In this document: piece after piece, positions 1 through 64,000 of the stretch
How positions within the stretch are numbered: position 1 is the first letter of the stretch
How the letters are laid out: every line of letters starts with the position of its first letter
DNA from: Actinoplanes lobatus
Lineage (GTDB): Bacteria; Actinomycetota; Actinomycetes; Mycobacteriales; Micromonosporaceae
Assembly (NCBI RefSeq): GCF_014205215.1
Contig: NZ_JACHNC010000001.1
Coordinates: 3,167,001 to 3,231,000, forward strand
Reading direction: 5' to 3'
DNA: 64,000 bases
The notes under the pieces: model-generated
Database searches by the model: none
What the model was told of the DNA's origin: nothing
The model's input: the letters and a program-made list of their open reading frames with translations, nothing else
Program-made: the position numbers and the translations under genes

Positions 1-277
1 GCTGGACTGGGTGGCCACCGTGCCGCCGACCGTGACGCTCTGCCGGGAGTACTTCGGCGCGGCCGGGCCGATCGTCTTCGGCTGGGTCTTCGCCTCGCAC
101 CAGTTCGGCGCGGCGGCCGCCGCCACCGCGGCCGGGCTGGCCCGCGACCGGTTCGGCGACTACACGATGGCCTGGTACGTGGCCGGCGGCCTGGCGATCC
201 TCGGCGCGGTCCTGAGCCTGATGCTGTACGCCGGGAAGCGGCTCCCCGTCATCGAGGAACTACGCGTTCCGGCGTGA
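1..277 (+). CDS. MFS transporter, C-terminal part (gene starts outside the window)
   Basis: The reading frame is open from the first bases of the window to a TGA at 275-277. About 90 residues are visible. They contain two hydrophobic helices separated by a short loop with the basic stretch LARDRFGD, then the basic end AGKRLP. This is the usual look of the last helices of a 12-helix major facilitator permease. The substrate cannot be read from this fragment. The FxsT-like gene follows in the same direction 37 bases downstream but has its own -10 box. Confidence 0.7.
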   Translation, partial: LDWVATVPPTVTLCREYFGAAGPIVFGWVFASHQFGAAAAATAAGLARDRFGDYTMAWYVAGGLAILGAVLSLMLYAGKRLPVIEELRVPA

Positions 278-301
278 CTATTCTGTGGCCAGGGATCCAC
301 G

Positions 302-307
302 TACGGT
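302..307 (+). promoter_or_regulatory. -10 box (TACGGT) of the FxsT-like gene, leaderless arrangement
   Basis: TACGGT ends 7 bases before the ATG at 315. This is the spacing expected when transcription starts at the start codon. It is the main reason for preferring the ATG at 315 over the GTG at 285. Confidence 0.5.
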
Positions 308-314
308 AATCGGC

Positions 315-2726
315 ATGCCGAACCGTGGTGGTCTGCCGCCGCGCAACCCCCGCTTCGTGGGCCGCGATGACCTGCTGACCCAGGTCCGCGGCCTGCTCGG
401 CAACGGCCCGGTGGTGCTGCTGCCGAGTCCGGAGCAGGAGCACGGCGGCACCGGGCGCACCCAGCTCGCCATCGAGTACGCCCACAGCCACGCCGACGCG
501 TACGACCTCATCTGGTGGATCCCGGCCGAGCAGACCGCCGGGACACGGGCGTCACTGGCCGGGCTGGCCCAGCGGCTCGGGGTGCCGGAGGCCCGCGACC
601 TCAACCGGACACTCGGCGCGGTGCGTGACGCGCTCAGCCGGGGCGAGCCGTACCGGAACTGGCTGATCGTCTTCGAGAACGCCAACCGGCCCGAGGACAT
701 CACGCCGTACCTGCCCAGCGGCGCCGGGCACGTGCTGGTGACCAGCCGCAACCCGCGGTGGACGGCCGAGGTGGCGCAGGCCCTGCCGGTGCCGGTGTTC
801 TCCCGGGCGGACAGTGTGGACCTGCTGCGGTCGCGGGCGCCGGAGTTGTCCGCGGCCGACGCCGACCGGATCGCCGCCCGCCTGGACGACGTGCCGATGG
901 CCCTGGACCTGGCCGCCGCCGTCCGCGACGCCACCGGCCGCAGCGCCTCCGCCTACCTGTCCGACTACGAGCGCCGCGCCGCCGGAGCCGCCCCGATCCG
1001 GGTGGCCTGGGAGCTGGCCACCGAGGCGCTCGGCGCCGGTGTCCCGGGCGACCGGATGCTGCTGGAGCTGTGCACCTTCCTGGCCAGCGCGCCGATCTCC
1101 TGGCGGCTGCTGTGGGCGGCCCGCACCCTGCCGCTGGAGCCGGAGCTGGCCGCCGTCGTCCGGGTGGAGCGCCGGCTGCGGGCCGCGATGCGCCGGATCA
1201 GCCGGTACGGCCTGGCCGAACTCGACCCGTCCGGGGAGCGGCTCACCGTGCACCCGCTGATCCGGGGCATGTTCGGTCAGGAGCTCGGCCCGGACCGGCA
1301 CGCGGCGCTCCAGCGTACGGTCCGGGGCATGCTGGCGGCCGCCGATCCGGGCGACCCCGACGACCCGGCCGGCTGGTACCGGTACGCCGAGCTGGCCCCG
1401 CACCTGATCCAGTCCGACCTGCTCGGCGGCGACGCCGAGGAGGTCCGCCAGCTGGTGATCAACTGCATCCGGTACCACTTCGCCCGCGGTGACTACGACT
1501 CCAGCCGGGATCTGGCCGGCTCGGCGGCGGCCCGCTGGCGCGACGCGCTGGGCGAGTCCGCCGAGCAGACCCTGCTGGCCTCGTTCCACCTGGCCAACGC
1601 GCTGCGGGCGGTCGGGCGCACGGCCGACGCGCGGAACCTGAACCTGCAGACCCTGCGTACCCAGCGGGAGGTGGCCGGCGCCGACGACGAGACCACCCTG
1701 ACCACCGCCAACAGCGTCGGCGGCGACCTGCGGATCCAGGGCCACTTCGGGCAGGCCCGGCAGCTGGACGCGGACAATCTGGTCCGCTACCGCCGGTTGT
1801 TCGGCGAGGGCTACCCGACCGCGCTGCGCTGCGCCAACAACCTCGCCGCCGACCTGCGGCTGCTCGGCGACTTCCGGGGCGCCCGGGTGCTGGACGAGCA
1901 GGTGCTGCGGCACCGGCAGGCGATCTTCGTGGACGGCCATCCGGAGATCGTGGCGACCCGGGCCGGGCTGGCCTTCGACCTGTTCGGCCTCGGCGACTAC
2001 GCGGGCGCCGCCGAGGTGCTGGCCGCCCGTGGCGCGGACCTGCCGGAGGACCACATCTTCGCCCTGTGGGCCGGCCGGGCCGCCGCGATGGTCGCCCGCC
2101 GCCGCGGCGACCCGTCGGCTCGCGCCCTGGCCGAGGCCAACCTGCGGGTCTGCCGGCAGCGGTTCGGTGAGCTGAGCGTCGACACCCTGGCCGCCGCGGT
2201 GTCGGCGGCACACTGCGCCCGCGCCGACGGCGACCTCGATCATGCCCACGAGCTGCTGGAACGCGCCGTCACCCGGTACCACGCCGTGCTCGGCGACGAG
2301 CATCCGTTCACGCTCGCCGCGTCGGCCGGGCTGGCCGGGATGATCCGGGCCGCGGGCCGGCACGCCGAGGCGCGGACCATCGGCGAGGAGGTTCTCGGCG
2401 GGCTGCGGCGCAGTGTCGGGGCCGATCATCCGTTCGCTCTGGGCTGCGCCAACGGGCTGGCCGCCGATCTCGCGGCGGTGGGCCGGGCGCAGCAGGCCCG
2501 GGAGCTGGCCGCCGACACGCTGCGCCGCTCCCGGTCGGTCCGCGGGCCGGATCATCCGGACACCGTGGCCTGCTCGTGGAACCTGGCGCTCACCGGCGGC
2601 GACGACGCGGCGCGGCAGCAGGCGCTCGACGGGTTCACCAAGGCGTACGGCGACGGCCACCCGGTGTTCCGGGTGACCGCCGCCGGTCATGCCGTGGAGA
2701 CCGAGATCGATCTGCCGCCGCTATAG
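315..2726 (+). CDS. FxsT-like NB-ARC/TPR protein of an FxSxx-COOH system
   Basis: A protein of 803 residues from ATG 315; GTG 285 would add 10. The N-terminal third is a STAND-type nucleotide-binding region. It begins FVGRDDLL, has a P-loop-like HGGTGRT (about residues 43-49), a Walker-B-like LIVFENA and the downstream motif VLVTSRNP. From about residue 380 the protein is a run of 42-residue tetratricopeptide repeats of the TPR_10/12 type with HP/DHPDT turns. This is the plan of the TPR proteins that accompany FxSxx-COOH peptides. The Walker A lysine is replaced by Arg and the Walker B aspartates by Glu-Asn, so ATP hydrolysis is doubtful. Its stop shares the palindrome CTATAG with the stop of the convergent GGDEF/EAL gene. 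The precise role is not known; sensing or scaffolding is an inference. Confidence 0.75.
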   Translation: MPNRGGLPPRNPRFVGRDDLLTQVRGLLGNGPVVLLPSPEQEHGGTGRTQLAIEYAHSHADAYDLIWWIPAEQTAGTRASLAGLAQRLGVPEARDLNRTLGAVRDALSRGEPYRNWLIVFENANRPEDITPYLPSGAGHVLVTSRNPRWTAEVAQALPVPVFSRADSVDLLRSRAPELSAADADRIAARLDDVPMALDLAAAVRDATGRSASAYLSDYERRAAGAAPIRVAWELATEALGAGVPGDRMLLELCTFLASAPISWRLLWAARTLPLEPELAAVVRVERRLRAAMRRISRYGLAELDPSGERLTVHPLIRGMFGQELGPDRHAALQRTVRGMLAAADPGDPDDPAGWYRYAELAPHLIQSDLLGGDAEEVRQLVINCIRYHFARGDYDSSRDLAGSAAARWRDALGESAEQTLLASFHLANALRAVGRTADARNLNLQTLRTQREVAGADDETTLTTANSVGGDLRIQGHFGQARQLDADNLVRYRRLFGEGYPTALRCANNLAADLRLLGDFRGARVLDEQVLRHRQAIFVDGHPEIVATRAGLAFDLFGLGDYAGAAEVLAARGADLPEDHIFALWAGRAAAMVARRRGDPSARALAEANLRVCRQRFGELSVDTLAAAVSAAHCARADGDLDHAHELLERAVTRYHAVLGDEHPFTLAASAGLAGMIRAAGRHAEARTIGEEVLGGLRRSVGADHPFALGCANGLAADLAAVGRAQQARELAADTLRRSRSVRGPDHPDTVACSWNLALTGGDDAARQQALDGFTKAYGDGHPVFRVTAAGHAVETEIDLPPL

Positions 2727-4382
2727 GATCTCCGCCGACTGCTTGTCGAGCAGGTCCGTCACCTCGACGGCCGGCATCGGCCGGGCGAAGTGGAAGCCCT
2801 GGGCCCGGCCGCAGGCCAGCTCGCGCAGCCGTTCCGCCTGCCCGGCGTCCTCGACGCCCTCGGCCACCGGGTCCAGGTTGAAGGTCCGCGCGATGTGCAG
2901 CACCGCCTCGGCCACCGACGCCCCGCCGGTCTCCGGCATGGCCTGCACGAACGAGCGGTCGATCTTGACCACGTCCACCGGCAGGGTGCTGAGGTGGCTG
3001 AGCGACGAGAAGCCGGTGCCGAAGTCGTCCAGCGCGATCCGTACGCCGAGCGCCTTGAGCGCGCTGAGCACCCGGGCCGACTCCACCAGGTCGGTGAGCG
3101 CCACCGACTCGGTCAGCTCCAGCACCAGGTCCTTCGGGGGCAGACCGGTACGGGTGAGCACCTCCCGCACCTCGTCCACGAGCCGTGGATCGGTCAGCTG
3201 GGACGCCGACAGGTTGACGTTCATCTCGAAGCCGGGGAACTGGTTCTGCCAGTTCATCGCCTGCCGGCAGGCCTCCTCCAGAACCCAGCCGCCGAGCCGG
3301 GGCACCTGCCCGAGCTGTTCGGCCAGCTCCAGGAAGAGCGCGGGCGGGACCAGGCCCTTCTCCGGGTGCCGCCAGCGGACCAGGGCCTCCACACCGACGG
3401 TCATGCCGCCGGCGTTCAGGTCCACGATCGGCTGGTAGTGCACCTCGAACTCGCCGGCCTCCAGACCGCGCATCAGGTCCTGTTCGGCCAGCCGACGCTG
3501 CTCCGCCTTCGCGAACAGCACCGGGTCGAACCGCCGGGCCACCCCGCCGCCGTCCCGCTTGGCCCGGATCAGGGCCTGGTCGGCGCGGCGCAGCACACCG
3601 TCCAGCCCGTCGCCGCCGTCGGAGATGGCGACGCCGGCGCTGGCCCGGATGCTGATCGTCATCCCGTTCAGCTGCAACGGGCGGTGCAGTTCGGTGAGGA
3701 CGCGCTCGGCCACCCCGACGGCGGCGTGCTCGTCCTCCAGGCCGGACAGCAGCACCACGAACTCGTCGCCGTCCAGACGGGCCACGGTGTCGTTGGCGCG
3801 CACGTTCTCGGCGAGGCGCTCGGCCGCGACGCGCAGCAGGTCGTCGCCGACCGCGTGCCCGAACATCTTGTTGACGTCCTTCATGCCGTCCAGGTCCACC
3901 ACGATTACCGCGGTCTTGGTGCGGGCCGGCTCGGCCAGGGCCTCCTCGGCGTGCTCGACGAACATCCGCCTGTTGCCGAGCCCGGTGAGCGAGTCGCGGA
4001 ACGCCTGCTGCGCCAGCAGGTTCTGCTGCCGGTTCCGGTCCGGGGCGGCCCGCTGGCTGAGGAACTGCCGCAACAGCCCCGCCCCGGCGAGCAGCAGCAA
4101 CAACCAGATCGCGCCCGGGTGCAACCCGCCGGTGAGATGCCGGAGGCACAGCGTGATGAGCGCGGCCGCCACCGTCGCATACCGCAGCAGACCGCGCCGG
4201 GTGTCCAGCAGCAGCACGGCCGTGCCCAGGCAGAGCGCCGCGAGCAGCGGCACGATCCGGCCGGCCGGCCCACCGGGCTGCGCGGGATCGGCCGCCGGCC
4301 AGGCCAGCAGAATCAGCGACGCGAGCACCACGGCGTCGTCGATGGCGATCCGCACCTGATCCCACAGAGCGTTGCGACCCAT
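2721..4382 (-). CDS. Membrane-anchored GGDEF-EAL protein (c-di-GMP turnover)
   Basis: A protein of 553 residues. ATG 4382 has GGAGG six bases upstream, which rules out the longer frame to 4433. Three or four hydrophobic segments lie in the first 110 residues. A GGDEF domain follows with active-site sequence DGDEF, then an EAL domain with intact EAL, ELTES, DDFGTG and VKIDR motifs. The EAL half therefore looks like an active c-di-GMP phosphodiesterase. The cyclase half has Asp in place of the first Gly, a variant that may or may not be active. The gene lies 47 bases downstream of the HExxH gene on the same strand and may be the last gene of the FxsA unit. No sensor domain is recognised in the membrane part. 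Confidence 0.88.
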   Translation of the reverse strand: MGRNALWDQVRIAIDDAVVLASLILLAWPAADPAQPGGPAGRIVPLLAALCLGTAVLLLDTRRGLLRYATVAAALITLCLRHLTGGLHPGAIWLLLLLAGAGLLRQFLSQRAAPDRNRQQNLLAQQAFRDSLTGLGNRRMFVEHAEEALAEPARTKTAVIVVDLDGMKDVNKMFGHAVGDDLLRVAAERLAENVRANDTVARLDGDEFVVLLSGLEDEHAAVGVAERVLTELHRPLQLNGMTISIRASAGVAISDGGDGLDGVLRRADQALIRAKRDGGGVARRFDPVLFAKAEQRRLAEQDLMRGLEAGEFEVHYQPIVDLNAGGMTVGVEALVRWRHPEKGLVPPALFLELAEQLGQVPRLGGWVLEEACRQAMNWQNQFPGFEMNVNLSASQLTDPRLVDEVREVLTRTGLPPKDLVLELTESVALTDLVESARVLSALKALGVRIALDDFGTGFSSLSHLSTLPVDVVKIDRSFVQAMPETGGASVAEAVLHIARTFNLDPVAEGVEDAGQAERLRELACGRAQGFHFARPMPAVEVTDLLDKQSAEIL

Positions 4383-4429
4383 TTTGCACCTCCGGCGAGG
4401 AACATCGGTACCGGCCGGGCGTGCTTGAG

Positions 4430-5869
4430 TCATCCGCGGCGGGGTTTCCCGAGCCAGTCGGCGAGCACCGCGATCGGGGCCTCCGGGACTGCCTGGGCGA
4501 CGGCGCGCATCACCTCGGGCCGGGCACGCACGGCCGGGTGCGGGGAGACCAGGGCGAGGCCCGCCCAGGCCGCGTCGTTCCCACGATCAACTTCAAGGTC
4601 TTTTTCGTACGCTCGTCGCGCGCTGCCGTGGGCACCCCGCAGGCAGGCGGCATCCGCGCCATTGCCGCGACCGCCGGGCGGAGCTGCCGGGTCACCCTTC
4701 AGCAGCGCCTTCACCAGGCGCAACCGGGAACAGTCCGCCAGCTCCCGGCCCGACCACGGCACCGCAACCGGCGCCACCTCCGGCGCATCCCGCCCGGACC
4801 GCCAGGCCGCCGCGAGCCGGGCCGTGTCCACCGGGCCGACGCGCAGGTTCCGTAGCCGCCAGCGCAGCCGGTGGTCGGCGTTCGCCAGGACGGCCAGGCG
4901 CTCCACCTCGGGATCCACCGGTTCGGCCAGCCACGGGCGCACCTCGTCGAGCAGGGCGGACACGAACCTGTCCCCGGCCGGGGTGAGCGCGCAGGAGTCC
5001 CGCAGCCCGGACGCGGCCTCCGCGACGGCCGTGCGCCAGCGGGCGAACTCGAACCCGGCGTTCCGGTCCCGCCGCGCCCGCTCCCGCCAGAACCTGGTCA
5101 CGGCCAGGTAGGCGTAGGCGCCGTGCAGCACCCCGAAGGCCGGGCGCGGATCGTCCCGCCACGGCGAGTAGCCCCTCGTGTCGTCCGGTTCGACCAGGTC
5201 GAAGAGCAGGCCGGCGGCGTTCAGGACGCTGTGCTGGGTCTCGTGCAGCAGGCCCACGGCCAGGGCCACCGGATCCGGCGGCACCGACATGGCCACCGCG
5301 CCGAAGGCCTCCGCCGAGGTGGCGCTGATCCCGTCCGCGGTCGGGTCCGGCCGTACCGGGACGATCACCCGCAGCACCCCGGCCAGGGTGGTGGCGGCCG
5401 GGCGGTGCTCGGCGGCCAGCAGCGCCCAGGCCTGCTCCAGGCAGGACCGCCAGTGCGCCAGCTCCCCGGGGGTGACCGGGGCGGACGGGACCAGACCCAG
5501 GTGGGCGCGGACCGGGTCGGTGTCCTCCAGGCGCACCGACAGGGTCAGGCCGTCGTGGGAGGCGGTGAGCCGGTGGCCGTCGCGGGCAGCGGGGGCGGGC
5601 ATCGCCGACGGGCCACGGCGCAGCGCCTCGGCCGCCCACAGGCCGGTCATCGGGTCGGCGATCCAGTCCCGGGCGGAACCGGAGCCGGCGGCCGCGCTTT
5701 CCGCGTACCAGAGAGGGGTTGACGGAAGGCCGCGCCGCACCTCGCGGAGGAGAAGCAGATGGCGGCTGAGCTCCGCGCGGCGCAACGCGCCGAGGGTGTC
5801 ACCGGAGGGACGCCCGGCGCCCAGCGCGGCGAAGGCGGCGTCGCTGAGCCGGAAGGGTTGTACGGTCAT
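4430..5869 (-). CDS. HExxH-type peptide-modification protein (FxSxx-COOH-associated, putative 2-oxoglutarate peptide beta-hydroxylase family)
   Basis: A protein of 479 residues from ATG 5869, 14 bases after the stop of the FxsA-like gene. The defining motif HETQH is at residues 209-213, inside a helix beginning GLLHETQHS. A further conserved-looking His (VLHGAYAYLA) about 50 residues later could be a metal ligand. The family is known as the HExxH domain found beside or fused to the radical SAM protein FxsB in FxSxx-COOH clusters. Current family naming treats it as a 2-oxoglutarate-dependent peptide beta-hydroxylase rather than a protease. Here it stands alone. The most direct substrate is the FxsA-like peptide encoded immediately upstream. 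The reaction is inferred from the family name. Confidence 0.8.
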   Translation of the reverse strand: MTVQPFRLSDAAFAALGAGRPSGDTLGALRRAELSRHLLLLREVRRGLPSTPLWYAESAAAGSGSARDWIADPMTGLWAAEALRRGPSAMPAPAARDGHRLTASHDGLTLSVRLEDTDPVRAHLGLVPSAPVTPGELAHWRSCLEQAWALLAAEHRPAATTLAGVLRVIVPVRPDPTADGISATSAEAFGAVAMSVPPDPVALAVGLLHETQHSVLNAAGLLFDLVEPDDTRGYSPWRDDPRPAFGVLHGAYAYLAVTRFWRERARRDRNAGFEFARWRTAVAEAASGLRDSCALTPAGDRFVSALLDEVRPWLAEPVDPEVERLAVLANADHRLRWRLRNLRVGPVDTARLAAAWRSGRDAPEVAPVAVPWSGRELADCSRLRLVKALLKGDPAAPPGGRGNGADAACLRGAHGSARRAYEKDLEVDRGNDAAWAGLALVSPHPAVRARPEVMRAVAQAVPEAPIAVLADWLGKPRRG

Positions 5870-5883
5870 GGGCGAACCGGCGC

Positions 5884-6075
5884 TCACAGTGCGGAGTTGA
5901 ACCCGGCGATCGGCTCGCCGGACCGGCCGTCCCCGGTGACCCGGCGTAACGCCCGGGCGAGGGCCGAGTCGTCCTGCCCGGTCAGCTCGACCAGTTCCGC
6001 GAGGGAGGAACCGGAGAGGTCGATCATCACGGAGCGCCACTCCGCCGGCCCGCCGTCGTCCTGCCCCTCGTGCAC
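5884..6075 (-). CDS. FxsA-like FxSxx-COOH precursor peptide
   Basis: A peptide of 63 residues. GTG 6075 is chosen because GGAGGAGG sits five to six bases upstream on the minus strand; the longer frame to 6204 has no such site. The sequence contains MIDLSGSSLAELVEL, a pattern typical of these peptides. It then has a basic ALRRV segment and ends EPIAGFNSAL, so the last five residues F59-N-S-A-L63 fit the FxSxx-COOH signature exactly. Such peptides are the substrates of the Fxs modification system. The HExxH gene follows after 14 bases, so the two are almost certainly co-transcribed. Confidence 0.85.
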   Translation of the reverse strand: MHEGQDDGGPAEWRSVMIDLSGSSLAELVELTGQDDSALARALRRVTGDGRSGEPIAGFNSAL

Positions 6076-6241
6076 TGTTTCCTCCTCCGCGAGCCGCTTG
6101 TGGCGATCGATGCGTGATTGAAGGTTACGGCGGTCGCCGGGTCGGGTGAGGGGTGGGCGTCGTCGCGGCGGGTGCTCGCGGGGTTTGGACGGTCGTGATC
6201 TCATGGGACATCACCGCAGTAATCAGGTAACGGAGGGCAAA
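6076..6241. promoter_or_regulatory. Divergent intergenic region between the FxsA unit and a small-ORF unit
   Basis: These 166 bases separate two start codons facing away from each other (GTG 6075 on minus, GTG 6242 on plus). Each has a good ribosome-binding site at its own edge: GGAGGAGG on the minus side and GGAGGG at 6232-6237 on the plus side. Promoters for both units must lie here or within the ORF ends; no clear -35/-10 pair stands out. Confidence 0.5.
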
Positions 6242-6427
6242 GTGCTGGGTTTCGATGAGGCCGCCGCGCGGACCGGCGACGAGCCGGAGCCGGCCGGGTT
6301 CGTGGCCGACGTCGATGAGCCGGTGATGCCGGTTCCGGAGTTCCCGACCTTCCACCACACCCCCACGCTGCCGCATCAGTCGCCGGGCAACGGGTTCGAG
6401 AGCGGGCGGGACAGCCGTGCACGGTGA
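6242..6427 (+). CDS. Small acidic protein of unknown function
   Basis: A protein of 61 residues from GTG 6242, which has GGAGGG five bases upstream. The sequence is acidic and proline/histidine-rich in the middle (PVMPVPEFPTFHHTP) and basic at its end. No family is recognised. Its last 11 bases overlap the start of the next gene, so the two are probably translationally coupled. It is divergent from the FxsA-like gene. Whether it belongs to that system cannot be told from the sequence. Confidence 0.5.
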   Translation: MLGFDEAAARTGDEPEPAGFVADVDEPVMPVPEFPTFHHTPTLPHQSPGNGFESGRDSRAR

Positions 6428-6809
6428 GCCCGGCCCGTCCCTGCCGCGGCGCGGGCCGGCCCCGGCCGTCGACCGGATGGGCAACGCCGAGCTGGCCCGG
6501 ATGATCGAGTCCGAGCACCCCTACCGGGGGAGGGCTCTCTTCGAGCTCTGCGACCGGGTCGCGCTCGACGCCGACGCGGCGACCAAGGTGGCGATGCTGT
6601 CGCGGCTCACGTCCCTGCGGCAGGCGCGGCTCTTCGACCGGGTCTCGCTGGCCTGGTCGGCGATCATCGCGCTGCTGGCGGCGGAGACCACGCACGCGCG
6701 GGAGGAGGCGTACGAGGCCTTCTTCGCGCTGGAGCCCGAGGAGCAGCGTGACCTGCTGGACTATCTGGAGGTCGGGAAGATCGAGGAGGCCCACCCGCGT
6801 ATCACGTGA
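6417..6809 (+). CDS. Small helical protein of unknown function
   Basis: A protein of 130 residues beginning at GTG 6417, inside the end of the preceding small gene. A start at the later ATG 6477 (MGNAELARM) is possible. After a Pro-rich N-terminus it is almost entirely predicted helix, with an acidic C-terminus (ALEPEEQRDLLDYLEVGKIEEAHP). Codon use and GC at third positions are like those of its neighbours. No family is recognised. Confidence 0.6.
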   Translation: MHGEPGPSLPRRGPAPAVDRMGNAELARMIESEHPYRGRALFELCDRVALDADAATKVAMLSRLTSLRQARLFDRVSLAWSAIIALLAAETTHAREEAYEAFFALEPEEQRDLLDYLEVGKIEEAHPRIT

Positions 6810-6829
6810 GCGGGCCTCCGAGGGCGGGC

Positions 6830-7114
6830 TCAGGCCTCGACGCGGACGTCTCTACGGAACGCCACCCGGTCGCGGACCGCCGAGGCGTCCGGTTTCGGAT
6901 CCGGGAAGAACCACGCGGCGTCCGGCGCGACCTCGCCCTCCGTCTGGAGCGAGTAGTAGGACGCCCGGCCCTTCCAGGGGCAGACGGTGTGCGTGTCCGA
7001 CGGGACGAGCACGTCCTCACGAACGCTGTCTCGGGGGAAGTAGTGGTTGCCCTCGAGTACCACCGTGTCGTCACTCTCGGCGATCACTTCGTCGTTCCAG
7101 ATGGCCTTCGGCAT
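6830..7114 (-). CDS. DUF427 domain protein
   Basis: A protein of 94 residues from ATG 7114 (MPKAIWND). The sequence matches the small beta-sheet DUF427 family: VLEGNHYFP, a central VCPWKGRASYY and the closing AWFFPDPKP. In this family a CPWKG motif precedes the aromatic pair. The function is unknown; the protein is a soluble single domain of usual family length. It is transcribed divergently from the Cas4-like nuclease gene and converges with the small gene ending at 6809. Confidence 0.85.
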   Translation of the reverse strand: MPKAIWNDEVIAESDDTVVLEGNHYFPRDSVREDVLVPSDTHTVCPWKGRASYYSLQTEGEVAPDAAWFFPDPKPDASAVRDRVAFRRDVRVEA

Positions 7115-7162
7115 GTCCCGAACGTAGCGCGCTCGCGGCTTTGTGTCTGATATGTGCGATTT

Positions 7163-7183
7163 ATTCACCTCCCGTGGGTGAAT
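7163..7183. promoter_or_regulatory. Inverted repeat in the divergent DUF427/nuclease promoter region
   Basis: ATTCACC at 7163-7169 pairs with GGTGAAT at 7177-7183 across a 7-base loop. It sits in the 126-base space between two divergent genes, a typical place for a dimeric repressor site. No regulator is assigned. Confidence 0.35.
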
Positions 7184-7240
7184 TGCCGCTTCGATTCCGA
7201 CGTTCTAGAGTCGAGTTTCCGATCTTCAGGAACGGATCCG

Positions 7241-8287
7241 ATGTCTCGTCTTGACCAGCTGCGCGGCTCCGGGCGGGCCAAGCGCCACAACGCGCGGACC
7301 ATCGCCGCGCTCACCGGCAACCCCGGCTGCGACCGCCGGGCCGTCCTCGACGCGGCCGGCATCGACAAACTCAAACTCGCCGAACGGGTCGGCTTCCCCG
7401 GCGGCTTCGGCCAGTCGCGGTTCGCCCTGACCCGCGGCAACGCCTTCGAGGCCATGCTCAAAGCCGACGACTGCGCGTTGCTGCGGTCGGTGCTGGAGGT
7501 CGACCTCGGCGTCGGCTACCAGGACCTGGGCGCGGACGACGACGACACCCTCGGATCCCGGCACGACCGGACCGCCGGCCTGCTCGCCGGCGCCACGGCC
7601 GCCCTCATCGACCATCCACTGCTCACCCTCGACGTCGCCGGGCAGACCGTCTACCTCGAGCCGGACCTGATCGCGTACGCCCACCAGGGCCGCCTCCAGG
7701 TCGTCGAGATCAAGTCGTTCGCGATCGTCGACGGGCAGGCGGAAAGCGCCAAGGTGTCCGGCGCCGCCGTACAGGCCGCCGTCTACGTGCTCGCCCTGCG
7801 CGCCCTGCTGGAACGGCTCGGCCTCGACCCGTCACTGGTCAGCCACGAGGTCGTGCTCGTCTGCCCGGAGAACTTCTCGCTCCGGCCCGTCGCGGTCGTC
7901 CTCGACGTGCGCAAACAGCTCTCCACCCTGCGCCGCCAGCTCTCCCGGCTGGCCTCCGTCGACGCGCTGGCCGCCGCCCTCCCCGACGACCTCAGCTTCG
8001 ACCTGGCCCTCGACCCGGCGTCGCTGGTGACGGCCCTCGGCCACATCGAGCCGCGGTACGCGCCCGAGTGCCTCTCCGCCTGCGAACTCTCCGTCTTCTG
8101 CCGCAGCGAGGCGGCGGGCAGCACGGCGGCGCTCGGCCGGTCGGTCCGGGAGTCGCTCGGCGGCATCGAGACCGTCGGAGAGGTGCTGGCGCTGGCCTCC
8201 GGCGAGCGCGAGCCCACCGAGGAACAGGCCGAGGCGGCGGCGATGCTGCGGGCCGCCCTCCGCCTCCGCACCGAGGTCCTGCCTTGA
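7241..8287 (+). CDS. PD-(D/E)XK nuclease with Cas4/AddB-like cysteine cluster
   Basis: A protein of 348 residues from ATG 7241. The nuclease core is visible as EPDLIAY (D142) followed by VVEIKSF (E156, K158). This is the D...ExK catalytic pattern of RecB-like nucleases. Cys30 in the N-terminal part and a C-terminal C277-x3-C281-x5-C287 group resemble the split cysteine arrangement that binds a 4Fe-4S cluster in Cas4 and AddB. No Cas genes or repeat array are nearby. The gene at 8379 follows on the same strand after 91 bases and is probably its functional partner. The likely role is DNA end processing or defence (inference). Confidence 0.72.
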   Translation: MSRLDQLRGSGRAKRHNARTIAALTGNPGCDRRAVLDAAGIDKLKLAERVGFPGGFGQSRFALTRGNAFEAMLKADDCALLRSVLEVDLGVGYQDLGADDDDTLGSRHDRTAGLLAGATAALIDHPLLTLDVAGQTVYLEPDLIAYAHQGRLQVVEIKSFAIVDGQAESAKVSGAAVQAAVYVLALRALLERLGLDPSLVSHEVVLVCPENFSLRPVAVVLDVRKQLSTLRRQLSRLASVDALAAALPDDLSFDLALDPASLVTALGHIEPRYAPECLSACELSVFCRSEAAGSTAALGRSVRESLGGIETVGEVLALASGEREPTEEQAEAAAMLRAALRLRTEVLP

Positions 8288-8378
8288 CCCGCCGGTCCTC
8301 CGCGGCCCCCCTTCTTTCCGCGGCCCGCTGTTCTTCCTCGGCCCGGCCTCGTTCCGTCGCGCTCCTGGTGGTGTTTCG

Positions 8379-9899
8379 GTGAGCACGCTGACCGCGCTCG
8401 CGCGGGCGCTGGCCGTCGCGGAAGGGCGCGCGCAACCCATCGCGACCGTCCGCCACCTGCATGTGCACGACCATCCGCTGATCCTGATCCCGCTGGCCAT
8501 GGCCGGCGAGGCGAACGCGCCCCTCGCCGCCCTGGTCGGCACCGACCCGGCACGGCCCCGGCTGCTGGCCGTCGCGCAGCCGCGAAACCGGGACGACCGG
8601 TTCGCCTTCGCCGCGGAACTCGCCGGAGTACTGGTCCCGTACCTCGACTCGTTCACGGACCAGACCGAGGACGTCCCGGTCGATCGCGGAAAGGACGTCC
8701 GCCAGCGCTACGTCGACGCCCCGCAGATCTGGGTGCCCAACCCGGGCGGCATCGACTTCCTGCGGCTCTTCGGGCGATCCACCCGCTTCCGTACGGTCGA
8801 CGGCGAGAACCCGGTTCCGCCCGCCGTACCGCTGCTCGGCCGATGGCTCACGTTCTTCACCAACACCGCCGAGGTGCCCGGCTCATCGCTGCTGGTCAAC
8901 GCGGTACAGGCGCTGGGCCTGCACTGGGCGACCGGGCAGAGCGGCGCCGAGGACGCCCAGTTCGGCGCCCAGCTGGCGTGGATCGAGTCCGGCGCGGCGG
9001 CCGCCCGGGAAGCCGAGAACGGCCCGGTCGCGGGCCCCGCCACCGACCCCGACTTCGACAACCGGGTGCTGGCCCCGCTCATCGAACGGTCCTCCCCGGA
9101 ACTCCCGGACGTACTCCGCGACCTGCTGCTCCCCACCTGGGAGCGGATGTGGCGCACGCTCACCCTGCTCCGCCGGCTCCCGGCCGGGGAACGGGTCCGG
9201 CTCCGCTGGGACACCGACCGCGACGCCTTCACCGCCTTCACCCAGCACCTGGCCGAAGGCGGTCCACCCCAGCCCCGCCGCGACGGGGCGGTCGCCGCCG
9301 CGGCCCGGTTGCAGCGCCTGGAGAACGCCGCCACCCGCTACGCGGTCCAGCGCGCCTTCGACGACCCGCTGGTCCTGGCCGAATACCGCCTCACCGGGAC
9401 AGCCTTCGCCGGGGTCGTCACCCTGGCCAAAGCCGACCGCATCGACGACAGCGGCAAACGGCCCGTCCTCCGTCCGCGCATCATGGTCCACACCACCGAG
9501 CCGGTCCGGGTGGAACCCGGCACCTCCCTCACCTCGCCCACCCGCCCGTCCCAGAAGGCCCGGGTCGTGTCGGTGACCCCGGCGGCCCCCGAAGGCCACG
9601 ACGTCCTCCTGGAGCTCTCCGGCGGGATGGGCCGCAAACTGGTGGCCGAGCCGGGTTCGGTCCCCGCCGTCGGCGAACACCTCATACTCACCACCCTGAG
9701 CGAGGCCTACCGCCCGAGCGGCACCCTGCCCGACCCCGCCGAAACCCCATGGACCCACGGCGGCCCGCCGGCCCCCACCGACCAGACCCCCACCCCCGCA
9801 CCAGAACCAACTCCCGCCGCCGCCGTACCACCCCACCCGGAATCCGCTCCCGCTCCGGACACCCTTCCCGCCCCCGCTCCCGGTTCGAAGCAGCGCTGA
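8379..9899 (+). CDS. Unknown 506-residue protein downstream of the Cas4-like nuclease
   Basis: Starts at GTG 8379. No family is recognised. The N-terminal 150 residues contain HDHPLILIPLAMAGEANAP and an aromatic stretch at about residues 110-130 (APQIWVPNPGGIDFLRLF). The centre is helical. A beta-rich segment at about residues 355-440 (RPRIMVHTTEPVRVEPG...) could be a barrel. The last 60 residues are a Pro/Ala/Thr-rich tail. The fixed order and shared strand with the nuclease suggest a two-gene unit; the tail hints at a flexible or protein-binding end. Confidence 0.65.
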   Translation: MSTLTALARALAVAEGRAQPIATVRHLHVHDHPLILIPLAMAGEANAPLAALVGTDPARPRLLAVAQPRNRDDRFAFAAELAGVLVPYLDSFTDQTEDVPVDRGKDVRQRYVDAPQIWVPNPGGIDFLRLFGRSTRFRTVDGENPVPPAVPLLGRWLTFFTNTAEVPGSSLLVNAVQALGLHWATGQSGAEDAQFGAQLAWIESGAAAAREAENGPVAGPATDPDFDNRVLAPLIERSSPELPDVLRDLLLPTWERMWRTLTLLRRLPAGERVRLRWDTDRDAFTAFTQHLAEGGPPQPRRDGAVAAAARLQRLENAATRYAVQRAFDDPLVLAEYRLTGTAFAGVVTLAKADRIDDSGKRPVLRPRIMVHTTEPVRVEPGTSLTSPTRPSQKARVVSVTPAAPEGHDVLLELSGGMGRKLVAEPGSVPAVGEHLILTTLSEAYRPSGTLPDPAETPWTHGGPPAPTDQTPTPAPEPTPAAAVPPHPESAPAPDTLPAPAPGSKQR

Positions 9900-9989
9900 G
9901 AGCCAGCCGGAAAGATTCACTCCCACGTGACTCGTCCCAGCCCCGGAACGGCCACGCTGAGCTGGACGGCGGTGCACTCGACGTCCCCC

Positions 9990-10089
9990 GCAAAACGCCG
10001 CCGGTGTCGAGGCAAGTGATTTGCCGGCGCAGCGGGGTGTGCTGTGTCGGGAAATCGCCTGCCTCGACACCGGTTACAAGGCGTTTTGC
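9990..10089. repeat. 100-bp imperfect palindrome
   Basis: The outer arms GCAAAACGCC (9990-9999) and GGCGTTTTGC (10080-10089) are perfect complements. Inside them CCGGTGTCGAGGCA and its partner TGCCTCGACACCGG pair as well, followed by a less perfect GATTT/AAATC step. The centre is a GC-rich loop of about 20 bases. It looks like a MITE or BIME-type element. Its right arm runs directly into the 38-bp tandem repeats. Confidence 0.7.
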
Positions 10090-10194
10090 CGCGGAGCGAA
10101 GCGGAGCCATCAGGCCCAGCGTTTTGCCGCGGAGCGAAGCGGAGCCATCAGGCCCAGCGTTTTGCCGCGGAGCGAAGCGGAGCCATCAGGCACA
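10081..10194. repeat. Three tandem copies of a 38-bp element with coupled mini-ORFs
   Basis: The units start at 10081, 10119 and 10157 and are nearly identical; only the last bases of the third differ. Each contains GCGGAGCGAAGCGGAG, the core also found in the 77-bp elements. On the minus strand the stop of the SpoIIE gene (TGA 10188-10186) overlaps an ATG as TGATG. It opens a 12-codon ORF (MAPLRSAAKRWA) whose own stop overlaps the ATG of the second unit in the same way. The third unit opens into a long non-conserved frame. There are no spacers, so this is not a CRISPR array. Confidence 0.85.
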
Positions 10195-12000
10195 GCCCAG
10201 CCGGACCAGTAAGAGGGCGATGTCGTCGCTGCGGCGCGGGGCGACCTCCAGGAGGCGGGTGCACAGTTCGTCGCCGGGGCTGTCGGCGTGGGTGCGCAGG
10301 ACCGCGGACAGGCGGTCGATGCCGTCGTCGAGGAACTGGTCGCGATCCTCGACGAGGCCGTCGGTGTAGAGGAGCAGCGTCGAGCCCGGTGGCACATCGC
10401 GAAGGTCGGTGCTGCGCGGCTCGCGCGGTGGCAGGCCGAGCAACGGCTCCGGTGGCACCCACCAGACCTGGACCGAGCCGTCCGGCAGGAGCAGCAGCGG
10501 TGGTGGGTGGCCGGCGTTGCCGAAGCTGATCGCGTAACCGGTCGCCGACTTGCGGACCCGGGCCAGCACCATGGTCGCGGAGGCCGGGACCCGCAGGCCG
10601 TGCAGCGTGTTGTCGAGCGCGGTGAGCAGGGCGCCGGGCTCCTCGTCCCGCCCGTACGCGTCTCCCCGGACCAGATTGCGCAGCTGCCCCATGGTCGCGG
10701 CGGCCTCGATGTCGTGCCCCGAGACGTCCCCGACCGCGACGATGACGCTGCCGTCGGGCTGGGCGAAGGCGTCGTACCAGTCGCCACCGACCGCCGCGCC
10801 GTCCTGGGCGGGAAGGTACCGGGCGTGCAGCTCGATGCCGGGGATTTCCGGCAGATCGGTGAGCATGCTGCGCTGGAGCACCTCGGCGACGTGCCGCTGC
10901 TCCCGGTAGAGACGGCTGTTCTCCACGGCGAGCCCGGCCCGGCGACCGATCTCGGCGGCGGTCCACTCCTCGGCGGCCGTGAAGCTTCGCCGGTCGGGGT
11001 GGTTGACCAGCAGCACCGCGCCGAGCGCGCGCCGCCGCACCGGTGAGGTGATCGGAACGATCAGCGACGCGCCGAACCCGGCCCGGGTGGTGATCTCGGC
11101 CAGTTCGGTGTCGCTGATCCGGCTCCGCAGGTCGGCTGCTCCGTCGCCGCTGCGGAACGACCGGCCGCCCCGCCGGACGGCGAGCAGCATCGAGCGGAGA
11201 TCGTCGCGGGCGAAGTCGGCCAGTGCGGCGAGGCGGCCCATGTCGGCGGCGCGCTCCGGATCGCGGTGCGCGGCGATGACGGATGCCGGGCCGCCCGGAT
11301 CGTCGGCGACCGCGACCACGCACCAGTCGGCGAGCCGGCCCGTGACTATGCCGCCGAGGCGGCGCATGGCCTCGTCCACGTCCATGGTGGCGGCCAGCGA
11401 CTCGGTCAGCTGGGCCAGCAGCTCCAGCTGGTGGTGTGCCGACTCGGCGGTCTGCCGGGCCTCGTCCGCGGCGGCCCGGGCGATCCGCAGGCACACCTCC
11501 GAGGAGCAGACCGCGGCCAGCTCGCTGAGCAGGGCGATCTCACTCGGGGTCCAGACGCGGGGCTCGTTGTCGACGGCACAGAGGGTGCCGACGATCAGCC
11601 CGTCCGGATCGGTGATGGGCGCTCCCGCGTACGCGATGGCGCCGATCTCGGCGATGGCGGGGTTGTCCCGCATCCGCGGGTCGGCGCGCACATCCGGCAC
11701 GACCTGCATCTCTCCGGCGGTCACGACGTGGCGGCTGAAGGAGTGGGTGAGCGGCATCTCACGGGTCGAGGCCAGCGGGCTCGGAACACCGACCTGACCG
11801 GCCAGCACCTGACGATCGAGGTCGACCAGGCAGACCACGCCCATCGGGGCGTCGACCAGCATGCGGACCAGCATGGCCACCCGGTCGAAGGCCTCGTCGG
11901 GCACCGGGCCGCCGATCAGCCGGCGAACCGACCTGAGGCGTAGCGGATCAGCGAGCACTCTCCGCTCGGCTTCGCCGATCAGGTCCCACTGAAGCACCAT
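10186..12000 (-). CDS. GAF-GAF-SpoIIE (PP2C-type) phosphatase
   Basis: A protein of 604 residues from ATG 12000. A first GAF domain spans about residues 20-175 (VCLVDLDRQVLAG, VGTLCAVDN). A short helical linker with a coiled-coil look follows. A second GAF domain covers about 205-370. A SpoIIE/RsbU-type phosphatase domain occupies about 390-604 and carries GGDWYDAF, VGDVSGHD, FGNAGHPP, LYTDGLVE and DDIALL. These include the metal-binding Asp residues expected of an active Ser/Thr phosphatase. Such proteins usually act on anti-anti-sigma factors in stress signalling; no partner is encoded beside it. Tandem 38-bp repeats begin at its stop codon. Confidence 0.9.
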   Translation of the reverse strand: MVLQWDLIGEAERRVLADPLRLRSVRRLIGGPVPDEAFDRVAMLVRMLVDAPMGVVCLVDLDRQVLAGQVGVPSPLASTREMPLTHSFSRHVVTAGEMQVVPDVRADPRMRDNPAIAEIGAIAYAGAPITDPDGLIVGTLCAVDNEPRVWTPSEIALLSELAAVCSSEVCLRIARAAADEARQTAESAHHQLELLAQLTESLAATMDVDEAMRRLGGIVTGRLADWCVVAVADDPGGPASVIAAHRDPERAADMGRLAALADFARDDLRSMLLAVRRGGRSFRSGDGAADLRSRISDTELAEITTRAGFGASLIVPITSPVRRRALGAVLLVNHPDRRSFTAAEEWTAAEIGRRAGLAVENSRLYREQRHVAEVLQRSMLTDLPEIPGIELHARYLPAQDGAAVGGDWYDAFAQPDGSVIVAVGDVSGHDIEAAATMGQLRNLVRGDAYGRDEEPGALLTALDNTLHGLRVPASATMVLARVRKSATGYAISFGNAGHPPPLLLLPDGSVQVWWVPPEPLLGLPPREPRSTDLRDVPPGSTLLLYTDGLVEDRDQFLDDGIDRLSAVLRTHADSPGDELCTRLLEVAPRRSDDIALLLVRLGCA

Positions 12001-12131
12001 CGCCCCCCGGCCGGTCCGCTGCCAGGCTACCGGCGGGAGGTGGGGAGCCGCCGCTCCAGCCCTGACCCGATCATCCGTTTCGCCTCGTCCGAACGGATGA
12101 CCCGACCCCGTAGCCGGGACGTATCCGCCGG

Positions 12132-12977
12132 TCAGGCCGCGTGCGGTGGACCGTGCTCGAACGGGTGGCGCCGGCCGGCGGCCAGGCCGGACCGGAGCGT
12201 GCCGCGGATCTCCGCCCAGCCGAGCCCGGCGTGCCGCGCGGCCGCGCTCAACTCCCAGCGCACCGTCGACTCCGCCAGCAGCCCGGCTCCGACCAGCCGC
12301 CCGAGGGCGAAGGCGGCCCGGTTGAGCGTGTCGTTCCGAGTGCCGACCGGGGCGCGGGCGACCCGGCCGGTCTCCGCCTCCAGGGCCGCTTCCGCATATC
12401 GCCCGGGATGCACGACCGGGTGATCCCGCACGGGTGGGGGAGGGCCCGCGATCAGCGCCAGCAGCGTCGCCGGCCCGACGGGCAGGGCCACGGCCGGGCG
12501 CCGGATCCAGCGGTAGTCGCCGCCGCCGGCATGCCTCGACGGCGGGGCCAGGACGTAACCGCCCGCCCCGCGCCAGTCGAGCCCGGGCAGCAGGCCGACC
12601 CGATTGCCATAGCCGGTCGGGCGGAACCACAGATGACGGCCGCCCCCGCCGGTGCGCACCTGCGGGCCGGGTGGGAGGTCGCCGCCGAGGAGGTGACGCA
12701 GCCCGTGCCAGCCCTCGGCGGAGTCGACGTCGGCCACGTCCATCGCCACACCGGTCCGCAGGCCCACGTTGGCACGTGGCCAGAAGGCCCACCACAGGCT
12801 GATCTGATGGGGATCCGTGGACGCCTCCCGGAGGCCGTGCCGGAGCCGGGGGTGCTTGCCGGGACTGTCGCATCGCGCTCCTCTGTGGCAGGAACAGACG
12901 CCACCCTGGTCAGGCGTGTGCACCGGCAGGACGGGGATGCCGTGCCGTGCGTACGCGAGGGCAGCCGTGAGCGACAT
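12132..12977 (-). CDS. Stand-alone bifunctional DNA primase/polymerase domain protein
   Basis: A protein of 281 residues from ATG 12977. It has the N-terminal signature of prim-pol proteins: a cysteine-rich CSCHRGARC followed by SPGKHPR, then the acidic VAMDVADVDS, then GGGGRHLWF and APPSRH. The family copies DNA or lays primers. No helicase or replication-origin gene is fused or adjacent. Stand-alone chromosomal copies of this length are common in actinobacteria. The gene lies 20 bases behind the beta-family gene but also has its own -10 box. Confidence 0.85.
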   Translation of the reverse strand: MSLTAALAYARHGIPVLPVHTPDQGGVCSCHRGARCDSPGKHPRLRHGLREASTDPHQISLWWAFWPRANVGLRTGVAMDVADVDSAEGWHGLRHLLGGDLPPGPQVRTGGGGRHLWFRPTGYGNRVGLLPGLDWRGAGGYVLAPPSRHAGGGDYRWIRRPAVALPVGPATLLALIAGPPPPVRDHPVVHPGRYAEAALEAETGRVARAPVGTRNDTLNRAAFALGRLVGAGLLAESTVRWELSAAARHAGLGWAEIRGTLRSGLAAGRRHPFEHGPPHAA

Positions 12978-12984
12978 TAGAACA

Positions 12985-12990
12985 ACCGTA
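12985..12990 (-). promoter_or_regulatory. -10 box (TACGGT) of the primase/polymerase gene, leaderless
   Basis: On the minus strand TACGGT is followed by seven bases and the ATG at 12977. The box lies in the 20-base gap after the beta-family gene, so the gene can be expressed separately. Confidence 0.5.
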
Positions 12991-12997
12991 CGACATT

Positions 12998-13996
12998 TCA
13001 GTGCCCCGGCAGAGCCCGCAGAACGTGCGCGATGTGGTGCGAGGTGCTCCACGCGATCCAGCTGGCCGAGCTGCCGGCGCCCCGCGCGGTCCGGGCCCGT
13101 CTGGCGATCTCGGCATCGCCCCAGGAGAAGCGCGCGCCGGCCGCCGGCCACTGCGGTGAGGTCACCAGCGTGCGGCAGAGGTCGTGGCACCGGTCGTCGC
13201 TGCGGCCGCCGCGCCGGGCCCAGCGGTAGATCCACCAATCCGACTCGGTGGTGTAGCGCAGGGTCGGCAGCTGCCGGTGGTGCTGGACGCCGTGACGCCG
13301 TACCGGTGAGGTGACGCCGTAGTCCGCGTACCCCACGCCGGGCTCGCCGAGCCGGGCCCAGACCCGGGCGTCCAGGCGGCCCACCGCGACCGGCCGGTCG
13401 GTCGGCAGGTCGTCGAGGTTGGGCGGCATGGCGCCGGAGGCCACGCTGATCGACCGCCACGGTGTCGCCCGGGCCCAGCGCAGCACCCGGCGGGCGCGGT
13501 CCTCCACCTCGTTCGCGTGTGCCGAGCAGGCCGTCTCGGCCAGGTCGATGAGCAGGTGTACGTCGTCCGGGTCGAGGGTGGAGGCGCGCAGCAGCCGCTC
13601 GGTGACCTCGTCGGCCTCGGCCGGGTTGCCGGCGTCGGCGTGCGGCCGCAGCCGGAGCACCGCCCGGCGCCGGTGCATCCGCGCGGCCCGGCCGTGTGCG
13701 GCCAGGCGTGGGCCGCTCTCGTCCGGCCGCAGCACCGGGATCAGGCCGAGGCCGAGGTCGGCCAGTCGCCCGGCGAGGTGCTCCGGGGCGTCGATCTCGG
13801 GCAACTGCCCGAAGTCGACGGCGATCGTCCCGGTGCGCGGCCGGAGCTCCCGGAGCATCGCGAGCAGTCCGCTGTCCGGCTCCAGCTCGACGACCGGGAT
13901 CACCCGGGCGGCCTCCTCCGCGGAGAGGTGCGCCAGCGCGGTCAGTTCACCCCGGCGGGGTCGCAGAATCGGGAGGTAGGCCCCGTCGAACGGCAT
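12998..13996 (-). CDS. Beta family protein (T4 beta-like)
   Basis: A protein of 332 residues from ATG 13996. It begins with the family opening AYLPILRPRRGELTAL, followed by VIPVVELEP, and later has IAVDFGQLP and a C-terminal aromatic segment. These match the 'beta family protein' described from phage T4 and scattered through bacterial accessory regions, often near defence genes. No enzymatic function is established. Helicase and primase/polymerase genes flank it on the same strand with gaps of 36 and 20 bases. Confidence 0.75.
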   Translation of the reverse strand: MPFDGAYLPILRPRRGELTALAHLSAEEAARVIPVVELEPDSGLLAMLRELRPRTGTIAVDFGQLPEIDAPEHLAGRLADLGLGLIPVLRPDESGPRLAAHGRAARMHRRRAVLRLRPHADAGNPAEADEVTERLLRASTLDPDDVHLLIDLAETACSAHANEVEDRARRVLRWARATPWRSISVASGAMPPNLDDLPTDRPVAVGRLDARVWARLGEPGVGYADYGVTSPVRRHGVQHHRQLPTLRYTTESDWWIYRWARRGGRSDDRCHDLCRTLVTSPQWPAAGARFSWGDAEIARRARTARGAGSSASWIAWSTSHHIAHVLRALPGH

Positions 13997-14002
13997 ACTC
14001 CC

Positions 14003-14008
14003 ACGGTA
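14003..14008 (-). promoter_or_regulatory. -10 box (TACCGT) of the beta-family gene, leaderless
   Basis: On the minus strand TACCGT, six bases, then ATG 13996. The intervening GGGAGT could alternatively be a very close ribosome-binding site. Confidence 0.45.
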
Positions 14009-14032
14009 GACGTATCGATGGTTACCGTTGGG

Positions 14033-15337
14033 TTACGTTCGGTGTAAATGGGCCAGCATCGACTGATTCGCCTCCCATCCGTCCGGGAACTTGACCGGCA
14101 CGTTGAGATGGACCGGCTCGGTCGACGGGTGCGCGTCGAGCAGCTCGGCGATCCCGGCGCGGGCCACCAGCACGCAGGCGTGCCGGTGCCGTGAGGTCAG
14201 CACGCACAGCCGCCCCGACTCCAGGTGGAAGGCGGTGGCGTCGCGCCGGCCGGAGAGCGGGTGCAGCACGACGGTCAGGTCGTACTCCCGGCCCTGTAGA
14301 CGGTTCGCCGTGTCCACGGTGACCTCGGCGGCCTCCGGTGGCAGCAGGGACCGGATGGCCGCCACCTGGTCGCGATGGGCCGCGCCGATCGCGATCCGCT
14401 CCGGCGTGAGCCGCCCGCTCCCGGCCTCGGAGACGGCGATCCCCTCCCGGGTCAGGGCGCGTGCGGCCAGTTCGGCACAGGCCGCGGCGGCCTCCCCATC
14501 GGTACGCACGGTGAAGCGCTCCGGCAACTCGTGCAGCCCCCAGCCGGTGGCCGCCGCGGTGTCCAGCACCGTGTCGAGCGCGTCCCGCGCGGGCTGCTCG
14601 AAGGTGAGCGTGCGATCGCCCGGCCCGGTCCCCGAGCGGAAGCCGGTGAACGGGTAGAAGGCCCGGGCCACCACCGGCGCCGCCGACGCGGGCAGTCGCC
14701 AGGAGACCGGCAGCCGGTGCACCGGAAGCTCCGGATTGTGCCGCAGCAGGACGGCCACCGCGCTCTGCATCGGGTCCCAGGAGAGGCCGATCCACCGGTC
14801 CACCTCGACGGTCGAGAACGGGTCGAGCTGTCCGGGGTCGCCGACGAACAGCGCCCGCTCGAACCGGGGCGCGACCCGCAACAACGCGTCCGAGCGCATC
14901 TGGTACGCCTCGTCGACGATCGCCCACGGCCACCTGCCCTCGGTCACGGTGGCCCATTTCGCCGCCGTGCCGATGGTGACCGGTGGTGAGCCCAGATCGG
15001 CCACCTTGGCCGCCACCCGGCACCGGGGATGCGCCCGCACCCGGGCGGTCGGCTCGTAGTCGACCGCGGACAGCCGGCCCACCCCGATCTCCGGCGACCG
15101 GGCGCCGAGACGGTCGATCAGATCGTCCACCTGCTCATTGGTCTGCGCCACGATCATCAGCGGCGCGCCGGTCGCGGCCAGCTCACCGGCCGCCCGGACC
15201 ACCAGGGTCGACTTGCCGGCGCCCGGTGGGGAGTCGACCACCACCCCACGGTGGGCGCCGCTGAGCAGATCGTCCAGGACAGCGGCGATGACGGTGGCGG
15301 CCTCCTCGGCCGGCGTGACGAGCGCGTGCGAACTCAC
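14033..15337 (-). CDS. Short SF1 (Upf1-like) helicase
   Basis: A protein of 434 residues from GTG 15337. Helicase motifs appear in order: Walker A SPPGAGKST (Lys42), Walker B AIVDEAY, motif III FVGDPGQLDP, motif IV/V region ANRLQGREYDLTVV and motif VI TSRHRHACVLVAR. This is a minimal AAA_11/AAA_12-type helicase with no extra nuclease or accessory domain. It is the first of three same-strand genes, followed by the beta-family and primase/polymerase genes. The Cas4-like nuclease at 7241 lies 7 kb away on the other strand. DNA or RNA specificity cannot be read from the sequence. Confidence 0.82.
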   Translation of the reverse strand: MSSHALVTPAEEAATVIAAVLDDLLSGAHRGVVVDSPPGAGKSTLVVRAAGELAATGAPLMIVAQTNEQVDDLIDRLGARSPEIGVGRLSAVDYEPTARVRAHPRCRVAAKVADLGSPPVTIGTAAKWATVTEGRWPWAIVDEAYQMRSDALLRVAPRFERALFVGDPGQLDPFSTVEVDRWIGLSWDPMQSAVAVLLRHNPELPVHRLPVSWRLPASAAPVVARAFYPFTGFRSGTGPGDRTLTFEQPARDALDTVLDTAAATGWGLHELPERFTVRTDGEAAAACAELAARALTREGIAVSEAGSGRLTPERIAIGAAHRDQVAAIRSLLPPEAAEVTVDTANRLQGREYDLTVVLHPLSGRRDATAFHLESGRLCVLTSRHRHACVLVARAGIAELLDAHPSTEPVHLNVPVKFPDGWEANQSMLAHLHRT

Positions 15338-15343
15338 CCCGGC

Positions 15344-15349
15344 ACGGTA
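15344..15349 (-). promoter_or_regulatory. -10 box (TACCGT) of the short SF1 helicase gene, leaderless
   Basis: On the minus strand TACCGT, six bases, then GTG 15337. The longer frame extending to 15772 has no such support and overlaps the divergent YbaB-like gene. Confidence 0.5.
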
Positions 15350-15472
15350 TCGCCCGCCCCTGACAGAACCACGGTTATCCACAGACCACGGTTGTCCACA
15401 GGCCCGTCCCCGGGCTCGCGCCGATCTCACTACCGTCTGCCGCGAAGTCGTCACGCTGGATGGGGAGGCGCC

Positions 15473-15850
15473 ATGTTCGACGGCCGGGATCTGCACGAGG
15501 CCGAGCGGTGGATCGACGAGTGGCGGTGCGCCATCGACGAGCGGGCGGACCGGGCCCGCATCCTCTCCGTCCGCCTGGCACGGCTCTCCGAGACCGCCCG
15601 CAGTCCCGACGGCCTGGTCACCGTGACGGTTGGTGCGGGCGGCGACATGACGGCGCTCGACCTCGGCGAGGGCATCCGCCGACGGCCCGCCGGCGACACC
15701 GCGCGGGAGATCATGGCGACCCTGCGGGCCGCCCGGAGCCGGCTGCTCACGGCCGTGACGGCGGTTACCCACGAAACGGTGGGCGCGGATTCCGCGACCG
15801 GTCGCGCGGTTGTCGAGGCCTTTACGGCCGGGGTGAACCGAACCGATTAA
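15473..15850 (+). CDS. YbaB/EbfC-like nucleoid-associated protein
   Basis: A protein of 125 residues from ATG 15473, with GGGGAGG about six bases upstream. It has a helical N-terminus. A central beta hairpin follows (GLVTVTVGAGGDMTALDLG) and then a helical C-terminus. This is the pattern of actinobacterial YbaB/EbfC-family DNA-binding proteins, which are often longer than the E. coli form. It is divergent from the SF1 helicase gene. No neighbouring ESX or recombination genes are present to refine its role. Confidence 0.7.
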   Translation: MFDGRDLHEAERWIDEWRCAIDERADRARILSVRLARLSETARSPDGLVTVTVGAGGDMTALDLGEGIRRRPAGDTAREIMATLRAARSRLLTAVTAVTHETVGADSATGRAVVEAFTAGVNRTD

Positions 15851-16838
15851 GCACGGAGCGGGCCGGCCGCACTCCGGAATGGCGGGCGAATGGGATTCGT
15901 TGACCCGACATTCGAAGTACTTTCCGGCGCAATTTTCCGGTACGAAATTAATTTACCCCTCGGTAGGGAAGGATCTTGCCTGCTGGGGCGCGGGTAGGGG
16001 TGGTCGACGGGAAAGGGGAATGGGGGCGAGAAACGGCACGCAGGCGGTCCGGAAATGCGCCGACCGGCCACGGATCCGGGTGCGGTGGAAAGCGCTGCAA
16101 CGTTTCCGCTGGTGACGACCCGTGAAGGGCGGTTCCCGGGCGGTTTGGGGTGGGGTAGGGAAAACGTCCCGGGGGGTGCGGCCTTCGCGCCCGTGGGCAG
16201 GCCCGGCTGTGAGCAACATGACAGGCGCCGCGCGTCCGGGTGGAGCCGCGCCGGACCGTACGGAACGTGATCGGCGAGGCGTGACCAGCCTCGCGTCGGA
16301 GAGCGTTTCCCGGTCCGGCCGCTCGCTTCATGAGCGAAGTGACGGGTATCCGACAGTTGGCTCCCGCCGGTTGACGGTGTGGCCCGGCGGTGGGCCGTGC
16401 CGGTCGCGGCCGGTCGGCCGGGTGGTGAAAAGGGACGCGCGTACTGCAACGCATTTCACCTCCTCCGGGGTGCGCCGACCGGGCCGCCGAGTGATCGATC
16501 AACTCGGGCTGTCGCAGGTCACGCGGTATTTGATCACGCCTTGTGAAACGATGTTTGCCTGTGTGTCACCACTCGGAAATAACTCTCGGCTTCACTGGCA
16601 AGTGTCGGCGAATAGTGAAGCGGGCGTGCAACTTGCGCGCGCCCTTCATCGCGCAAGTTGCACGTTTCGCGGTTCGCCGCGCCGCCGCTCCAGCGTTGTG
16701 GCAAAGCGTTGATCGACATGCTCGATTTCATTCAAGGTTGTTTTTGTGATCTCGCCGTTGCCCCTTCCAGTCGATCATTGGAAGTGCAACTCTTCTAGCC
16801 AGCAGTGACGTCGGCATCACGGACGGTGGTGGTGGAGA
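15851..16838. other. Gene-free stretch of about 1 kb with lower-GC islands
   Basis: No credible coding frame is seen; the open frames here are short, lack ribosome-binding sites and have no recognisable product. Two AT-richer patches stand out, about 15905-15960 and 16505-16800, where base composition is clearly unlike the rest of the window. A strong hairpin lies at 16625-16664. The stretch separates the YbaB-like gene from an unknown gene at 16839. It could be the scar of a lost element or a regulatory or nucleoid-protein binding zone. Confidence 0.6.
16625..16664. promoter_or_regulatory. Perfect 15-bp inverted repeat
   Basis: CGTGCAACTTGCGCG (16625-16639) is exactly complementary to CGCGCAAGTTGCACG (16650-16664) across a 10-base loop. 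Only a TTT follows, so terminator function is weak. It could be a palindromic operator or an RNA hairpin upstream of the gene at 16839. Confidence 0.6.
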
Positions 16839-17507
16839 ATGCGTCCAGACGTTCTCGTCGGTCCGAGCGATTGGCTGATCGAGCAGTTCGGCGACAAGGT
16901 CGCCGACGAGCTGTGGACCCGGGTGCCGGAGGCCTTGAGCACGGCGATCGACCGCGAGGTCCACGCTCACCCAGCCATGACGCAGACCATGGAGCGTGTG
17001 CTCGCCAACCCCCGTTGGCCTCTTCCGTACGAGGAGTTGGTCCTCTTCCTGGGCACACTGCCCGGGGCGGAGATCATCAGCGTGCCGCGCTCGGTCTATC
17101 AGCTGGTCCTGATCAACGGGCATGTGGTCGTGCCGTGGTGCTACGGCCAGTCCGCCCGGATCTCCATGCGGGATGCCGAGGTGGGCCGCTCGTTCGGCCG
17201 TCTCGCCCGCGAGCTCCTGCGCCGCTTCGGCCCGCCGTGGCGCCGCTCCCCGGTGGAGGCCCCGCTACCGCTCGACGCCGTCGACGAGCGCGAGGTCGCC
17301 AAGATCTGCGCGGCGATCGGCGGCATCGAGCCGAAACCCGAGGTGATCATCGCCGGATACGCGGGAGCGCCCAACCTCGGTCTGCTCCGCGCCTGCCTCG
17401 GCGAGATCAAGTCCACTGACAACGGCACCCTCAACTGGAGCCACCTCGACGATCTGCCGCTCCCGCCGCCGGTGATCCCCCGGCCGCGCCGGATGCAGTT
17501 CCCCTGA
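16839..17507 (+). CDS. Unknown 222-residue protein
   Basis: Starts at ATG 16839 behind GGTGGAG. No family is recognised. The protein is soluble, with a mixed alpha/beta look: a central strand pair (VYQLVLINGHVVVPWCYG), a basic helix (FGRLARELLRRFGPPW) and a Pro-rich basic C-terminus. GC content and codon use become typical again at its start, in contrast to the AT-richer bases upstream. It ends at a strong bidirectional terminator. Confidence 0.7.
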   Translation: MRPDVLVGPSDWLIEQFGDKVADELWTRVPEALSTAIDREVHAHPAMTQTMERVLANPRWPLPYEELVLFLGTLPGAEIISVPRSVYQLVLINGHVVVPWCYGQSARISMRDAEVGRSFGRLARELLRRFGPPWRRSPVEAPLPLDAVDEREVAKICAAIGGIEPKPEVIIAGYAGAPNLGLLRACLGEIKSTDNGTLNWSHLDDLPLPPPVIPRPRRMQFP

Positions 17508-17520
17508 CGGTAGGCCGAAA

Positions 17521-17564
17521 GAAGGCCGCGGGCCGCTCCCGGAGGGGAGCGGCCCGCGGCCTTC
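17521..17564. terminator. Bidirectional terminator hairpin between convergent genes
   Basis: Two perfectly complementary 20-base arms (17521-17540 and 17545-17564, rich in GGCCGCGGG) flank the loop GGAG. A-rich bases precede and T-rich bases follow the stem, so it can act for both the gene ending at 17507 and the convergent gene ending at 17591. Confidence 0.9.
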
Positions 17565-17590
17565 TTCATGGCCAGGAACGGCAGGAGGGA

Positions 17591-18541
17591 TCAGGCGGCG
17601 GGGCGCTCGGCCTCCGGCGTCAGGTAGGCGGTGGAGAACGGCTCCCGGCGCGCCCGCATGTCCGCATACGCGGTGACCAGCAGCGGTGTGATGTAGATGC
17701 CGGCGACCAGGTAGTACAGGCCACTCCACAGGCTGGACACGATCGCACCGGGCGTCCCGCCGATGGTCAGCTCCAGCGCGGCCCCGATCCCGGCCAGCAC
17801 CATCGAGGCGCCGATGGTGACCGCCCAGATGCTGCCGATCCGGGCCAGGCTGGCGCCGATGTCGGCGTGGAAGAGGGAGAAGCTGCGCCCGATCCCCGCA
17901 CCCCGCTCGATGGTGACCACCACCGGGAGGACCATGAGTGCCGCGCTGACGTACAGGATGGGCAGGAAGCAGGCGAGGAACGCCAGGGCGCCGAGGAAGC
18001 CGGCGAGGATCTGCCATCCGATCACCGCCGGGCCGCGGCGCAGCGCGGTGCGGAGTGCCTCGCGCAGGCTGACCGGCTGGCCGGTGGCCGCGAGGACGAC
18101 GAGCCGGACGGTGGCCGAGGTGACCACCGCGGACACCAGCGCGGCGACCAGGGTGGCGGCCAGGAGCCAGCCGACCGCCGTCATGAACCCGCTCAGCATC
18201 GAGAGGTCCGGCGGATCGGTCTGGTCGAGCGCCGCGGCCTGGAGCTCCCGCTGTTCGGTGGTCATCAGGACGTTGGCGGGCACGGTCAGCGCGAGCAGCG
18301 GCAGGAGGGCGACCGCGTTCAGCTTCAGCGCGGGCTTCCAGATCTTCTTCGCCAGTGCTCCGGCCCGCGCCCACCAGCCCTCATAGCTCGGGCTGACCAG
18401 CGGGTCATCCGGCATGGCGTAGTACGACGGAGGAATTGCCGGCGGCTGCGCCGGCCAGTAGTGACCGTTGCCGTCCAACTCCGCCCACCCCTGATTCACG
18501 TGTATCCCCAAGACCATCGATGCAAGATCAGCGGGCGTCAC
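17591..18541 (-). CDS. Polytopic membrane protein, unknown function
   Basis: A protein of 316 residues from GTG 18541; the ATG at 18517 is an alternative start. The first 65 residues are soluble and Pro/Tyr-rich (PPAIPPSYYAMPDDP). About five to six hydrophobic segments follow, with a charged cytoplasmic loop at REALRTALRR. This plan is seen in Gly/Pro/Tyr-leader membrane proteins of actinobacteria that resemble glycerophosphoryl diester phosphodiesterase membrane domains. No catalytic motif is visible. It is divergent from the large helicase gene. Confidence 0.65.
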   Translation of the reverse strand: MTPADLASMVLGIHVNQGWAELDGNGHYWPAQPPAIPPSYYAMPDDPLVSPSYEGWWARAGALAKKIWKPALKLNAVALLPLLALTVPANVLMTTEQRELQAAALDQTDPPDLSMLSGFMTAVGWLLAATLVAALVSAVVTSATVRLVVLAATGQPVSLREALRTALRRGPAVIGWQILAGFLGALAFLACFLPILYVSAALMVLPVVVTIERGAGIGRSFSLFHADIGASLARIGSIWAVTIGASMVLAGIGAALELTIGGTPGAIVSSLWSGLYYLVAGIYITPLLVTAYADMRARREPFSTAYLTPEAERPAA

Positions 18542-18617
18542 CTTAGCGGTTCCTCATGCCTGCGCGCCGCCCCCGAAACGGCCTGGTACGCAGGCTCACA
18601 GGATCAATCTCACGCCC

Positions 18618-18623
18618 TAGACT
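18618..18623 (+). promoter_or_regulatory. -10 box (TAGACT) of the large helicase gene, leaderless
   Basis: TAGACT ends seven bases before ATG 18631. This favours that start over the upstream ATG at 18556. Confidence 0.5.
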
Positions 18624-18630
18624 CCCGAGG

Positions 18631-21600
18631 ATGGCCGAGCAGCGCGAATCGCCCTCCACGATCCGGGATCGGGCCGTTGCGGTCGCCGACTATCTGCTCG
18701 CCGTCCGGGCCCAGATGGACCGTCCGGCGCGCACCGTCCCGGGCGACGCGCACTGGCTGCACACGCTGCCCCGCCACCCGGAGTGCCAGATCGGCCCGGG
18801 CACCGACGGCTCCTCCTGGCTCCGCGTCGGCCGCCCCGAGCTGCCCGCCCCGGTGGCGGTCCCGGCCGCGCTGCGCCGGCGCCTACGCGGTGAGGTGGTC
18901 GCCGGTGCGGAGCCGACCGCCGAGCCGAATGCGGAACCGGCCGCGAAGGCGAATGCGAACCCGGCCGCGAAGGCGAATGCGAACCCGGCCACGAACCCGG
19001 CCACGGACCCGGCCACGGAGCCGCCCACGGAGGGCGCCGGCGACGACTTCGAGACCTGGCGCGACGAGGTCTGGCGCCCCTGGTCGCTGCTCACCGCGGC
19101 CACCGAGCAGACCCGTGAGCTGCACCGCCGCCTCTTCGACCGGATGCACCAGCTGGACATGGCGACCGCCACCACCGAGCTGGTCTGGGGCCACGGCATC
19201 GTGGAGACCGTGATCGACGGCGCGCGGGTCCGCTATCCGTTGGTCGCCACTCCGGTTCTGATCGAGTACGACGCCGACCGTGCCCTGGTCACCGTCTCCC
19301 CGGCCGGACCGTCCCGCCTTCAGGTGGAGGCTCTGGCCGGGCTGGACGACCGTCACCTGGCCCAGCTGACCGCCCTGACCGGCCCGGGCGGCGCCGTCGA
19401 GGTCGACCTGTGGAACGACGTCGACCGCCGCGAGCTGTTCGAACGCGCCCTCTCCCGGCTCGGTTTCGACCGGGCGATCGTGGACGGCCCGGAGAACGGG
19501 CCGAAGAAGGGGGCGTTCATCCGGGACGTCGCGGTGCTCTTCGCCCGGCCCCGGCAGCGCCACCTACGCGGCTTCCTGGAGAGCCTGCGCGACGGCCTCA
19601 CCAGCGGCGACATGCACCGGGTGGGTGCGCTGGCCGCGGTGGTGGCGCACGAGCCGAGCCGTCTGCTGATGCCGGACGACCGCCCGGAGACCTGGGAGCG
19701 GGTGGGGGAGCGGCTGCTCATGCCGCTGCCGACGAACGAGGCGCAGGAGTCGATCGCGCGCCGCCTCGCCCACCACCGGAACGTCGCGGTGCAGGGCCCG
19801 CCCGGCACCGGCAAGACGCACACGATCCGCAATCTGATCTGCCATCTCATGGCGAACGGCAAGCGGGTGCTGGTGGTAGCGCAGAAGGAGGAGCCGCTGC
19901 GGGTGCTCCGGGACGGCCTTCCCGAGGAGGTGCAGCCGCTCTGCCTCGCCGTTCTCGGGCGGACCACGGACCAGCTGGTGCAGTTGCAGCTGGCGGCACG
20001 CGAGTTGTCCGACCGGGCCGCCACTCTGGACAAGGAGGCCGAGGGCCGCCGGGTGGACCTGCTGACCCGGAACCTGGAGGAGGCGGAGCGGGAGCTGGCG
20101 GTGGCCATGGCCGGGTTGCGGCTGATCGCCGAGAGCGAGGCTCAGACGTACCAGATCGGTGGGGTTGCTCTGATGCCCGCCGAGGTGGGCGCGTGGTTGC
20201 GTGAGCGCGCCGCCGCGCACGGCGGCATCCCGGATCCGGTCTCCGGTCCGCCGCCGCTGACCATCGAGGAGTTCGCCACCCTGTTGAAGCTGGCCGCCCG
20301 GCTGACGGCGGAGGATCGTGCGGCCGCGATGCGCCCGCTTCCGGAGATCTCGGATCTTCCGGACGCCGCTTCCGCGGCTGCCGCCCGGGCGAAGACGGCG
20401 GAGACCGAGGAGCGCATGTCGCTCCTGGCGGATCAGGGCGTCGACATGACAGCGGTACGCGGTGAGCGCCGCACCGGCATGTCGGATCTGCTGGCCGACC
20501 TGCGCGAGGCGGTGTCCTGGCTGAAGCGCCGCGAGGGCACCTGGACCGATCGTCTCGGCCGGCTGCTGGACGACCCGCACTGGCGCACCCTGTGGAACGA
20601 CCAGGTGGTGCACACCGAGACCCTTTTCGCCGAGCTGGCCACCCTGGCCCGGGAGGTGACCGGGCACCGGATCGCGATCCCCGGCCCGATTCTGGCGGAG
20701 CCGAAACTGCTGCTGTCCCGCCTGGCCGAGGTCCGTCAGCGGTTCGCCGCCGGGAAGAGCCTGAACCGCCTGCTCCAGCCCGGTCTGTTCCGGCTGGCCG
20801 ACGAGGTCCGGGTCGACGGGGAGCCGCTGCGCACGGTGGCCGACGTCGATCTGGCGACCGCCGGCGTACGCCGTGAGCAGGCCCGCCGCCGACTGGGTGA
20901 CGCCTGGTCGGAGTGGGTGGACCGATTGCAGGTCCCGGAGCCGCCGGGCGGCTGGGGTGACCCGGAGGTGTGGGCCGGCACGTTGCTCGCCGAGGCGAAC
21001 CAGTCGCTCGACTTCGATCTGAACCGCTGGCCGCCGCTGGCCCGGCGGATCGCCCCGCTGATGCCGCAGCGGGAGCTGGTCGTGGACGCCACCGGCCTGG
21101 CCGGGGTGGCCGACGCGTGCGAGGCGGCGGCCGAGGTGTTCGGCCTGGAGCAGGCGCGGGCCGTGGAGAAGGCGGTCGCCGAGCGGGTGGCGGCCTGGCC
21201 GGAGCTGGCCGAGTCGTGGCGCACGCTGGACGACTGGGACTCCTCGATCGGCGAGGTGCGCCGGCTGGTGCTGCTCCAGCCGGACGTGATGCGGTTCGAC
21301 GCCGCCTACCACCGGCTCGTGGCGGCCGCCCCGGAGTGGGCCGCGATGATCGCCGGCGGTGAGCACCCGGTGCTCTCCGGTCAGGCGGTCCTGTCGGCGT
21401 GGGAGTGGCGGCGCGCCCAGACCTGGTTCGACGGGGTGGTCGGCGAGGTCGATCCGGCGGTGCTGTCGCGCCGGGTGGAGCGGGCCCGGTCCCGGATCCG
21501 GAGCCTGACCGCGGAGCTGGTGGTGGCGTCGGCGTGGCTGGAGGTGTCCCGGGCGCTGGACGACCGGCGCCGGGCCGCGCTGGCCGACTGGGCCACCGCC

Positions 21601-22941
21601 CTGCGCAAGATCGGCAAGGGTACCGGGCGGGGCGCCGCGACCTGGCAGGCGCACGCTCAGCGGGCCATGGAGTCGGCCGTGTCGGCGGTGCCGGTCTGGG
21701 TCATGTCGGTGGACCGGGCGATCGAGCAGTTCGCCGGCGGCGCCCGGTTCGACGTGGTGATCGTCGACGAGGCGTCCCAGGCCGATCTCTTCTCCCTGCC
21801 GGTGCTCACGCTCGCCGAGCGGGCCGTGGTGGTCGGCGACGACCAGCAGATCGGCCCGCAGCTCGGGTTCGTGGGCCCGGTCACCGGCCTGATCCGGCGG
21901 CATCTGGACGGGGTGCCCTCGGCCGAGCACTTCGACCCCGAGTCCTCCCTGTACGACCACGCGGTCCGCCGCTCGCCGGAGCGGATCCTGCTGACCGAGC
22001 ACTTCCGCTGTGTCCCGCAGATCATCGAGTTCTCGTCGCGGCACTACTACGACGGCAGGATCCGGCCGTTGCGGGCGGACCGTCCGTCCCTGCCCCCGAT
22101 CCAGACGGTGTTCTGTGAGAGCGGGGAACGCCGGCCGCTGGCCGGGTACGGCGACGTGAACCTGGAGGAGGCCACCGCACTGGTCGACCGGGTCACCAAG
22201 ATCGTGGCCGATCCGCGGTACGACGGCCGCACCCTCGGCGTGATCAGCCTGCTCTCCAGCAGCGGGCAGGCCACCTACCTGCTGGAGCAGTTGCGTGAGG
22301 CGATCGGCGAGGACGAGATCCAGGCACGGCGGTTGCGGGTCGGTGACGCGTACACGTTCCAGGGCGACGAACGCGACGTGGTGCTGATCTCCACCGTGGT
22401 GTCGGAGCGGGATCCCCGGATCGCGGCGTTCACCAAGCGCGACTACCACCGGCGGATCAACGTGGCCGCCTCCCGGGCCCGGGACCAGCTCTGGATCTTC
22501 CACTCGGTGCGGCCCGGGGCACTGCTCGACGACGACGCCCGGGGACGGCTCCTGTCGTACGCCGTCGATCTGCCCGCGGAGGCCGCGGCGGCCGATCCGG
22601 CCGTGCACTGCGAGACCGATTTCGAGAGGGACGTGCTCAAGCTTCTGGTGGGCCGCGGGTACCGGCCGATTCCGCAGTTCCGGATCGGGGACTACCGGAT
22701 CGACTTCGTGCTGAACGCGCCGGACGGGCGGCGGCTGGCGATCGAGTGTGACGGCGACACCTACCGCGGACCGGACCAGTGGGAGAGCGACATGCGGCGG
22801 CAGTCCGTGCTGGAACGGGTGGGGAATTGCGTCTTCGTCCGCATCCGTGGCAGTGTCTTCGCGCGCGAGCCTGAGGTGGCGATCCGTCCGGTCTGGCAGC
22901 GGATCGGTGAGCTGGAGATCACTACGGTCGACGGCGACTGA
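18631..22941 (+). CDS. Large Upf1-like SF1 helicase fused to a DUF559/Vsr-like nuclease (defence type)
   Basis: A protein of 1436 residues. After an N-terminal domain and a low-complexity linker (about residues 90-135, repeats of AKANANPA) come the helicase halves. These are Walker A QGPPGTGKT (Lys395), a roughly 600-residue helical insertion, Walker B VIVDEASQ (Glu1047), motif III VVGDDQQIGP and the C-terminal motifs YTFQGDERDVV and NVAASRARDQLW. Residues 1331-1436 form a DUF559/Vsr-like PD-(D/E)XK nuclease (YRIDFVL, AIECDGDTY). This domain plan matches helicase-nuclease anti-phage proteins such as the Hhe type. The defence role is an inference from architecture. Confidence 0.88.
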   Translation: MAEQRESPSTIRDRAVAVADYLLAVRAQMDRPARTVPGDAHWLHTLPRHPECQIGPGTDGSSWLRVGRPELPAPVAVPAALRRRLRGEVVAGAEPTAEPNAEPAAKANANPAAKANANPATNPATDPATEPPTEGAGDDFETWRDEVWRPWSLLTAATEQTRELHRRLFDRMHQLDMATATTELVWGHGIVETVIDGARVRYPLVATPVLIEYDADRALVTVSPAGPSRLQVEALAGLDDRHLAQLTALTGPGGAVEVDLWNDVDRRELFERALSRLGFDRAIVDGPENGPKKGAFIRDVAVLFARPRQRHLRGFLESLRDGLTSGDMHRVGALAAVVAHEPSRLLMPDDRPETWERVGERLLMPLPTNEAQESIARRLAHHRNVAVQGPPGTGKTHTIRNLICHLMANGKRVLVVAQKEEPLRVLRDGLPEEVQPLCLAVLGRTTDQLVQLQLAARELSDRAATLDKEAEGRRVDLLTRNLEEAERELAVAMAGLRLIAESEAQTYQIGGVALMPAEVGAWLRERAAAHGGIPDPVSGPPPLTIEEFATLLKLAARLTAEDRAAAMRPLPEISDLPDAASAAAARAKTAETEERMSLLADQGVDMTAVRGERRTGMSDLLADLREAVSWLKRREGTWTDRLGRLLDDPHWRTLWNDQVVHTETLFAELATLAREVTGHRIAIPGPILAEPKLLLSRLAEVRQRFAAGKSLNRLLQPGLFRLADEVRVDGEPLRTVADVDLATAGVRREQARRRLGDAWSEWVDRLQVPEPPGGWGDPEVWAGTLLAEANQSLDFDLNRWPPLARRIAPLMPQRELVVDATGLAGVADACEAAAEVFGLEQARAVEKAVAERVAAWPELAESWRTLDDWDSSIGEVRRLVLLQPDVMRFDAAYHRLVAAAPEWAAMIAGGEHPVLSGQAVLSAWEWRRAQTWFDGVVGEVDPAVLSRRVERARSRIRSLTAELVVASAWLEVSRALDDRRRAALADWATALRKIGKGTGRGAATWQAHAQRAMESAVSAVPVWVMSVDRAIEQFAGGARFDVVIVDEASQADLFSLPVLTLAERAVVVGDDQQIGPQLGFVGPVTGLIRRHLDGVPSAEHFDPESSLYDHAVRRSPERILLTEHFRCVPQIIEFSSRHYYDGRIRPLRADRPSLPPIQTVFCESGERRPLAGYGDVNLEEATALVDRVTKIVADPRYDGRTLGVISLLSSSGQATYLLEQLREAIGEDEIQARRLRVGDAYTFQGDERDVVLISTVVSERDPRIAAFTKRDYHRRINVAASRARDQLWIFHSVRPGALLDDDARGRLLSYAVDLPAEAAAADPAVHCETDFERDVLKLLVGRGYRPIPQFRIGDYRIDFVLNAPDGRRLAIECDGDTYRGPDQWESDMRRQSVLERVGNCVFVRIRGSVFAREPEVAIRPVWQRIGELEITTVDGD
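18934..18990 (+). repeat. In-frame 24-bp tandem repeat in the helicase linker
   Basis: Two exact copies of a 24-base unit containing GCGAAGGCGAATGCGAAC follow each other and continue into degenerate copies (AACCCGGCCACG-type). They encode the Ala/Asn/Pro linker. The period is a multiple of three, so copy-number changes would alter linker length without a frameshift. Confidence 0.7.
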
Positions 22942-23280
22942 TCCGTCACGCACCGCGCGACCGTCGTCGCGCTGGGTGCATGTTCGGGCCTGGATTCAGG
23001 TAGGGAAATGCGGAAGGTTCCACAGCAAATACACGTAGTGACTGTCTGTCATGGATCAGGCGAGGCCATTTCGGTGGAATTGTAAGGGAACGAGGTCCTC
23101 CATTCGGTTGTTTCGTTACTCTGGATGGGCGATAATTCCCTGCTCATGGCCTTGCCTGCGGATACGTCAAAACTTTGACGCTTGCGTCCACTGTTACTAC
23201 GGCCCGGTGACAGGTCGTAATAGGTGAGGGGTCTTGATGGCTGCGGGAACAGCCGTGCACAAGGGGGGAGGTGGCGGCAT
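22942..23280. other. Intergenic region upstream of the PAS/EAL gene
   Basis: These 339 bases have no coding frame of note. They hold an AT-richer patch at about 23080-23180 and a palindrome at 23165-23180 that overlaps a possible -35 element. Confidence 0.5.
23165..23180. promoter_or_regulatory. Palindromic operator candidate overlapping a -35 box
   Basis: CGTCAAA and TTTGACG pair perfectly across the two bases AC. The right arm contains TTGACG (23175-23180), a good -35 element. Seventeen bases later comes TACGGC, a partial -10 at 23198-23203. A repressor bound here would block the promoter of the PAS/EAL gene. Confidence 0.45.
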
Positions 23281-24951
23281 ATGACGGTGCCCGAAGAACG
23301 GGAGCTCTGGACTCCCGCACCGCCGCACACCCTGCCGGAGCCACGGCAGCCCGCCGACGACCGGGCCGCGTGGTTCACGTACACCGCCGCCGGTGACCAG
23401 ATCGTCTGGTCCGCGGCGCTCTCCGCGATGGTCGGCCGCGCCCCCACCGAGAAGGGGATGACCCGGCAGATCCTCGCCCGCCACGTCCACCGCGACGACC
23501 ACGCCAAGGCCCTCGGCGCCATCACCGAAGCCTGGACCAGCCAGAACACCGTGCTCATCACGGTCCGGCTGATGCGCGCCGACGGCGGCTGGTTCGACGT
23601 CGACTGCACCCTCGAACCGATGGCCGGGCCGGACGGCACGGTGCGCGGCATCCGCGGCACGATCCGCGACGTCTCGGCCCGCGAGCGGGCCCGCCGCGAG
23701 TCGGCCCGCCTCACCCGGCGCGGTGAGACCGTCCAGGCCTCGCTCGTCGAGCCGGATCCGGCCACCGGCCTGCTCACCCGGGCGCGCTTCGCCGACGAGG
23801 TCGACCGCGCCCTGCGCGGAGCCGGGGGCGCGCTCCTGGTGCTCCGGGTCCAGGCCGGAGAAGCCGACGGGGTACGCCCGGAGTACAACGCCGATCTGCT
23901 GCACCGCATCGCCCGGCTGCTCGAGGACCAGGTCCGCCCGGAGCACCTGCTCGGGCGGGTCGGCCCCAACGAGATCGCCGTGCTGTTCGCCCGGACCATC
24001 TGGCGGGCCGCCCGTGAACAGGCCCGGGTGCTGATCGAGGCGCTGCGCGAGGCGGCGTGCGTCTGGGGCGGCCTGGTCCGGTTCGAGCAGGACGCCGAGG
24101 CCGGCAGTCACGGCCTGCTGATCGACGCCGAACAGGCCTGGCGGCAGTCCCGGGAGGCGGACCGCCCGCTGACCCTGGTGGCGCACCCGGTTCCGGTCCG
24201 CGACCGGCAGGGCTCCTACCGCTCCCGGGTCGCCGACGCGCTCGGCACCGACCGGTTCACCCTCTACTCGCAGCCGATCCTGGAGTTGCAGACCAACCGG
24301 GTGACCCGGCACGAGCTGCTGCTGCGGGTGATCGACGAGAGCGACGGCCCGCAGTCGCCGATCCAGGTGCTGGACGCCGCCGAGCGGCTCGACGCGGTCT
24401 TCGACATCGACCTCTGGGTGGTGGAGCGGGCCATGCGGCTCGCCGCCGAGCAGCCCGGCCTGTGCCTCCAGGTCAACCTGTCCGGCCGGTCGGTCGGCGA
24501 TCCGCGGCTGACCAACGAGGTGGAGAAGCTGCTGGACCGCTATCAGGTGGATCCGGCGCAGCTCACCTTCGAGATCACCGAGACGGCGCTGATCGGCAAC
24601 CTGAGCGAGGCCCGCCGGTTCGCCGACCGGGTCCGTGACCTGGGCTGCGGTCTGGCGCTGGACGACTTCGGCTCCGGCTACGCCTCGTTCCGCTACCTGC
24701 GGCTCTTCCCGATCGACCTCGTCAAGATCGACGGGGAGTACGTGGTGGACCTGGTCGACAACCCGCAGGACCAGGTGCTGGTCCGGGCCCTGGTGCAGGT
24801 CTGCCAGGCGTACGGCATCCACACCGTCGCCGAGTTCGTGCAGGACGAGGCCACCCTGCGGATGCTGCGGGAGCTCGGCGTCGACTACGTGCAGGGCTAC
24901 CTCATCGGCCGTCCGGCGCCGGTTCTCCCGGGCCGATTGCGGAGTGCCTGA
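23281..24951 (+). CDS. PAS domain, degenerate GGDEF and EAL domain protein
   Basis: A protein of 556 residues from ATG 23281, behind GGGGGAGG. A PAS fold covers about residues 28-140 (FTYTAAGDQIVWS ... GTIRDVSARERAR). The following GGDEF domain is degenerate, with GPNEI at the active site, so cyclase activity is unlikely. The EAL domain (about 310-550) has ELL in place of EAL. It keeps QVNLSGRS, EITETAL, LDDFGSG, VKIDGEYV and a Glu at TVAEFVQDE, so phosphodiesterase activity remains possible. It is the second EAL protein in the window. Confidence 0.87.
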   Translation: MTVPEERELWTPAPPHTLPEPRQPADDRAAWFTYTAAGDQIVWSAALSAMVGRAPTEKGMTRQILARHVHRDDHAKALGAITEAWTSQNTVLITVRLMRADGGWFDVDCTLEPMAGPDGTVRGIRGTIRDVSARERARRESARLTRRGETVQASLVEPDPATGLLTRARFADEVDRALRGAGGALLVLRVQAGEADGVRPEYNADLLHRIARLLEDQVRPEHLLGRVGPNEIAVLFARTIWRAAREQARVLIEALREAACVWGGLVRFEQDAEAGSHGLLIDAEQAWRQSREADRPLTLVAHPVPVRDRQGSYRSRVADALGTDRFTLYSQPILELQTNRVTRHELLLRVIDESDGPQSPIQVLDAAERLDAVFDIDLWVVERAMRLAAEQPGLCLQVNLSGRSVGDPRLTNEVEKLLDRYQVDPAQLTFEITETALIGNLSEARRFADRVRDLGCGLALDDFGSGYASFRYLRLFPIDLVKIDGEYVVDLVDNPQDQVLVRALVQVCQAYGIHTVAEFVQDEATLRMLRELGVDYVQGYLIGRPAPVLPGRLRSA

Positions 24952-24970
24952 CCCGGGTAACGGTCCAGGC

Positions 24971-25360
24971 ATGGAGCACTTCACGATTGCCACTGTCGCT
25001 GAGCAGAGCCCCGATTTCCGCCGTGTGCTCTGGACCGGGAAGCACACCCAGCTCGTGATCATGACGGTCCCGCCGGGCGGCGAGATCGGCGAGGAGATCC
25101 ACGAGGTGGACCAGATCCTCACCTTCGTGAGCGGGATCGGCAAGGCCGTCGTCGGCGGCCGGACCCGCAAGGTCGAGCAGGGAGACCTGGTCGTGGTGCC
25201 CGCCGGGACGAAGCACAACTTCCTCAACGACGGCCCGAACCCGCTTGTCCTCTACACCGTCTACGGCCCGCCGGAGCACGCCGACGGGGCGGTGCACAAG
25301 ACCAAGGAAGAGGCCGACGCGGCCGAGGAGGCCGGCAAGGACGAGCCGCCCGCCGCATGA
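24971..25360 (+). CDS. Small cupin-domain protein
   Basis: A protein of 129 residues. A single cupin barrel shows the motif pair GEEIHEVDQIL and GDLVVVPAGTKHNFLNDG, with His/Glu/His residues suitable for a metal. An acidic, lysine-containing tail (KTKEEADAAEEAGKDE) follows. The substrate is unknown. It starts 19 bases after the EAL gene stop and may be read through with it. A long hairpin follows its stop. Confidence 0.85.
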   Translation: MEHFTIATVAEQSPDFRRVLWTGKHTQLVIMTVPPGGEIGEEIHEVDQILTFVSGIGKAVVGGRTRKVEQGDLVVVPAGTKHNFLNDGPNPLVLYTVYGPPEHADGAVHKTKEEADAAEEAGKDEPPAA

Positions 25361-25375
25361 GAAAACCTTTTAGGC

Positions 25376-25429
25376 ACACGGCGCCGGAACCGGCCGAGGC
25401 CCCCCAGCCAGCCGGTTCCGGCGCCGTGT
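25376..25429. terminator. Long hairpin after the cupin gene
   Basis: Arms of 19 bases (25376-25394 and 25411-25429, ACACGGCGCCGG... / ...CCGGCGCCGTGT) are perfectly complementary around a 16-base loop. No T-run follows, as is common for actinobacterial terminators. Confidence 0.75.
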
Positions 25430-25555
25430 CGGGGTGAAAGTCCCCGGACAGCGTACCCGCCCAGGTTCACGTAAGTCGATCGAATCCAGGGCCGATCCGT
25501 AACGCCTTCTGTGGATCTCGGCTGTCCGGCCACTACCGTAGCCGTCGATCGCCAC

Positions 25556-25561
25556 TAACCT
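25556..25561 (+). promoter_or_regulatory. -10 box (TAACCT) of the MarR-type gene, leaderless
   Basis: TAACCT is followed by six bases and ATG 25568; no ribosome-binding site is present. Confidence 0.45.
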
Positions 25562-25567
25562 GCCAGC

Positions 25568-26047
25568 ATGGACGAGCCTCGCTGGTTGACCGATGAGCAA
25601 CAGCAAGCCTGGCGGCAGGTGGTCGAAGTACTCGTCCGGGTGCCGGCGGCGCTCGAGGCCCAGCTCCAGCGGGACGCCGGTCTGACCCACATGGGCTACC
25701 TGGTCCTGATGACCCTCTCCGAGCGGTCCGACCGGCGTCTGTCGATGAGTCACCTGGCGAAACGGGCCAGCGCCTCGCTGTCCCGGCTCTCCCACGTGGT
25801 GGCCCGGCTGGAGGAGAAGGGCTGGGTCCGGCGGGAACGCGACGCCGCGGACGGCCGGGTCCAGATCGCCGTGCTCACCGGCGCCGGCTGGGAGAAGGTG
25901 GTGGAGACGGCGCCCGGGCACGCGGAGGCCGTACAGCAATTGATCTTCGATCGGCTCACCCCCGGGCAGGCCCGCCAGCTCGCCAAGGCCGCCGAGGCGC
26001 TGCTGGAGACGCCACTGGAGGTTCGTTCCCGTCCCGTTTCCCGGTGA
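25568..26047 (+). CDS. MarR-family transcriptional regulator
   Basis: A protein of 159 residues with the MarR winged helix-turn-helix: MGYLVLMTLSERSDRRLSM, SHLAKRASASLSRLSHVVARLEEKG and the wing VRRERDAADGRVQIAVLT. Dimerisation helices flank it. Such proteins usually repress an adjacent gene in response to small aromatic or reactive ligands. The mycothiol-dependent dehydrogenase gene begins 54 bases downstream, which makes it a plausible target. Confidence 0.9.
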   Translation: MDEPRWLTDEQQQAWRQVVEVLVRVPAALEAQLQRDAGLTHMGYLVLMTLSERSDRRLSMSHLAKRASASLSRLSHVVARLEEKGWVRRERDAADGRVQIAVLTGAGWEKVVETAPGHAEAVQQLIFDRLTPGQARQLAKAAEALLETPLEVRSRPVSR

Positions 26048-26101
26048 GATCTGCGAGGCTGTCCTGATCGGACCAGCCACCGGTGAAGGGTCGTGGGAAG
26101 C

Positions 26102-27187
26102 ATGAGTCAGCGGGTGCGGGGCGTGATCGCCCGGGAGAAGGGCAAACCGGTCGAGGTGGCCACCATCGTGGTGCCCGACCCAGGGCCGGGCGAGGCGGTG
26201 GTGAAGATCCAGGCCTGCGGGGTCTGCCACACCGACCTGCACTATCGCGAGGGCGGGATCAACGACGAGTTCCCGTTCCTGCTCGGCCACGAGGCGGCCG
26301 GGGTGGTCGAGGCGGTCGGCGCCGGGGTCACCGATGTGGCGCCGGGCGACTTCGTGGTGCTCAACTGGCGGGCCGTCTGCGGCAACTGCCGGGCCTGTCA
26401 CAAGGGCAAGCCGTGGTACTGCTTCGCCACCCACAACGCGGCCCAGAGGATGACGCTGGAGGACGGCACCGAACTGTCCCCGGCCCTGGGCATCGGCGCG
26501 TTCGTGGAGAAGACGCTGGTGCACGCCGGCCAGTGCACCAAGGTCGACCCGTCCGCCCGGGCCGCCGCGGTCGGCCTGCTCGGCTGCGGCGTGATGGCCG
26601 GCATCGGCGCGGCCATCAACACCGGCGGCGTGACCCGCGGCGACTCGGTCGCGGTGATCGGCTGCGGCGGGGTCGGTGACGGCGCGGTGGCCGGGGCGGC
26701 CCTGGCCGGCGCGACCACGATCATCGCGATCGACACCGACGACCGGAAACTGGAGTGGGCCCGCGGGTTCGGGGCCACCCACACGATCAACGCGCGCGAG
26801 CACGACGTGGTGGAGAAGGTGCGCGAGCTGACCGGCGGGTTCGGCGCCGACGTGGTGGTCGAGGCGGTGGGCCGGCCGGAGACGTACCGGCAGGCCTTCT
26901 ACGCCCGCGACCTGGCCGGGACCGTGGTGCTGGTCGGCGTGCCCACCCCGGAGATGACCATCGAGCTGCCGCTGCTCGACGTCTTCGGCCGGGGCGGCGC
27001 CCTCAAGTCCAGCTGGTACGGCGACTGCCTGCCCACCCGCGACTTCCCGCTGCTCACCGAGCTCTACCGGCAGGGCCGGCTCGACCTGGACGCCTTCGTG
27101 ACCGAGGAGATCGCGCTGGACGAGGTCGAGCAGGCCTTCGCGAAGATGCACACCGGCGACGTACTCCGCTCGGTGGTGATCTTCTAA
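26102..27187 (+). CDS. mscR: S-(hydroxymethyl)mycothiol dehydrogenase
   Basis: A protein of 361 residues from ATG 26102; a GTG at 26093 is a possible earlier start. It is a zinc-dependent medium-chain dehydrogenase. Catalytic zinc motif: [15 protein letters not shown]. Structural zinc cysteines: [18 protein letters not shown]-binding: [17 protein letters not shown]. The sequence [16 protein letters not shown] and the whole layout closely follow Rv2259. That enzyme oxidises the mycothiol-formaldehyde adduct and acts as a nitrosomycothiol reductase. It implies that the host makes mycothiol. The MarR-type regulator precedes it on the same strand. Confidence 0.9.
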
Positions 27188-27199
27188 GCGGCCGTTCTC

Positions 27200-28543
27200 T
27201 CAGGCGGCGCGGGCGTAGGCCGGGGCGGACCGGTCGGCCAGCAGGTCCAGGCAGAGGGCGGCGGTCCGGCTGAAGGCGGAGGTGCCGAGGCCACCGCCCT
27301 CCTCCGGGTGGAAGTACTCGAAGTGGCCATTGCGGTGCACCAACCGGAGCAGGCTGCGGCGCAGTTCCTCCGCCTCGTCCCGCCGGCCGTGCACCAGCAG
27401 GCCCCGGCGCAGCAGCCAGTTCACGTTGATCCAGACCGGGCCGCGCCAGTAGCGGTGGGCGTCGAACTCACGCGAGGTCCGGTCGTGGCTGGGCGCCGGC
27501 AGCCCGAACCGTTCCGACCGCAGCTCGGCCAGGATCCCGTCGACCTGGTCCGCCTCCAGATCCGGCAGCATGAGCGGCAGCAGCCCGGAGACGCAGTGTG
27601 CCGGGCTGAGCCGCCCGGTCCGGACGTCACGCGCGTGAAAGGTGCGGGTCTCCGGGTTCCACAGCCGCCGCCCGATGGCCGCCGTGACGTCGCGCGCCCG
27701 CTCCCGGTGCCGGCGCGCCTCGGACGGGCGGCCCAGCACCCCGGCGATCTGCGCGAGCGCCAGCTCGGCGGTGGCCAGTACGGCGTTGAAGCCGGGACAC
27801 TCGACGACGAAGGCGTGCCGCTCGGCGAGCCCGGTGTCGGAGTAGCCCCCGGCCCGGTAGTCCAGAACGAGACCGGCGTACCGGGCATCATCCGTGCCGG
27901 CCGGAGGGTGAGCCGCGCCGGGGACCGCGGGGTCCGCCGGCACGGCGGCCAGCGCCTCGTCCCAGGCCGGGCTGTCGTCCAGCCCGGACTCCCACGGATG
28001 AACGATGGACGCCAGCCCACCGCCGCCCACGTCCCGCCGGTCGCCGAGGTACTCCTGCTGCGCCACCAGCCGCGGGTAGAGCCGGTCGAGCTCGATCCGG
28101 GCCTGCTGGACGGCGTCCGCGCCGTGCGCCGCGGCATGCCGGTAGACCTCCCACGCGGCGAGCGCGTGCAGCGGCGGCTGGACCAGCCCGGTGCTGCTCA
28201 GGGCGGGCCGCCCGGCGTAGGCGGGCACGTTCCAGAACCCGGGCCCGGGAAAGTGGGCGTCCTCCGGGGTGTCCGGGTCGAAGGCGATGTGCGGCACCCG
28301 GCCGTCCGGCCACTGGGCCGCGAAGAGGCTGCCCAGATCCCGCCAGGCGCGCGGCTGGTTCACGTAGGCCAGCCCGATCGCCGTGAACGCCGTGTCCCAG
28401 CTCCGCTGATGCGGGTGGAGCGAGTGCGACGGCACCGTGTGGTCACCCACCCAGTTGGCGTCGAGCACCCGGACCGCGGAGGTCCACAGCTCCGCGCACA
28501 CCTCCGGGATCACCGGCAGTGACGGGGACAGGTCGGGGTGCAT
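27200..28543 (-). CDS. MGH1/GH63-like glycoside hydrolase (glucosylglycerate hydrolase-like)
   Basis: A protein of 447 residues from ATG 28543. An (alpha/alpha)6-type enzyme with YPHMWSWD-like HPHQRSWDTAF near the N-terminus, AAQWPDGRVPHIAF, FPGPGFWN and the C-terminal YWRGPVWINVNWLL. These match the MGH1-type family that includes actinobacterial glucosylglycerate and mannosylglycerate hydrolases of similar length. The exact sugar is inferred. No signal peptide is present, so it is cytoplasmic. It converges with the dehydrogenase gene, only 12 bases apart. Confidence 0.8.
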   Translation of the reverse strand: MHPDLSPSLPVIPEVCAELWTSAVRVLDANWVGDHTVPSHSLHPHQRSWDTAFTAIGLAYVNQPRAWRDLGSLFAAQWPDGRVPHIAFDPDTPEDAHFPGPGFWNVPAYAGRPALSSTGLVQPPLHALAAWEVYRHAAAHGADAVQQARIELDRLYPRLVAQQEYLGDRRDVGGGGLASIVHPWESGLDDSPAWDEALAAVPADPAVPGAAHPPAGTDDARYAGLVLDYRAGGYSDTGLAERHAFVVECPGFNAVLATAELALAQIAGVLGRPSEARRHRERARDVTAAIGRRLWNPETRTFHARDVRTGRLSPAHCVSGLLPLMLPDLEADQVDGILAELRSERFGLPAPSHDRTSREFDAHRYWRGPVWINVNWLLRRGLLVHGRRDEAEELRRSLLRLVHRNGHFEYFHPEEGGGLGTSAFSRTAALCLDLLADRSAPAYARAA

Positions 28544-29130
28544 CAGACAAATGGCCTTTCCGCTGGGCCGCCCGGTGAGACCCACTCATCGGCCGTCAGG
28601 GACCGGCCTGCAGGAAAATGGGCGCACGCATTCTGGCGTCGCCGGCCCATTTTGATCAAGCGCGGATGTGCCGCCACAACCTGCTGCGCCGGCCGGGCGG
28701 ACCGGGGGATTCCAGGCGCTTCGCGAAGACTCCCGGCAGGCCCTGATCGTGCCGCCACCAGGGCGAACCCGCCGCCGCCCGGGAAGTACGGCGGCGGCGG
28801 AATACACCGGTGCAACTCGATCGGCGGGCGAAACTGTCGTACCCCGGTGGTTTGCTCTCGGCATGCACACCGCACTGCACCGTCACTACCGGCACCGCCG
28901 GGCCATCGCCCTGGCCCGTGCGGGCCGCGCGTTCGCGGTTCTGGCCATAATGGACGGTCCAGACCGGACGGACAGTGCGGACTGTCCAAGTAGCTTGACT
29001 CTGCGTGGTGTGCAACCTCAGATGTTGTACAAATCGGACCAGTTGCTGACCGAGGGTGTTCCCCGCGTCGGTCGCCGCCGGTAGTGTTCTGGCTCCGACG
29101 CGTATCCATCGACAAGAAGGCGTTGGTGCG
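28544..29130. other. Intergenic region between hydrolase and flavin monooxygenase genes
   Basis: These 587 bases carry several overlapping open frames on both strands, none with a ribosome-binding site, recognised family or codon use like the neighbours. The right half contains two palindromes and a possible promoter. No small gene can be supported. Confidence 0.5.
28951..28987. promoter_or_regulatory. Paired palindromes upstream of the flavin monooxygenase gene
   Basis: TGGACGGTCCA (28951-28961) and GGACAGT-gcgg-ACTGTCC (28970-28987) lie side by side. They stop eight bases before TTGACT (28995-29000), a good -35 element with no convincing -10. The arrangement suits a TetR- or MarR-type operator; the regulator is not identified. 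Confidence 0.4.
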
Positions 29131-30237
29131 ATGACCTTGCGCATCCTCGTGGTGGGCGCCGGCATCGCCGGCCTGGCCGCGGCCCGTGGGCTGCGAGTCG
29201 CCGGCTTCCGGCCGGAGGTGGTGGAGGCTCTGCCCGCCACTGTCGTCCCAGGAGCCGGCATCTACCTACCAGGCAATGCCTCCCGCGCGTTGCGCCTGCT
29301 CGGGCTCGACGTTCCGTTACGCCCGCTCGGTGACCTGATCTTCCGGCAGGTCTTCCTCGACCAGCGCGGCCGCCAGCTGTTCGAGATGGACGTCGCGGGT
29401 CTCTGGGCCGGGGTCGGCGAGTCCCGCGCGCTCTCCCGCGCCGACCTCCAGCAGGTGCTGCTCACCGGGGTCGGCGGCGAGGTGCGTTTCGAGACCGAGG
29501 TGCGCGACCTCCAGGTCGTCGACGGCGCCGCCAAGGTGGAGTTCTCCAACGGCGGCATCTCCGAGTACGACCTGGTCGTCGGCGCCGACGGCCGGCGGTC
29601 GATGATCCGGGACCGGGTGGGCCTGGGCGGTCCGGCCGTGCCGACCGGGCAGATCGTCTACCGCGCCGTGGTGAGCGGCGGCCCGCCGCTCACCGACTGG
29701 ACCGCGGTGCTCGGCCGGCGGTCGCAGTTCGTGGCCATGCCGATGGGCGGGCGGCGGCTCTACTGCTACGCCGACGAGACCGCGCCGGACACCCCCAATC
29801 CGGACGACCCGCGCGCCCGCCTGCGTGAGCTCTTCGAGGGGTACGGGGGCCCCGTCCCGGCCATCCTCGACAAGATCGAGAAGGTGCAGGTCGCCCGCAC
29901 CGACGAGGTGGTCCTGCCGGCCTGGTCCAAGGGGCCGGTCGTGCTGGTCGGCGACGCGGCGCACGCCACCGCGCCGACACTGGCCCAGGGCGCCGCGATG
30001 TCCTTCGAGGACGGCTACGTGCTCGGGCAGGAGCTGCGGTCGGCCGGGGGCGACATCCCCAAGGCCCTCCGAGCGTACGAGGATCGCCGTCGCCCGCGCT
30101 GTGCCGAGGTGCGCGAGCGGACCCGCGAGCGGGACCGGACCCGGGACGTGCCACCCGCTCTGCGCGACCCGATGTTGCGCCGTCGCGGAGTTCGCATCTT
30201 CACCGATCACTGCCGGGCGCTGGTGGCGCCGGTCTGA
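29131..30237 (+). CDS. FAD-dependent monooxygenase (PHBH-fold)
   Basis: A protein of 368 residues. The N-terminal Rossmann motif is VVGAGIAGLAAARGL. The second FAD motif GDAAHATAPTLAQGAAMSFED and the DG motif LVVGADGRRSMIRDRV are those of class A flavoprotein hydroxylases. Cytosolic; the substrate is unknown. The C-terminus is unusually basic (RERTRERDRTRD). It stands alone, followed by ctaD 134 bases downstream. Confidence 0.88.
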   Translation: MTLRILVVGAGIAGLAAARGLRVAGFRPEVVEALPATVVPGAGIYLPGNASRALRLLGLDVPLRPLGDLIFRQVFLDQRGRQLFEMDVAGLWAGVGESRALSRADLQQVLLTGVGGEVRFETEVRDLQVVDGAAKVEFSNGGISEYDLVVGADGRRSMIRDRVGLGGPAVPTGQIVYRAVVSGGPPLTDWTAVLGRRSQFVAMPMGGRRLYCYADETAPDTPNPDDPRARLRELFEGYGGPVPAILDKIEKVQVARTDEVVLPAWSKGPVVLVGDAAHATAPTLAQGAAMSFEDGYVLGQELRSAGGDIPKALRAYEDRRRPRCAEVRERTRERDRTRDVPPALRDPMLRRRGVRIFTDHCRALVAPV

Positions 30238-30371
30238 CCGGGCGGCGCGGCCGCCGTGCCCTTTGGTCACCCCGCTAAGGCCGAAAGTAGGTGGGGGACT
30301 ATTCTGCCACCGGAGTACGCCCGATCATCGGGATATCCCGAGAGGGACGAACGAGACAACGGAGGCAATTC

Positions 30372-32129
30372 GTGACGACCGTTGCGCCGTCGCCGATCGC
30401 GACCCGACCATATCCGGTGCGGCGGCAGGTCAAGGGCTCGGCGTTTGCTCGGATCCTGCGCACGACGGACGCGAAGCAGATCGGGATCATGTACATGATC
30501 ACGGCCTTCGTGTTCTTCCTGCTGGGTGGCCTGATGGCCCTTCTGATGCGCGCCGAACTGGCCCGGCCGGGCATGCAGGTGCTCTCGCCGGAGCAGTTCA
30601 ACCAGCTCTTCACCATGCACGGCACGATCATGCTGCTGTTCTTCGCGACGCCGATCGTGTTCGCGTTCGGCAACTATGTCGTGCCCATCCAGATCGGCGC
30701 GCCTGACGTGTCGTTCCCGCGGCTGAACGCCTTCGCCTACTGGCTGTACCTGTTCGGCGGTCTGATCACCATCGGCGGGTTCCTCACGCCGGGTGGCGCC
30801 GCCGACTTCGGCTGGTTCGCGTACACGCCGCTGAGCAACTCGCTGCACTCGCCGGGCATCGGCGGCAACATGTGGGTGGTCGGCCTGGCCATCTCGGGTC
30901 TGGGCACGATCCTCGGCTCGGTCAACCTGATCACCACGATCCTGACCCTGCGCGCCCCGGGCATGACCATGTTCCGGATGCCGATCATGACGTGGAACAT
31001 GCTGGTCACCGCGCTTCTCGCGGTCATGGTGTTCCCGTTCCTGGCGGCCGCGCTCTTCGCTCTCGCCGCCGACCGCGTGCTCGGTGCCCACGTCTTCGAC
31101 GTGGAGACCGGCGGGCCGATGCTCTGGCAGCACCTCTTCTGGTTCTTCGGCCACCCCGAGGTGTACATCATCGCGCTGCCGTTCTTCGGCATCATCACCG
31201 AGGTCATCCCGGTGTTCAGCCGCAAGCCGGTGTTCGGCTACAAGGGCCTGGTGTCCGCGACGCTGCTGATCGGCGCGCTGTCGATGTCGGTGTGGGCGCA
31301 CCACATGTTCGCGACCGGCCAGGTGCTGCTGCCGTTCTTCTCGTTCCTGAGCTTCCTGATCGCGGTCCCGACCGGCATGAAGTTCTTCGTCTGGATCGGC
31401 ACCCTGTGGCGCGGCCAGATCAGCTTCGAGTCGCCGATGCTCTTCGCGATCGGCTTCATGGTGACGTTCCTCTTCGGTGGTCTGTCCGGCGTCCTGCTGG
31501 CCTCGCCGCCGATCGACTTCCACGTCTCCGACTCGTACTTCGTGATCGCCCACTTCCACTACGTGCTCTTCGGCACGATCGTGTTCGCGGTGTTCGCCGG
31601 CATCTATTTCTGGTTCCCGAAGATGTTCGGCCGGATGCTGGACGAGAAGCTCGCCCGGATCCACTTCTGGCTCACCATGATCGGCTTCCACGGCACGTTC
31701 CTGGTGCAGCACTGGCTCGGCACCCAGGGCATGCCCCGCCGGTACGCCGACTACCTGCCGGACGACGGGTTCACCTTCCTGAACACGTTCTCCACGATCG
31801 GCTCGTTCATCCTGGGCCTGTCGACCCTGCCGTTCATCTACAACGTGTGGAAGTCGTACAAGGTCGGCCAGCTCGTGACCGCCGACGACCCGTGGGGCCA
31901 CGGCAACTCGCTCGAGTGGGCCACCAGCACCCCGCCGCCGCTGCGTAACTTCGACCGCATGCCGCGGATCCGCTCCGAGCGGCCCGCCTTCGACCTGAAG
32001 TTCCCGCACCTGGCCGCCGGCGAGCAGTCGCTGGCCGGCCCGCCGGAGGGTGGCGCCCGGCCGCTCACCTCGGAGTCCGACGGTGGCGCGACCTACCAGG
32101 AAGACGTGAGCACCGACCGCGATCGCTGA
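30372..32129 (+). CDS. ctaD: Cytochrome c oxidase subunit I (aa3 type)
   Basis: A protein of 585 residues from GTG 30372 behind GGAGG. It has twelve transmembrane helices with the haem and copper ligands in place: [27 protein letters not shown] (CuB His and the Tyr cross-link region), WAHHMF and HFHYVLFGT (haem a and a3 ligands). It is the catalytic subunit of the proton-pumping terminal oxidase. The other subunits are not nearby, as is common in actinobacteria. The cytoplasmic tail of about 50 residues is longer than the minimum. Confidence 0.97.
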
Positions 32130-32144
32130 TCGCCCGGCGTTCCC

Positions 32145-32180
32145 CGAACGGCCCGCACTCTCCGGAGCGCGGGCCGTTCG
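32145..32180 (+). terminator. Terminator hairpin after ctaD
   Basis: CGAACGGCCCGC (32145-32156) pairs with GCGGGCCGTTCG (32169-32180) around a 12-base loop, followed by GCGTTTC. It lies 16 bases after the ctaD stop. Confidence 0.8.
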
Positions 32181-32284
32181 GCGTTTCTGCGGCGCTCGTC
32201 ACAGCGCCCGCTGGAGGGCCGGTAACGCGTTGGATTTGTGTCGTACCTCCACGGCAGGATGGGCGGCGGAGGTCAGGATCCGAC

Positions 32285-33616
32285 ATGTTGCTCACGCCTT
32301 ACCGCGAAACACTCGCGCTGCCGAAGATCACGTCCCTGCTGGTCGTCGCCACGCTGGCCCGCGTGCCGATCGCGGCGGGCACGGTGGTGCTCACCCTGCA
32401 CGTCGTCCAGGGCCTCGGCATGAAATATGTGGCGGCCGGCCTGGTCGGTGCGGCGTCGACGATCGGGGGCTCGATCGGCGCGCCGGTGATCGGGCGGCTC
32501 ATCGACCGCTGGGGGCTGCGGCCGATCCTGCTCCTGACGACGGTCGCCGAGGTGATCTACTGGCTCGTCGCGCAGGCCCTGCCCTATTCGGCGCTGCTGC
32601 CGGTCGCCGCGGTCGGTGGATTCCTGGCCCTGCCCGCCTTCTCAGTGGCCCGGCAGGCGATCGCGGCGCTCACCCCCGAGTCGCACCGGCTGCCCGCGTT
32701 CGCGCTCGACTCGATGACCACCGAGCTGTCCTTCATGGCGGGTCCCGCGCTCGGCGTGCTGATCGTGACGACCGCCGGCTCGCATGCCGCGATGTATTCC
32801 CTGGCCGTCGGCATCCTGCTGGCCGGCGTCGGCCTGTGGCTGCTGAATCCGCCGGTCCGGGGCGCTCACGAGGCCCCGGTGGCGAGCGGTGAGCGGCCGC
32901 CGCGGAGCAGTTGGCTCAAGCCCCGCTTCGTCGCCGTCCTGGCCGTCACGATGGCGGCCACCCTGGTCCTCTCCGGCACCGACGTGGCGGTGGTCGCCAC
33001 GCTCCGGGCCTCCGGCGAGGTGGAGTGGGCGGGCCTGGTGCTCTCCCTGTGGGCCTTCTTCTCCCTGGTGGGCGGTTTCCTTTACGGCACCGTCCGGCGC
33101 GGCCTGCCCACCCTGGTGATCTTCGCCCCGATGGCGGTGCTGACCATCCCGGTCGGCCTCGGCGGCGACCACTGGTGGCTGCTGGCCCTCCTCCTGATCC
33201 CGGCGGGCGCCCTCTGCGCCCCCACCATCACGGCCAGCTCCGACGCCATCAGCCGGATGATCCCGGCCGCGGCGCGCGGCGAGGCCATGGGCATGCACAA
33301 CTCGGCCCTGACCGTCGGCGTCGCCCTCGGCGCCCCGCTGGCCGGCCTGGCCATCGACCACCGCGGCCCGGCCTGGGGCTTCGTCGCGGTCGGCGCGGTC
33401 GGCGTCCTGGTCGCCCTCCTGGTCCTGCCCACCGAGTTCCGCCGCCGCCGAACCCCACGCCGGCCCGCCACCGGCCCGGCGCCGTCCCGGGCCTCCGAGA
33501 CTCTTCCGCCCGCCACCGGCCCGGCGTCCTCCGCGGACCCCGCAGCCTCCTCCGGCTCCGTGCCGCTCTCCGGCTCCGTGCCTGTCCCCGGTGGTCTCCC
33601 AGCCGGTTCCGCGTAG
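32285..33616 (+). CDS. MFS transporter
   Basis: A protein of 443 residues with about twelve hydrophobic helices and the MFS loop GRLIDRWGLRP between helices 2 and 3, matched by a weaker GEAMGMHNSAL region in the second half. The 45-residue C-terminal tail is Pro/Ser/Ala-rich (TGPAPSRASETLPP). Export of a small molecule is likely; the substrate is unknown. The start ATG has no strong ribosome-binding site. Confidence 0.88.
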   Translation: MLLTPYRETLALPKITSLLVVATLARVPIAAGTVVLTLHVVQGLGMKYVAAGLVGAASTIGGSIGAPVIGRLIDRWGLRPILLLTTVAEVIYWLVAQALPYSALLPVAAVGGFLALPAFSVARQAIAALTPESHRLPAFALDSMTTELSFMAGPALGVLIVTTAGSHAAMYSLAVGILLAGVGLWLLNPPVRGAHEAPVASGERPPRSSWLKPRFVAVLAVTMAATLVLSGTDVAVVATLRASGEVEWAGLVLSLWAFFSLVGGFLYGTVRRGLPTLVIFAPMAVLTIPVGLGGDHWWLLALLLIPAGALCAPTITASSDAISRMIPAAARGEAMGMHNSALTVGVALGAPLAGLAIDHRGPAWGFVAVGAVGVLVALLVLPTEFRRRRTPRRPATGPAPSRASETLPPATGPASSADPAASSGSVPLSGSVPVPGGLPAGSA

Positions 33617-33680
33617 CCATGCCGGACCGGCGGGCACGGGCGTAGCCGTCGGGTCCCTGCCGCCGGAGGCGGCGTGCGTG

Positions 33681-34181
33681 TCAGGGCTGGTCGAATTCGT
33701 GGTACATGACGTGCAGGCCTACCGGGCCGTGGGACGGGTGCCGGAAGGACCGGGGGACGGTGCCGATGATCTGGAAGCCCTCCCGCTGGTACAGGGCGAC
33801 GGCGGCCGTGTTGGTCTCGACCACGGCGTTGAACTGCATGCTCGCGAACCCCTGCCGGCGAGCCCAGCCGACGGCGTAGCGGCACAGCGCGGTCCCGGCC
33901 CCGCGACCACGGGCGGCGGGCGCGACCATGAAGCTGGCGGTGGCCACGTGCGATCCCGGGCCGGGGCGGTTGGCGCCCATCTTGGCGGTGCCCACGATCC
34001 GGCCGTCGAGCAGCGCCACGACGGTCAGGCCCGGTGGCCGCTCCACCCAGATGTCACGGGCGACTGTCTCGCTCATGGCCGGGCCGTAGGGAAACGTCTC
34101 CTGAGCCTGGACCACGTCCTGGACGATGGGCCACACCGCGGGCCAGTCGGCCCCGGTGAACGGCCGGATCTCAGGCGTCAA
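33681..34181 (-). CDS. GNAT-family N-acetyltransferase
   Basis: A protein of 166 residues. It has the GNAT core with motif A (VAPAARGRGAGTALCRYAVGWA) and the motif B region AVALYQREGF, followed by the common VPRSFRHPSHG segment. It uses acetyl-CoA; the acceptor is unknown. Its ATG overlaps the end of pncA by 11 bases, so it is the last gene of the pncB-pncA unit. Confidence 0.88.
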   Translation of the reverse strand: MTPEIRPFTGADWPAVWPIVQDVVQAQETFPYGPAMSETVARDIWVERPPGLTVVALLDGRIVGTAKMGANRPGPGSHVATASFMVAPAARGRGAGTALCRYAVGWARRQGFASMQFNAVVETNTAAVALYQREGFQIIGTVPRSFRHPSHGPVGLHVMYHEFDQP

Positions 34182-34749
34182 CGACAGGCTTGCCGGTCAT
34201 GGCGATCGAGGCGGCGCGGAACTGCTCCAGGGCGGCGTCGGTGGTGCCGCGGGCCACACCGGCGGTGAGTTCCAGCAGCACGGTGGTGGTGAAGCCCTCC
34301 GCCGCGGCGTCCAGCGCGGTCGCGCGTACGCAATGGTCTGTCGCGATGCCCACGACCTCGACCTCGGTGACTCCCCGGCCCCGCAGCCAGCCGGCGAGGG
34401 TTTCGCCGTCCTCGGTCCTGCCTTCGAATCCGGAGTAGGCCGCCTGGTGGGCGCCCTTGTGGAAGATCGCCTCGATCCGGTCGGTGACCAGCTCGGGGTG
34501 GAACTCGGACCCGGTGGTGCCGACGACGCAGTGCGCCGGCCAGGTGTCCACGTAGTCGGGGTGCTCGCTGAAGTGTGTCCCCGGGTCGACGTGGTAGTCC
34601 TTGGTGGCGACCACGTGCTCCCAACGATCGCCGGCCCGGTCGAGCACCAGCGAGATGCCCTTGGCGACCGCGGCGCCGCCACCGACCGGGAGTGAGCCGC
34701 CCTCGCAGAAGTCGTTCTGCACGTCCACGATGATCAATGCGCGTGACAT
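34171..34749 (-). CDS. pncA: Nicotinamidase/pyrazinamidase
   Basis: A protein of 192 residues from ATG 34749. An isochorismatase-fold enzyme with catalytic Asp9 (LIIVDVQNDFCEGG), a Lys in IFHKGAHQAAYS and the catalytic Cys in GIATDHCVRAT. The metal-site residues DYHVDPGTHFSEHPDY are present. It deamidates nicotinamide to nicotinate, which the product of the gene just upstream (gap 7 bases) converts to the mononucleotide. Confidence 0.95.
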   Translation of the reverse strand: MSRALIIVDVQNDFCEGGSLPVGGGAAVAKGISLVLDRAGDRWEHVVATKDYHVDPGTHFSEHPDYVDTWPAHCVVGTTGSEFHPELVTDRIEAIFHKGAHQAAYSGFEGRTEDGETLAGWLRGRGVTEVEVVGIATDHCVRATALDAAAEGFTTTVLLELTAGVARGTTDAALEQFRAASIAMTGKPVVDA

Positions 34750-34756
34750 GGTGCCC

Positions 34757-36043
34757 CTAGGTGGTGGGAACGATGACGACGGGGATCGCGGGGTCACCCG
34801 CGGAGAGCTTGAGGCCCTCCCACGGGATCGAGATCAGATTCTGCCGCAGGTGTTCGCGGGACTCCTGGAGGCTCGGTGCGTGGAGGACTTCGCCGTCGGC
34901 GATCCAGGTGCGCTGGAGCAGCCGGTCGTTGGTCTGATGGTCGGGCACGCCCTGGGAGAAGATGATCTCCTCGGTGGCGGTGCCGGTGGGCTTGTGCCGC
35001 CGGATCGCGGTCTTGCGGCCGCCGACGGTCGCCTTGTTCTCCGAGCGCTTGACCACCGGGCGGCCCTCGACCTCGACCAGTTTGTAGACCAGGCCGGCGG
35101 TGGGCGCGCCGGAGCCGGTGACCACGGCGGTGCCGGCGCCGTACATGTCGACGGGTTCGGCGGCGAGGGTGGCGATCGAGTACTCGTCCATGTCGCCGGA
35201 GACGATGATCTTGGTTTCGGTGGCGCCGAGCGAGTCCAGCAGCTCCCGGGACTGCTGGGCCAGAACAGACAGGTCGCCCGAGTCGATGCGGATGGCCCGC
35301 AGGTCCGGCCCGGCGATCGCGATGGCGTTCCGGATGCCCTGGCTGATGTCGTACGTGTCGACGAGCAACGTCGTGTTCTTGCCCAGCGTGGCCACCTGCG
35401 ACCCGAACGCGGTCGGCTCGTCGTCGTGCAGGAGGGTGAAAGCGTGCGCCGACGTGCCGGTGGTGGGGATGCCGTACGCCCGGCCCGCCGCGAGGTTGGA
35501 CGTGGACGCGAACCCGGCCAGGTAGGCGGCCCGGGCGGCGGCGACGGCGGCCTGCTCGTGGGTGCGCCGGGACCCCATCTCGATGATCGGGCGCCCGCGG
35601 GCCGCGGTGACCATCCGGGCGGCGGCGGCCGCGATGGCGCTGTCGTGGTTGAGCACCGAGAGGATGAGGGTCTCCAGCACCACGCACTCGGCGAAGGTGC
35701 CGGAAACGGTCAGGATCGGTGAGCCGGGGAAGAACAGCTCGCCCTCCGCGTACCCCTCGATCTCGCCGGTGAAGCGGTACTCCGAGAGCCATTTGGCGCA
35801 GGTCTCGTCGACGATCCCGGCCGAGCGCAGGAACTCGATCTCGCCCGCGGTGAAGCGGAAGTCGTGGATCGCCTCGACCAGGCGGCCGGTGCCCGCGACC
35901 ACGCCGTAGCGCCGTCCGGTGGGCAGCCGCCGGGCGAACACCTCGAAGACGCAGTGGCGGTCGGCGGTGCCGTCCCGCAGTGCGGCGCTGACCATGGTCA
36001 GCTCGTACTGATCGGTCATCAGGGCCGGCGCGATGGTCTCCAC
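34757..36043 (-). CDS. pncB: Nicotinate phosphoribosyltransferase
   Basis: A protein of 428 residues. The start GTG 36043 is chosen because TAGGGT lies seven bases upstream. Motifs: MTDQYELTM, the active-site EMGSRRTHEQAA, RIDSGDLSVLAQQSR and VYKLVEV. It condenses nicotinate with phosphoribosyl pyrophosphate in NAD salvage. Divergent from clpS, exactly as in the pncB-clpS order of mycobacteria. Confidence 0.95.
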   Translation of the reverse strand: METIAPALMTDQYELTMVSAALRDGTADRHCVFEVFARRLPTGRRYGVVAGTGRLVEAIHDFRFTAGEIEFLRSAGIVDETCAKWLSEYRFTGEIEGYAEGELFFPGSPILTVSGTFAECVVLETLILSVLNHDSAIAAAAARMVTAARGRPIIEMGSRRTHEQAAVAAARAAYLAGFASTSNLAAGRAYGIPTTGTSAHAFTLLHDDEPTAFGSQVATLGKNTTLLVDTYDISQGIRNAIAIAGPDLRAIRIDSGDLSVLAQQSRELLDSLGATETKIIVSGDMDEYSIATLAAEPVDMYGAGTAVVTGSGAPTAGLVYKLVEVEGRPVVKRSENKATVGGRKTAIRRHKPTGTATEEIIFSQGVPDHQTNDRLLQRTWIADGEVLHAPSLQESREHLRQNLISIPWEGLKLSAGDPAIPVVIVPTT

Positions 36044-36050
36044 GGGCAAC

Positions 36051-36056
36051 ACCCTA
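36051..36056 (-). promoter_or_regulatory. -10 box (TAGGGT) of pncB, leaderless
   Basis: On the minus strand TAGGGT, seven bases, then GTG 36043. Confidence 0.5.
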
Positions 36057-36162
36057 TTGCGCTCGCCGCCGCGGCGTCGCCCGTGGGGCTCGACGCGGCT
36101 GTTGACCTGCGGTTCGATGCTCCGGTTCACCGGTTGGCCGAATCCGGTGGCAACATGGGGGC

Positions 36163-36453
36163 ATGGCGTTGCCTCAGGTTGTTCCCGTCGAGACGCCGGA
36201 GATCGAGGAAGTACCGGCCGGGGACCGGCCGTGGGTGACCATCGTCTGGGACGACCCGGTCAACCTCATGTCATACGTGACCTGGGTCTTCCAGAAGCTC
36301 TTCGGATTCAGCAAGGAGAAGGCCGAGAGGCTGATGATGGACGTGCACACGAAAGGCAAGGCGGTGGTCTCGACAGGTGCGCGTGAGCGCATGGAGATGG
36401 ACGCCAACCAACTGCACGGATACGGTCTCTGGGCCACGGTCGACCGGAGTTGA
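36163..36453 (+). CDS. clpS: ClpS adaptor of the ClpAP/ClpCP protease
   Basis: A protein of 96 residues. The family core [48 protein letters not shown] region is complete, with the Asp-Asp and His-Thr-Lys-Gly positions that recognise N-end-rule degrons. About 20 residues of acidic leader precede it. The protein delivers substrates with destabilising N-termini to Clp. The DUF2017 gene follows 36 bases downstream. Confidence 0.95.
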
Positions 36454-36489
36454 CCGTCCGGCGGTCCCGACAAGCGGGTGGGGAAGAAG

Positions 36490-36990
36490 ATGTTCCGACG
36501 CAGCGGTGGCCAGTGTGTCGCCACGTTCGCGCACGATGAGGTGCGGGTCCTGCGGAAGGTGGCCGCTGAGGTGGTCGGCCTGCTGACCGACGGGATGGAT
36601 CACACCGATCCGGTGGTGTCCCGCCTCTTCCCGGACATCTATCCCGAGCTCCCGGAGGACTCGCAGGAGTTCCGCCTCTACACCGAGGGCGATCTCAAGA
36701 CCAGCAAGATCGACCAGGCCGGCGCGATCCTCGCGGCCCTGCCCGACGAGGGCGAGGGCGAGGTGCGGCTGGACGGTGAGGCGGCCGAGGCCTGGCTGCG
36801 CGCGATCAACGACGCCCGCCTGGCCATGGGCACCCGGCTGGAGATCCAGGCCGACACCGACCTGGGTGAGGAGCTGGACAACGCGGTCCTGGAGGACCCG
36901 GGTTCGAGCCGGGTGTTCCAGCTGTCGGTCTACGCCTACCTCGGCTATCTCCAGGAGTCGCTGCTCAACGCGCTTCCCGAGATCCGGTAG
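36490..36990 (+). CDS. DUF2017 domain protein
   Basis: A protein of 166 residues from ATG 36490, with GGGGAAGAAG directly upstream. It is an all-helical acidic protein with the family's DPVVSRLFPDIYPE and VYAYLGYLQESLLNAL segments. The family almost always sits beside clpS in actinobacteria (Rv1332 in M. tuberculosis). The function is unknown. Confidence 0.9.
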   Translation: MFRRSGGQCVATFAHDEVRVLRKVAAEVVGLLTDGMDHTDPVVSRLFPDIYPELPEDSQEFRLYTEGDLKTSKIDQAGAILAALPDEGEGEVRLDGEAAEAWLRAINDARLAMGTRLEIQADTDLGEELDNAVLEDPGSSRVFQLSVYAYLGYLQESLLNALPEIR

Positions 36991-37030
36991 GTGTGTGAAC
37001 CGCCACGGTGGGGCCCGGGAAATCTCACGG

Positions 37031-37036
37031 TAATGT
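37031..37036 (+). promoter_or_regulatory. -10 box (TAATGT) of mec, leaderless
   Basis: TAATGT, seven bases, then GTG 37044. It excludes the longer frame from 37008. Confidence 0.5.
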
Positions 37037-37043
37037 GAACGGC

Positions 37044-37466
37044 GTGCTGACCATCGACCGAGCGATCATCGACGCGATCGTCGCCCACGCCCGCCGGGAC
37101 CACCCGGACGAGGCCTGTGGCGTCGTGGCCGGAGAGATCGGCAGTGACGTGCCCCGTCGGCACATCCCGATGGACAATGCCGCGCGTTCGATGACGTTCT
37201 ACGAGTTCGACTCGATGGAGCACCTGCGGGTGTGGCGCGAGATGGACGACCTCGACGAGGAGCCGGTGGTCATCTACCACTCGCACACCGCGACCGAGGC
37301 CTATCCCTCCCGGACCGACGTCTCGTTCGCCGGCGAGCCGAACGCGCATTATCTCCTGGTCTCCACCCGCGAGCCGGACTCCGAGGAGATCCGGTCGTTC
37401 CGTATCGTGGACGGTGTGGTGACCGAGGAAGAGGTCAACATCGTGGATGCGACGGTGAAGGCGTGA
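37044..37466 (+). CDS. mec: Mec-type JAMM metalloprotease (CysO-cysteine peptidase)
   Basis: A protein of 140 residues from GTG 37044. The zinc motif is complete: Glu23 in DEACGVV, then His79-x-His81-x7-Ser89-x2-Asp92. In M. tuberculosis the homologue Mec+ (Rv1334) releases cysteine from the CysO-cysteine adduct made by CysM. The downstream genes here are cysO and cysM, so the same pathway is expected. Because this CysO carries residues beyond Gly-Gly, the enzyme might also trim the carrier (inference). Its stop overlaps the GTG of a short Cys-containing frame. Confidence 0.92.
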   Translation: MLTIDRAIIDAIVAHARRDHPDEACGVVAGEIGSDVPRRHIPMDNAARSMTFYEFDSMEHLRVWREMDDLDEEPVVIYHSHTATEAYPSRTDVSFAGEPNAHYLLVSTREPDSEEIRSFRIVDGVVTEEEVNIVDATVKA

Positions 37467-37540
37467 TTTCCACAGCTGTGCAGTCGTACATGTTCGGGCA
37501 GAGCCCGGCATCGGTCTTCTACGAGTGTCGCTGCCGGTAA
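37463..37540 (+). CDS. 25-codon leader ORF ending Cys-Arg-Cys-Arg before cysO-cysM
   Basis: GTG 37463 overlaps the mec stop as GTGA and opens a 25-codon frame that ends YECRCR and TAA. An internal ATG at 37490 gives a 16-codon version. It contains two cysteine codons (TGT, TGC) near the stop and lies 51 bases before cysO. Short cysteine-rich upstream frames are known in mycobacteria to attenuate cysteine genes when cysteine is plentiful. That role here is inferred; no protein evidence is available. Confidence 0.45.
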   Translation: MISTAVQSYMFGQSPASVFYECRCR

Positions 37541-37591
37541 AGCGACCAGGTAAAAGCCCGTCAAGTTCGACTTCTCTAGGAGATTCCAGCC

Positions 37592-38925
<1,334 letters not shown>

Positions 38926-38929
38926 GCCC

Positions 38930-39301
38930 TCAGTAGGCCAGCGCCACCATCACGTCGGCCGCCATCGGTGGGGCGGCGGCGAGCAGCAGGACCCAGGGCA
39001 GGAAGCGCCGGTGGATGGAGAGGAAGGCGGCCACCACCGGCGCCACGCTCAGCATGGTGAGCGCGGCCAGGGCGGGCAGGTACCAGGCCGGCGCCCCACC
39101 GAAGACGGCGATCACGGCGTAGAGGCCGACGCCGACCCCGCAGATCCCGAGCACGGTCCCGTAGAGGGCGATCGCGAGCACCCGGGCGGCGCCGGGCGCC
39201 GGATCATCCGGGGTGGGGAAGCGGAAGACCGCCGGTTCCTCCGGGTGCCGCTGCGGCGGCACCACGACGCGGGTGGTATGGCCCTGCTTCAGAGCGGTCA
39301 T
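38930..39301 (-). CDS. Small membrane protein, unknown function
   Basis: A protein of 123 residues. About 38 soluble residues (basic, Pro-rich) precede three hydrophobic helices (VLAIALYGTVLGICGVGVGL, YLPALAALTMLSVAPVVAAF, FLPWVLLLAAAPPMAADVMV). No family is recognised. It converges with cysM, four bases apart, and occupies the place where mycobacteria carry a rhomboid protease gene, but it lacks any rhomboid motif. Confidence 0.7.
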   Translation of the reverse strand: MTALKQGHTTRVVVPPQRHPEEPAVFRFPTPDDPAPGAARVLAIALYGTVLGICGVGVGLYAVIAVFGGAPAWYLPALAALTMLSVAPVVAAFLSIHRRFLPWVLLLAAAPPMAADVMVALAY

Positions 39302-39411
39302 GCCGCCTCCGTCCGACGACCTTCTTCGGCGTTCACCCAGAGCAACGCGGATAGATCACCGGACGTGACGGTGCAAAGGTGATGAGCTGGTCGAAGGTGC
39401 TGTGACGTGCG

Positions 39412-39429
39412 TTGTCGATTTAGCGACAA
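39412..39429. promoter_or_regulatory. Palindrome in the region upstream of the MBL-fold gene
   Basis: TTGTCG and CGACAA pair across ATTTAG, inside the AT-richest part of the 249-base gap between divergent genes (start codons at 39301 and 39551). It is an operator candidate for either gene. Confidence 0.3.
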
Positions 39430-39550
39430 ATCGATCAGTTGTTAACGCGAGACACTGGTCGGGGCGTACGCTTCGCACCGTGATTGACTGGTCGGTGGGG
39501 GTGTGGACGGCGATTTCGAAGCCGACCCAGTGTGAGCCAGAGGGACCCGG

Positions 39551-40297
39551 ATGCGACTAACCGTTCTCGGTTGTGCCGGCAGTTTTCCCGGCCCCGAGTC
39601 GGCTTGTTCGGCCTATCTCGTGGAGGCCGACGGGTTCCGGCTTCTGATCGACTTCGGTTCCGGGGCGCTCTCCGCCCTCCAGCGGTACTCGGACATGCGG
39701 CGCGTCGACGCCATCCTCCTCACCCACCTGCACTGCGATCACATGCTCGATGCGTGCACCTATGTGGTGGTCCGCCGCTACGACCCGGCCGGGCCGCTGC
39801 CGGCCGTGCCGGTCTACGCCCCGATGGGCGCCGCCGAGCGGATCGCCGCCGCCTACAGCACCGAGGGCGAGCCGGTCGACGACGTCTACACCTTCTACGG
39901 CCTCCAGCCGGGGACGTTCCCGATCGGGCCGCTGACGATCACCGTCGACCGGGTCAATCACCCCATCGAGACGTACGGCGTCCGCGTCGAACACAACGGC
40001 CGGGTGCTGACCTACTCGGCGGACACCGCACCCTGCGAGGCGCTGCTGCGCCTGGCCGCCGGCGCCGACCTGTTCCTGTGCGAGGCCAGCTATCAGGACG
40101 GTGTGGTCAATCCGCCCGACCTGCACCTGACCGGTGGAGAGGCGGGCGAGGCGGCCACCAAGGCGGATGTCGGAAAGCTGCTGTTGACCCATCTCGTCCC
40201 GGCGTGGGCGAGTGAGGCATCTATTGTGGAAGCGGCCACCGCCGCCTATGCGGGGCCGGTCGAAGTCGTCCGTCCCGGTGCCAGATACGATCTCTAG
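39551..40297 (+). CDS. MBL-fold hydrolase, Rv1339-like (putative cyclic-nucleotide phosphodiesterase)
   Basis: A protein of 248 residues. The metallo-beta-lactamase motif HxHxDH is at residues 59-64 (THLHCDHML). Further metal ligands lie in RVNHPIETYG, YSADTAPC and LTHLVP. In M. tuberculosis the gene between cysM/murI and rph is Rv1339, reported as an atypical cAMP phosphodiesterase. Position and sequence pattern here are the same. The activity is inferred from that relationship. Confidence 0.87.
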   Translation: MRLTVLGCAGSFPGPESACSAYLVEADGFRLLIDFGSGALSALQRYSDMRRVDAILLTHLHCDHMLDACTYVVVRRYDPAGPLPAVPVYAPMGAAERIAAAYSTEGEPVDDVYTFYGLQPGTFPIGPLTITVDRVNHPIETYGVRVEHNGRVLTYSADTAPCEALLRLAAGADLFLCEASYQDGVVNPPDLHLTGGEAGEAATKADVGKLLLTHLVPAWASEASIVEAATAAYAGPVEVVRPGARYDL

Positions 40298-40345
40298 GCC
40301 GGACGGGGGGTAGGACCGGGTAGTACGTGACCTTGGAGTTGTTGC

Positions 40346-41575
40346 ATGCGTATCGTTCGCCTGGCCAACTTCGTCACGGTTCACACCGGTGGCCTGCGTA
40401 CGGCACTGCGCCAGCTCGGCCGCGGCTACCAGGCCGCCGGTCACGAGGCGGTCCTCGTCATCCCCGGCCGCCGCTACTCCGACAAGATGACCAAGCAGGG
40501 CCGCGTCATCACGCTGCCCAGCGCCCCGCTGCCCCGCACCGGCGGCTACCGGGTCCTCGCCGGCCGCCGTGAGCTGGTCAAACTGCTGGACAGCCTGGAG
40601 CCGGACCGGATCGAGGTCTCCGACCGCACCACCCTGCGCTGGACCGGCAACTGGGCCCGGCAGCGCGGCGTCCGGTCGATGATGGTGTCCCACGAGAGCC
40701 TGGCCGGCCTGCTCGGCGTCTGGGGCATGCCGAAACGGGACGCCCTTGCCGACCGGTTCAACCGGCGCACCGCCGAGGCGTTCGACACGATCGTCTGCAC
40801 CACCTCGTTCGCCGCCGCCGAGTTCCGCCGGCTGGACGTGCCGAACCTGGTGGAGGTGCCGCTCGGGGTCGACCTCAAACTGTTCCACCCGAGCAAGATG
40901 GACGTCGCGGTGCGGTCCCGCTACGCCCGGCCGGACGAGCTGCTGATGGTCTACTGCAGCCGGCTGTCCGCGGCGAAACGGCCCGAGCTGGCCGTCGACA
41001 CGGTGGCCGCGCTGCGCAACGGCAAGGTGCCGGCGGTGCTGGTGATGGCCGGCGACGGGACCCGGCGGACCGCTCTGGCGTACCGGGCGGCCCGGCTGCC
41101 GGTCCGCTTCGCCGGGCACATCTCCGACCGTTCGGCCGTGGCCGCGCTGCTGGCCAGCGCCGACGTGGCGCTCTCACCCGGTCCGGTGGAGACGTTCGGC
41201 CTGGCGGCGCTGGAGGCGATGGCCTGTGGCACGCCGGTGGTGGTGAACGAGCAGAGTGCCCTTCCCGAGGTGGTCGGCGACGGCGGGATCGCGGCGGCCG
41301 GCACCGCCGAGGCGTTCGCCGACGCGGTCAGCCGGCTCATGGAACGACCCCGGGTGGAGCGCCGGGGCGCCGCCCGTGAACAGGCCGAACAGTACGGCTG
41401 GCCGGAGGCGGTCGCCGGGTTCCTCCAGGCGCACGAGGCGGTGCCCGCGCCGGCGGCCGCGCCCGCGCTGATCAGGCCCGCGGTGCCGTCCCGGCCGTAC
41501 CTCCCGTCGCCGCGGCGCACCACACCCGCCCGGGAGGCCGGGGCGGACGAAGCCGGTGCGGCCCGCTACGCATAG
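40346..41575 (+). CDS. GT4-type glycosyltransferase
   Basis: A protein of 409 residues with a GT-B fold. N-terminal: [30 protein letters not shown]-terminal donor-binding domain: [17 protein letters not shown], then [23 protein letters not shown] with the E-x7-E motif. Mannosyltransferase-like family 4 enzymes look like this; donor and acceptor are unknown. The last 45 residues are Pro/Ala-rich. It is inserted between the Rv1339-like gene and rph. Confidence 0.9.
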
Positions 41576-41578
41576 GGT
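41573..41578 (+). promoter_or_regulatory. -10 box (TAGGGT) of rph, leaderless
   Basis: TAGGGT, seven bases, then ATG 41586. The T of this box is part of the stop codon of the upstream glycosyltransferase gene. Confidence 0.5.
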
Positions 41579-41585
41579 TGGGGGC

Positions 41586-42314
41586 ATGGCGCGACCCGAC
41601 GGCCGAGCGGCCGACCAGCTGCGGCCGGTGACCCTGTCCCGGCGATGGAGCATCCACCCCGAAGGTTCGGTGCTGGTGGAGTTCGGCAACACCCGGGTGC
41701 TGTGCACCGCGAGCGTCACCGAGGGGGTGCCGCGCTGGCGCAAGGGCTCCGGCCTCGGCTGGGTGACCGCGGAGTACGCGATGTTGCCCCGGGCCACGAA
41801 CACCCGCGGCGACCGGGAGAGCGTCAAGGGCAAGGTGGGCGGGCGCACCCAGGAGATCTCCCGCCTGATCGGCCGCAGCCTGCGCGCCTGCATCGACCTG
41901 AAGGCACTGGGGGAGAACTCGATCGTTCTCGACTGCGACGTGCTCCAGGCCGACGGCGGCACCCGGACAGCGGCGATCACCGGGGCCTATGTGGCGTTGC
42001 ACGACGCCGTCACCTGGCTGGCCGAGCGCAAGTCGCTGGCCGGGAAGATCGAGAAGGTGCTGCACACCTCCATCCAGGCGGTCAGCGTCGGCATCATCGA
42101 CGGCGAGGCCCGGCTCGATCTGATGTACGACGAGGACGTGACCGCCGAGGTCGACATGAACGTGGTCTGCACCGGCGGGGGCGACTTCGTCGAGGTGCAG
42201 GGGACGGGGGAGAACGGCGTGTTCCGCAGGGCCCAGCTGGACGCGATGCTCGACCTCGGTGTGCTCGGGTGTGCCGAGCTGGCCGCCGCGCAGGCTAAGG
42301 CGCTGGCCTCATGA
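41586..42314 (+). CDS. rph: Ribonuclease PH
   Basis: A protein of 242 residues. It has the phosphorolytic core: [56 protein letters not shown] and [17 protein letters not shown]. The enzyme trims tRNA 3' ends with phosphate. Its TGA overlaps the ATG of a 77-bp element, which separates it from rdgB. Confidence 0.97.
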
Positions 42315-42387
42315 GCGAGCTTGCGAGCGAATCATTCGGCTCAGTCTTGAACTCATGCCGGCACCGGAGCGAAGCGGAGGTGACGGC
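42311..42387 (+). repeat. 77-bp coupled mini-ORF element, copy 1 (rph-rdgB junction)
   Basis: Begins with ATGAGCGAGCTTGCGAGC, whose ATGA is also the rph stop, and ends just before the rdgB ATG. It encodes a 26-codon frame (starting MSELASES, containing RSEAEV) whose TGA (42389-42391) overlaps the rdgB start. A hairpin (GCCGGCACC / GGTGACGGC around GGAGCGAAGCGGA) lies in its second half. GGAGG sits seven bases before the rdgB ATG. Confidence 0.85.
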
Positions 42388-43002
42388 ATGAGCGCCCGGC
42401 TGCTGCTTGCGACCGCCAACAAGAAGAAGCTCGTCGAGTTGCAGCGCATCCTCGACGCGGCGCTCGGCGTGGCGCAGATCGAGCTGGTCGGTCTCGGCGA
42501 CTTCCCGAACTACCCGGACGTGCCGGAGACCGGCCTGACGTTCGGGGAGAACGCGCTGATCAAGGCCCGGGAGGGCGCTAAGCGTACCGGCCTGGCGACC
42601 GTCGCCGACGACTCCGGCCTGGCGGTGAACGCGCTCAACGGCATGCCCGGCGTGTTCAGTGCCCGCTGGTCCGGCGGGCACGGCGACGACCAGGCCAACT
42701 TGGACCTGGTGCTGGCCCAGGTCAGCGACCTGCCGGACGAGCACCGGGGCGCCGCGTTCGTGTGCGCGGCCGCCCTGGTCCTGCCGAACGGGCGTGAGCA
42801 CCTGGTCGAGGGCCGCCAGACCGGCCGGCTGCTGCGGTCCGGCCGCGGCGACGGCGGGTTCGGCTACGACCCGATCTTCGTGGGCGACGGCCAGGACCGG
42901 ACCAACGCCGAGCTCAGCCCGGGCGAGAAGGACGCCATCAGCCACCGCGGGAAGGCCTTCCGCGAGCTGGCCAAGGTGATCGCCAAGGAACTGCCCCGCT
43001 AG
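42388..43002 (+). CDS. rdgB: Non-canonical purine NTP pyrophosphatase (RdgB/HAM1)
   Basis: A protein of 204 residues. Motifs: LLATANKKKLVELQRIL, YPDVPETGLTFGENALIKA, ADDSGLAVNAL, MPGVFSARWSG and GFGYDPIF. It removes ITP and XTP from the nucleotide pool. The ATG at 42388 is the first base triplet after the 77-bp element, whose GGAGG is its ribosome-binding site. It ends abutting the stop of the convergent peptidase gene. Confidence 0.97.
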   Translation: MSARLLLATANKKKLVELQRILDAALGVAQIELVGLGDFPNYPDVPETGLTFGENALIKAREGAKRTGLATVADDSGLAVNALNGMPGVFSARWSGGHGDDQANLDLVLAQVSDLPDEHRGAAFVCAAALVLPNGREHLVEGRQTGRLLRSGRGDGGFGYDPIFVGDGQDRTNAELSPGEKDAISHRGKAFRELAKVIAKELPR

Positions 43003-44247
43003 CTATTCGCGGACCATGGTCAGGAGCCGGTCCAGGACGCGTTCCTCCCGGCCCAGACCGTCGTGGGCGTACTCGTTGGTGACCCACGGTCGCAGGTTCC
43101 CGATCGCGGCCGCGGTGGCCAGCGACATGTCCCGGTCCACGTACATGTCGTCGTGGTAGATCGCGGCCGCCACCGGAACCTCGTTGGCGGCCAGCCGCGC
43201 CGGGTCGTAGAGGGCCGGCCAGTCGGCCTTTCCGGCGATCCGGTCCGCGGCATCGGCGAGCGGCGCCAGGGCCGGATCCTCGGTGAAGTGCCAGGGATAG
43301 ATCATCTCCCCGGTGAACCGCACCGGCCCGCCCCGGTCCAGGTCGAACGCGCCGAACTCGGCCCGCACGCGCTGGGCCGCCCACCCGGTCGCCGCGCCCT
43401 GCCCGTAGATCGCCTCGTGCAGCACGGCGTAGAGCGGATCCTCGGCGAAGGAGACCACGGCGTCGACCCGGCGCAGGAACACCTCGGACAGCTCGGGCCC
43501 GGCGAACGCCTCCTCCAGCAGGTGGTGCAGTTGGTCGAAACGGGCCGCCGAACCCAGGCCGATGCCGAGCGCCTGGAACCGGTGCGGGGTGAGCCGGTCC
43601 CCGCCCGGCAGCCGCGCGTCCTGCTCCCGCAGCGCGTCCACCACCCGGCGGGCGATCGCCTCGTCCTCCGGATAGCGGGCGAAGTAGCGCTCGTTCTGCG
43701 CCAGCACCCGCGGGTAGGCGGCCCGGTACACGTCGTCCGCGGTCGCGGTCAGCCCCGGCAGCCCACCCGTGATGACCACCTCGCGCAGCCCTTCCGGCGC
43801 GAAACTCAGGTAGGTGACCGCACAGAACCCGCCGAAGCTCTGCCCCAGCACACTCCACGGCCGGTCGCCGGTCAGATGCCGCCGGAGCAGTTCCGCGTCG
43901 GCGACGATGGCGTCCGCCCGGAACCGGGCGAGATGGGCGGCCGGGTCGCCGATCCCCGCCAGCGTCTGCCGGGTGAGCGGCGTGCTGCGCCCGGTGCCGC
44001 GCTGGTCGAGCAGCACCACCCGGTAGTCACGGGCCGCCCGGCGCAGCCACACCGGCAGTTCCCGGGGCGCCCGGTGTCCCGGACCACCCTGGAGGAAGAG
44101 CAGGAACGGCCGGCCTTCGGCCGCCGGATCGGCCTCCCGCACCTCCCGCGCGAAGATCTCGATGCGCGGTCCGTCCGGATCCCCGTGAACCAGGGGTACG
44201 GCCAGCGTGTGCTCGGCGAAGACGAGCCCGGAATGACGATGGATCAC
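43003..44247 (-). CDS. Alpha/beta hydrolase, proline iminopeptidase-like (S33)
   Basis: A protein of 414 residues. Oxyanion motif LQGGPGHRAP, LLDQRGTGRSTPL, the nucleophile elbow VLGQSFGGFCAVTYL and a late Asp/His pair (YHDDMYVD, NEYAHDGLG). This is the S33 prolyl aminopeptidase pattern and length. It probably releases N-terminal proline from peptides; no signal peptide. Stop codons of this gene and rdgB are directly adjacent. Confidence 0.85.
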   Translation of the reverse strand: MIHRHSGLVFAEHTLAVPLVHGDPDGPRIEIFAREVREADPAAEGRPFLLFLQGGPGHRAPRELPVWLRRAARDYRVVLLDQRGTGRSTPLTRQTLAGIGDPAAHLARFRADAIVADAELLRRHLTGDRPWSVLGQSFGGFCAVTYLSFAPEGLREVVITGGLPGLTATADDVYRAAYPRVLAQNERYFARYPEDEAIARRVVDALREQDARLPGGDRLTPHRFQALGIGLGSAARFDQLHHLLEEAFAGPELSEVFLRRVDAVVSFAEDPLYAVLHEAIYGQGAATGWAAQRVRAEFGAFDLDRGGPVRFTGEMIYPWHFTEDPALAPLADAADRIAGKADWPALYDPARLAANEVPVAAAIYHDDMYVDRDMSLATAAAIGNLRPWVTNEYAHDGLGREERVLDRLLTMVRE

Positions 44248-44315
44248 TCCCCGATCCTGCCGTATCCACCGCCCTCATCAGCGACAGGCGGTCCCGGTGA
44301 GTGCCCTCCGGGAGG

Positions 44316-45851
44316 TCAGCTGAGCGGGCCGACCGTCGTCTCGATGGCGGTGCGCAGGGCCGGGCCGGCGACCACGGCGCGGGTCTGTTCCAGGACCGGG
44401 GCCAGGAACACGTCCGGGCCGGGAGCGCCGGCGAACGGCTCGACGGCGGCCAGCGCGGCCCGCCCGGCCGGGGAGGCGGTGAGCGGGGCGCGCAGTTGCA
44501 GGCCGCGGACGGCGGAGAGCAGTTCCACGGCGAGCAGGCTGGTCAGGTTGTCCAGGACGGTCCGCAGCTTCTTGGCGGCCGCCCAGCCCATCGACACGTG
44601 GTCCTCCTGCATGCCGCTGGTCGGCAGGGAGTCCACCGAGGCCGGCGACGCGAGGCGGCGGTTCTCGGCGACGATCCCGGCCGCCGTGTACTGGGCGATC
44701 ATCAGGCCCGAGTTGACGCCCGCGTCCGGCGACAGGAACGGCGGCAGGTCGCGGGAGCGGGTCACGTCGAGCAGCCGGTCCACCCGGCGTTCGGCGATCG
44801 CGCCCACCTCGGCGGCCGCGATGGCCAGGAAGTCGGCGGCGAACCCGAGCGGCGCCCCGTGGAAGTTGCCGGTCGACTCGACCCGCCCGTCCGGCAGCAC
44901 CACCGGGTTGTCCACCACCGACACGAGCTCGCGTGAGCTGACCAAAAGCGCGAAGTCGAGGGTGTCCCGGGCCGCCCCGGCCACCTGCGGGGCGCACCGT
45001 ATCGAGTAGGCGTCCTGTACGGCGTGCGCCAGGTCGTCGCGGTGCGAGTCCATGATCGCCGAGCCCTGGAGCAGCCGGTGGATGTTCGCGGCCGACGCGG
45101 CCTGCCCCGGGTGCGGCCGGATCTCGTGCAGTTCCGGCAGGAACGGCCGTTCCGAGCCGAGCATCGCCTCGATGGCGAGCGCCGCCGTCACGTCGGCCAT
45201 GGTGAACAGGTGCCGGGCGTCGGTGATCGCCAGCAGCAGCATGCCGAGCATGCCGTCGGTGCCGTTGATCAGCGCGAGGCCCTCCTTCGCGGCCAGGTCG
45301 AGCGGTTGCAGCCCGGCGGCGCGCAGTGCCTCCGCCCCGGCGATCCGGGAGCCGTCCTTGCCGACCACCCAGCCCTCGCCGAGCAGCACCAGCGCGCAGT
45401 GCGCGAGCGGCGCCAGGTCACCGGAGGCGCCGAGCGAGCCGTGTTCCGGCACCCACGGCGTGATGTCGTGGTTGAGCAGGTCCACGAGGCCCTGGGCGAG
45501 CACCGGCCGCACCCCGGAACGACCCAGGGCCAGCGACCGGACCCGCAGCAGCATCATGGCCCGCACCACTTCGCGGGGCATCGGCGCGCCGATCCCGGCG
45601 GCGTGCGAACGGATCAGCGCGTGCTGGAGCTCGGCCCGCCGGGACGGGTCGATCGACGTGCTGGCGAGCGCGCCGAATCCGGTGGACACGCCGTAGACGG
45701 GCCGCCCGGACGCCTCGATGCCGTCGACGATGGCCCGGCTCGCGGCCATCGCCTCGACGGCGGCGGGTGCGATCTCGACGCGGGCGTCGGTGCGGGCCAC
45801 GGCGACGACGTCGGCGGCGGACACACCGGTGGAAAGAACAGTGACGATCAT
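44316..45851 (-). CDS. hutH: Histidine ammonia-lyase
   Basis: A protein of 511 residues from ATG 45851. The MIO prosthetic-group triad is Ala142-Ser143-Gly144 in GSLGASGDLAPL. Other motifs are YGVSTGFG, INGTDGM and TSGMQEDHVSMGWAAA. It converts histidine to urocanate, the first step of the pathway, yet is the last gene of this operon. Its ribosome-binding site is supplied by the adjacent 77-bp element. Confidence 0.96.
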   Translation of the reverse strand: MIVTVLSTGVSAADVVAVARTDARVEIAPAAVEAMAASRAIVDGIEASGRPVYGVSTGFGALASTSIDPSRRAELQHALIRSHAAGIGAPMPREVVRAMMLLRVRSLALGRSGVRPVLAQGLVDLLNHDITPWVPEHGSLGASGDLAPLAHCALVLLGEGWVVGKDGSRIAGAEALRAAGLQPLDLAAKEGLALINGTDGMLGMLLLAITDARHLFTMADVTAALAIEAMLGSERPFLPELHEIRPHPGQAASAANIHRLLQGSAIMDSHRDDLAHAVQDAYSIRCAPQVAGAARDTLDFALLVSSRELVSVVDNPVVLPDGRVESTGNFHGAPLGFAADFLAIAAAEVGAIAERRVDRLLDVTRSRDLPPFLSPDAGVNSGLMIAQYTAAGIVAENRRLASPASVDSLPTSGMQEDHVSMGWAAAKKLRTVLDNLTSLLAVELLSAVRGLQLRAPLTASPAGRAALAAVEPFAGAPGPDVFLAPVLEQTRAVVAGPALRTAIETTVGPLS

Positions 45852-46005
45852 GCCGCCACCTCCGCTTCGCTCCGGCGTCGACATGATTTCAAAACTGAGT
45901 TCAATGATTCACTCGCAAGCTCGCTCATGCCGCCACCTCCGCTTCGCTCCGGCGTCGACATGATTTCAAAACTGAGTTCAATGATTCACTCGCAAGCTCG
46001 CTCAT
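45852..46005 (-). repeat. 77-bp element, copies 2 and 3 in tandem (hutI-hutH junction)
   Basis: Two copies (45929-46005 and 45852-45928) are identical to each other. Each encodes a 26-codon frame starting MSELASES. The ATGA overlaps run in series: hutI stop with the first ATG, first stop with the second ATG, second stop with the hutH ATG. The pair inserts exactly 154 bases without breaking stop/start coupling. GGAGG lies before each ATG. Confidence 0.88.
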
Positions 46006-47150
46006 TGCGGCACTCCGTGGTGCAGAACGGTTCGGATCAGGGGGACACCCGGCCGGTAGGCCAGGTGCAGGTGCGAGGGCGCGTCCAGGACGATCAGGTC
46101 GGCGCGGGCGCCGATCGAGACCCGGCCCAGGTCGGTGCGGCGCAGGGCGGTCGCGCCACCCAGGGTCGCCGCCGCGACCGCTTCGCTCGGTGTCAACCGC
46201 ATCTCCCGTACGGCGAGAGCGATGCAGAACGGCATCGACGACGTGTACGACGACCCCGGATTGCAGTCGGTGGCCAGCGCGACGGTGACGCCCGCGTCCA
46301 GCAGCCGCCGCCCGTCCGGGTAGGGCGACCGGGTGGAGAACTCGGCGCCCGGCAGCAGCGTGGCCACCGTGTCCGAGGAGGCGAGCGCGTCCACGTCGGC
46401 GTCGTCGAGGTGGGTGCAGTGGTCGGCGCTGGCCGCCCCCAGCTCCACGGCCAGGCGCACACCCGGCCCGGGGCCCAGCTGGTTGGCGTGCAGCCGCAGG
46501 CCCAGCCCGTGTTTCGCGCCGGCCAGCAGGACGGCGCGGGCCTGATCGGCGTCGAAGGCGCCGCGCTCACAGAACACGTCGACCCATTTCGCGTACGGCG
46601 CGACGGCCTCCACCATCTCCCCGCACACCAGGTCCACATAGTCGCCGGGGCGGTCCGCGTACTCGGCCGGAACCACGTGCGCCCCGAGGAACGTGGTCTC
46701 CTCGACGATCTCGGCGGCCACCCGCACGGACCGCTGCTCGTCGGCGACGCTCAGGCCGTACCCCGATTTGATCTCGATCGTGGTGGTGCCCTGCCGCAGC
46801 GCCTCGCCCACCAGGCGCCGCGCATTGCGGCGCAGCTCGTCGTCGGACGCGGCGCGGGTGGCGGCGACGGTGGTCCGGATGCCGCCGCCGGTGTACGCCT
46901 CCCCGGCCATCCGCGCCCCGAACTCGGCCGCCCGGTCACCCGCGAAGACCAGGTGCGCGTGGCTGTCCACGAAGCCGGGCAGCACGGCGGCGCCGTCCGC
47001 GTCCAGCGCCGAGTCGGCGGCCGGCGCGGACGAGACCGGCCCGATCCAGGCGATCCGGTCGTCCTCCACCACGACGGCGACGTCGTGCACGATCCCCAGC
47101 CCGGGATCGTTGGTGAACAGCTCACCGATGTTGGTGACCAGGAGACTCAT
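46002..47150 (-). CDS. hutI: Imidazolonepropionase
   Basis: A protein of 382 residues from ATG 47150. An amidohydrolase-fold enzyme with the metal motif [38 protein letters not shown] and [11 protein letters not shown]. It hydrolyses imidazolonepropionate to formiminoglutamate. The start overlaps the hutF stop as ATGA, the intact form of the junction that elsewhere in this operon is interrupted by 77-bp elements. Confidence 0.95.
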
Positions 47151-48430
47151 GTCGCCACCAGCACCTTCGCCAGCTCGCGGGGCACGTCGACCAGGGTGTG
47201 CCGGCCCTCGGAGACGATCCGCCGCCCACCGGAGATCACGTGGGTGACGTCGGCCGCGGTGGCCGCGAAGATCACCTGATCGGGCCGGGCGCCGACGGTC
47301 CGGACGCCGTCCAGGTTCACCGCCACCAGGTCGGCGCGCTGCCCGGGTGTGATCGTCCCGGCGTCGTCCCAGCCCAGGGCCGCGTGCCGGGCCGCCGCCG
47401 CGACCAGTTCGGCGGCCGGGAAGTGGCCGCGGCTCTCGCTGGCCAGCCGCTCGTTCATCTCCAGCCCGCGGATCTCCTCGAACGGGTCGATCACCGCGTT
47501 GCTGTCGCTGCCCAGGCTCAACGGCACACCCGCGTCGGCGAGCCGCCGGGCCGGGCCGATGCCGTCGGCCAGGTCGCGTTCGGTGGTGGGGCACAGGCAC
47601 ACCCCGGCGCCGCTGCCGCCGAGCAGCTTGACGTCGCCGTCGGTCAGGTGGGTGGCGTGCACCGCCGTGGTCCCCGGCCCGAGGATGCCGTGCCGGTCCA
47701 GCAGCTCGGTCGGCGTGCAGCCGTGCACGGCCCGGCACTGCTCGTTCTCGGCCCGCTGCTCGGAGAGGTGCACGTGCAAGGGTGTCCGCCCGGCCAGCAC
47801 GGCCAGCTGGTCGGCGGGCACCGCGCGTACCGAATGGAGGGCCGCACCGATCCGGGCGTGCGGCGCGGCGGTCAGCGCGCCCACCCGCTCGGCCCAGCGT
47901 TCCGCGTCGCCGTCACCGAACCGCTCCTGCACGCCCTCCAACGGCGCCCCGTCGACCCGCGACGTCAGGTAGAGCGTGTCCAGCAGGGTGATCCGGATCC
48001 CGGCCTCGCCGGCGGCCTGCAACAGCGCCGCGCCCATCGCGTTCGGATCGTCGTAGCGGACCCCGCCGGGCGCGTGGTGCAGGTAGTGGAACTCGCCCAC
48101 GCAGGTGATCCCGGCCAGCGCCATCTCGGCGTAGACGGCCCGCGCCAGCGCCAGATAGCCGTCCGGGTCGAGGGCGCCGGCGACCGCGTACATCTGCTCC
48201 CGCCACGTCCAGAAGCTGCCCGTGCCGGTGTGGGTACGCCCGCGCAGCACCCGGTGGAAGGCGTGCGAGTGGGCGTTGGCGAGACCGGGCAGCACCAGGC
48301 CGGGCAGGCGCTCGCCCGTCGCCGGGGCGCCCGGGGTGACCGCGGTGAACCGGCCGTCCACCACCTCGATCCGGACGTCCTCCGCCACCCGGTCACCCAG
48401 CCAGGCGTACCTGGCGTGGTAGACGCTCAC
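47147..48430 (-). CDS. hutF: Formimidoylglutamate deiminase
   Basis: A protein of 427 residues from GTG 48430. Amidohydrolase superfamily: [44 protein letters not shown] and [11 protein letters not shown]. It converts formiminoglutamate to N-formylglutamate and ammonia, so this organism uses the two-step route. Its GTG overlaps the stop of the upstream M20 gene by four bases. Confidence 0.93.
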
Positions 48431-49581
48431 GTCAGCGCCTCCAGCACCCGGGCCAGCGCCTCGACGCCCGCCTCGCAGTCGGCGTCGGAGGCGTGCTCGG
48501 CGGGGGAGTGCGACACCCCGGTCGGGTTGCGGACGAACAGCATGGCGGTCGGCACGTGCGCGGACAGCACCCCGGCGTCGTGGCCGGCGCCGGTCGGCAG
48601 GATCGGCGCGCCGCCCAGCAGGTCACTCAACCGCACGGCCAGAGCGTTGTCGAAGGCCACCTCGCCGGTCACCGACTCGGCGGTCACCTCCACCCCGGTG
48701 CCGTCCCGGCTGGCCCGCTCGGTCGCCTCCCGCACCACCGACCCGACCAGCTGATCGAGGGTGCCGGTGTCCGCGGCCCGGGCGTCCAGCCAGCCCCGCA
48801 CCAGCGACGGGATGGCGTTCGTGGCGTTCGGCTCGACCTGCACCCGGCCCATCGTGGCGTGCGCGCCGGCCAGCCGGGCCTCCCGGTCGGCGACCAGCAC
48901 GGTGAACGCGAACGTCTGCATCGGATCACGCCGGTCGGCCATCAACGTGGTGCCGGCATGGTCACCGACGCCGGTGAAGTCCATCCGCCAGCGGCCGTGC
49001 GGCCAGATCGCGCTGGCCACCCCGACCGGGACGGTCAGCGCCCGCCCCTGCTCGATGTGCAGCTCCACGACCGCCGACAGGGTCCGCACGCGCGGATCGG
49101 CGCCGGCCGGCTGCCGCCCGAGCGCCTCCGCGAAGGTGACCCCGTCGCGATCCCGCAGCGCGGCGGCCTTCTCCGGCGCGATCGCGCCGGTCAGCAGACG
49201 AGACCCCAGACACGGTACGCCGAAGCGCCCACCCTCCTCCTCGGCGAACGCCGCGACCACCACCTTCCGGTCCCGCGGGAGCTCGTCGACGGCGAGGAAG
49301 GCGCTCACGATCCCGAGCGGCCCGTCGTAGCCGCCACCGTGCGGCACCGAGTCGAAATGCGATCCGGTCAGCACGGTCCCCGGCGCCCACGGCTCGGCCC
49401 GCCACGCGAAGAGGTTGCCGTTGCCGTCCTCGGTGACCGTCATGTCCCGCTGGGCGGCCTGCCCGCGGAACCAGTCGCGCAGGGTCAGCTCGGGTGCGGT
49501 CAGCGCGTACCTCAGATAGCCGCCGCCGGCCGCCCGCCCGACCGGCGCGATCTCCGCCCAGAGTTTCCCGAACTCGCTCAT
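48427..49581 (-). CDS. M20-family amidohydrolase (allantoate amidohydrolase-like) in the hut operon
   Basis: A protein of 384 residues. Metal ligands fit the M20 amidase group: GSHFDSVPHGGGYDGPLG, EEEGGRFG, ELHIEQG and the dimer-domain motif GVGDHAGTTLM; the last ligand is in SHSPAEHASD. Annotation by similarity would be allantoate or N-carbamoyl amino-acid hydrolase. The window has no hutG, and this gene sits between hutU and hutF with coupled starts. It may therefore hydrolyse N-formylglutamate to glutamate and formate (inference). Confidence 0.85.
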   Translation of the reverse strand: MSEFGKLWAEIAPVGRAAGGGYLRYALTAPELTLRDWFRGQAAQRDMTVTEDGNGNLFAWRAEPWAPGTVLTGSHFDSVPHGGGYDGPLGIVSAFLAVDELPRDRKVVVAAFAEEEGGRFGVPCLGSRLLTGAIAPEKAAALRDRDGVTFAEALGRQPAGADPRVRTLSAVVELHIEQGRALTVPVGVASAIWPHGRWRMDFTGVGDHAGTTLMADRRDPMQTFAFTVLVADREARLAGAHATMGRVQVEPNATNAIPSLVRGWLDARAADTGTLDQLVGSVVREATERASRDGTGVEVTAESVTGEVAFDNALAVRLSDLLGGAPILPTGAGHDAGVLSAHVPTAMLFVRNPTGVSHSPAEHASDADCEAGVEALARVLEALT

Positions 49582-49658
49582 CGCGACGCCTCCGCTGCGC
49601 TCCGGCGTCGCGATGAGTTCAAGACTGAGCCTGATGATTCGCTCGCAAGCTCGCTCAT
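49582..49658 (-). repeat. 77-bp element, copy 4 (hutU-M20 junction)
   Basis: Runs from ATG 49658, which overlaps the hutU stop as ATGA, to the base before ATG 49581. Its 26-codon frame starts MSELASES, has RSAAEASR at its end, and its TGA overlaps the M20 start. The hairpin arms CGCGACGCC and GGCGTCGCG are perfectly complementary here although both differ from copy 1. This looks like compensatory change. Confidence 0.87.
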
Positions 49659-51286
49659 GGCCGCATCGGGATCTTCACGTCGCCGGCGCATCCCGACTCG
49701 TATCCGGCGTCGACGTGCCGCAGCACCCCCATCGCCGGGTCGTTGGTCAGCACCCGCTCGATCTTCTGCCCGGCCAGCGCCGTCCCGTCGGCCACGCACA
49801 CCTGCCCGGCGTGGATGCTGCGCCCGATGCCCACCCCGCCACCGTGGTGGATCGACACCCAGCTCGCCCCGGACGCCGTGTTGACCAGCGCGTTCAGCAG
49901 CGGCCAGTCGGCGATCGCATCGGAGCCGTCGAGCATCGCCTCGGTCTCCCGGTACGGCGACGCCACCGACCCGGAGTCCAGGTGGTCCCGCCCGATCACG
50001 ATCGGCGCGCTGACGTCCCCGCGCGCCACCATGTCGTTGAACCGCACGCCGGCCTTGTCGCGTTCGCCGTACCCGAGCCAGCAGATCCGCGCCGGCAGCC
50101 CCTGGAAGGCGACCCGTTCCCCGGCCATCCGGATCCACCGCGCGAGCGGCTCGTTCTCCGGGAACAGGTCCAGCACTGCGCGGTCGGTGGCGGCGATGTC
50201 GGCCGGGTCCCCGGAGAGCGCGGCCCACCGGAACGGCCCCTTGCCCTCGGCGAACAGCGGCCGGATGTACGCCGGAACGAACCCGGGGAAGTCGAAGGCC
50301 CGCTCGTACCCGGCCAGTTTCGCCTCACCGCGGATCGAGTTGCCGTAGTCGAACACCTCGGCCCCCGCGTCCTGGAACCCGACCATCGCCTCGACGTGCA
50401 CGGCCATGCTGGCCCGGGAACGGTCGGTGAACTCGTCGGGTTTCGTCCGCGCGTACTCGGCCATGTCGTCCAGCTCGACGCCGAGCGGGAGATAGCTGAG
50501 CGGGTCATGGGCGCTGGTCTGGTCGGTGACGATGTCGATCGCGACACCGTTCCGCAGCAGCGTCGGGAAGACCTCGGCCGCGTTGCCGACCACGCCGACC
50601 GACAGCGCCTTCCGGTCGGCCTTCGCCTGGAGCGCGATCGACACCGCCTCGTCCAGGCTTCCGGCGATGACGTCCAGGTAGCGGGTGTCGACCCGGCGCT
50701 GGAGACGGGTGCGGTCCACGTCGACGATCAGGCAGACGCCGCCGTTCATCGTCACGGCCAGCGGCTGCGCGCCGCCCATGCCACCGCAGCCGCCGGTCAG
50801 CGTCAACGTCCCGGCGAGGTCGGCGCCGAACCGCTTGGCGGCCACCGCGGCGAACGTCTCGTACGTGCCCTGGAGGATGCCCTGCGTCCCGATGTAGATC
50901 CACGAACCGGCGGTCATCTGCCCGTACATGGTCAGGCCCAGCTGCTCCAGGCGCCGGAACTCCGGCCAGGTCGCCCAGTCGCCGACCAGGTTCGAGTTCG
51001 CGATCAGCACCCGCGGCGCCCACTCGTGGGTGCGCAGCACACCGACCGGCTTACCGGACTGCACCAGCAGCGTCTCGTCGCCGCGCAGCGTGTCCAGCTC
51101 CCGCACGATCGCGTGGAACGACGGCCAGTCCCGCGCGGCCCGGCCGGTGCCTCCGTAGACCACGAGATCCTGTGGCCTCTCGGCCACATCCGGGTCCAGG
51201 TTGTTCATCAACATGCGCTTGGCGGCCTCCTGCGGCCAACCCATGGCGGTGTACGCCGTACCGCGCGGCGCCCGGATCTCGGACAT
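49655..51286 (-). CDS. hutU: Urocanate hydratase
   Basis: A protein of 543 residues. It is recognised by [66 protein letters not shown] and the NAD-contacting [15 protein letters not shown] region. The enzyme hydrates urocanate to imidazolonepropionate with bound NAD+. First structural gene after the regulator (gap 14 bases). Confidence 0.96.
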
Positions 51287-51300
51287 CGAAGTCTCCTCCC

Positions 51301-52143
51301 TCAGGCCAGAAAAACGTGCCGGCGAGCGGCTGTCGCCTCGAACTCCTCGAGACGGCGCTGCACCGGCTCGGGGGCCGCGTCACACATCGCCTGCAACAGC
51401 ACCATGGCCATCGCCATCGGGCCGGTGTGCAGGTCGAAGACGAGTTGCGTGCCCACCGCGGCGGGCAGTACGACGTCGGCGTGCTCGGCCACCGGGCTGA
51501 TCGCCGAATCGGTGATCGCGACCACCGCGAGACCGGCCGCCCTCGCCTCGCGGACGGCCTCCACCGACTCGCGCGGATAGCGGGGAAGCACCATGGCCAG
51601 CATGGCACCGGCGCCGTCCGCGCGGGCCTGATCCAGCCGGTCCAGCAGGCTCGTCCCGCCCCCGTCCAGCACCCGCACGCCGGGGAACACCTTGGCCGCG
51701 AAGTACCCGAAATACGCCGCCAGTGGGGCCGCGGCCCGCAGGCCCAGCACCGGAAGCGGGCGGCTGCCGATCAGCAGGGCGGCCGCACGGCGTACCTCAT
51801 CGAGGTCGTGCAACTGTTCGCCGAGCCGCCGCAGATGCTCGGTCTCGGCATGCACCGCGCGCTGCATCGGGTTCAGCTCGGTCGGCAGGCCGGGCTCGTC
51901 CACGGTCAGCTCCCGCAGCTCCCGCCGCAACGCCGGATAACCCGAATAGCCCAGCGCCATCGCGAACCGGGTCACCGACGGCTGGCTCACCCCGGCCAGA
52001 TCGGCCACCTCGGCGGCGGACAGATACGCCGCCTTCGACGCGTGCTCCACCAGGCAGTGCGCGATCCGCCGCTGGGTGGGCGTCAGGCGCGCGCCCTGGA
52101 ACAGGCCCAGCAACCCAGCCGATTTGATCGCTCCGTCATTCAC
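51301..52143 (-). CDS. RpiR/MurR-family regulator of the hut operon
   Basis: A protein of 280 residues. An N-terminal helix-turn-helix of the RpiR type ([31 protein letters not shown]) is followed by a SIS domain at about residues 120-260 ([39 protein letters not shown]). SIS domains usually sense sugar phosphates, but here the co-directional hut genes start 14 bases after its stop. It therefore most likely controls histidine use and itself. A palindrome lies just upstream of its start. Confidence 0.88.
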
Positions 52144-52152
52144 GAGAGCAGC

Positions 52153-52162
52153 TTATGCATAA
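52153..52162. promoter_or_regulatory. Palindrome TTATGCATAA upstream of the hut regulator gene
   Basis: A perfect 10-base palindrome 10 bases before the RpiR-type gene start, overlapping a possible -10 (TATGCA on the minus strand). It is a candidate autoregulatory operator for the hut unit. Confidence 0.4.
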
Positions 52163-52219
52163 AATCTTTCAGGACGCCAGGGTCCTCACCCGATGCAACA
52201 CCCCGGAGCCGCAAAACGA

Positions 52220-52253
52220 GACGGGCCGGACCCCCGAGGGGAACCGGCCCGTC
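52220..52253. terminator. Hairpin between the hut regulator and MOSC genes
   Basis: GACGGGCCGG (52220-52229) and CCGGCCCGTC (52244-52253) are perfectly complementary around a 14-base loop. It is not preceded by a same-strand gene end within 300 bases on either side, so it may insulate the two divergent promoters. A second, weaker repeat (ATCGATCAG / CTGATCGAT) follows at 52298-52329. Confidence 0.55.
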
Positions 52254-52383
52254 CAGGCTGACCTGCGTCAGGCGACACCCAGCCCGACAGGGCTGAAATC
52301 GATCAGTCGAAGGCGCGAGCCTGATCGATCAAGGGAAGTTGGGAAACCCTGTTCCCATGGGCCGTTGTGGCAGGCTGGGCGGC

Positions 52384-53205
52384 ATGCGGATCGCCTCGCT
52401 CCACACGTACCCCGTCAAGGGTTGCCACCGGCTGAACCACGACGAAGCGCGAGTCGAACCGTGGGGCCTCGCCGGCGACCGGCGATGGATGATCGTGGAC
52501 GCCGAAGGCGTCGGCATCACCCAGCGGGACGCGCCGCTGCTGACCCGGCTGACCGCCCGGCCGCGGCCCGGCGGAATCCACCTCAGCGCACCCGGCCTGT
52601 CCGATGTCGACATCGCCGAACCCGGTGCCGACGCCACCGCCAAGGTCCGCATCTTCCGCAACAAGACGCCCATTCCGGCCCGCGTCGCCGACACCACCTG
52701 GGTCTCCACCCTGCTCGGCCGCGACGCCCGCCTGGTCTGGCAGGCCGACCCCACCACCCGCGCCCTGACCGATTCCGTCCTCACCGGCGACAGCGTCAAC
52801 CTCGCCGACGGCTACCCCGTCCTGCTCGCCAACACCGCCTCCCACGACGCCCTCAACGACTGGCTTCTGGAAGGCGGCGACGAACCCGTCCCCATCCACC
52901 GCTTCCGGCCCAACATCGTCGTCACCGGCGCCCCGGCCTGGGCCGAGGACGACTGGCACGGCCGCCGCCTGCGCATCGGCGACCTCACCTTCCGCGTCGC
53001 CGGAGGATGCGCCCGCTGCCTCGTCACCACCATCGACCAGGAGACCGGCGAAACCGGCCGGCAGCCGCTGCACATTCTCGGCCGCCACCGGCGCTTCGGC
53101 ACCGAACTCCTCTTCGCCGTCAACCTCATCCCCGACCGGCCCGGCGTCATCCGCGTCGGCGACCGGGTCACCCCGCCGGGCGACCGCGTCTTAGGAGAGT
53201 CTTAG
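52384..53205 (+). CDS. MOSC-domain protein (YcbX/mARC-like)
   Basis: A protein of 273 residues. The N-terminal MOSC beta-barrel (SLHTYPVKGCHRL, GDRRWMIVD) is followed by the MOSC domain with RFRPNIVV and the conserved cysteine motif GGCARCLVTTID. That cysteine can coordinate molybdenum cofactor. Such proteins reduce N-hydroxylated compounds together with electron partners. The substrate is unknown and no partner gene is adjacent. Confidence 0.87.
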   Translation: MRIASLHTYPVKGCHRLNHDEARVEPWGLAGDRRWMIVDAEGVGITQRDAPLLTRLTARPRPGGIHLSAPGLSDVDIAEPGADATAKVRIFRNKTPIPARVADTTWVSTLLGRDARLVWQADPTTRALTDSVLTGDSVNLADGYPVLLANTASHDALNDWLLEGGDEPVPIHRFRPNIVVTGAPAWAEDDWHGRRLRIGDLTFRVAGGCARCLVTTIDQETGETGRQPLHILGRHRRFGTELLFAVNLIPDRPGVIRVGDRVTPPGDRVLGES

Positions 53206-53248
53206 AAGAATTGCCCCCACCCCTCCGGGGCGACCAGGATGCCTGGTC

Positions 53249-54187
53249 GTGAGTGCTCATCGACCGAAGTTCACCGCCCGATGGCTCGCCGCCGGCGGCG
53301 CCGCCGTCCTCGCCGGCATCATCGGCGTCGCCATGATGCTGACCAACGGCGGATCCGCATGCGCCGCGCCACCGAGCACCACGACCAAAACCGGCAAGGC
53401 CACCTTCTACGACCTCGCGGGCACCAGCGGCAACTGCTCCTTCGAGGTCCCGGCCGACGACCTCTACGTCGCGCTCGGCCCCAGCCAGTACTCCGAGGGC
53501 GCGTCCTGCGGCGCCTACCTCGACGTCACCGGCCCCAAGGGCAAGGTCCGCGTCAAGGTCTTCGACTCCTGTCCCGAATGCCCGGCCGGGCACCTCGACC
53601 TGAGCCGCACCGCGTTCAAGAAGATCGGCGACGAGATCGACGGCATCATCCCGATCAAGTACAAGCTGGTCACCAACCCGTCCACCCCGGCGCCGATCAG
53701 TGTGCGCATCAAGGAGGGCGCGTCGCAGTACTGGTTCGCGGCCCGCATCGACAACCACGCGAACCTGCTCTCCTCGGTCAAGGTCGCGAGCGGCGGCGGC
53801 GCTTTCAAGACCGCCCACCGCACCGACTACAACTACTGGCTCATCGACGCGGGCGCGGGCCCCGGCCCCTACAAGATCAAAATCACCGATGTGTACGGCA
53901 ACACCGCCACCCTCACCGGCATCAGGATGAGCCCCGGCACGGTCCAGAAGACCGGCGTCCGCATCGCCGGCGGTTCCACCACGGTGACCTCGAAGACCAC
54001 CGCCCCCACGGTGAAGGCCACCACGTCCCCGGCCGCTTCCCCCGCCGCGAAGAAGCCGGCCGCCGCCACCCCGCCCCCGTCGGTGCCGGCCTCCGCCGAG
54101 GTCGACCCGCTCCTCGAGTCGGCGGTCGCCGAACCCGAACCCACCCAGCCTCTCGTCGACCTGGCCGCCGCACCCAGCAGCTGCTGA
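53249..54187 (+). CDS. Secreted expansin-like protein (double-psi beta-barrel)
   Basis: A protein of 312 residues from GTG 53249. A signal peptide occupies residues 1-40 (AAGGAAVLAGIIGVAMML ... ACAAP). A DPBB domain follows (GKATFYDLAGTSGNCSF, CGAYLDVTGPKGKVRVKVFDSCPECPAGHLDLSRTAF), then a second beta domain (SQYWFAARIDNHAN...). This is the two-domain plan of bacterial EXLX1-type expansins, which loosen cell-wall polysaccharide without hydrolysis. An 80-residue Thr/Ala/Pro tail ends in Cys. The DPBB Asp (FDSCPEC) is present. Confidence 0.82.
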   Translation: MSAHRPKFTARWLAAGGAAVLAGIIGVAMMLTNGGSACAAPPSTTTKTGKATFYDLAGTSGNCSFEVPADDLYVALGPSQYSEGASCGAYLDVTGPKGKVRVKVFDSCPECPAGHLDLSRTAFKKIGDEIDGIIPIKYKLVTNPSTPAPISVRIKEGASQYWFAARIDNHANLLSSVKVASGGGAFKTAHRTDYNYWLIDAGAGPGPYKIKITDVYGNTATLTGIRMSPGTVQKTGVRIAGGSTTVTSKTTAPTVKATTSPAASPAAKKPAAATPPPSVPASAEVDPLLESAVAEPEPTQPLVDLAAAPSSC

Positions 54188-54200
54188 CGTCCCCCACGGA

Positions 54201-54231
54201 GAACGGCCCGGTCCACTGGACCGGGCCGTTC
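54201..54231. terminator. Terminator hairpin between the expansin-like gene and tRNA-Leu
   Basis: GAACGGCCCGGTCC and GGACCGGGCCGTTC (14-base arms, loop ACT) are perfectly complementary. Usable by the plus-strand gene ending at 54187 and by the minus-strand tRNA ending at 54241. Confidence 0.85.
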
Positions 54232-54240
54232 CCGTTGCGG

Positions 54241-54324
54241 TGCGGAAGAGGGGAATCGAACCCCTACGCCCTCTCGGGCACGGGCACCTAAAACCCGCGC
54301 GTCTGCCGATTTCGCCACTTCCGC
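54241..54324 (-). tRNA. tRNA-Leu (anticodon UAG)
   Basis: The minus strand folds as a class II tRNA. Acceptor arm: GCGGAAG / CTTCCGC. D-arm: GCGAAATCGGCAGACGC. Anticodon stem CGGGT/GCCCG with loop TTTAGGT, so the anticodon is TAG. A long variable arm (GTGCCCGAGAGGGCGTA) and the T-arm GGGGTTCGATTCCCC complete it. CCA is not encoded. It reads the CUA leucine codon, which is rare in DNA of this composition. Confidence 0.95.
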
Positions 54325-54402
54325 CCTATTTGCCCCTCAAGCCAGAGCGTTGTGAAGAGTGTAAACGGTCCGCTCGGCCTGTGGCGTCTCGCTTGCCACC
54401 GA

Positions 54403-55140
54403 TCATTCCGTGATCGTGGCCCGATCGAGGTCGGGGGTTCGGGGCCGCCACGGCAACGGCGTCAGCGTCCCATGTGTTTCCCAACGACGCATCAGCGCAT
54501 ACACCTGACGACGCTCGCAGCCCAATTGCCGGGCGGCGTCGGCGACGGCCAGCTCCTTGCGCTGCACTTTCTGGAGCACTTCGGCCCTTTCCTCCTCGGT
54601 GGTCGCGCATTGTGCAGGCTGCTCCACCGGGCTTCCCCGGTCGTCCACCCGGACCATCGGCACTCGATGGCGAGGTCGGTTCCGGCCCGCGTAGGTGGCC
54701 GTCTGGCTGTGGCAGTTCGGGCAGAGGAAACGGAGGTTCTCCGCCTGGCAGTTCCAGAACCGCCCGTCGATATGATCGACCTGGAGGGTGAGGGGCCGTC
54801 CGTTCCAGGAACCATCGATGCCGCACTCGGTGCAGCGATAGGCGCGGCCCAGGTCCTCGAGTGCCCGGCGGAGCACCGTGGGTGCTTGCCGCTTGGCGTC
54901 GGGCGGGCGTTCGATCAGGATCTCGCCGGGTCCGCGCCGGCGCGGATTGCGCGTCCCTGGCATGTGGGCACGACCGAGGAAGTGTGACGTGTCGATCCCC
55001 AGCTGCGTGATCCGGCGGCGCAGGTAGGCGTGCGATCCACCGTTCAGTCGCAGGTTCAGGTGGCGAAGTACTCCGGACATCGAGGTCGAGGCGGCGACCG
55101 CCGCGGTCAGCATTTCGCGGGTGTACTTGACGTATGACAT
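54403..55140 (-). CDS. HNH endonuclease with helix-turn-helix ends
   Basis: A protein of 245 residues from ATG 55140. The HNH core is CTECGIDGSWNG ... LQVDHIDGRFWNCQAENLRFLCPNCHSQT, with four zinc cysteines and the DH-N-H catalytic triad. The N-terminal 50 residues (TREMLTAAVAASTSMSGVLRHLNL) and the C-terminal part (VADAARQLGCERRQVYALMRRW) each look like a helix-turn-helix. Such stand-alone HNH proteins occur on phages and as homing-type nucleases. No integrase or intron is seen around it. The palindrome CACCCCTCGGGGGTG abuts its -10 box. Confidence 0.85.
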   Translation of the reverse strand: MSYVKYTREMLTAAVAASTSMSGVLRHLNLRLNGGSHAYLRRRITQLGIDTSHFLGRAHMPGTRNPRRRGPGEILIERPPDAKRQAPTVLRRALEDLGRAYRCTECGIDGSWNGRPLTLQVDHIDGRFWNCQAENLRFLCPNCHSQTATYAGRNRPRHRVPMVRVDDRGSPVEQPAQCATTEEERAEVLQKVQRKELAVADAARQLGCERRQVYALMRRWETHGTLTPLPWRPRTPDLDRATITE

Positions 55141-55147
55141 GTTGTCG

Positions 55148-55168
55148 ACTGTACACCCCTCGGGGGTG
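55148..55168 (-). promoter_or_regulatory. Leaderless promoter and operator of the HNH nuclease gene
   Basis: On the minus strand TACAGT (55153-55148) is followed by seven bases and ATG 55140. Immediately upstream, CACCCC-TCG-GGGGTG (55154-55168) is a perfect inverted repeat and a good place for a repressor. Confidence 0.5.
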
Positions 55169-55324
55169 GCTGGAAAGCGCGCACGGCGGCCGCCTTGCGG
55201 GTTGGTACCGCATGACGACCGCCGTGAGATCCCGGACCGCCGCGCCGTGCCGGCGATTGAACCCCTCATCGGCTTGGGTGGCCCGGACCTGTAGGTTTTC
55301 GCCCGGCTTTTCCGGTGGCCGGGA

Positions 55325-55801
55325 TCAGTCGAGGCCGAGGTCGCGGCGGAGCTTGGCGACGTGCCCGGTGGCCTTGACGTTGTAGAGGGCGCGCTCGATG
55401 ACACCGTTCTCGTCGATGACGAAGGTGGAGCGGATGACGCCGGTGACCGTCTTGCCGTAGAGCTGCTTCTCACCGTACGCCCCGTAGGCCGTGAGGGTGC
55501 TCTTGTCCTCGTCGGCGACCAGCGGGAACGTGATGGCGTCGTGCTCGCGGAACTTGGCGAGCTTGGCCGGCTTGTCGGGGGAGATGCCGACGACCTCGTA
55601 CCCGGCGGCCTGGAGGGAGGCCAGCGAGTCGCGGAAGTCGCACGCCTGCTTGGTGCAGCCGGGCGTCATCGCGGCCGGGTAGGCGTACAGCACGACCTTG
55701 CGCCCGCGCAGGTCCTTGAGGGAGAGGCTGTCGCCGGTGTCGGTGGGGAGGGTGAAGTCGGGCGCGGCGTCGCCGGCGCTGAGACGCACGTTTTCAGTCA
55801 T
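55325..55801 (-). CDS. bcp: Thioredoxin-dependent peroxiredoxin (Bcp/PrxQ)
   Basis: A protein of 158 residues from ATG 55801. It has the PrxQ layout: FTLPTDTGDSLSLKDLRGRKVVLYAYPAAMTPGCTKQACDFRD-type region with the peroxidatic Cys in TPGCTKQAC and the resolving Cys five residues later, then VVGISPDKPAKLAKF. It reduces peroxides with thioredoxin. Confidence 0.95.
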   Translation of the reverse strand: MTENVRLSAGDAAPDFTLPTDTGDSLSLKDLRGRKVVLYAYPAAMTPGCTKQACDFRDSLASLQAAGYEVVGISPDKPAKLAKFREHDAITFPLVADEDKSTLTAYGAYGEKQLYGKTVTGVIRSTFVIDENGVIERALYNVKATGHVAKLRRDLGLD

Positions 55802-55808
55802 GGACCCG

Positions 55809-55814
55809 ACGATA
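55809..55814 (-). promoter_or_regulatory. -10 box (TATCGT) of the peroxiredoxin gene, leaderless
   Basis: On the minus strand TATCGT, seven bases, then ATG 55801. It lies in the 20-base gap after speD, so bcp can be transcribed alone. Confidence 0.5.
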
Positions 55815-55821
55815 GTGCGGA

Positions 55822-56244
55822 TCAGCCGGGCACCCGCTGAGTGCTCCACAGACGGCGGGCGGCGGTGAGGTCGCGGGGCCATTCCTCACCGCGGCGGGTG
55901 AGGGAGTGTTCGGTGATCCGGAAGTCGCCGAGGAGACGGTGGAATTCGTCGAGCACGTCGTTTTCGTGAAACGGCTTGCAGGAGAAGACGTTGATGAGGA
56001 TCTCGCGCAGATGCGGGTAGGTGTGGATGGCGGCGTGCGATTCGGCGAGGATCACCACCGCGGATTTTCCGGCCTTTTCGGGCGGGCCGGTCTCGGTGGC
56101 GACCAGGGGGCCGGCGATGACCGTCATGCCGATGCGATCGACCAGGTCGCGCATGAACCGGGTGAGGGCCGCGTCGTCGTCGAGGGCGCTCGTGTCGGCG
56201 ATGCCGGAGAGCCGGAGGGTGAGTTCGTCGCCGTAGTGGGACAT
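55822..56244 (-). CDS. speD: S-adenosylmethionine decarboxylase proenzyme-like (SpeD)
   Basis: A protein of 140 residues. The self-cleavage motif is present as AESHAAIHTYPHLREI, with the Ser that becomes the pyruvoyl group. The usual FTCG is replaced by NVFSCKPF. Bacterial SpeD supplies decarboxylated SAM for spermidine, or in some homologues decarboxylates arginine or ornithine; no spermidine synthase gene is adjacent. The C-terminal 25 residues are basic. Confidence 0.85.
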   Translation of the reverse strand: MSHYGDELTLRLSGIADTSALDDDAALTRFMRDLVDRIGMTVIAGPLVATETGPPEKAGKSAVVILAESHAAIHTYPHLREILINVFSCKPFHENDVLDEFHRLLGDFRITEHSLTRRGEEWPRDLTAARRLWSTQRVPG

Positions 56245-56250
56245 AACTGT

Positions 56251-56280
56251 AAGTTAGCAATGTGAAACGGCGCGTGACAA
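56251..56280 (-). promoter_or_regulatory. Promoter of speD (TTGTCA-18-TAACTT), leaderless
   Basis: On the minus strand the -35 TTGTCA (56280-56275) and -10 TAACTT (56256-56251) are 18 bases apart. ATG 56244 follows six bases after the -10. It is the clearest vegetative-type promoter in the window. Confidence 0.65.
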
Positions 56281-56479
56281 TCGATGGGCATGCCAACCCG
56301 AACAGCCTCGGGAATCCGTTTCCGCAGTCATTCCGGTCACCGTTTTCCGGTGCTTCGCGCATATCGGGAGAACGGAAACAACAGCGGTCGGCAGCGTGTT
56401 CTGCGCATCGAGTATCAGCCTTGTGTCACCCGGGAGGGTACGCTCCCGGCATCGACGTCGAGAGTGGAGATCAGCGCAG

Positions 56480-56851
56480 ATGAGCGAGGTTACGGACGGC
56501 ACCACGCAGGCGGGCACCACCACCGTCTCCAGCGAGGTCGTCGAGAAGATCACGGTCGCGGCCGTCAAGTCCGTGCCGGGTGTCGCGGACCTGGGTGGTG
56601 ACGTGGCCCGGTTCTTCAACAACGTGCTGGACCGGGTGGGCCTGGACCAGGTCGGTGACGCGAGCCGCGGTGTCTCGGCGAAGGTCAGCGGCAGCGACGT
56701 GACGGTGACCGTGGTGCTGGTCCTGGAGGCCGGCCGGGTGGTGGCCGAGGTGACCACGGCCGTCCAGGAGGCGGTGACCGCGGCGCTGCGGGGTTACGGC
56801 CTCAACGTCCTGGCCGTCAACGTGAACGTGGACGACATCGCCGGGGTCTGA
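56480..56851 (+). CDS. Asp23/Gls24-family protein
   Basis: A protein of 123 residues from ATG 56480. The Asp23 pattern is clear: VSSEVVEKITVAAVKSVPGV, GVSAKVSGSDVTVTVVLVLEAGRVVAEVTTAVQEAV and the ending VLAVNVNVDDI. The family is linked to envelope stress and often comes as several copies in actinobacteria; here a single copy is present. It converges with the redox operon. Confidence 0.9.
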   Translation: MSEVTDGTTQAGTTTVSSEVVEKITVAAVKSVPGVADLGGDVARFFNNVLDRVGLDQVGDASRGVSAKVSGSDVTVTVVLVLEAGRVVAEVTTAVQEAVTAALRGYGLNVLAVNVNVDDIAGV

Positions 56852-57820
56852 TCAGACGGTCGTGGGCGCGGGGACCGCGGCGCGGAGCCGGAGCACACCG
56901 GTGAGCGCCAGCCCGGCGCCCGCCCCGATGGCGATCGCCACGGCGGCGCGGGCGAGCCAGGCCGGTCCGGCGGCGGGGACGACCGCGGCGAAGAAGACGT
57001 CGGCGCTGCCGAAACCGGCGAAGGCGGCCAGGATGAAACCGGACAGCGCCAGGTAGAACGGCGGGTGACGGTAGGCGGCCGCGCAGGCCAGCAGGCCCGC
57101 GACGATCGGTACGCCGGACCAGCCCTCGCCGTCCAGGGCGCGTGCTGTCGCGTACCCCAGGGTGGGAAGCCCCGCGACGAGGGTGAGGACGCGCACCGAG
57201 CCGGACCACCGCCGGGCGATGAGGGTGACGGCGAGGCCGATGAGGGCCGCGCCGGCCCACCAGGCCCAGGCGGCCGGGGGTGGCTCGTAGTCGAGGGTGC
57301 CCTGGATGTCGAAGGTCCGCACCTGGTCGCGCAGCGGGACCACCCACTCGCGGAGCCGGTGCGGCTGATCGGGCATCACCCCGGCGGGCAGGGCCGGCTC
57401 GGTCCACTGGGTGCGCTGGTCGTGCCAGCGGACCGTGGTGTCGCTGGAGATCTTGCGCCAGGTGGGCGCCGCGGTGGGGTCGGCGGCGGGTGGGAGCGCG
57501 GTGCCGCCGTCGCGGGTCTCGTTGAGGTACGTGGCCGGCGAGCCGGTGTTCTGATAGGTGCCGTCCGGCCGGACCTCCAGGTAGGGCTCGCCGGAGTAGC
57601 CGAGGATCTCGATGGCCCGGCCGGTGTCGTTGCCGAGTTCGAGACGGGCGCCGCCTTCGACGACCCGGACCCGGAGCCCGTCCATCGGATTGCTGAGCCC
57701 GGTGACGGTGACCCGGTAGGAGCTGACCTCGGTGGTGTCGCCGGCGTGGGCGGACGCCGGAGTGGCCGGCGCGAGGACCGCGACGGCCACGGCCAGGACG
57801 AGACCGGCGAACCGTCTCAT
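56852..57820 (-). CDS. Exported membrane protein of the MauE/DsbA operon, unknown function
   Basis: A protein of 322 residues from ATG 57820. A signal peptide ends at SASAHAG. The extracellular domain (about residues 27-195) contains LSNPMDGLRVRVVEGGARLELGND and two Trp-rich segments. Four to five hydrophobic helices follow. No cysteines are seen in the mature domain. The start overlaps the DsbA-like gene stop as ATGA. The N-terminal His after cleavage resembles copper-protein neighbours in this region, but no copper motif is clear. Confidence 0.7.
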   Translation of the reverse strand: MRRFAGLVLAVAVAVLAPATPASAHAGDTTEVSSYRVTVTGLSNPMDGLRVRVVEGGARLELGNDTGRAIEILGYSGEPYLEVRPDGTYQNTGSPATYLNETRDGGTALPPAADPTAAPTWRKISSDTTVRWHDQRTQWTEPALPAGVMPDQPHRLREWVVPLRDQVRTFDIQGTLDYEPPPAAWAWWAGAALIGLAVTLIARRWSGSVRVLTLVAGLPTLGYATARALDGEGWSGVPIVAGLLACAAAYRHPPFYLALSGFILAAFAGFGSADVFFAAVVPAAGPAWLARAAVAIAIGAGAGLALTGVLRLRAAVPAPTTV

Positions 57821-58557
57821 CCGGCGGCCTTCTCGACGGTCTGGGTGATCAGTTCGGCGCTGGGCACGGTGTTGTTCTCCCCGGTGAGGGTCTTGCCGTC
57901 GACGACGATCGTCGGGGTGCCGGTGTGGCCGCGCCCGAGGAACGTCTCGGTGGCCTGGGCGGCCCACGCCTTGTACGTTCCCTCGTTCACCGCGTTCTTG
58001 AAAGCGTCGCTGGTGAGGCCGACCGTGGCGGCCAGCTCGATCATCCTGGCGTCGCTGAGGCCGTCGCTGTTCTCCGCCGGCTGGTTGGCGTAGAGCACGT
58101 CGTGGAACTCGGTGAACTTTCCCTCCTCCGCGGCGGCGGCGGACGCGGCGGCGGAGCGGGTCGAGTACTCGGTGCCGTTGGAGAAGCGGTCCAGGATGGC
58201 GACCGGGTGGAACCGGAGGGTGATCTTGCCGTCGGTGGCGAGCTGCTTCAGTGTGGGCCCGGTGGTCGCCTCGAAGTTGCCGCAGGACGGGCACATGAAG
58301 TCCTCGTAGACGTCGACGGTCACCGGCCCGGCGCCGGTGGCGAAGGCGGTGCCCTCGTCGACGGCCGAGGCGGGCGTGGTGACCTTGCCCTCGTCCTGAC
58401 CGGACAGCACGGTGTAGCCGATCAGGCCGGCCACGAAGAGGACCAGGACCACGGCGACCGAGGTCCACAGCGTCACGGTGCGGCGCCGCTCGGCGGCCTT
58501 CTGCTCGGCGACGATCTGCCGCGCCTTGACCGCCCGGTCCCTGCTGCCCTTGCTCAT
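57817..58557 (-). CDS. Membrane-anchored DsbA-like thiol oxidoreductase
   Basis: A protein of 246 residues from ATG 58557. A basic cytoplasmic N-terminus and one transmembrane helix (VTLWTSVAVVLVLFVAGLIGY) anchor it. The thioredoxin-fold domain has the active site DFMCPSCGNFE (CPSC), the helical insertion and the cis-Pro loop GTPTIVVDG. It probably introduces or rearranges disulfides outside the membrane. Its start follows the second of two tandem 77-bp elements; the ribosome-binding site GGAGG comes from the element. Confidence 0.92.
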   Translation of the reverse strand: MSKGSRDRAVKARQIVAEQKAAERRRTVTLWTSVAVVLVLFVAGLIGYTVLSGQDEGKVTTPASAVDEGTAFATGAGPVTVDVYEDFMCPSCGNFEATTGPTLKQLATDGKITLRFHPVAILDRFSNGTEYSTRSAAASAAAAEEGKFTEFHDVLYANQPAENSDGLSDARMIELAATVGLTSDAFKNAVNEGTYKAWAAQATETFLGRGHTGTPTIVVDGKTLTGENNTVPSAELITQTVEKAAG

Positions 58558-58711
58558 CGCGCCACCTCCACTTCGCTCCGGTGTCGCGATGAGTTGATGA
58601 CTGAGCTGAATGATTCGCTCGCAAGCTCGCTCATCGCGACACCTCCGCTTCGCTCCGGTGTCGCGATGAGTTGATGACTGAGCTGAATGATTCGCTCGCA
58701 AGCTCGCTCAT
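58558..58711 (-). repeat. 77-bp element, copies 5 and 6 in tandem (MauE-DsbA junction)
   Basis: Units 58635-58711 and 58558-58634 differ at only a few positions near the hairpin. Each encodes a 26-codon frame starting MSELASES. Their ATGA overlaps chain the MauE-like stop, the two mini-ORFs and the DsbA-like start. The hairpin arms CGCGACACC / GGTGTCGCG are perfect in the first unit. Confidence 0.88.
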
Positions 58712-59199
58712 TGTTCCCCCATGAGTACGCCGTCGACTGAGAACCGGGTGCGGGGACGCCACACCAGGATCCCGGAGAGTGCCAGGAACGCCAGGTCACG
58801 CAGGATGTCGACGGCGTACCCGGGGGTCTCGCCGGCGCCCAGCTCGCCGCCGGTGCTGAAGCAGCCGCAGTCGATGCGCAGGCCCTGGGTCCAGGCCCAG
58901 ACGATGCCGGCGATGAAGACCGTGATCAGCACCGCGGAGATCGCCGCGGTGAACCGGGTGGCGAGGCCGATCAGCAGGAGTAGCCCGAGGGCGATCTCCA
59001 GGAACGGCTGCACCGCGCCGACGATCTTGGCGGTGTCGTACGACATGAGCTGGTAGGCGTGGACCGCGCGGGCCGAGTCGGCGAGGTCGCCGACCTTGAA
59101 CGAGCCGGCGACGAGCCAGACGGCGGCCAGGCCGAACCGGGCTCCCGTGGAGATCCACGGCCAGGCCGCGGCCATCCGGATCTGCCGTGTGGTTTCCAT
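58708..59199 (-). CDS. MauE/DoxX-family redox-associated membrane protein
   Basis: A protein of 163 residues from ATG 59199; GTG 59205 is an alternative. Four hydrophobic helices (FGLAAVWLVAGSFKVGD, FLEIALGLLLLIGLATR, AISAVLITVFIAGIVWAW, LRDLAFLALSGILVW) and the conserved RIDCGCFSTGG with two cysteines. This is the MauE pattern, which works with thioredoxin-fold proteins in disulfide transfer. It is followed in the operon by the DsbA-like gene. Confidence 0.9.
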   Translation of the reverse strand: METTRQIRMAAAWPWISTGARFGLAAVWLVAGSFKVGDLADSARAVHAYQLMSYDTAKIVGAVQPFLEIALGLLLLIGLATRFTAAISAVLITVFIAGIVWAWTQGLRIDCGCFSTGGELGAGETPGYAVDILRDLAFLALSGILVWRPRTRFSVDGVLMGEQ

Positions 59200-59275
59200 G
59201 GTCACATCCGGTTAGTCGGACTTCGCGGCGCTTCGGTTCCCCGAGATCACCCATCCGCAGCATGTTCACAGGAAG

Positions 59276-59824
59276 CTAGCTCGCCCGTGCCCGCGCCACC
59301 GCGGTGATCAGCTCGTCGCGGGCGCGGGCCACCCGGGAGCGGATCGTGCCGACCGGGACCGACTCGACCTCGGCCGCCTCCGCGTACGACAACCCGATCA
59401 CCTGGGTGAGCAGGAAGGCGGTCCGGCGCTCCTCGCTGAGGCGGCTGAGCAGGTCGGCGCTGCTGAGCCGGTGCGCCGGGTCGGGCGCCGGCAGATCAGT
59501 GACCGCCTGCGCGGCGAGCCGGACGTCGAGGCGGCGCCGGCGGACCACCGACCGCAGGTGGTCGGCGCAGGTGCGCCGGGCGATGCCGAGCAGCCAGGTG
59601 CGGACACTGGACCGGCCGGCGAAGGTGTCCAGCGCGCGGAAGGCCCGCAGGAACGTCTCCTGGGTCAGGTCGTCGGCCGCGCCCGGATCGACCAGGGCGG
59701 CGGTGAAACGCCAGACCTCGGTCTGGGTGGCGCGCACGAACGCGGCCTGCGCGGCCGGGTCGCCGTCACGGGCGGCCAGGGCCAGCGAGGTGGTCTCGTC
59801 CGTCTCCGCGTCACCAACCGTCAC
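59276..59824 (-). CDS. ECF-type RNA polymerase sigma factor
   Basis: A protein of 182 residues from GTG 59824. Region 2: AAFVRATQTEVWRFTAALV ... DDLTQETFLRAFRALDTFAG. Region 4: LSEERRTAFLLTQVIGLSYAEAAEVESVPVGTIRSRVARARDEL. No anti-sigma gene with a zinc-binding motif is adjacent. It lies between the redox operon and the copper-resistance gene, which may be its targets. The pattern resembles the SigC group of actinobacteria. Confidence 0.92.
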   Translation of the reverse strand: MTVGDAETDETTSLALAARDGDPAAQAAFVRATQTEVWRFTAALVDPGAADDLTQETFLRAFRALDTFAGRSSVRTWLLGIARRTCADHLRSVVRRRRLDVRLAAQAVTDLPAPDPAHRLSSADLLSRLSEERRTAFLLTQVIGLSYAEAAEVESVPVGTIRSRVARARDELITAVARARAS

Positions 59825-59880
59825 GAGGCGTCATGGTACGCGCTCCGCCGTTCCCGGTACGGATCTGGAACCATGCAGGG

Positions 59881-61545
59881 ATGCCAGTCAAGACCATTGA
59901 GCGACGCCGGGTACTCGCCGTGCTGGCCGGGCTACTTCTCGGATTGTTCGGGCCGCTGCTGGCCGCGGCGCCGGCGAGTGCGCATGCCGCTCTGGTCGGC
60001 AGCGATCCGGCCAACGGCTCGGTGGTCCCGGACGCGCCGAACCGGGTGACGCTCACGTTCAGCGAGTCGGTGCAGCTCATCAGCGACAGGATCCAGGTCC
60101 TTGCGCCGGACGGCTCCCGTGCGGACCAGGGTGAGCCGACGGTCAGCGGCTCCCAGGTGACGATCCCGCTGCGCTCCGGCGGCGGCCGCGGCACGTACCT
60201 GGTCAGCTACCGGGTCACCTCGGCAGACAGCCACCCGGTCGCCGGCACGGTCACCTATTCGGTGGGCGCGGCCTCGACCCCGCCCTCGGGGGCTCAGGAA
60301 ACCGACGTCGACGTCGATCCGGTGGTCGGCGCGCTCATTCCGATCGGCAAATATCTGGGGTACGCGGGACTCGTGCTCCTGGTGGGCCCGGTCCTCGTGC
60401 TCGCCCTGCTGTGGCCGCACCGGCTGGACCGGCGCGGACCGGGCCGGGTCATCTGGACCGGCATCGGGCTGGTCGCCGGCAGCACCCTTCTCGGACTGTG
60501 GCTCCAGGCGCCGTACACGCTGGGCACCGGCCTGTTCGAGGTGACCGTCGACGACCTGCGTGACGTGCTGGGCAGCACGTTCGGTGCGGTCATGCTGGTC
60601 CGGCTCGGCGTGGTCGTGGCCTCCGCGTTCCTGCTGCGGCCGCTGCTGACCGGCCCGGCCGGCGGCGAGTCACGGCTCGACCTGGCGCTGCTCGGCGTCC
60701 TCGGGGTGACCGCGCTGGCCACCTGGCCGCTGACCGGGCACCCGACCGCCTCACCGGTGCCCGGGGTGTCGGTGGTGATCGACGCGCTGCACCTGGGTGC
60801 CATGGCGGTCTGGCTGGGTGGCCTGGTGATGCTCTTCGCCTTCCTGCTGCCCCGGGCCGACGCCCGTGAGCTGGGCGCCATCCTGCCGATCTGGTCCCGC
60901 TGGGCCGCCGCCGCGGTCGGCGCGCTGATCTTTGCCGGAGTGGTGCAGGCGCTCATCGAGGTGTCGACCCTGGACGGGCTGATCAACAGCACGTACGGCC
61001 GGATGATCCTGGCCAAGGTCGGGCTCGCCGCGGCCGTGCTCGCGGTTGCCGCCCTCTCCCGCAAGATGGTCAAGTCGCGGGCCGCCGCCGAGACCCCCGG
61101 ACCGCTGCGCCGCATCGTGCTGGCCGAGCTGGCGATCACCGCGGTGGTGCTCGGCGTCACGTCGCTGCTGGTCCAGGAGCCGCCGCCGCGGACCGCCCAG
61201 GCCGTCGAGTCCGGCCCGGTCAGCACCACGGTGGACCAGACGCTGACGTCCGAGAAGATGTCCCTCCAGGTGTCCATCTTCCCGGCCCAGGCCGGCAACA
61301 ACTCGATCCATCTGTACGCGTACACGCCGGACAGCAAGCCGCTGCCGGTCGTCGAGTGGAAGGCGACCGCGTCGCTGCCGGCCAAGAACCTGGAGGGCAT
61401 CGAGGTCCCGCTGCTGCGGATCACCGACTTCCACGCCATCGGGGACGTCAACCTGCCGTACCCGGGGGACTGGGAGTTCAAGTTCACCGCCCGTACCACG
61501 GAGATCGATCAGACCACCCTGACGATGACCGCCAAGATCTCCTGA
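59881..61545 (+). CDS. CopC-CopD fusion, copper transport/resistance protein
   Basis: A protein of 554 residues from ATG 59881. A signal peptide ends at APASA. The CopC domain begins with the copper-ligand His (AHAALVGSDPANG) and contains TLTFSESVQL and SYRVTSADSHPVAGTVTYSVG, whose His is a second ligand. About eight transmembrane helices of the CopD domain follow (VVIDALHLGAMAVWLGGLVML). A C-terminal extracellular beta domain of about 110 residues completes it. The protein takes up or sequesters copper at the cell surface, which fits a cell with an aa3 oxidase. Confidence 0.92.
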   Translation: MPVKTIERRRVLAVLAGLLLGLFGPLLAAAPASAHAALVGSDPANGSVVPDAPNRVTLTFSESVQLISDRIQVLAPDGSRADQGEPTVSGSQVTIPLRSGGGRGTYLVSYRVTSADSHPVAGTVTYSVGAASTPPSGAQETDVDVDPVVGALIPIGKYLGYAGLVLLVGPVLVLALLWPHRLDRRGPGRVIWTGIGLVAGSTLLGLWLQAPYTLGTGLFEVTVDDLRDVLGSTFGAVMLVRLGVVVASAFLLRPLLTGPAGGESRLDLALLGVLGVTALATWPLTGHPTASPVPGVSVVIDALHLGAMAVWLGGLVMLFAFLLPRADARELGAILPIWSRWAAAAVGALIFAGVVQALIEVSTLDGLINSTYGRMILAKVGLAAAVLAVAALSRKMVKSRAAAETPGPLRRIVLAELAITAVVLGVTSLLVQEPPPRTAQAVESGPVSTTVDQTLTSEKMSLQVSIFPAQAGNNSIHLYAYTPDSKPLPVVEWKATASLPAKNLEGIEVPLLRITDFHAIGDVNLPYPGDWEFKFTARTTEIDQTTLTMTAKIS

Positions 61546-61560
61546 CTCCGGCTCGTTCGC

Positions 61561-61587
61561 GAGGCCCGGCCCGGTGGGCCGGGCCTC
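61561..61587 (+). terminator. Terminator hairpin after the CopC-CopD gene
   Basis: GAGGCCCGGCCC (61561-61572) and GGGCCGGGCCTC (61576-61587) pair perfectly around GGT, followed by GTTGCG. It starts 16 bases after the stop. Confidence 0.8.
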
Positions 61588-61686
61588 GTTGCGTATCTAT
61601 CGGGGATTAGCGTCCAATTCGACCACTTTGGGGTTATTTGCATCTGTATGGTCCTCGCAGTACGGCCCGGGAAGGGGGAGAGACAG

Positions 61687-64000
61687 ATGCGGGTGTTCCG
61701 CACGATCCTCGGCATGCTGTTACTGACCATCGGACTGCCCGCGCTGCTGGCCGGCGGCGGACTGTGGGCCGTCATGCAGCACCGCGATCCGGGAGGCGCC
61801 TTCACCGGCGAACTCCAACGGCTCACCGTGCCCGGGTACGCGGTCGTCGTCCCCGACATCGACCGGCTGCTGCGCGACGACGTCCCGTTCGCCCGGATGA
61901 CCGGCACCCAGATGCGGCTCTCCGCGGCCACCGCCGACGGCCCGGCCTTCCTCGGGATCGCCCCGTCCGACACGGTCGCCCGATACCTCGCCGGAGTCCC
62001 GTACAACCGGGTCGACGCCGTCGACCTCGGCACCGGAATCCTCCCGGTCACCGCCGTCCGCTCCGGTGGCCGCCGGACCCCCGACGGCGTACCCGCCCGG
62101 CAGACATTCTGGACCGCGAGCGGAGCCGGACTGCTCGCCTTCAACCCCGCTGACCTGGGCGACCGCCCGCACAGCCTGGTCCTCATGAACCCCGGCGGCA
62201 CACCCGTCGCCCGGCTCGCCACCGTCGCCGAGGTCCGCCCCGGCTGGCTCAACAGCGGCACCTGGGGCCTGCTCACCCTCGGCACCCTGCTCGTCATGGC
62301 CGGCGTGATCGTCCTGAGCTGGCCGGGCCGCCGCCGCGAGGTCGTCTACGTCGTCGAACCCAGCCAGGTCCCGGAACTCATGCACGCCATCGGCGCGCCG
62401 CTGCCCCTGCCCGGCGGGCTCGCCTACCACGCCGGGGCGCGCGGTGGGGCACACCGTCCGCGTACGCTCGCCGACTCCCGGCCCAGCCGCCCGCCCGCGC
62501 TGCCGCAGTTCGCCTGGCCTCCGAAGCGGCCGGCCGGCCCGTTCCCGCCGGCCTTCACCGCCACCCTCGACGGTCCCGAACCCGCCTCCGGTCCGGTCGC
62601 CGCCCCCGGTTCCCCGGCCGCCTCCGGCCCGCATCTCCACGGGGACGCGGCTTCCGGTTCGCTCGTCCCCGACGACCCGGGCGTCGTCTCCGACGCGGCA
62701 GCTTCCGTCGATGCCCTCCCCGGCCCGGGTTTTCCCGGTGACGGCGGCGCTCCCGTCCCGGGCTCTCTCGGTGACGGCGGCGCTTCCGGCCAGGCCTCGC
62801 CCGGTGACGGCGGCGCTTCCGGCCCGGGCTCGCCCGGTGACGGCGGCGCCTCCGTTCCGGGTGGGGGGACCCCGGCGCCCGGCCAGCCGCTGAGCCTGCT
62901 CGGCGACACGCCCGCCCTCGCCGGATCACAGCCCGGCACGGTTCCGGCCCGCCGCGGCGACCGCCGCCGCTCACCGTCCAGCCCGGACGCGCCCGGATTC
63001 CAGGCCACCGCCGTCGGCGCCTGGGTGGCGGCCACCGCCCCGGACCGGGCCCGCAAGACCGAGGCGCGAGCCGCCGCCCGGCTGGCCGAGGCGGCCCGCC
63101 GCAACGCCGGGAAGTTCACCCCCGCCCAGACCGGCAAGACCAACATGCCGGGGTCGACGATCCCGATCGCCCCCCGTCGCGGCCACACGACCGCGAACCC
63201 CGAAGAGGCGCCAACCACCGGCACCCCGGCCGTGACCGGGAGCGTCGCAGAGGAATCGGCCACGCCGATCACGGTCGAGGACGTCGCCGGGGAGCCGGAA
63301 ACCCGTCCGGCGGACGCCGGCAACCCGGACGCCCCGGCAGAGGAATCGGCCACGCCGATCACGGTTGAGGACGTCGCCGGGGAGCCGGAAACCCGTCCGG
63401 CGGACGCCGGCAACCCGGACGCCCCGGCAGAGGAATCGGCCCCGGTGATCGCGGTCGAGGACGTCGCCGGGAAGCCGGAAACCCGGTCCACCGAGGCTGA
63501 CAAATCGGATACCCCCGCCGTGATCGGGAGCGTCGCGGAAGAGTCGGCCGCACCCGCGAAGCCGGCGACTCAGGCCTCGGATGCCGTCGGCGGGCTGACC
63601 GAAAAGCACGATGCCACCGCGGATCGCGCCACCACGCCGCCGAAGACCCCCACCCAGCGTCCGGGGGCAGCGGCCCTGCAAACCCCCGACCAGGGCCGGC
63701 CGACCGCGAAACTCACGGCCACAAGCCCCGATCCGGTACGCCCGGACGACGGCCCATCAACCGCGGACGGCCCGGCCCCACGACCGGCCATGACCCGGGT
63801 GGCCCTCCGAACCGGACCAGCCGCCACCGACTGGACCGCAACCGGCCTGACCCGCCTGGAGCCCCGCCGCGTCCCGGCGCCCGAGCCGGTAACCGTCATC
63901 GGTGAGGCGGCTGACCGTCCCGATCAGACCGGCACCGTGGAGTCGAACAAGCCACCGGTCAACGAGCCGGCCGCGAACCTCACCGTGAAGCCCGGCGCGC
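61687..64000 (+). CDS. Two-helix membrane protein with long repetitive acidic tail (open at window end)
   Basis: ATG 61687 has GGGGGAG eight bases upstream and opens a frame that stays open to base 64000 (771 codons visible). Residues 7-29 form a signal-anchor helix. About 165 extracellular residues follow, with a second helix near 200-217 (WGLLTLGTLLVMAGVIVLSW) and then a very long cytoplasmic low-complexity tail. The tail holds SPGDGGAS-type repeats (about 350-395) and 30-residue repeats containing ITVEDVAGEPETRPADAG. No family is recognised. The C-terminus is outside the window. Confidence 0.75.
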   Translation, partial: MRVFRTILGMLLLTIGLPALLAGGGLWAVMQHRDPGGAFTGELQRLTVPGYAVVVPDIDRLLRDDVPFARMTGTQMRLSAATADGPAFLGIAPSDTVARYLAGVPYNRVDAVDLGTGILPVTAVRSGGRRTPDGVPARQTFWTASGAGLLAFNPADLGDRPHSLVLMNPGGTPVARLATVAEVRPGWLNSGTWGLLTLGTLLVMAGVIVLSWPGRRREVVYVVEPSQVPELMHAIGAPLPLPGGLAYHAGARGGAHRPRTLADSRPSRPPALPQFAWPPKRPAGPFPPAFTATLDGPEPASGPVAAPGSPAASGPHLHGDAASGSLVPDDPGVVSDAAASVDALPGPGFPGDGGAPVPGSLGDGGASGQASPGDGGASGPGSPGDGGASVPGGGTPAPGQPLSLLGDTPALAGSQPGTVPARRGDRRRSPSSPDAPGFQATAVGAWVAATAPDRARKTEARAAARLAEAARRNAGKFTPAQTGKTNMPGSTIPIAPRRGHTTANPEEAPTTGTPAVTGSVAEESATPITVEDVAGEPETRPADAGNPDAPAEESATPITVEDVAGEPETRPADAGNPDAPAEESAPVIAVEDVAGKPETRSTEADKSDTPAVIGSVAEESAAPAKPATQASDAVGGLTEKHDATADRATTPPKTPTQRPGAAALQTPDQGRPTAKLTATSPDPVRPDDGPSTADGPAPRPAMTRVALRTGPAATDWTATGLTRLEPRRVPAPEPVTVIGEAADRPDQTGTVESNKPPVNEPAANLTVKPGA
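62728..62856 (+). repeat. Short coding repeats (GGTGACGGCGGCGC-type)
   Basis: Four to five copies of a unit containing CCCGGTGACGGCGGCGCTTC encode successive PGDGGAS blocks in the membrane protein tail. The spacing varies between units but stays in frame. Confidence 0.7.
63247..63426 (+). repeat. Near-perfect 90-bp tandem repeat inside the terminal gene
   Basis: Units 63247-63336 and 63337-63426 are the same apart from one or two bases (GTCGAGGAC versus GTTGAGGAC). A third, diverged copy begins at 63427. Each encodes 30 residues starting AEESATPITVEDVAG. Such identity suggests recent duplication. Confidence 0.9.

What the first reader, a model, noticed from the sequence alone, without database searches (positions are those of the whole stretch)
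42311..58711. A family of 77-bp elements that splice a coupled 26-codon mini-ORF into operon junctions
Six copies at four junctions (rph-rdgB, hutI-hutH twice, hutU-M20, MauE-DsbA twice) are all exactly 77 bp. Each starts with ATGAGCGAGC, whose ATGA contains the stop of the upstream gene. Each ends so that the mini-ORF's own TGA overlaps the ATG of the next gene or unit. 26 codons plus stop is 81 nt; minus a 4-nt overlap is 77, so insertion or duplication preserves translational coupling. Each unit also carries GGAGG seven bases before the next ATG and a GGAGCGAAGCGGA-loop hairpin. In copies 1, 4 and 5 the hairpin arms differ in sequence but remain largely or fully complementary. Intact ATGA junctions (hutF-hutI, DsbA-next gene) show the likely ancestral state. 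This looks like an element adapted to live at stop/start overlaps, perhaps as a translation modulator, a selfish DNA or a source of a conserved micropeptide.
Basis: seen in the sequence. Interest (0 to 1): 0.85.

Follow-up and report, generated by a model that had tools for sequence, protein, structure and literature searches.

The report
Mobile start-stop relay repeats in actinomycetes
A short repeated piece of bacterial DNA slips in exactly where one gene's stop signal overlaps the next gene's start signal and carries a tiny reading frame that probably passes the ribosome on; a similar trick was known from mycobacteria, and here related pieces turn up in many other actinomycetes, with recent insertions caught next to their still-empty counterparts.

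Summary
The window has six 77-bp units at four operon junctions. Its genome (genus Actinoplanes by shared GTDB genus) has 73 units at 58 sites; the reversed control pattern finds 0. At 53 of 58 sites the upstream stop overlaps the unit's start; at 56 of 58 the unit's stop overlaps an ATG.

Of 40 junctions compared with the closest relative, 30 are empty there, at NTGA in 29 aligned cases; at 24 of these 30 an outgroup also lacks the unit. So most tested insertions are recent.

Model matches occur in 132 of 298 genomes sampled from the order. One DNA core is read in three different frames in different lineages, yet the small ORF still ends on the next start codon. So DNA/RNA structure and coupling are kept, not the peptide. 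Both overlaps lie at the feet of covarying hairpins, and the start codon's first base covaries with unit base 22.

It works like mycobacterial MIRUs, a known kind; sequence kinship to one MIRU unit was not significant. The mobiliser is unknown; a Y1 transposase is not generally required.

The parts
42311..42387 (+). 77-bp unit 1, rph-rdgB junction; mini-ORF 42311-42391 including its stop
45929..46005 (-). 77-bp unit 2a (first of the pair), hutI-hutH junction; mini-ORF 45925-46005
45852..45928 (-). 77-bp unit 2b (second of the pair, identical to 2a), hutI-hutH junction; mini-ORF 45848-45928
49582..49658 (-). 77-bp unit 3, hutU-M20 junction; mini-ORF 49578-49658
58635..58711 (-). 77-bp unit 4a (first of the pair), MauE-DsbA junction; mini-ORF 58631-58711
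58558..58634 (-). 77-bp unit 4b (second of the pair), MauE-DsbA junction; mini-ORF 58554-58634
42311..42332 (+). 5' hairpin module of unit 1 (columns 1-22; NTGA at its foot, base 1 covaries with base 22)
42353..42391 (+). 3' hairpin of unit 1 (columns 43-81; TCAT pairs with the downstream ATGA)
42376..42380 (+). GGAGG, Shine-Dalgarno-like, columns 66-70, 7 nt before the rdgB ATG
41556..42314 (+). upstream gene, RNase PH (longest ORF; exact start not determined)
42388..43002 (+). downstream gene, RdgB/Ham1 family
46002..47738 (-). upstream gene, HutI-like amidohydrolase (longest ORF; true start probably further in)
44316..45851 (-). downstream gene, HutH-like aromatic amino acid lyase
49655..51286 (-). 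upstream gene, urocanase (HutU)
48427..49581 (-). downstream gene, M20 peptidase family
58708..59205 (-). upstream gene, MauE family
57817..58557 (-). downstream gene, DsbA-like thioredoxin

Best explanation
A small, non-autonomous mobile element of the MIRU kind that lives at NTGA stop/start overlaps inside operons. Shown by sequence: it inserts in sense at an existing NTGA (preferring ATGAGC), adds a whole unit, and leaves NTGA on both sides. Its frame starts on the upstream gene's stop and ends on the downstream gene's start. Each NTGA lies at the foot of a covarying hairpin, and the 3' hairpin also contains the Shine-Dalgarno-like GGAGG and the downstream start codon. Inferred: the ribosome that ends the upstream gene restarts at the first NTGA, reads the 26 codons, thereby opens the 3' hairpin and restarts at the second NTGA, so the downstream gene stays coupled and the insertion is tolerated. 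The peptide itself is not the selected product. Arrays grow by duplication of whole units in place. Not known: the enzyme or process that moves it.
For: Position and coupling: 53 of 58 sites with an upstream ORF ending on the unit's NTGA (one of these, L112, has a doubtful GC3 of 0.57) and 56 of 58 with the stop on an ATG. Insertion: 30 of 40 tested junctions are empty in the closest relative G019, 4 more hold a unit there too, 6 gave no clear answer (read with the places); 24 of the 30 are crossed without a 77-bp unit in an outgroup, though 3 of these carry 18-42 extra bases. Target: the empty sites begin with ATG in 23 of 30 and have AGC as second codon in 22 of 30, against 26 of 60 and 11 of 60 ordinary NTGA junctions of the same genome, p 0.003 and 5e-7. 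Open frame kept without peptide: pN/pS 0.79, 57 peptides from 63 units, GC3 0.69; frames ASES, RQRANH and CERII on the same core; 275 of 285 short frames in held loci end on ATGA, GTGA or TTGA. Structure: column pair 47-77 has the highest mutual information of all pairs; covariation score 0.180 against 0.089 shuffled for the 3' hairpin and 0.168 against 0.090 for the 5' one, 0 of 500 shuffles each; base 1 and base 22 pair A-T 35, G-C 30 of 67 order-wide copies. Arrays: neighbours 98.0% alike, nearest unit at another site 93.5% at the median.
Against: No expression or Ribo-seq data, so translation and coupling are inferred. Folding energies are not clearly better than shuffles in most of the ten units tested, and the minimum-energy folds do not show the 5' hairpin. 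In both structure counts some measures do not exceed the controls: pairs with a change on both sides 95 and 470 of 500 shuffles, further pair types 487 and 43 of 500. Two own copies break the pattern (a 76-bp unit, L073, and a unit fused to its gene, L097), and a 78-bp unit (L090) runs into its neighbour. pN/pS 0.79 leaves room for weak constraint on the peptide in this genome.
Confidence: 0.77

Rival explanations
1. The units exist to make a conserved micropeptide (MSELASES...), spread because the peptide is useful.
For: Open frames are kept and the first eight residues are constant in the own genome and in the exact-pattern set; pN/pS is slightly below 1.
Against: The constant part is constant at synonymous sites too, with codons that are rare in this GC-rich genome (GC3 0.69 against 0.84-0.98 in most flanking genes). 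57 different peptides from 63 units. In the Micromonospora-type and the mycobacterial type the same core is read in other frames.
Confidence: 0.05
2. A regulatory cassette kept by the host: the hairpin and relay ORF set the ratio of downstream to upstream protein, and the copies are retained because this tuning is useful.
For: SD and start codon inside a covarying hairpin; arrays of 2-3 units, and up to 7 in one genome, could give graded effects; coupled mini-ORFs of other sequence occur at the same junctions in relatives.
Against: The four window junctions and the flanking genes differ in function; most tested insertions are private to one lineage, with the closest relative empty, which fits tolerated insertions better than conserved control. 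It may still be true of single copies.
Confidence: 0.2
3. A MITE- or REP-like passenger of IS200/IS605-type (Y1, HUH) transposases: NTGA is the cleavage tetranucleotide and the hairpin feet are its guides.
For: Fixed tetranucleotide target, hairpin next to each end, no extra duplication, base-pair relation between NTGA and unit-internal bases. The own genome has six PF01797 matches.
Against: PF01797 is absent from 8 of 15 element-rich genomes tested, among them G094 with 140 copies in one contig, and present in 8 of 31 genomes in which the pattern finds no copy.
Confidence: 0.12
4. No transposition: copies spread only by homologous recombination and slippage between short ATGAGC matches.
For: Arrays of whole units with near-identical neighbours; target preference ATGAGC equals the unit's own first bases.
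Against: 58 dispersed sites with precise gain of 77 bp (or a multiple) at sites sharing only about 6 bp with the unit; slippage alone does not move DNA between sites.
Confidence: 0.1

Closest known systems
MIRUs, mycobacterial interspersed repetitive units (described in passages of PMC12548453 and PMC4213456; original papers recalled, not read)
   Same: Short repeated units, 77 bp at senX3-regX3, in tandem; an ORF inside the unit coupled to the next gene at -4 nt spacing; thought mobile, inserting at start codons. The MIRU292 unit printed in PMC7977185 (53 bp) also reads as an ORF ending on ATGA.
   Different: Different host groups (PMC4213456 places the senX3-regX3 MIRUs in M. leprae and the M. 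tuberculosis complex only). MIRU292 lacks the constant 5' module. Similarity of MIRU292 to the units is not significant. The covarying hairpins, the base 1 / base 22 rule and three reading frames were found here; I have not checked whether anyone looked for them in MIRUs.
REP/BIME sequences and IS200/IS605-type elements (recalled)
   Same: Hairpins next to a fixed tetranucleotide, dispersed non-autonomous copies.
   Different: Units are open reading frames inside operons, and a Y1 transposase (PF01797) is missing from 8 of 15 element-rich genomes.
Short relay ORFs that deliver ribosomes to a downstream gene (natural cases and biotechnological designs mentioned in PMC12548453)
   Same: Mini-ORF whose stop overlaps the next start, with SD and structure in between.
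   Different: Here the relay ORF is a repeated, dispersed element with empty sites in relatives.

Membership tests
MIRU | Short interspersed unit in tandem copies of constant length | tested here: met
   73 units, 58 sites, 13 arrays, spacing 77 in 14 of 15 intervals; 7 units 77 bp apart in L400
MIRU | ORF in the unit coupled to the next gene at -4 nt spacing | tested here: met
   56 of 58 own sites; 275 of 285 short frames in held loci
MIRU | Mobile, inserted at start codons | tested here: met
   30 of 40 junctions empty in the closest relative; outgroup lacks the unit at 24 of 30
MIRU | Sequence similarity to MIRU units | tested here: inconclusive
   One MIRU unit (MIRU292, from PMC7977185) against six groups of units plus a Micromonospora-type subset: shuffles reaching the observed best score 8 to 250 of 300, mean score 6 to 258 of 300; an earlier run with a faulty unit filter gave 309 of 400
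MIRU | Host is Mycobacterium | tested here: not met
   Host genus shares GTDB genus with Actinoplanes italicus and A. lutulentus (contig lengths); related units do occur in 51 of 248 genomes of an inferred Mycobacterium genus
IS200/IS605-type passenger | Y1 transposase in the genome | tested here: not met
   PF01797 absent from 8 of 15 element-rich genomes
IS200/IS605-type passenger | Fixed short target and hairpins at the ends | tested here: met
Rfam RNA family | Match above a gathering score | tested here: not met
   Only a tRNA at 54241-54324 in window 42000-59000

The most novel reading that the evidence does not exclude
The unit chooses or fixes its landing site by base pairing: its internal base 22 (with bases 19-21) pairs with the NTGA it sits on, so A-, G- and T-starting overlaps carry units with T, C and A at base 22. 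Insertion would then be guided by the hairpin foot, as RNA or single-stranded DNA, by an enzyme not yet recognised, and it leaves a footprint of altered bases just left of the NTGA. This would be a transposition system aimed at translation start sites.
Probability: 0.22. Interest if true: 0.87.

Novelty: new variant of a known kind. Interest (0 to 1): 0.66.

Why it matters
How MIRU-like units move is, as far as I know, open (recalled). Here is a large, order-wide relative with at least 24 insertions polarised by empty sites in two other genomes, clear target preference and covarying ends, in soil bacteria that can be handled in ordinary laboratories. It makes the mode of insertion directly testable, offers a natural set of relay ORFs for studying termination-reinitiation, and warns gene callers that a constant open frame need not mean a conserved peptide. 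The units are also ready-made strain markers.

Tried and rejected
Conserved micropeptide: rejected as the main reason, see frames and pN/pS. Y1 transposase: proposed from the pairing of ATGA with internal TCAT, tested and not supported as a general mobiliser. The RNAalifold register of the 5' end (bases 1-4 with 22-25) was dropped for bases 1-4 with 19-22 because only that one fits the base 1 / base 22 covariation and the TCAT/TCAC variants; in this register two tandem G-A mismatches remain, so only 57% of cells are standard pairs. Insertion-caused mutation of the flanks: the left -3..-1 bases changed 15 times on the insertion lineage and 3 times on the other (67 positions; baseline 15 and 39 in 1658), but at -6..-4 the changes lie on the other lineage (3 and 9) and right of the junction they are even (34 and 33), so only the last three bases are tied to insertion. 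Whether the unit brings these bases or they adapt later is open; G is rarer and A commoner at -1 than in ordinary junctions (10 of 57 against 23 of 60, 18 of 57 against 7 of 60). Start codon at empty sites: 7 of 30 differ from the own ATG, against 3 of 24 at ordinary junctions, so the data do not show that the unit brings its own ATG. Plasmid and phage collections: no match. Papers: searches for the 77-bp repeat with Actinoplanes, DTGA, the peptide, the DNA letters and MIRU-like repeats in actinobacteria found no description of this element outside mycobacteria; only that open-access library was searched. The phylum sample gave 3 of 396 genomes at E up to 1e-4, one of them the own genome; with only 11 candidates scored per genome, weak copies would be missed.
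Full report
What was checked. The six units of the finding are in the window at the stated places, each exactly 77 bp, each starting on the upstream stop and ending on the next start. Direct-repeat analysis shows the same 77-bp register.

How many and where in the genome. A 24-base pattern of the unit with up to 3 mismatches finds 73 places, 35 forward and 38 reverse, and none for the reversed pattern. Fetched with flanks, they form 58 sites, 13 of them arrays. At 53 of 58 sites an upstream ORF of at least 165 codons ends exactly on the unit's NTGA; for one of them (L112) the GC3 of that frame is only 0.57, so that gene is doubtful. Of the other five, two have a one-base overlap (TAATG, TGATG: L076, L106) and three have the upstream stop a few bases earlier (L069, L078, L105). 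Downstream, 56 of 58 units end on ATG; the exceptions are a 76-bp unit (L073) and a unit fused in frame to its gene (L097). Four shortened units (47, 56, 47 and 44 bp) keep the overlap; a 78-bp unit (L090) reads on into its neighbour, whose stop again lies on the next ATG.

Empty sites. In 30 genomes listed for rdgB the own genome alone has this unit at rph-rdgB; 24 have a direct overlap and 5 have another coupled mini-ORF (L117, L118, L125, L127, L140; the last is a very diverged 77-bp one). For hutU-M20, G052 also has the unit, the closest relative G019 is empty, and L147 and L152 show other coupled mini-ORFs. I then joined the flanks of 40 of the 53 sites outside the window that had an intact frame and searched G019. 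Thirty gave a continuous match with no unit; four (L062, L072, L095, L100) gave matches split around a place where searches list a unit in G019; six gave no clear answer. The empty sites start with ATG 23, GTG 6, TTG 1; AGC is the second codon in 22 of 30. In 60 ordinary NTGA junctions of the same genome these are ATG 26, GTG 33, TTG 1, and AGC 11. So the preference for ATGAGC already exists before insertion (p 0.003 and 5e-7). For 24 of the 30 an outgroup sequence (G041 or G055) runs across the junction without a 77-bp unit, with 30, 42 and 18 extra bases at three of them. These are therefore gains in the own lineage rather than losses in G019.

A footprint. Next to the insertion the own genome differs from G019 more than at 24 control junctions: at -3..-1 29 of 89 against 4 of 69, at -6..-4 16 of 89 against 0 of 69, at +9..+30 96 of 660 against 20 of 528. 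Polarised with the outgroups, only the -3..-1 changes lie mainly on the own branch (15 against 3); at -6..-4 they lie on the G019 branch (3 against 9) and on the right they are even (34 against 33). So the right-hand excess marks junctions with variable gene ends, whereas the last three bases on the left are tied to the insertion.

Spread. In the family, 91 of 354 genomes match a 22-base pattern (up to 3 mismatches), most with few hits; the richest are G094 with 140, G047 with 137 and the own genome with 75; the reversed control gives an occasional single hit, so single-hit genomes may be chance. A sequence-only model of 44 units matches 132 of 298 genomes sampled from the order at E up to 1e-3, with 15 candidates scored per genome, 51 of 248 of the genus of G571, which I infer to be Mycobacterium from a shared fused gene with M. 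septicum, and 3 of 396 genomes sampled from the phylum at E up to 1e-4 (own, one of the same order, one of another class). Outside the order the family is rare or absent at this sensitivity.

One core, three frames. In Actinoplanes and the exact-pattern set the core GCGAGCGAATCA is read A-S-E-S. In the 80- and some 77-bp units of genus g23 (Micromonospora by size and numbers, inferred) one or two bases are added before it and it is read R-A-N-H or E-R-I-I. In the 65-bp units of the inferred mycobacteria it is read C-E-R-I-I. The frame still runs to an NTGA. Over all held loci 275 of 285 frames of up to 95 bases end on ATGA, GTGA or TTGA; 5 end on CTGA, 4 on TAG, 1 on TAA; 36 run longer (fusions or arrays) and 6 run off the locus. 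In the own genome pN/pS is 0.79 and 57 peptides come from 63 distinct units. A conserved peptide is therefore unlikely.

Structure. In 63 distinct own units the column pair 47-77 has the highest mutual information of all pairs (GC 39, TA 10, CG 9, TG 3, GG 1, GT 1). On 29 of these units the 3' hairpin (43-55 with 69-81, 59-60 with 64-65) has 92.2% paired cells and a covariation score of 0.180; shuffles give 0.089 and slid versions at most 0.054. It holds the GGAGG and the downstream ATGA, which pairs with TCAT at 43-46. At the 5' end base 1 and base 22 pair A-T 35, G-C 30, A-C 1 in 67 order-wide copies, the 67th (G-T) being a mis-parse; bases 19-22 are GAAT or TCAT with A, GAAC or TCAC with G. 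The one TTGA unit of the own genome (L079) has A at base 22; three GTGA second units have T. G570, G368, G587 and G567 each hold both types, so the covariation is not one old split. On 18 distinct 22-mers the score is 0.168 against 0.090 shuffled and at most 0.105 slid. Other measures in the two counts do not exceed their controls (95, 487 and 470 of 500 shuffles reach them; 43 of 500 for pair types in the 3' hairpin). Energies alone are weak: z between -3.0 and +1.2 in ten units.

Mechanism. The most likely working is a relay: the upstream ribosome stops and restarts on the first NTGA, reads through the unit, opens the 3' hairpin and restarts on the second NTGA. The sequence shows the parts; the ribosome steps are inferred. 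Array growth by whole-unit duplication is supported by neighbours being 98.0% alike against a 93.5% median for the nearest unit elsewhere. What moves units between sites is not known: PF01797 is found in 15 of 46 genomes, 7 of 15 element-rich and 8 of 31 without pattern hits.

Compared with the known. The review PMC12548453 (passages seen) describes MIRUs as mobile repeats that insert at start codons with an internal ORF coupled at -4 nt, likely to limit harm to the gene. PMC4213456 (passages) reports tandem 77-bp MIRUs at senX3-regX3. By working and anatomy this is the same kind. By sequence, the one MIRU unit at hand (PMC7977185 Table 1, passages) is not significantly similar to any group of units, so I do not file the element as a MIRU. 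The original MIRU papers were not read.

Verdict. A real, order-wide, recently active family; the interpretation as a coupling-preserving mobile element is well supported, the micropeptide idea is not. The kind is known, the family and its features (three frames, covarying hairpin feet, target preference, footprint) appear new within the library searched.

Noticed in passing
L097 (own genome, unit near G000:C1:7499152): A shortened unit is fused in frame to the downstream gene, giving it an MSELASES N-terminus; the same kind of fusion occurs in L435, L448, L449, L453, L454 and in M. septicum L231.
   Followed up: partly
L400:574-1115 (genome G570): Seven tandem units, each 77 bp apart, the longest array seen.
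   Followed up: no
L117, L118, L125, L127 (rph-rdgB) and L147, L152 (hutU-M20): Coupled mini-ORFs of unrelated sequence (6 to 29 codons) at the same junctions in relatives, each starting on the upstream stop and ending on the downstream start; other element families or decayed units.
   Followed up: partly
L262 (Actinophytocola algeriensis), from position 1664: The 5' module alone is repeated in frame several times inside one ORF (GELASESM repeats).
   Followed up: no
L456 and L240: Eight-codon remnants ATGAGCGAGCTTGCGAGCGAATCATGA that still form a stop/start relay.
   Followed up: no
L101 (own) and L045 (G027): Two species carry a unit at what looks like the same junction although the closest relative G019 is empty there, which suggests reuse of favoured junctions.
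   Followed up: no
window 54241-54324 (-): A tRNA gene between the hut genes and the MauE-DsbA junction.
   Followed up: no
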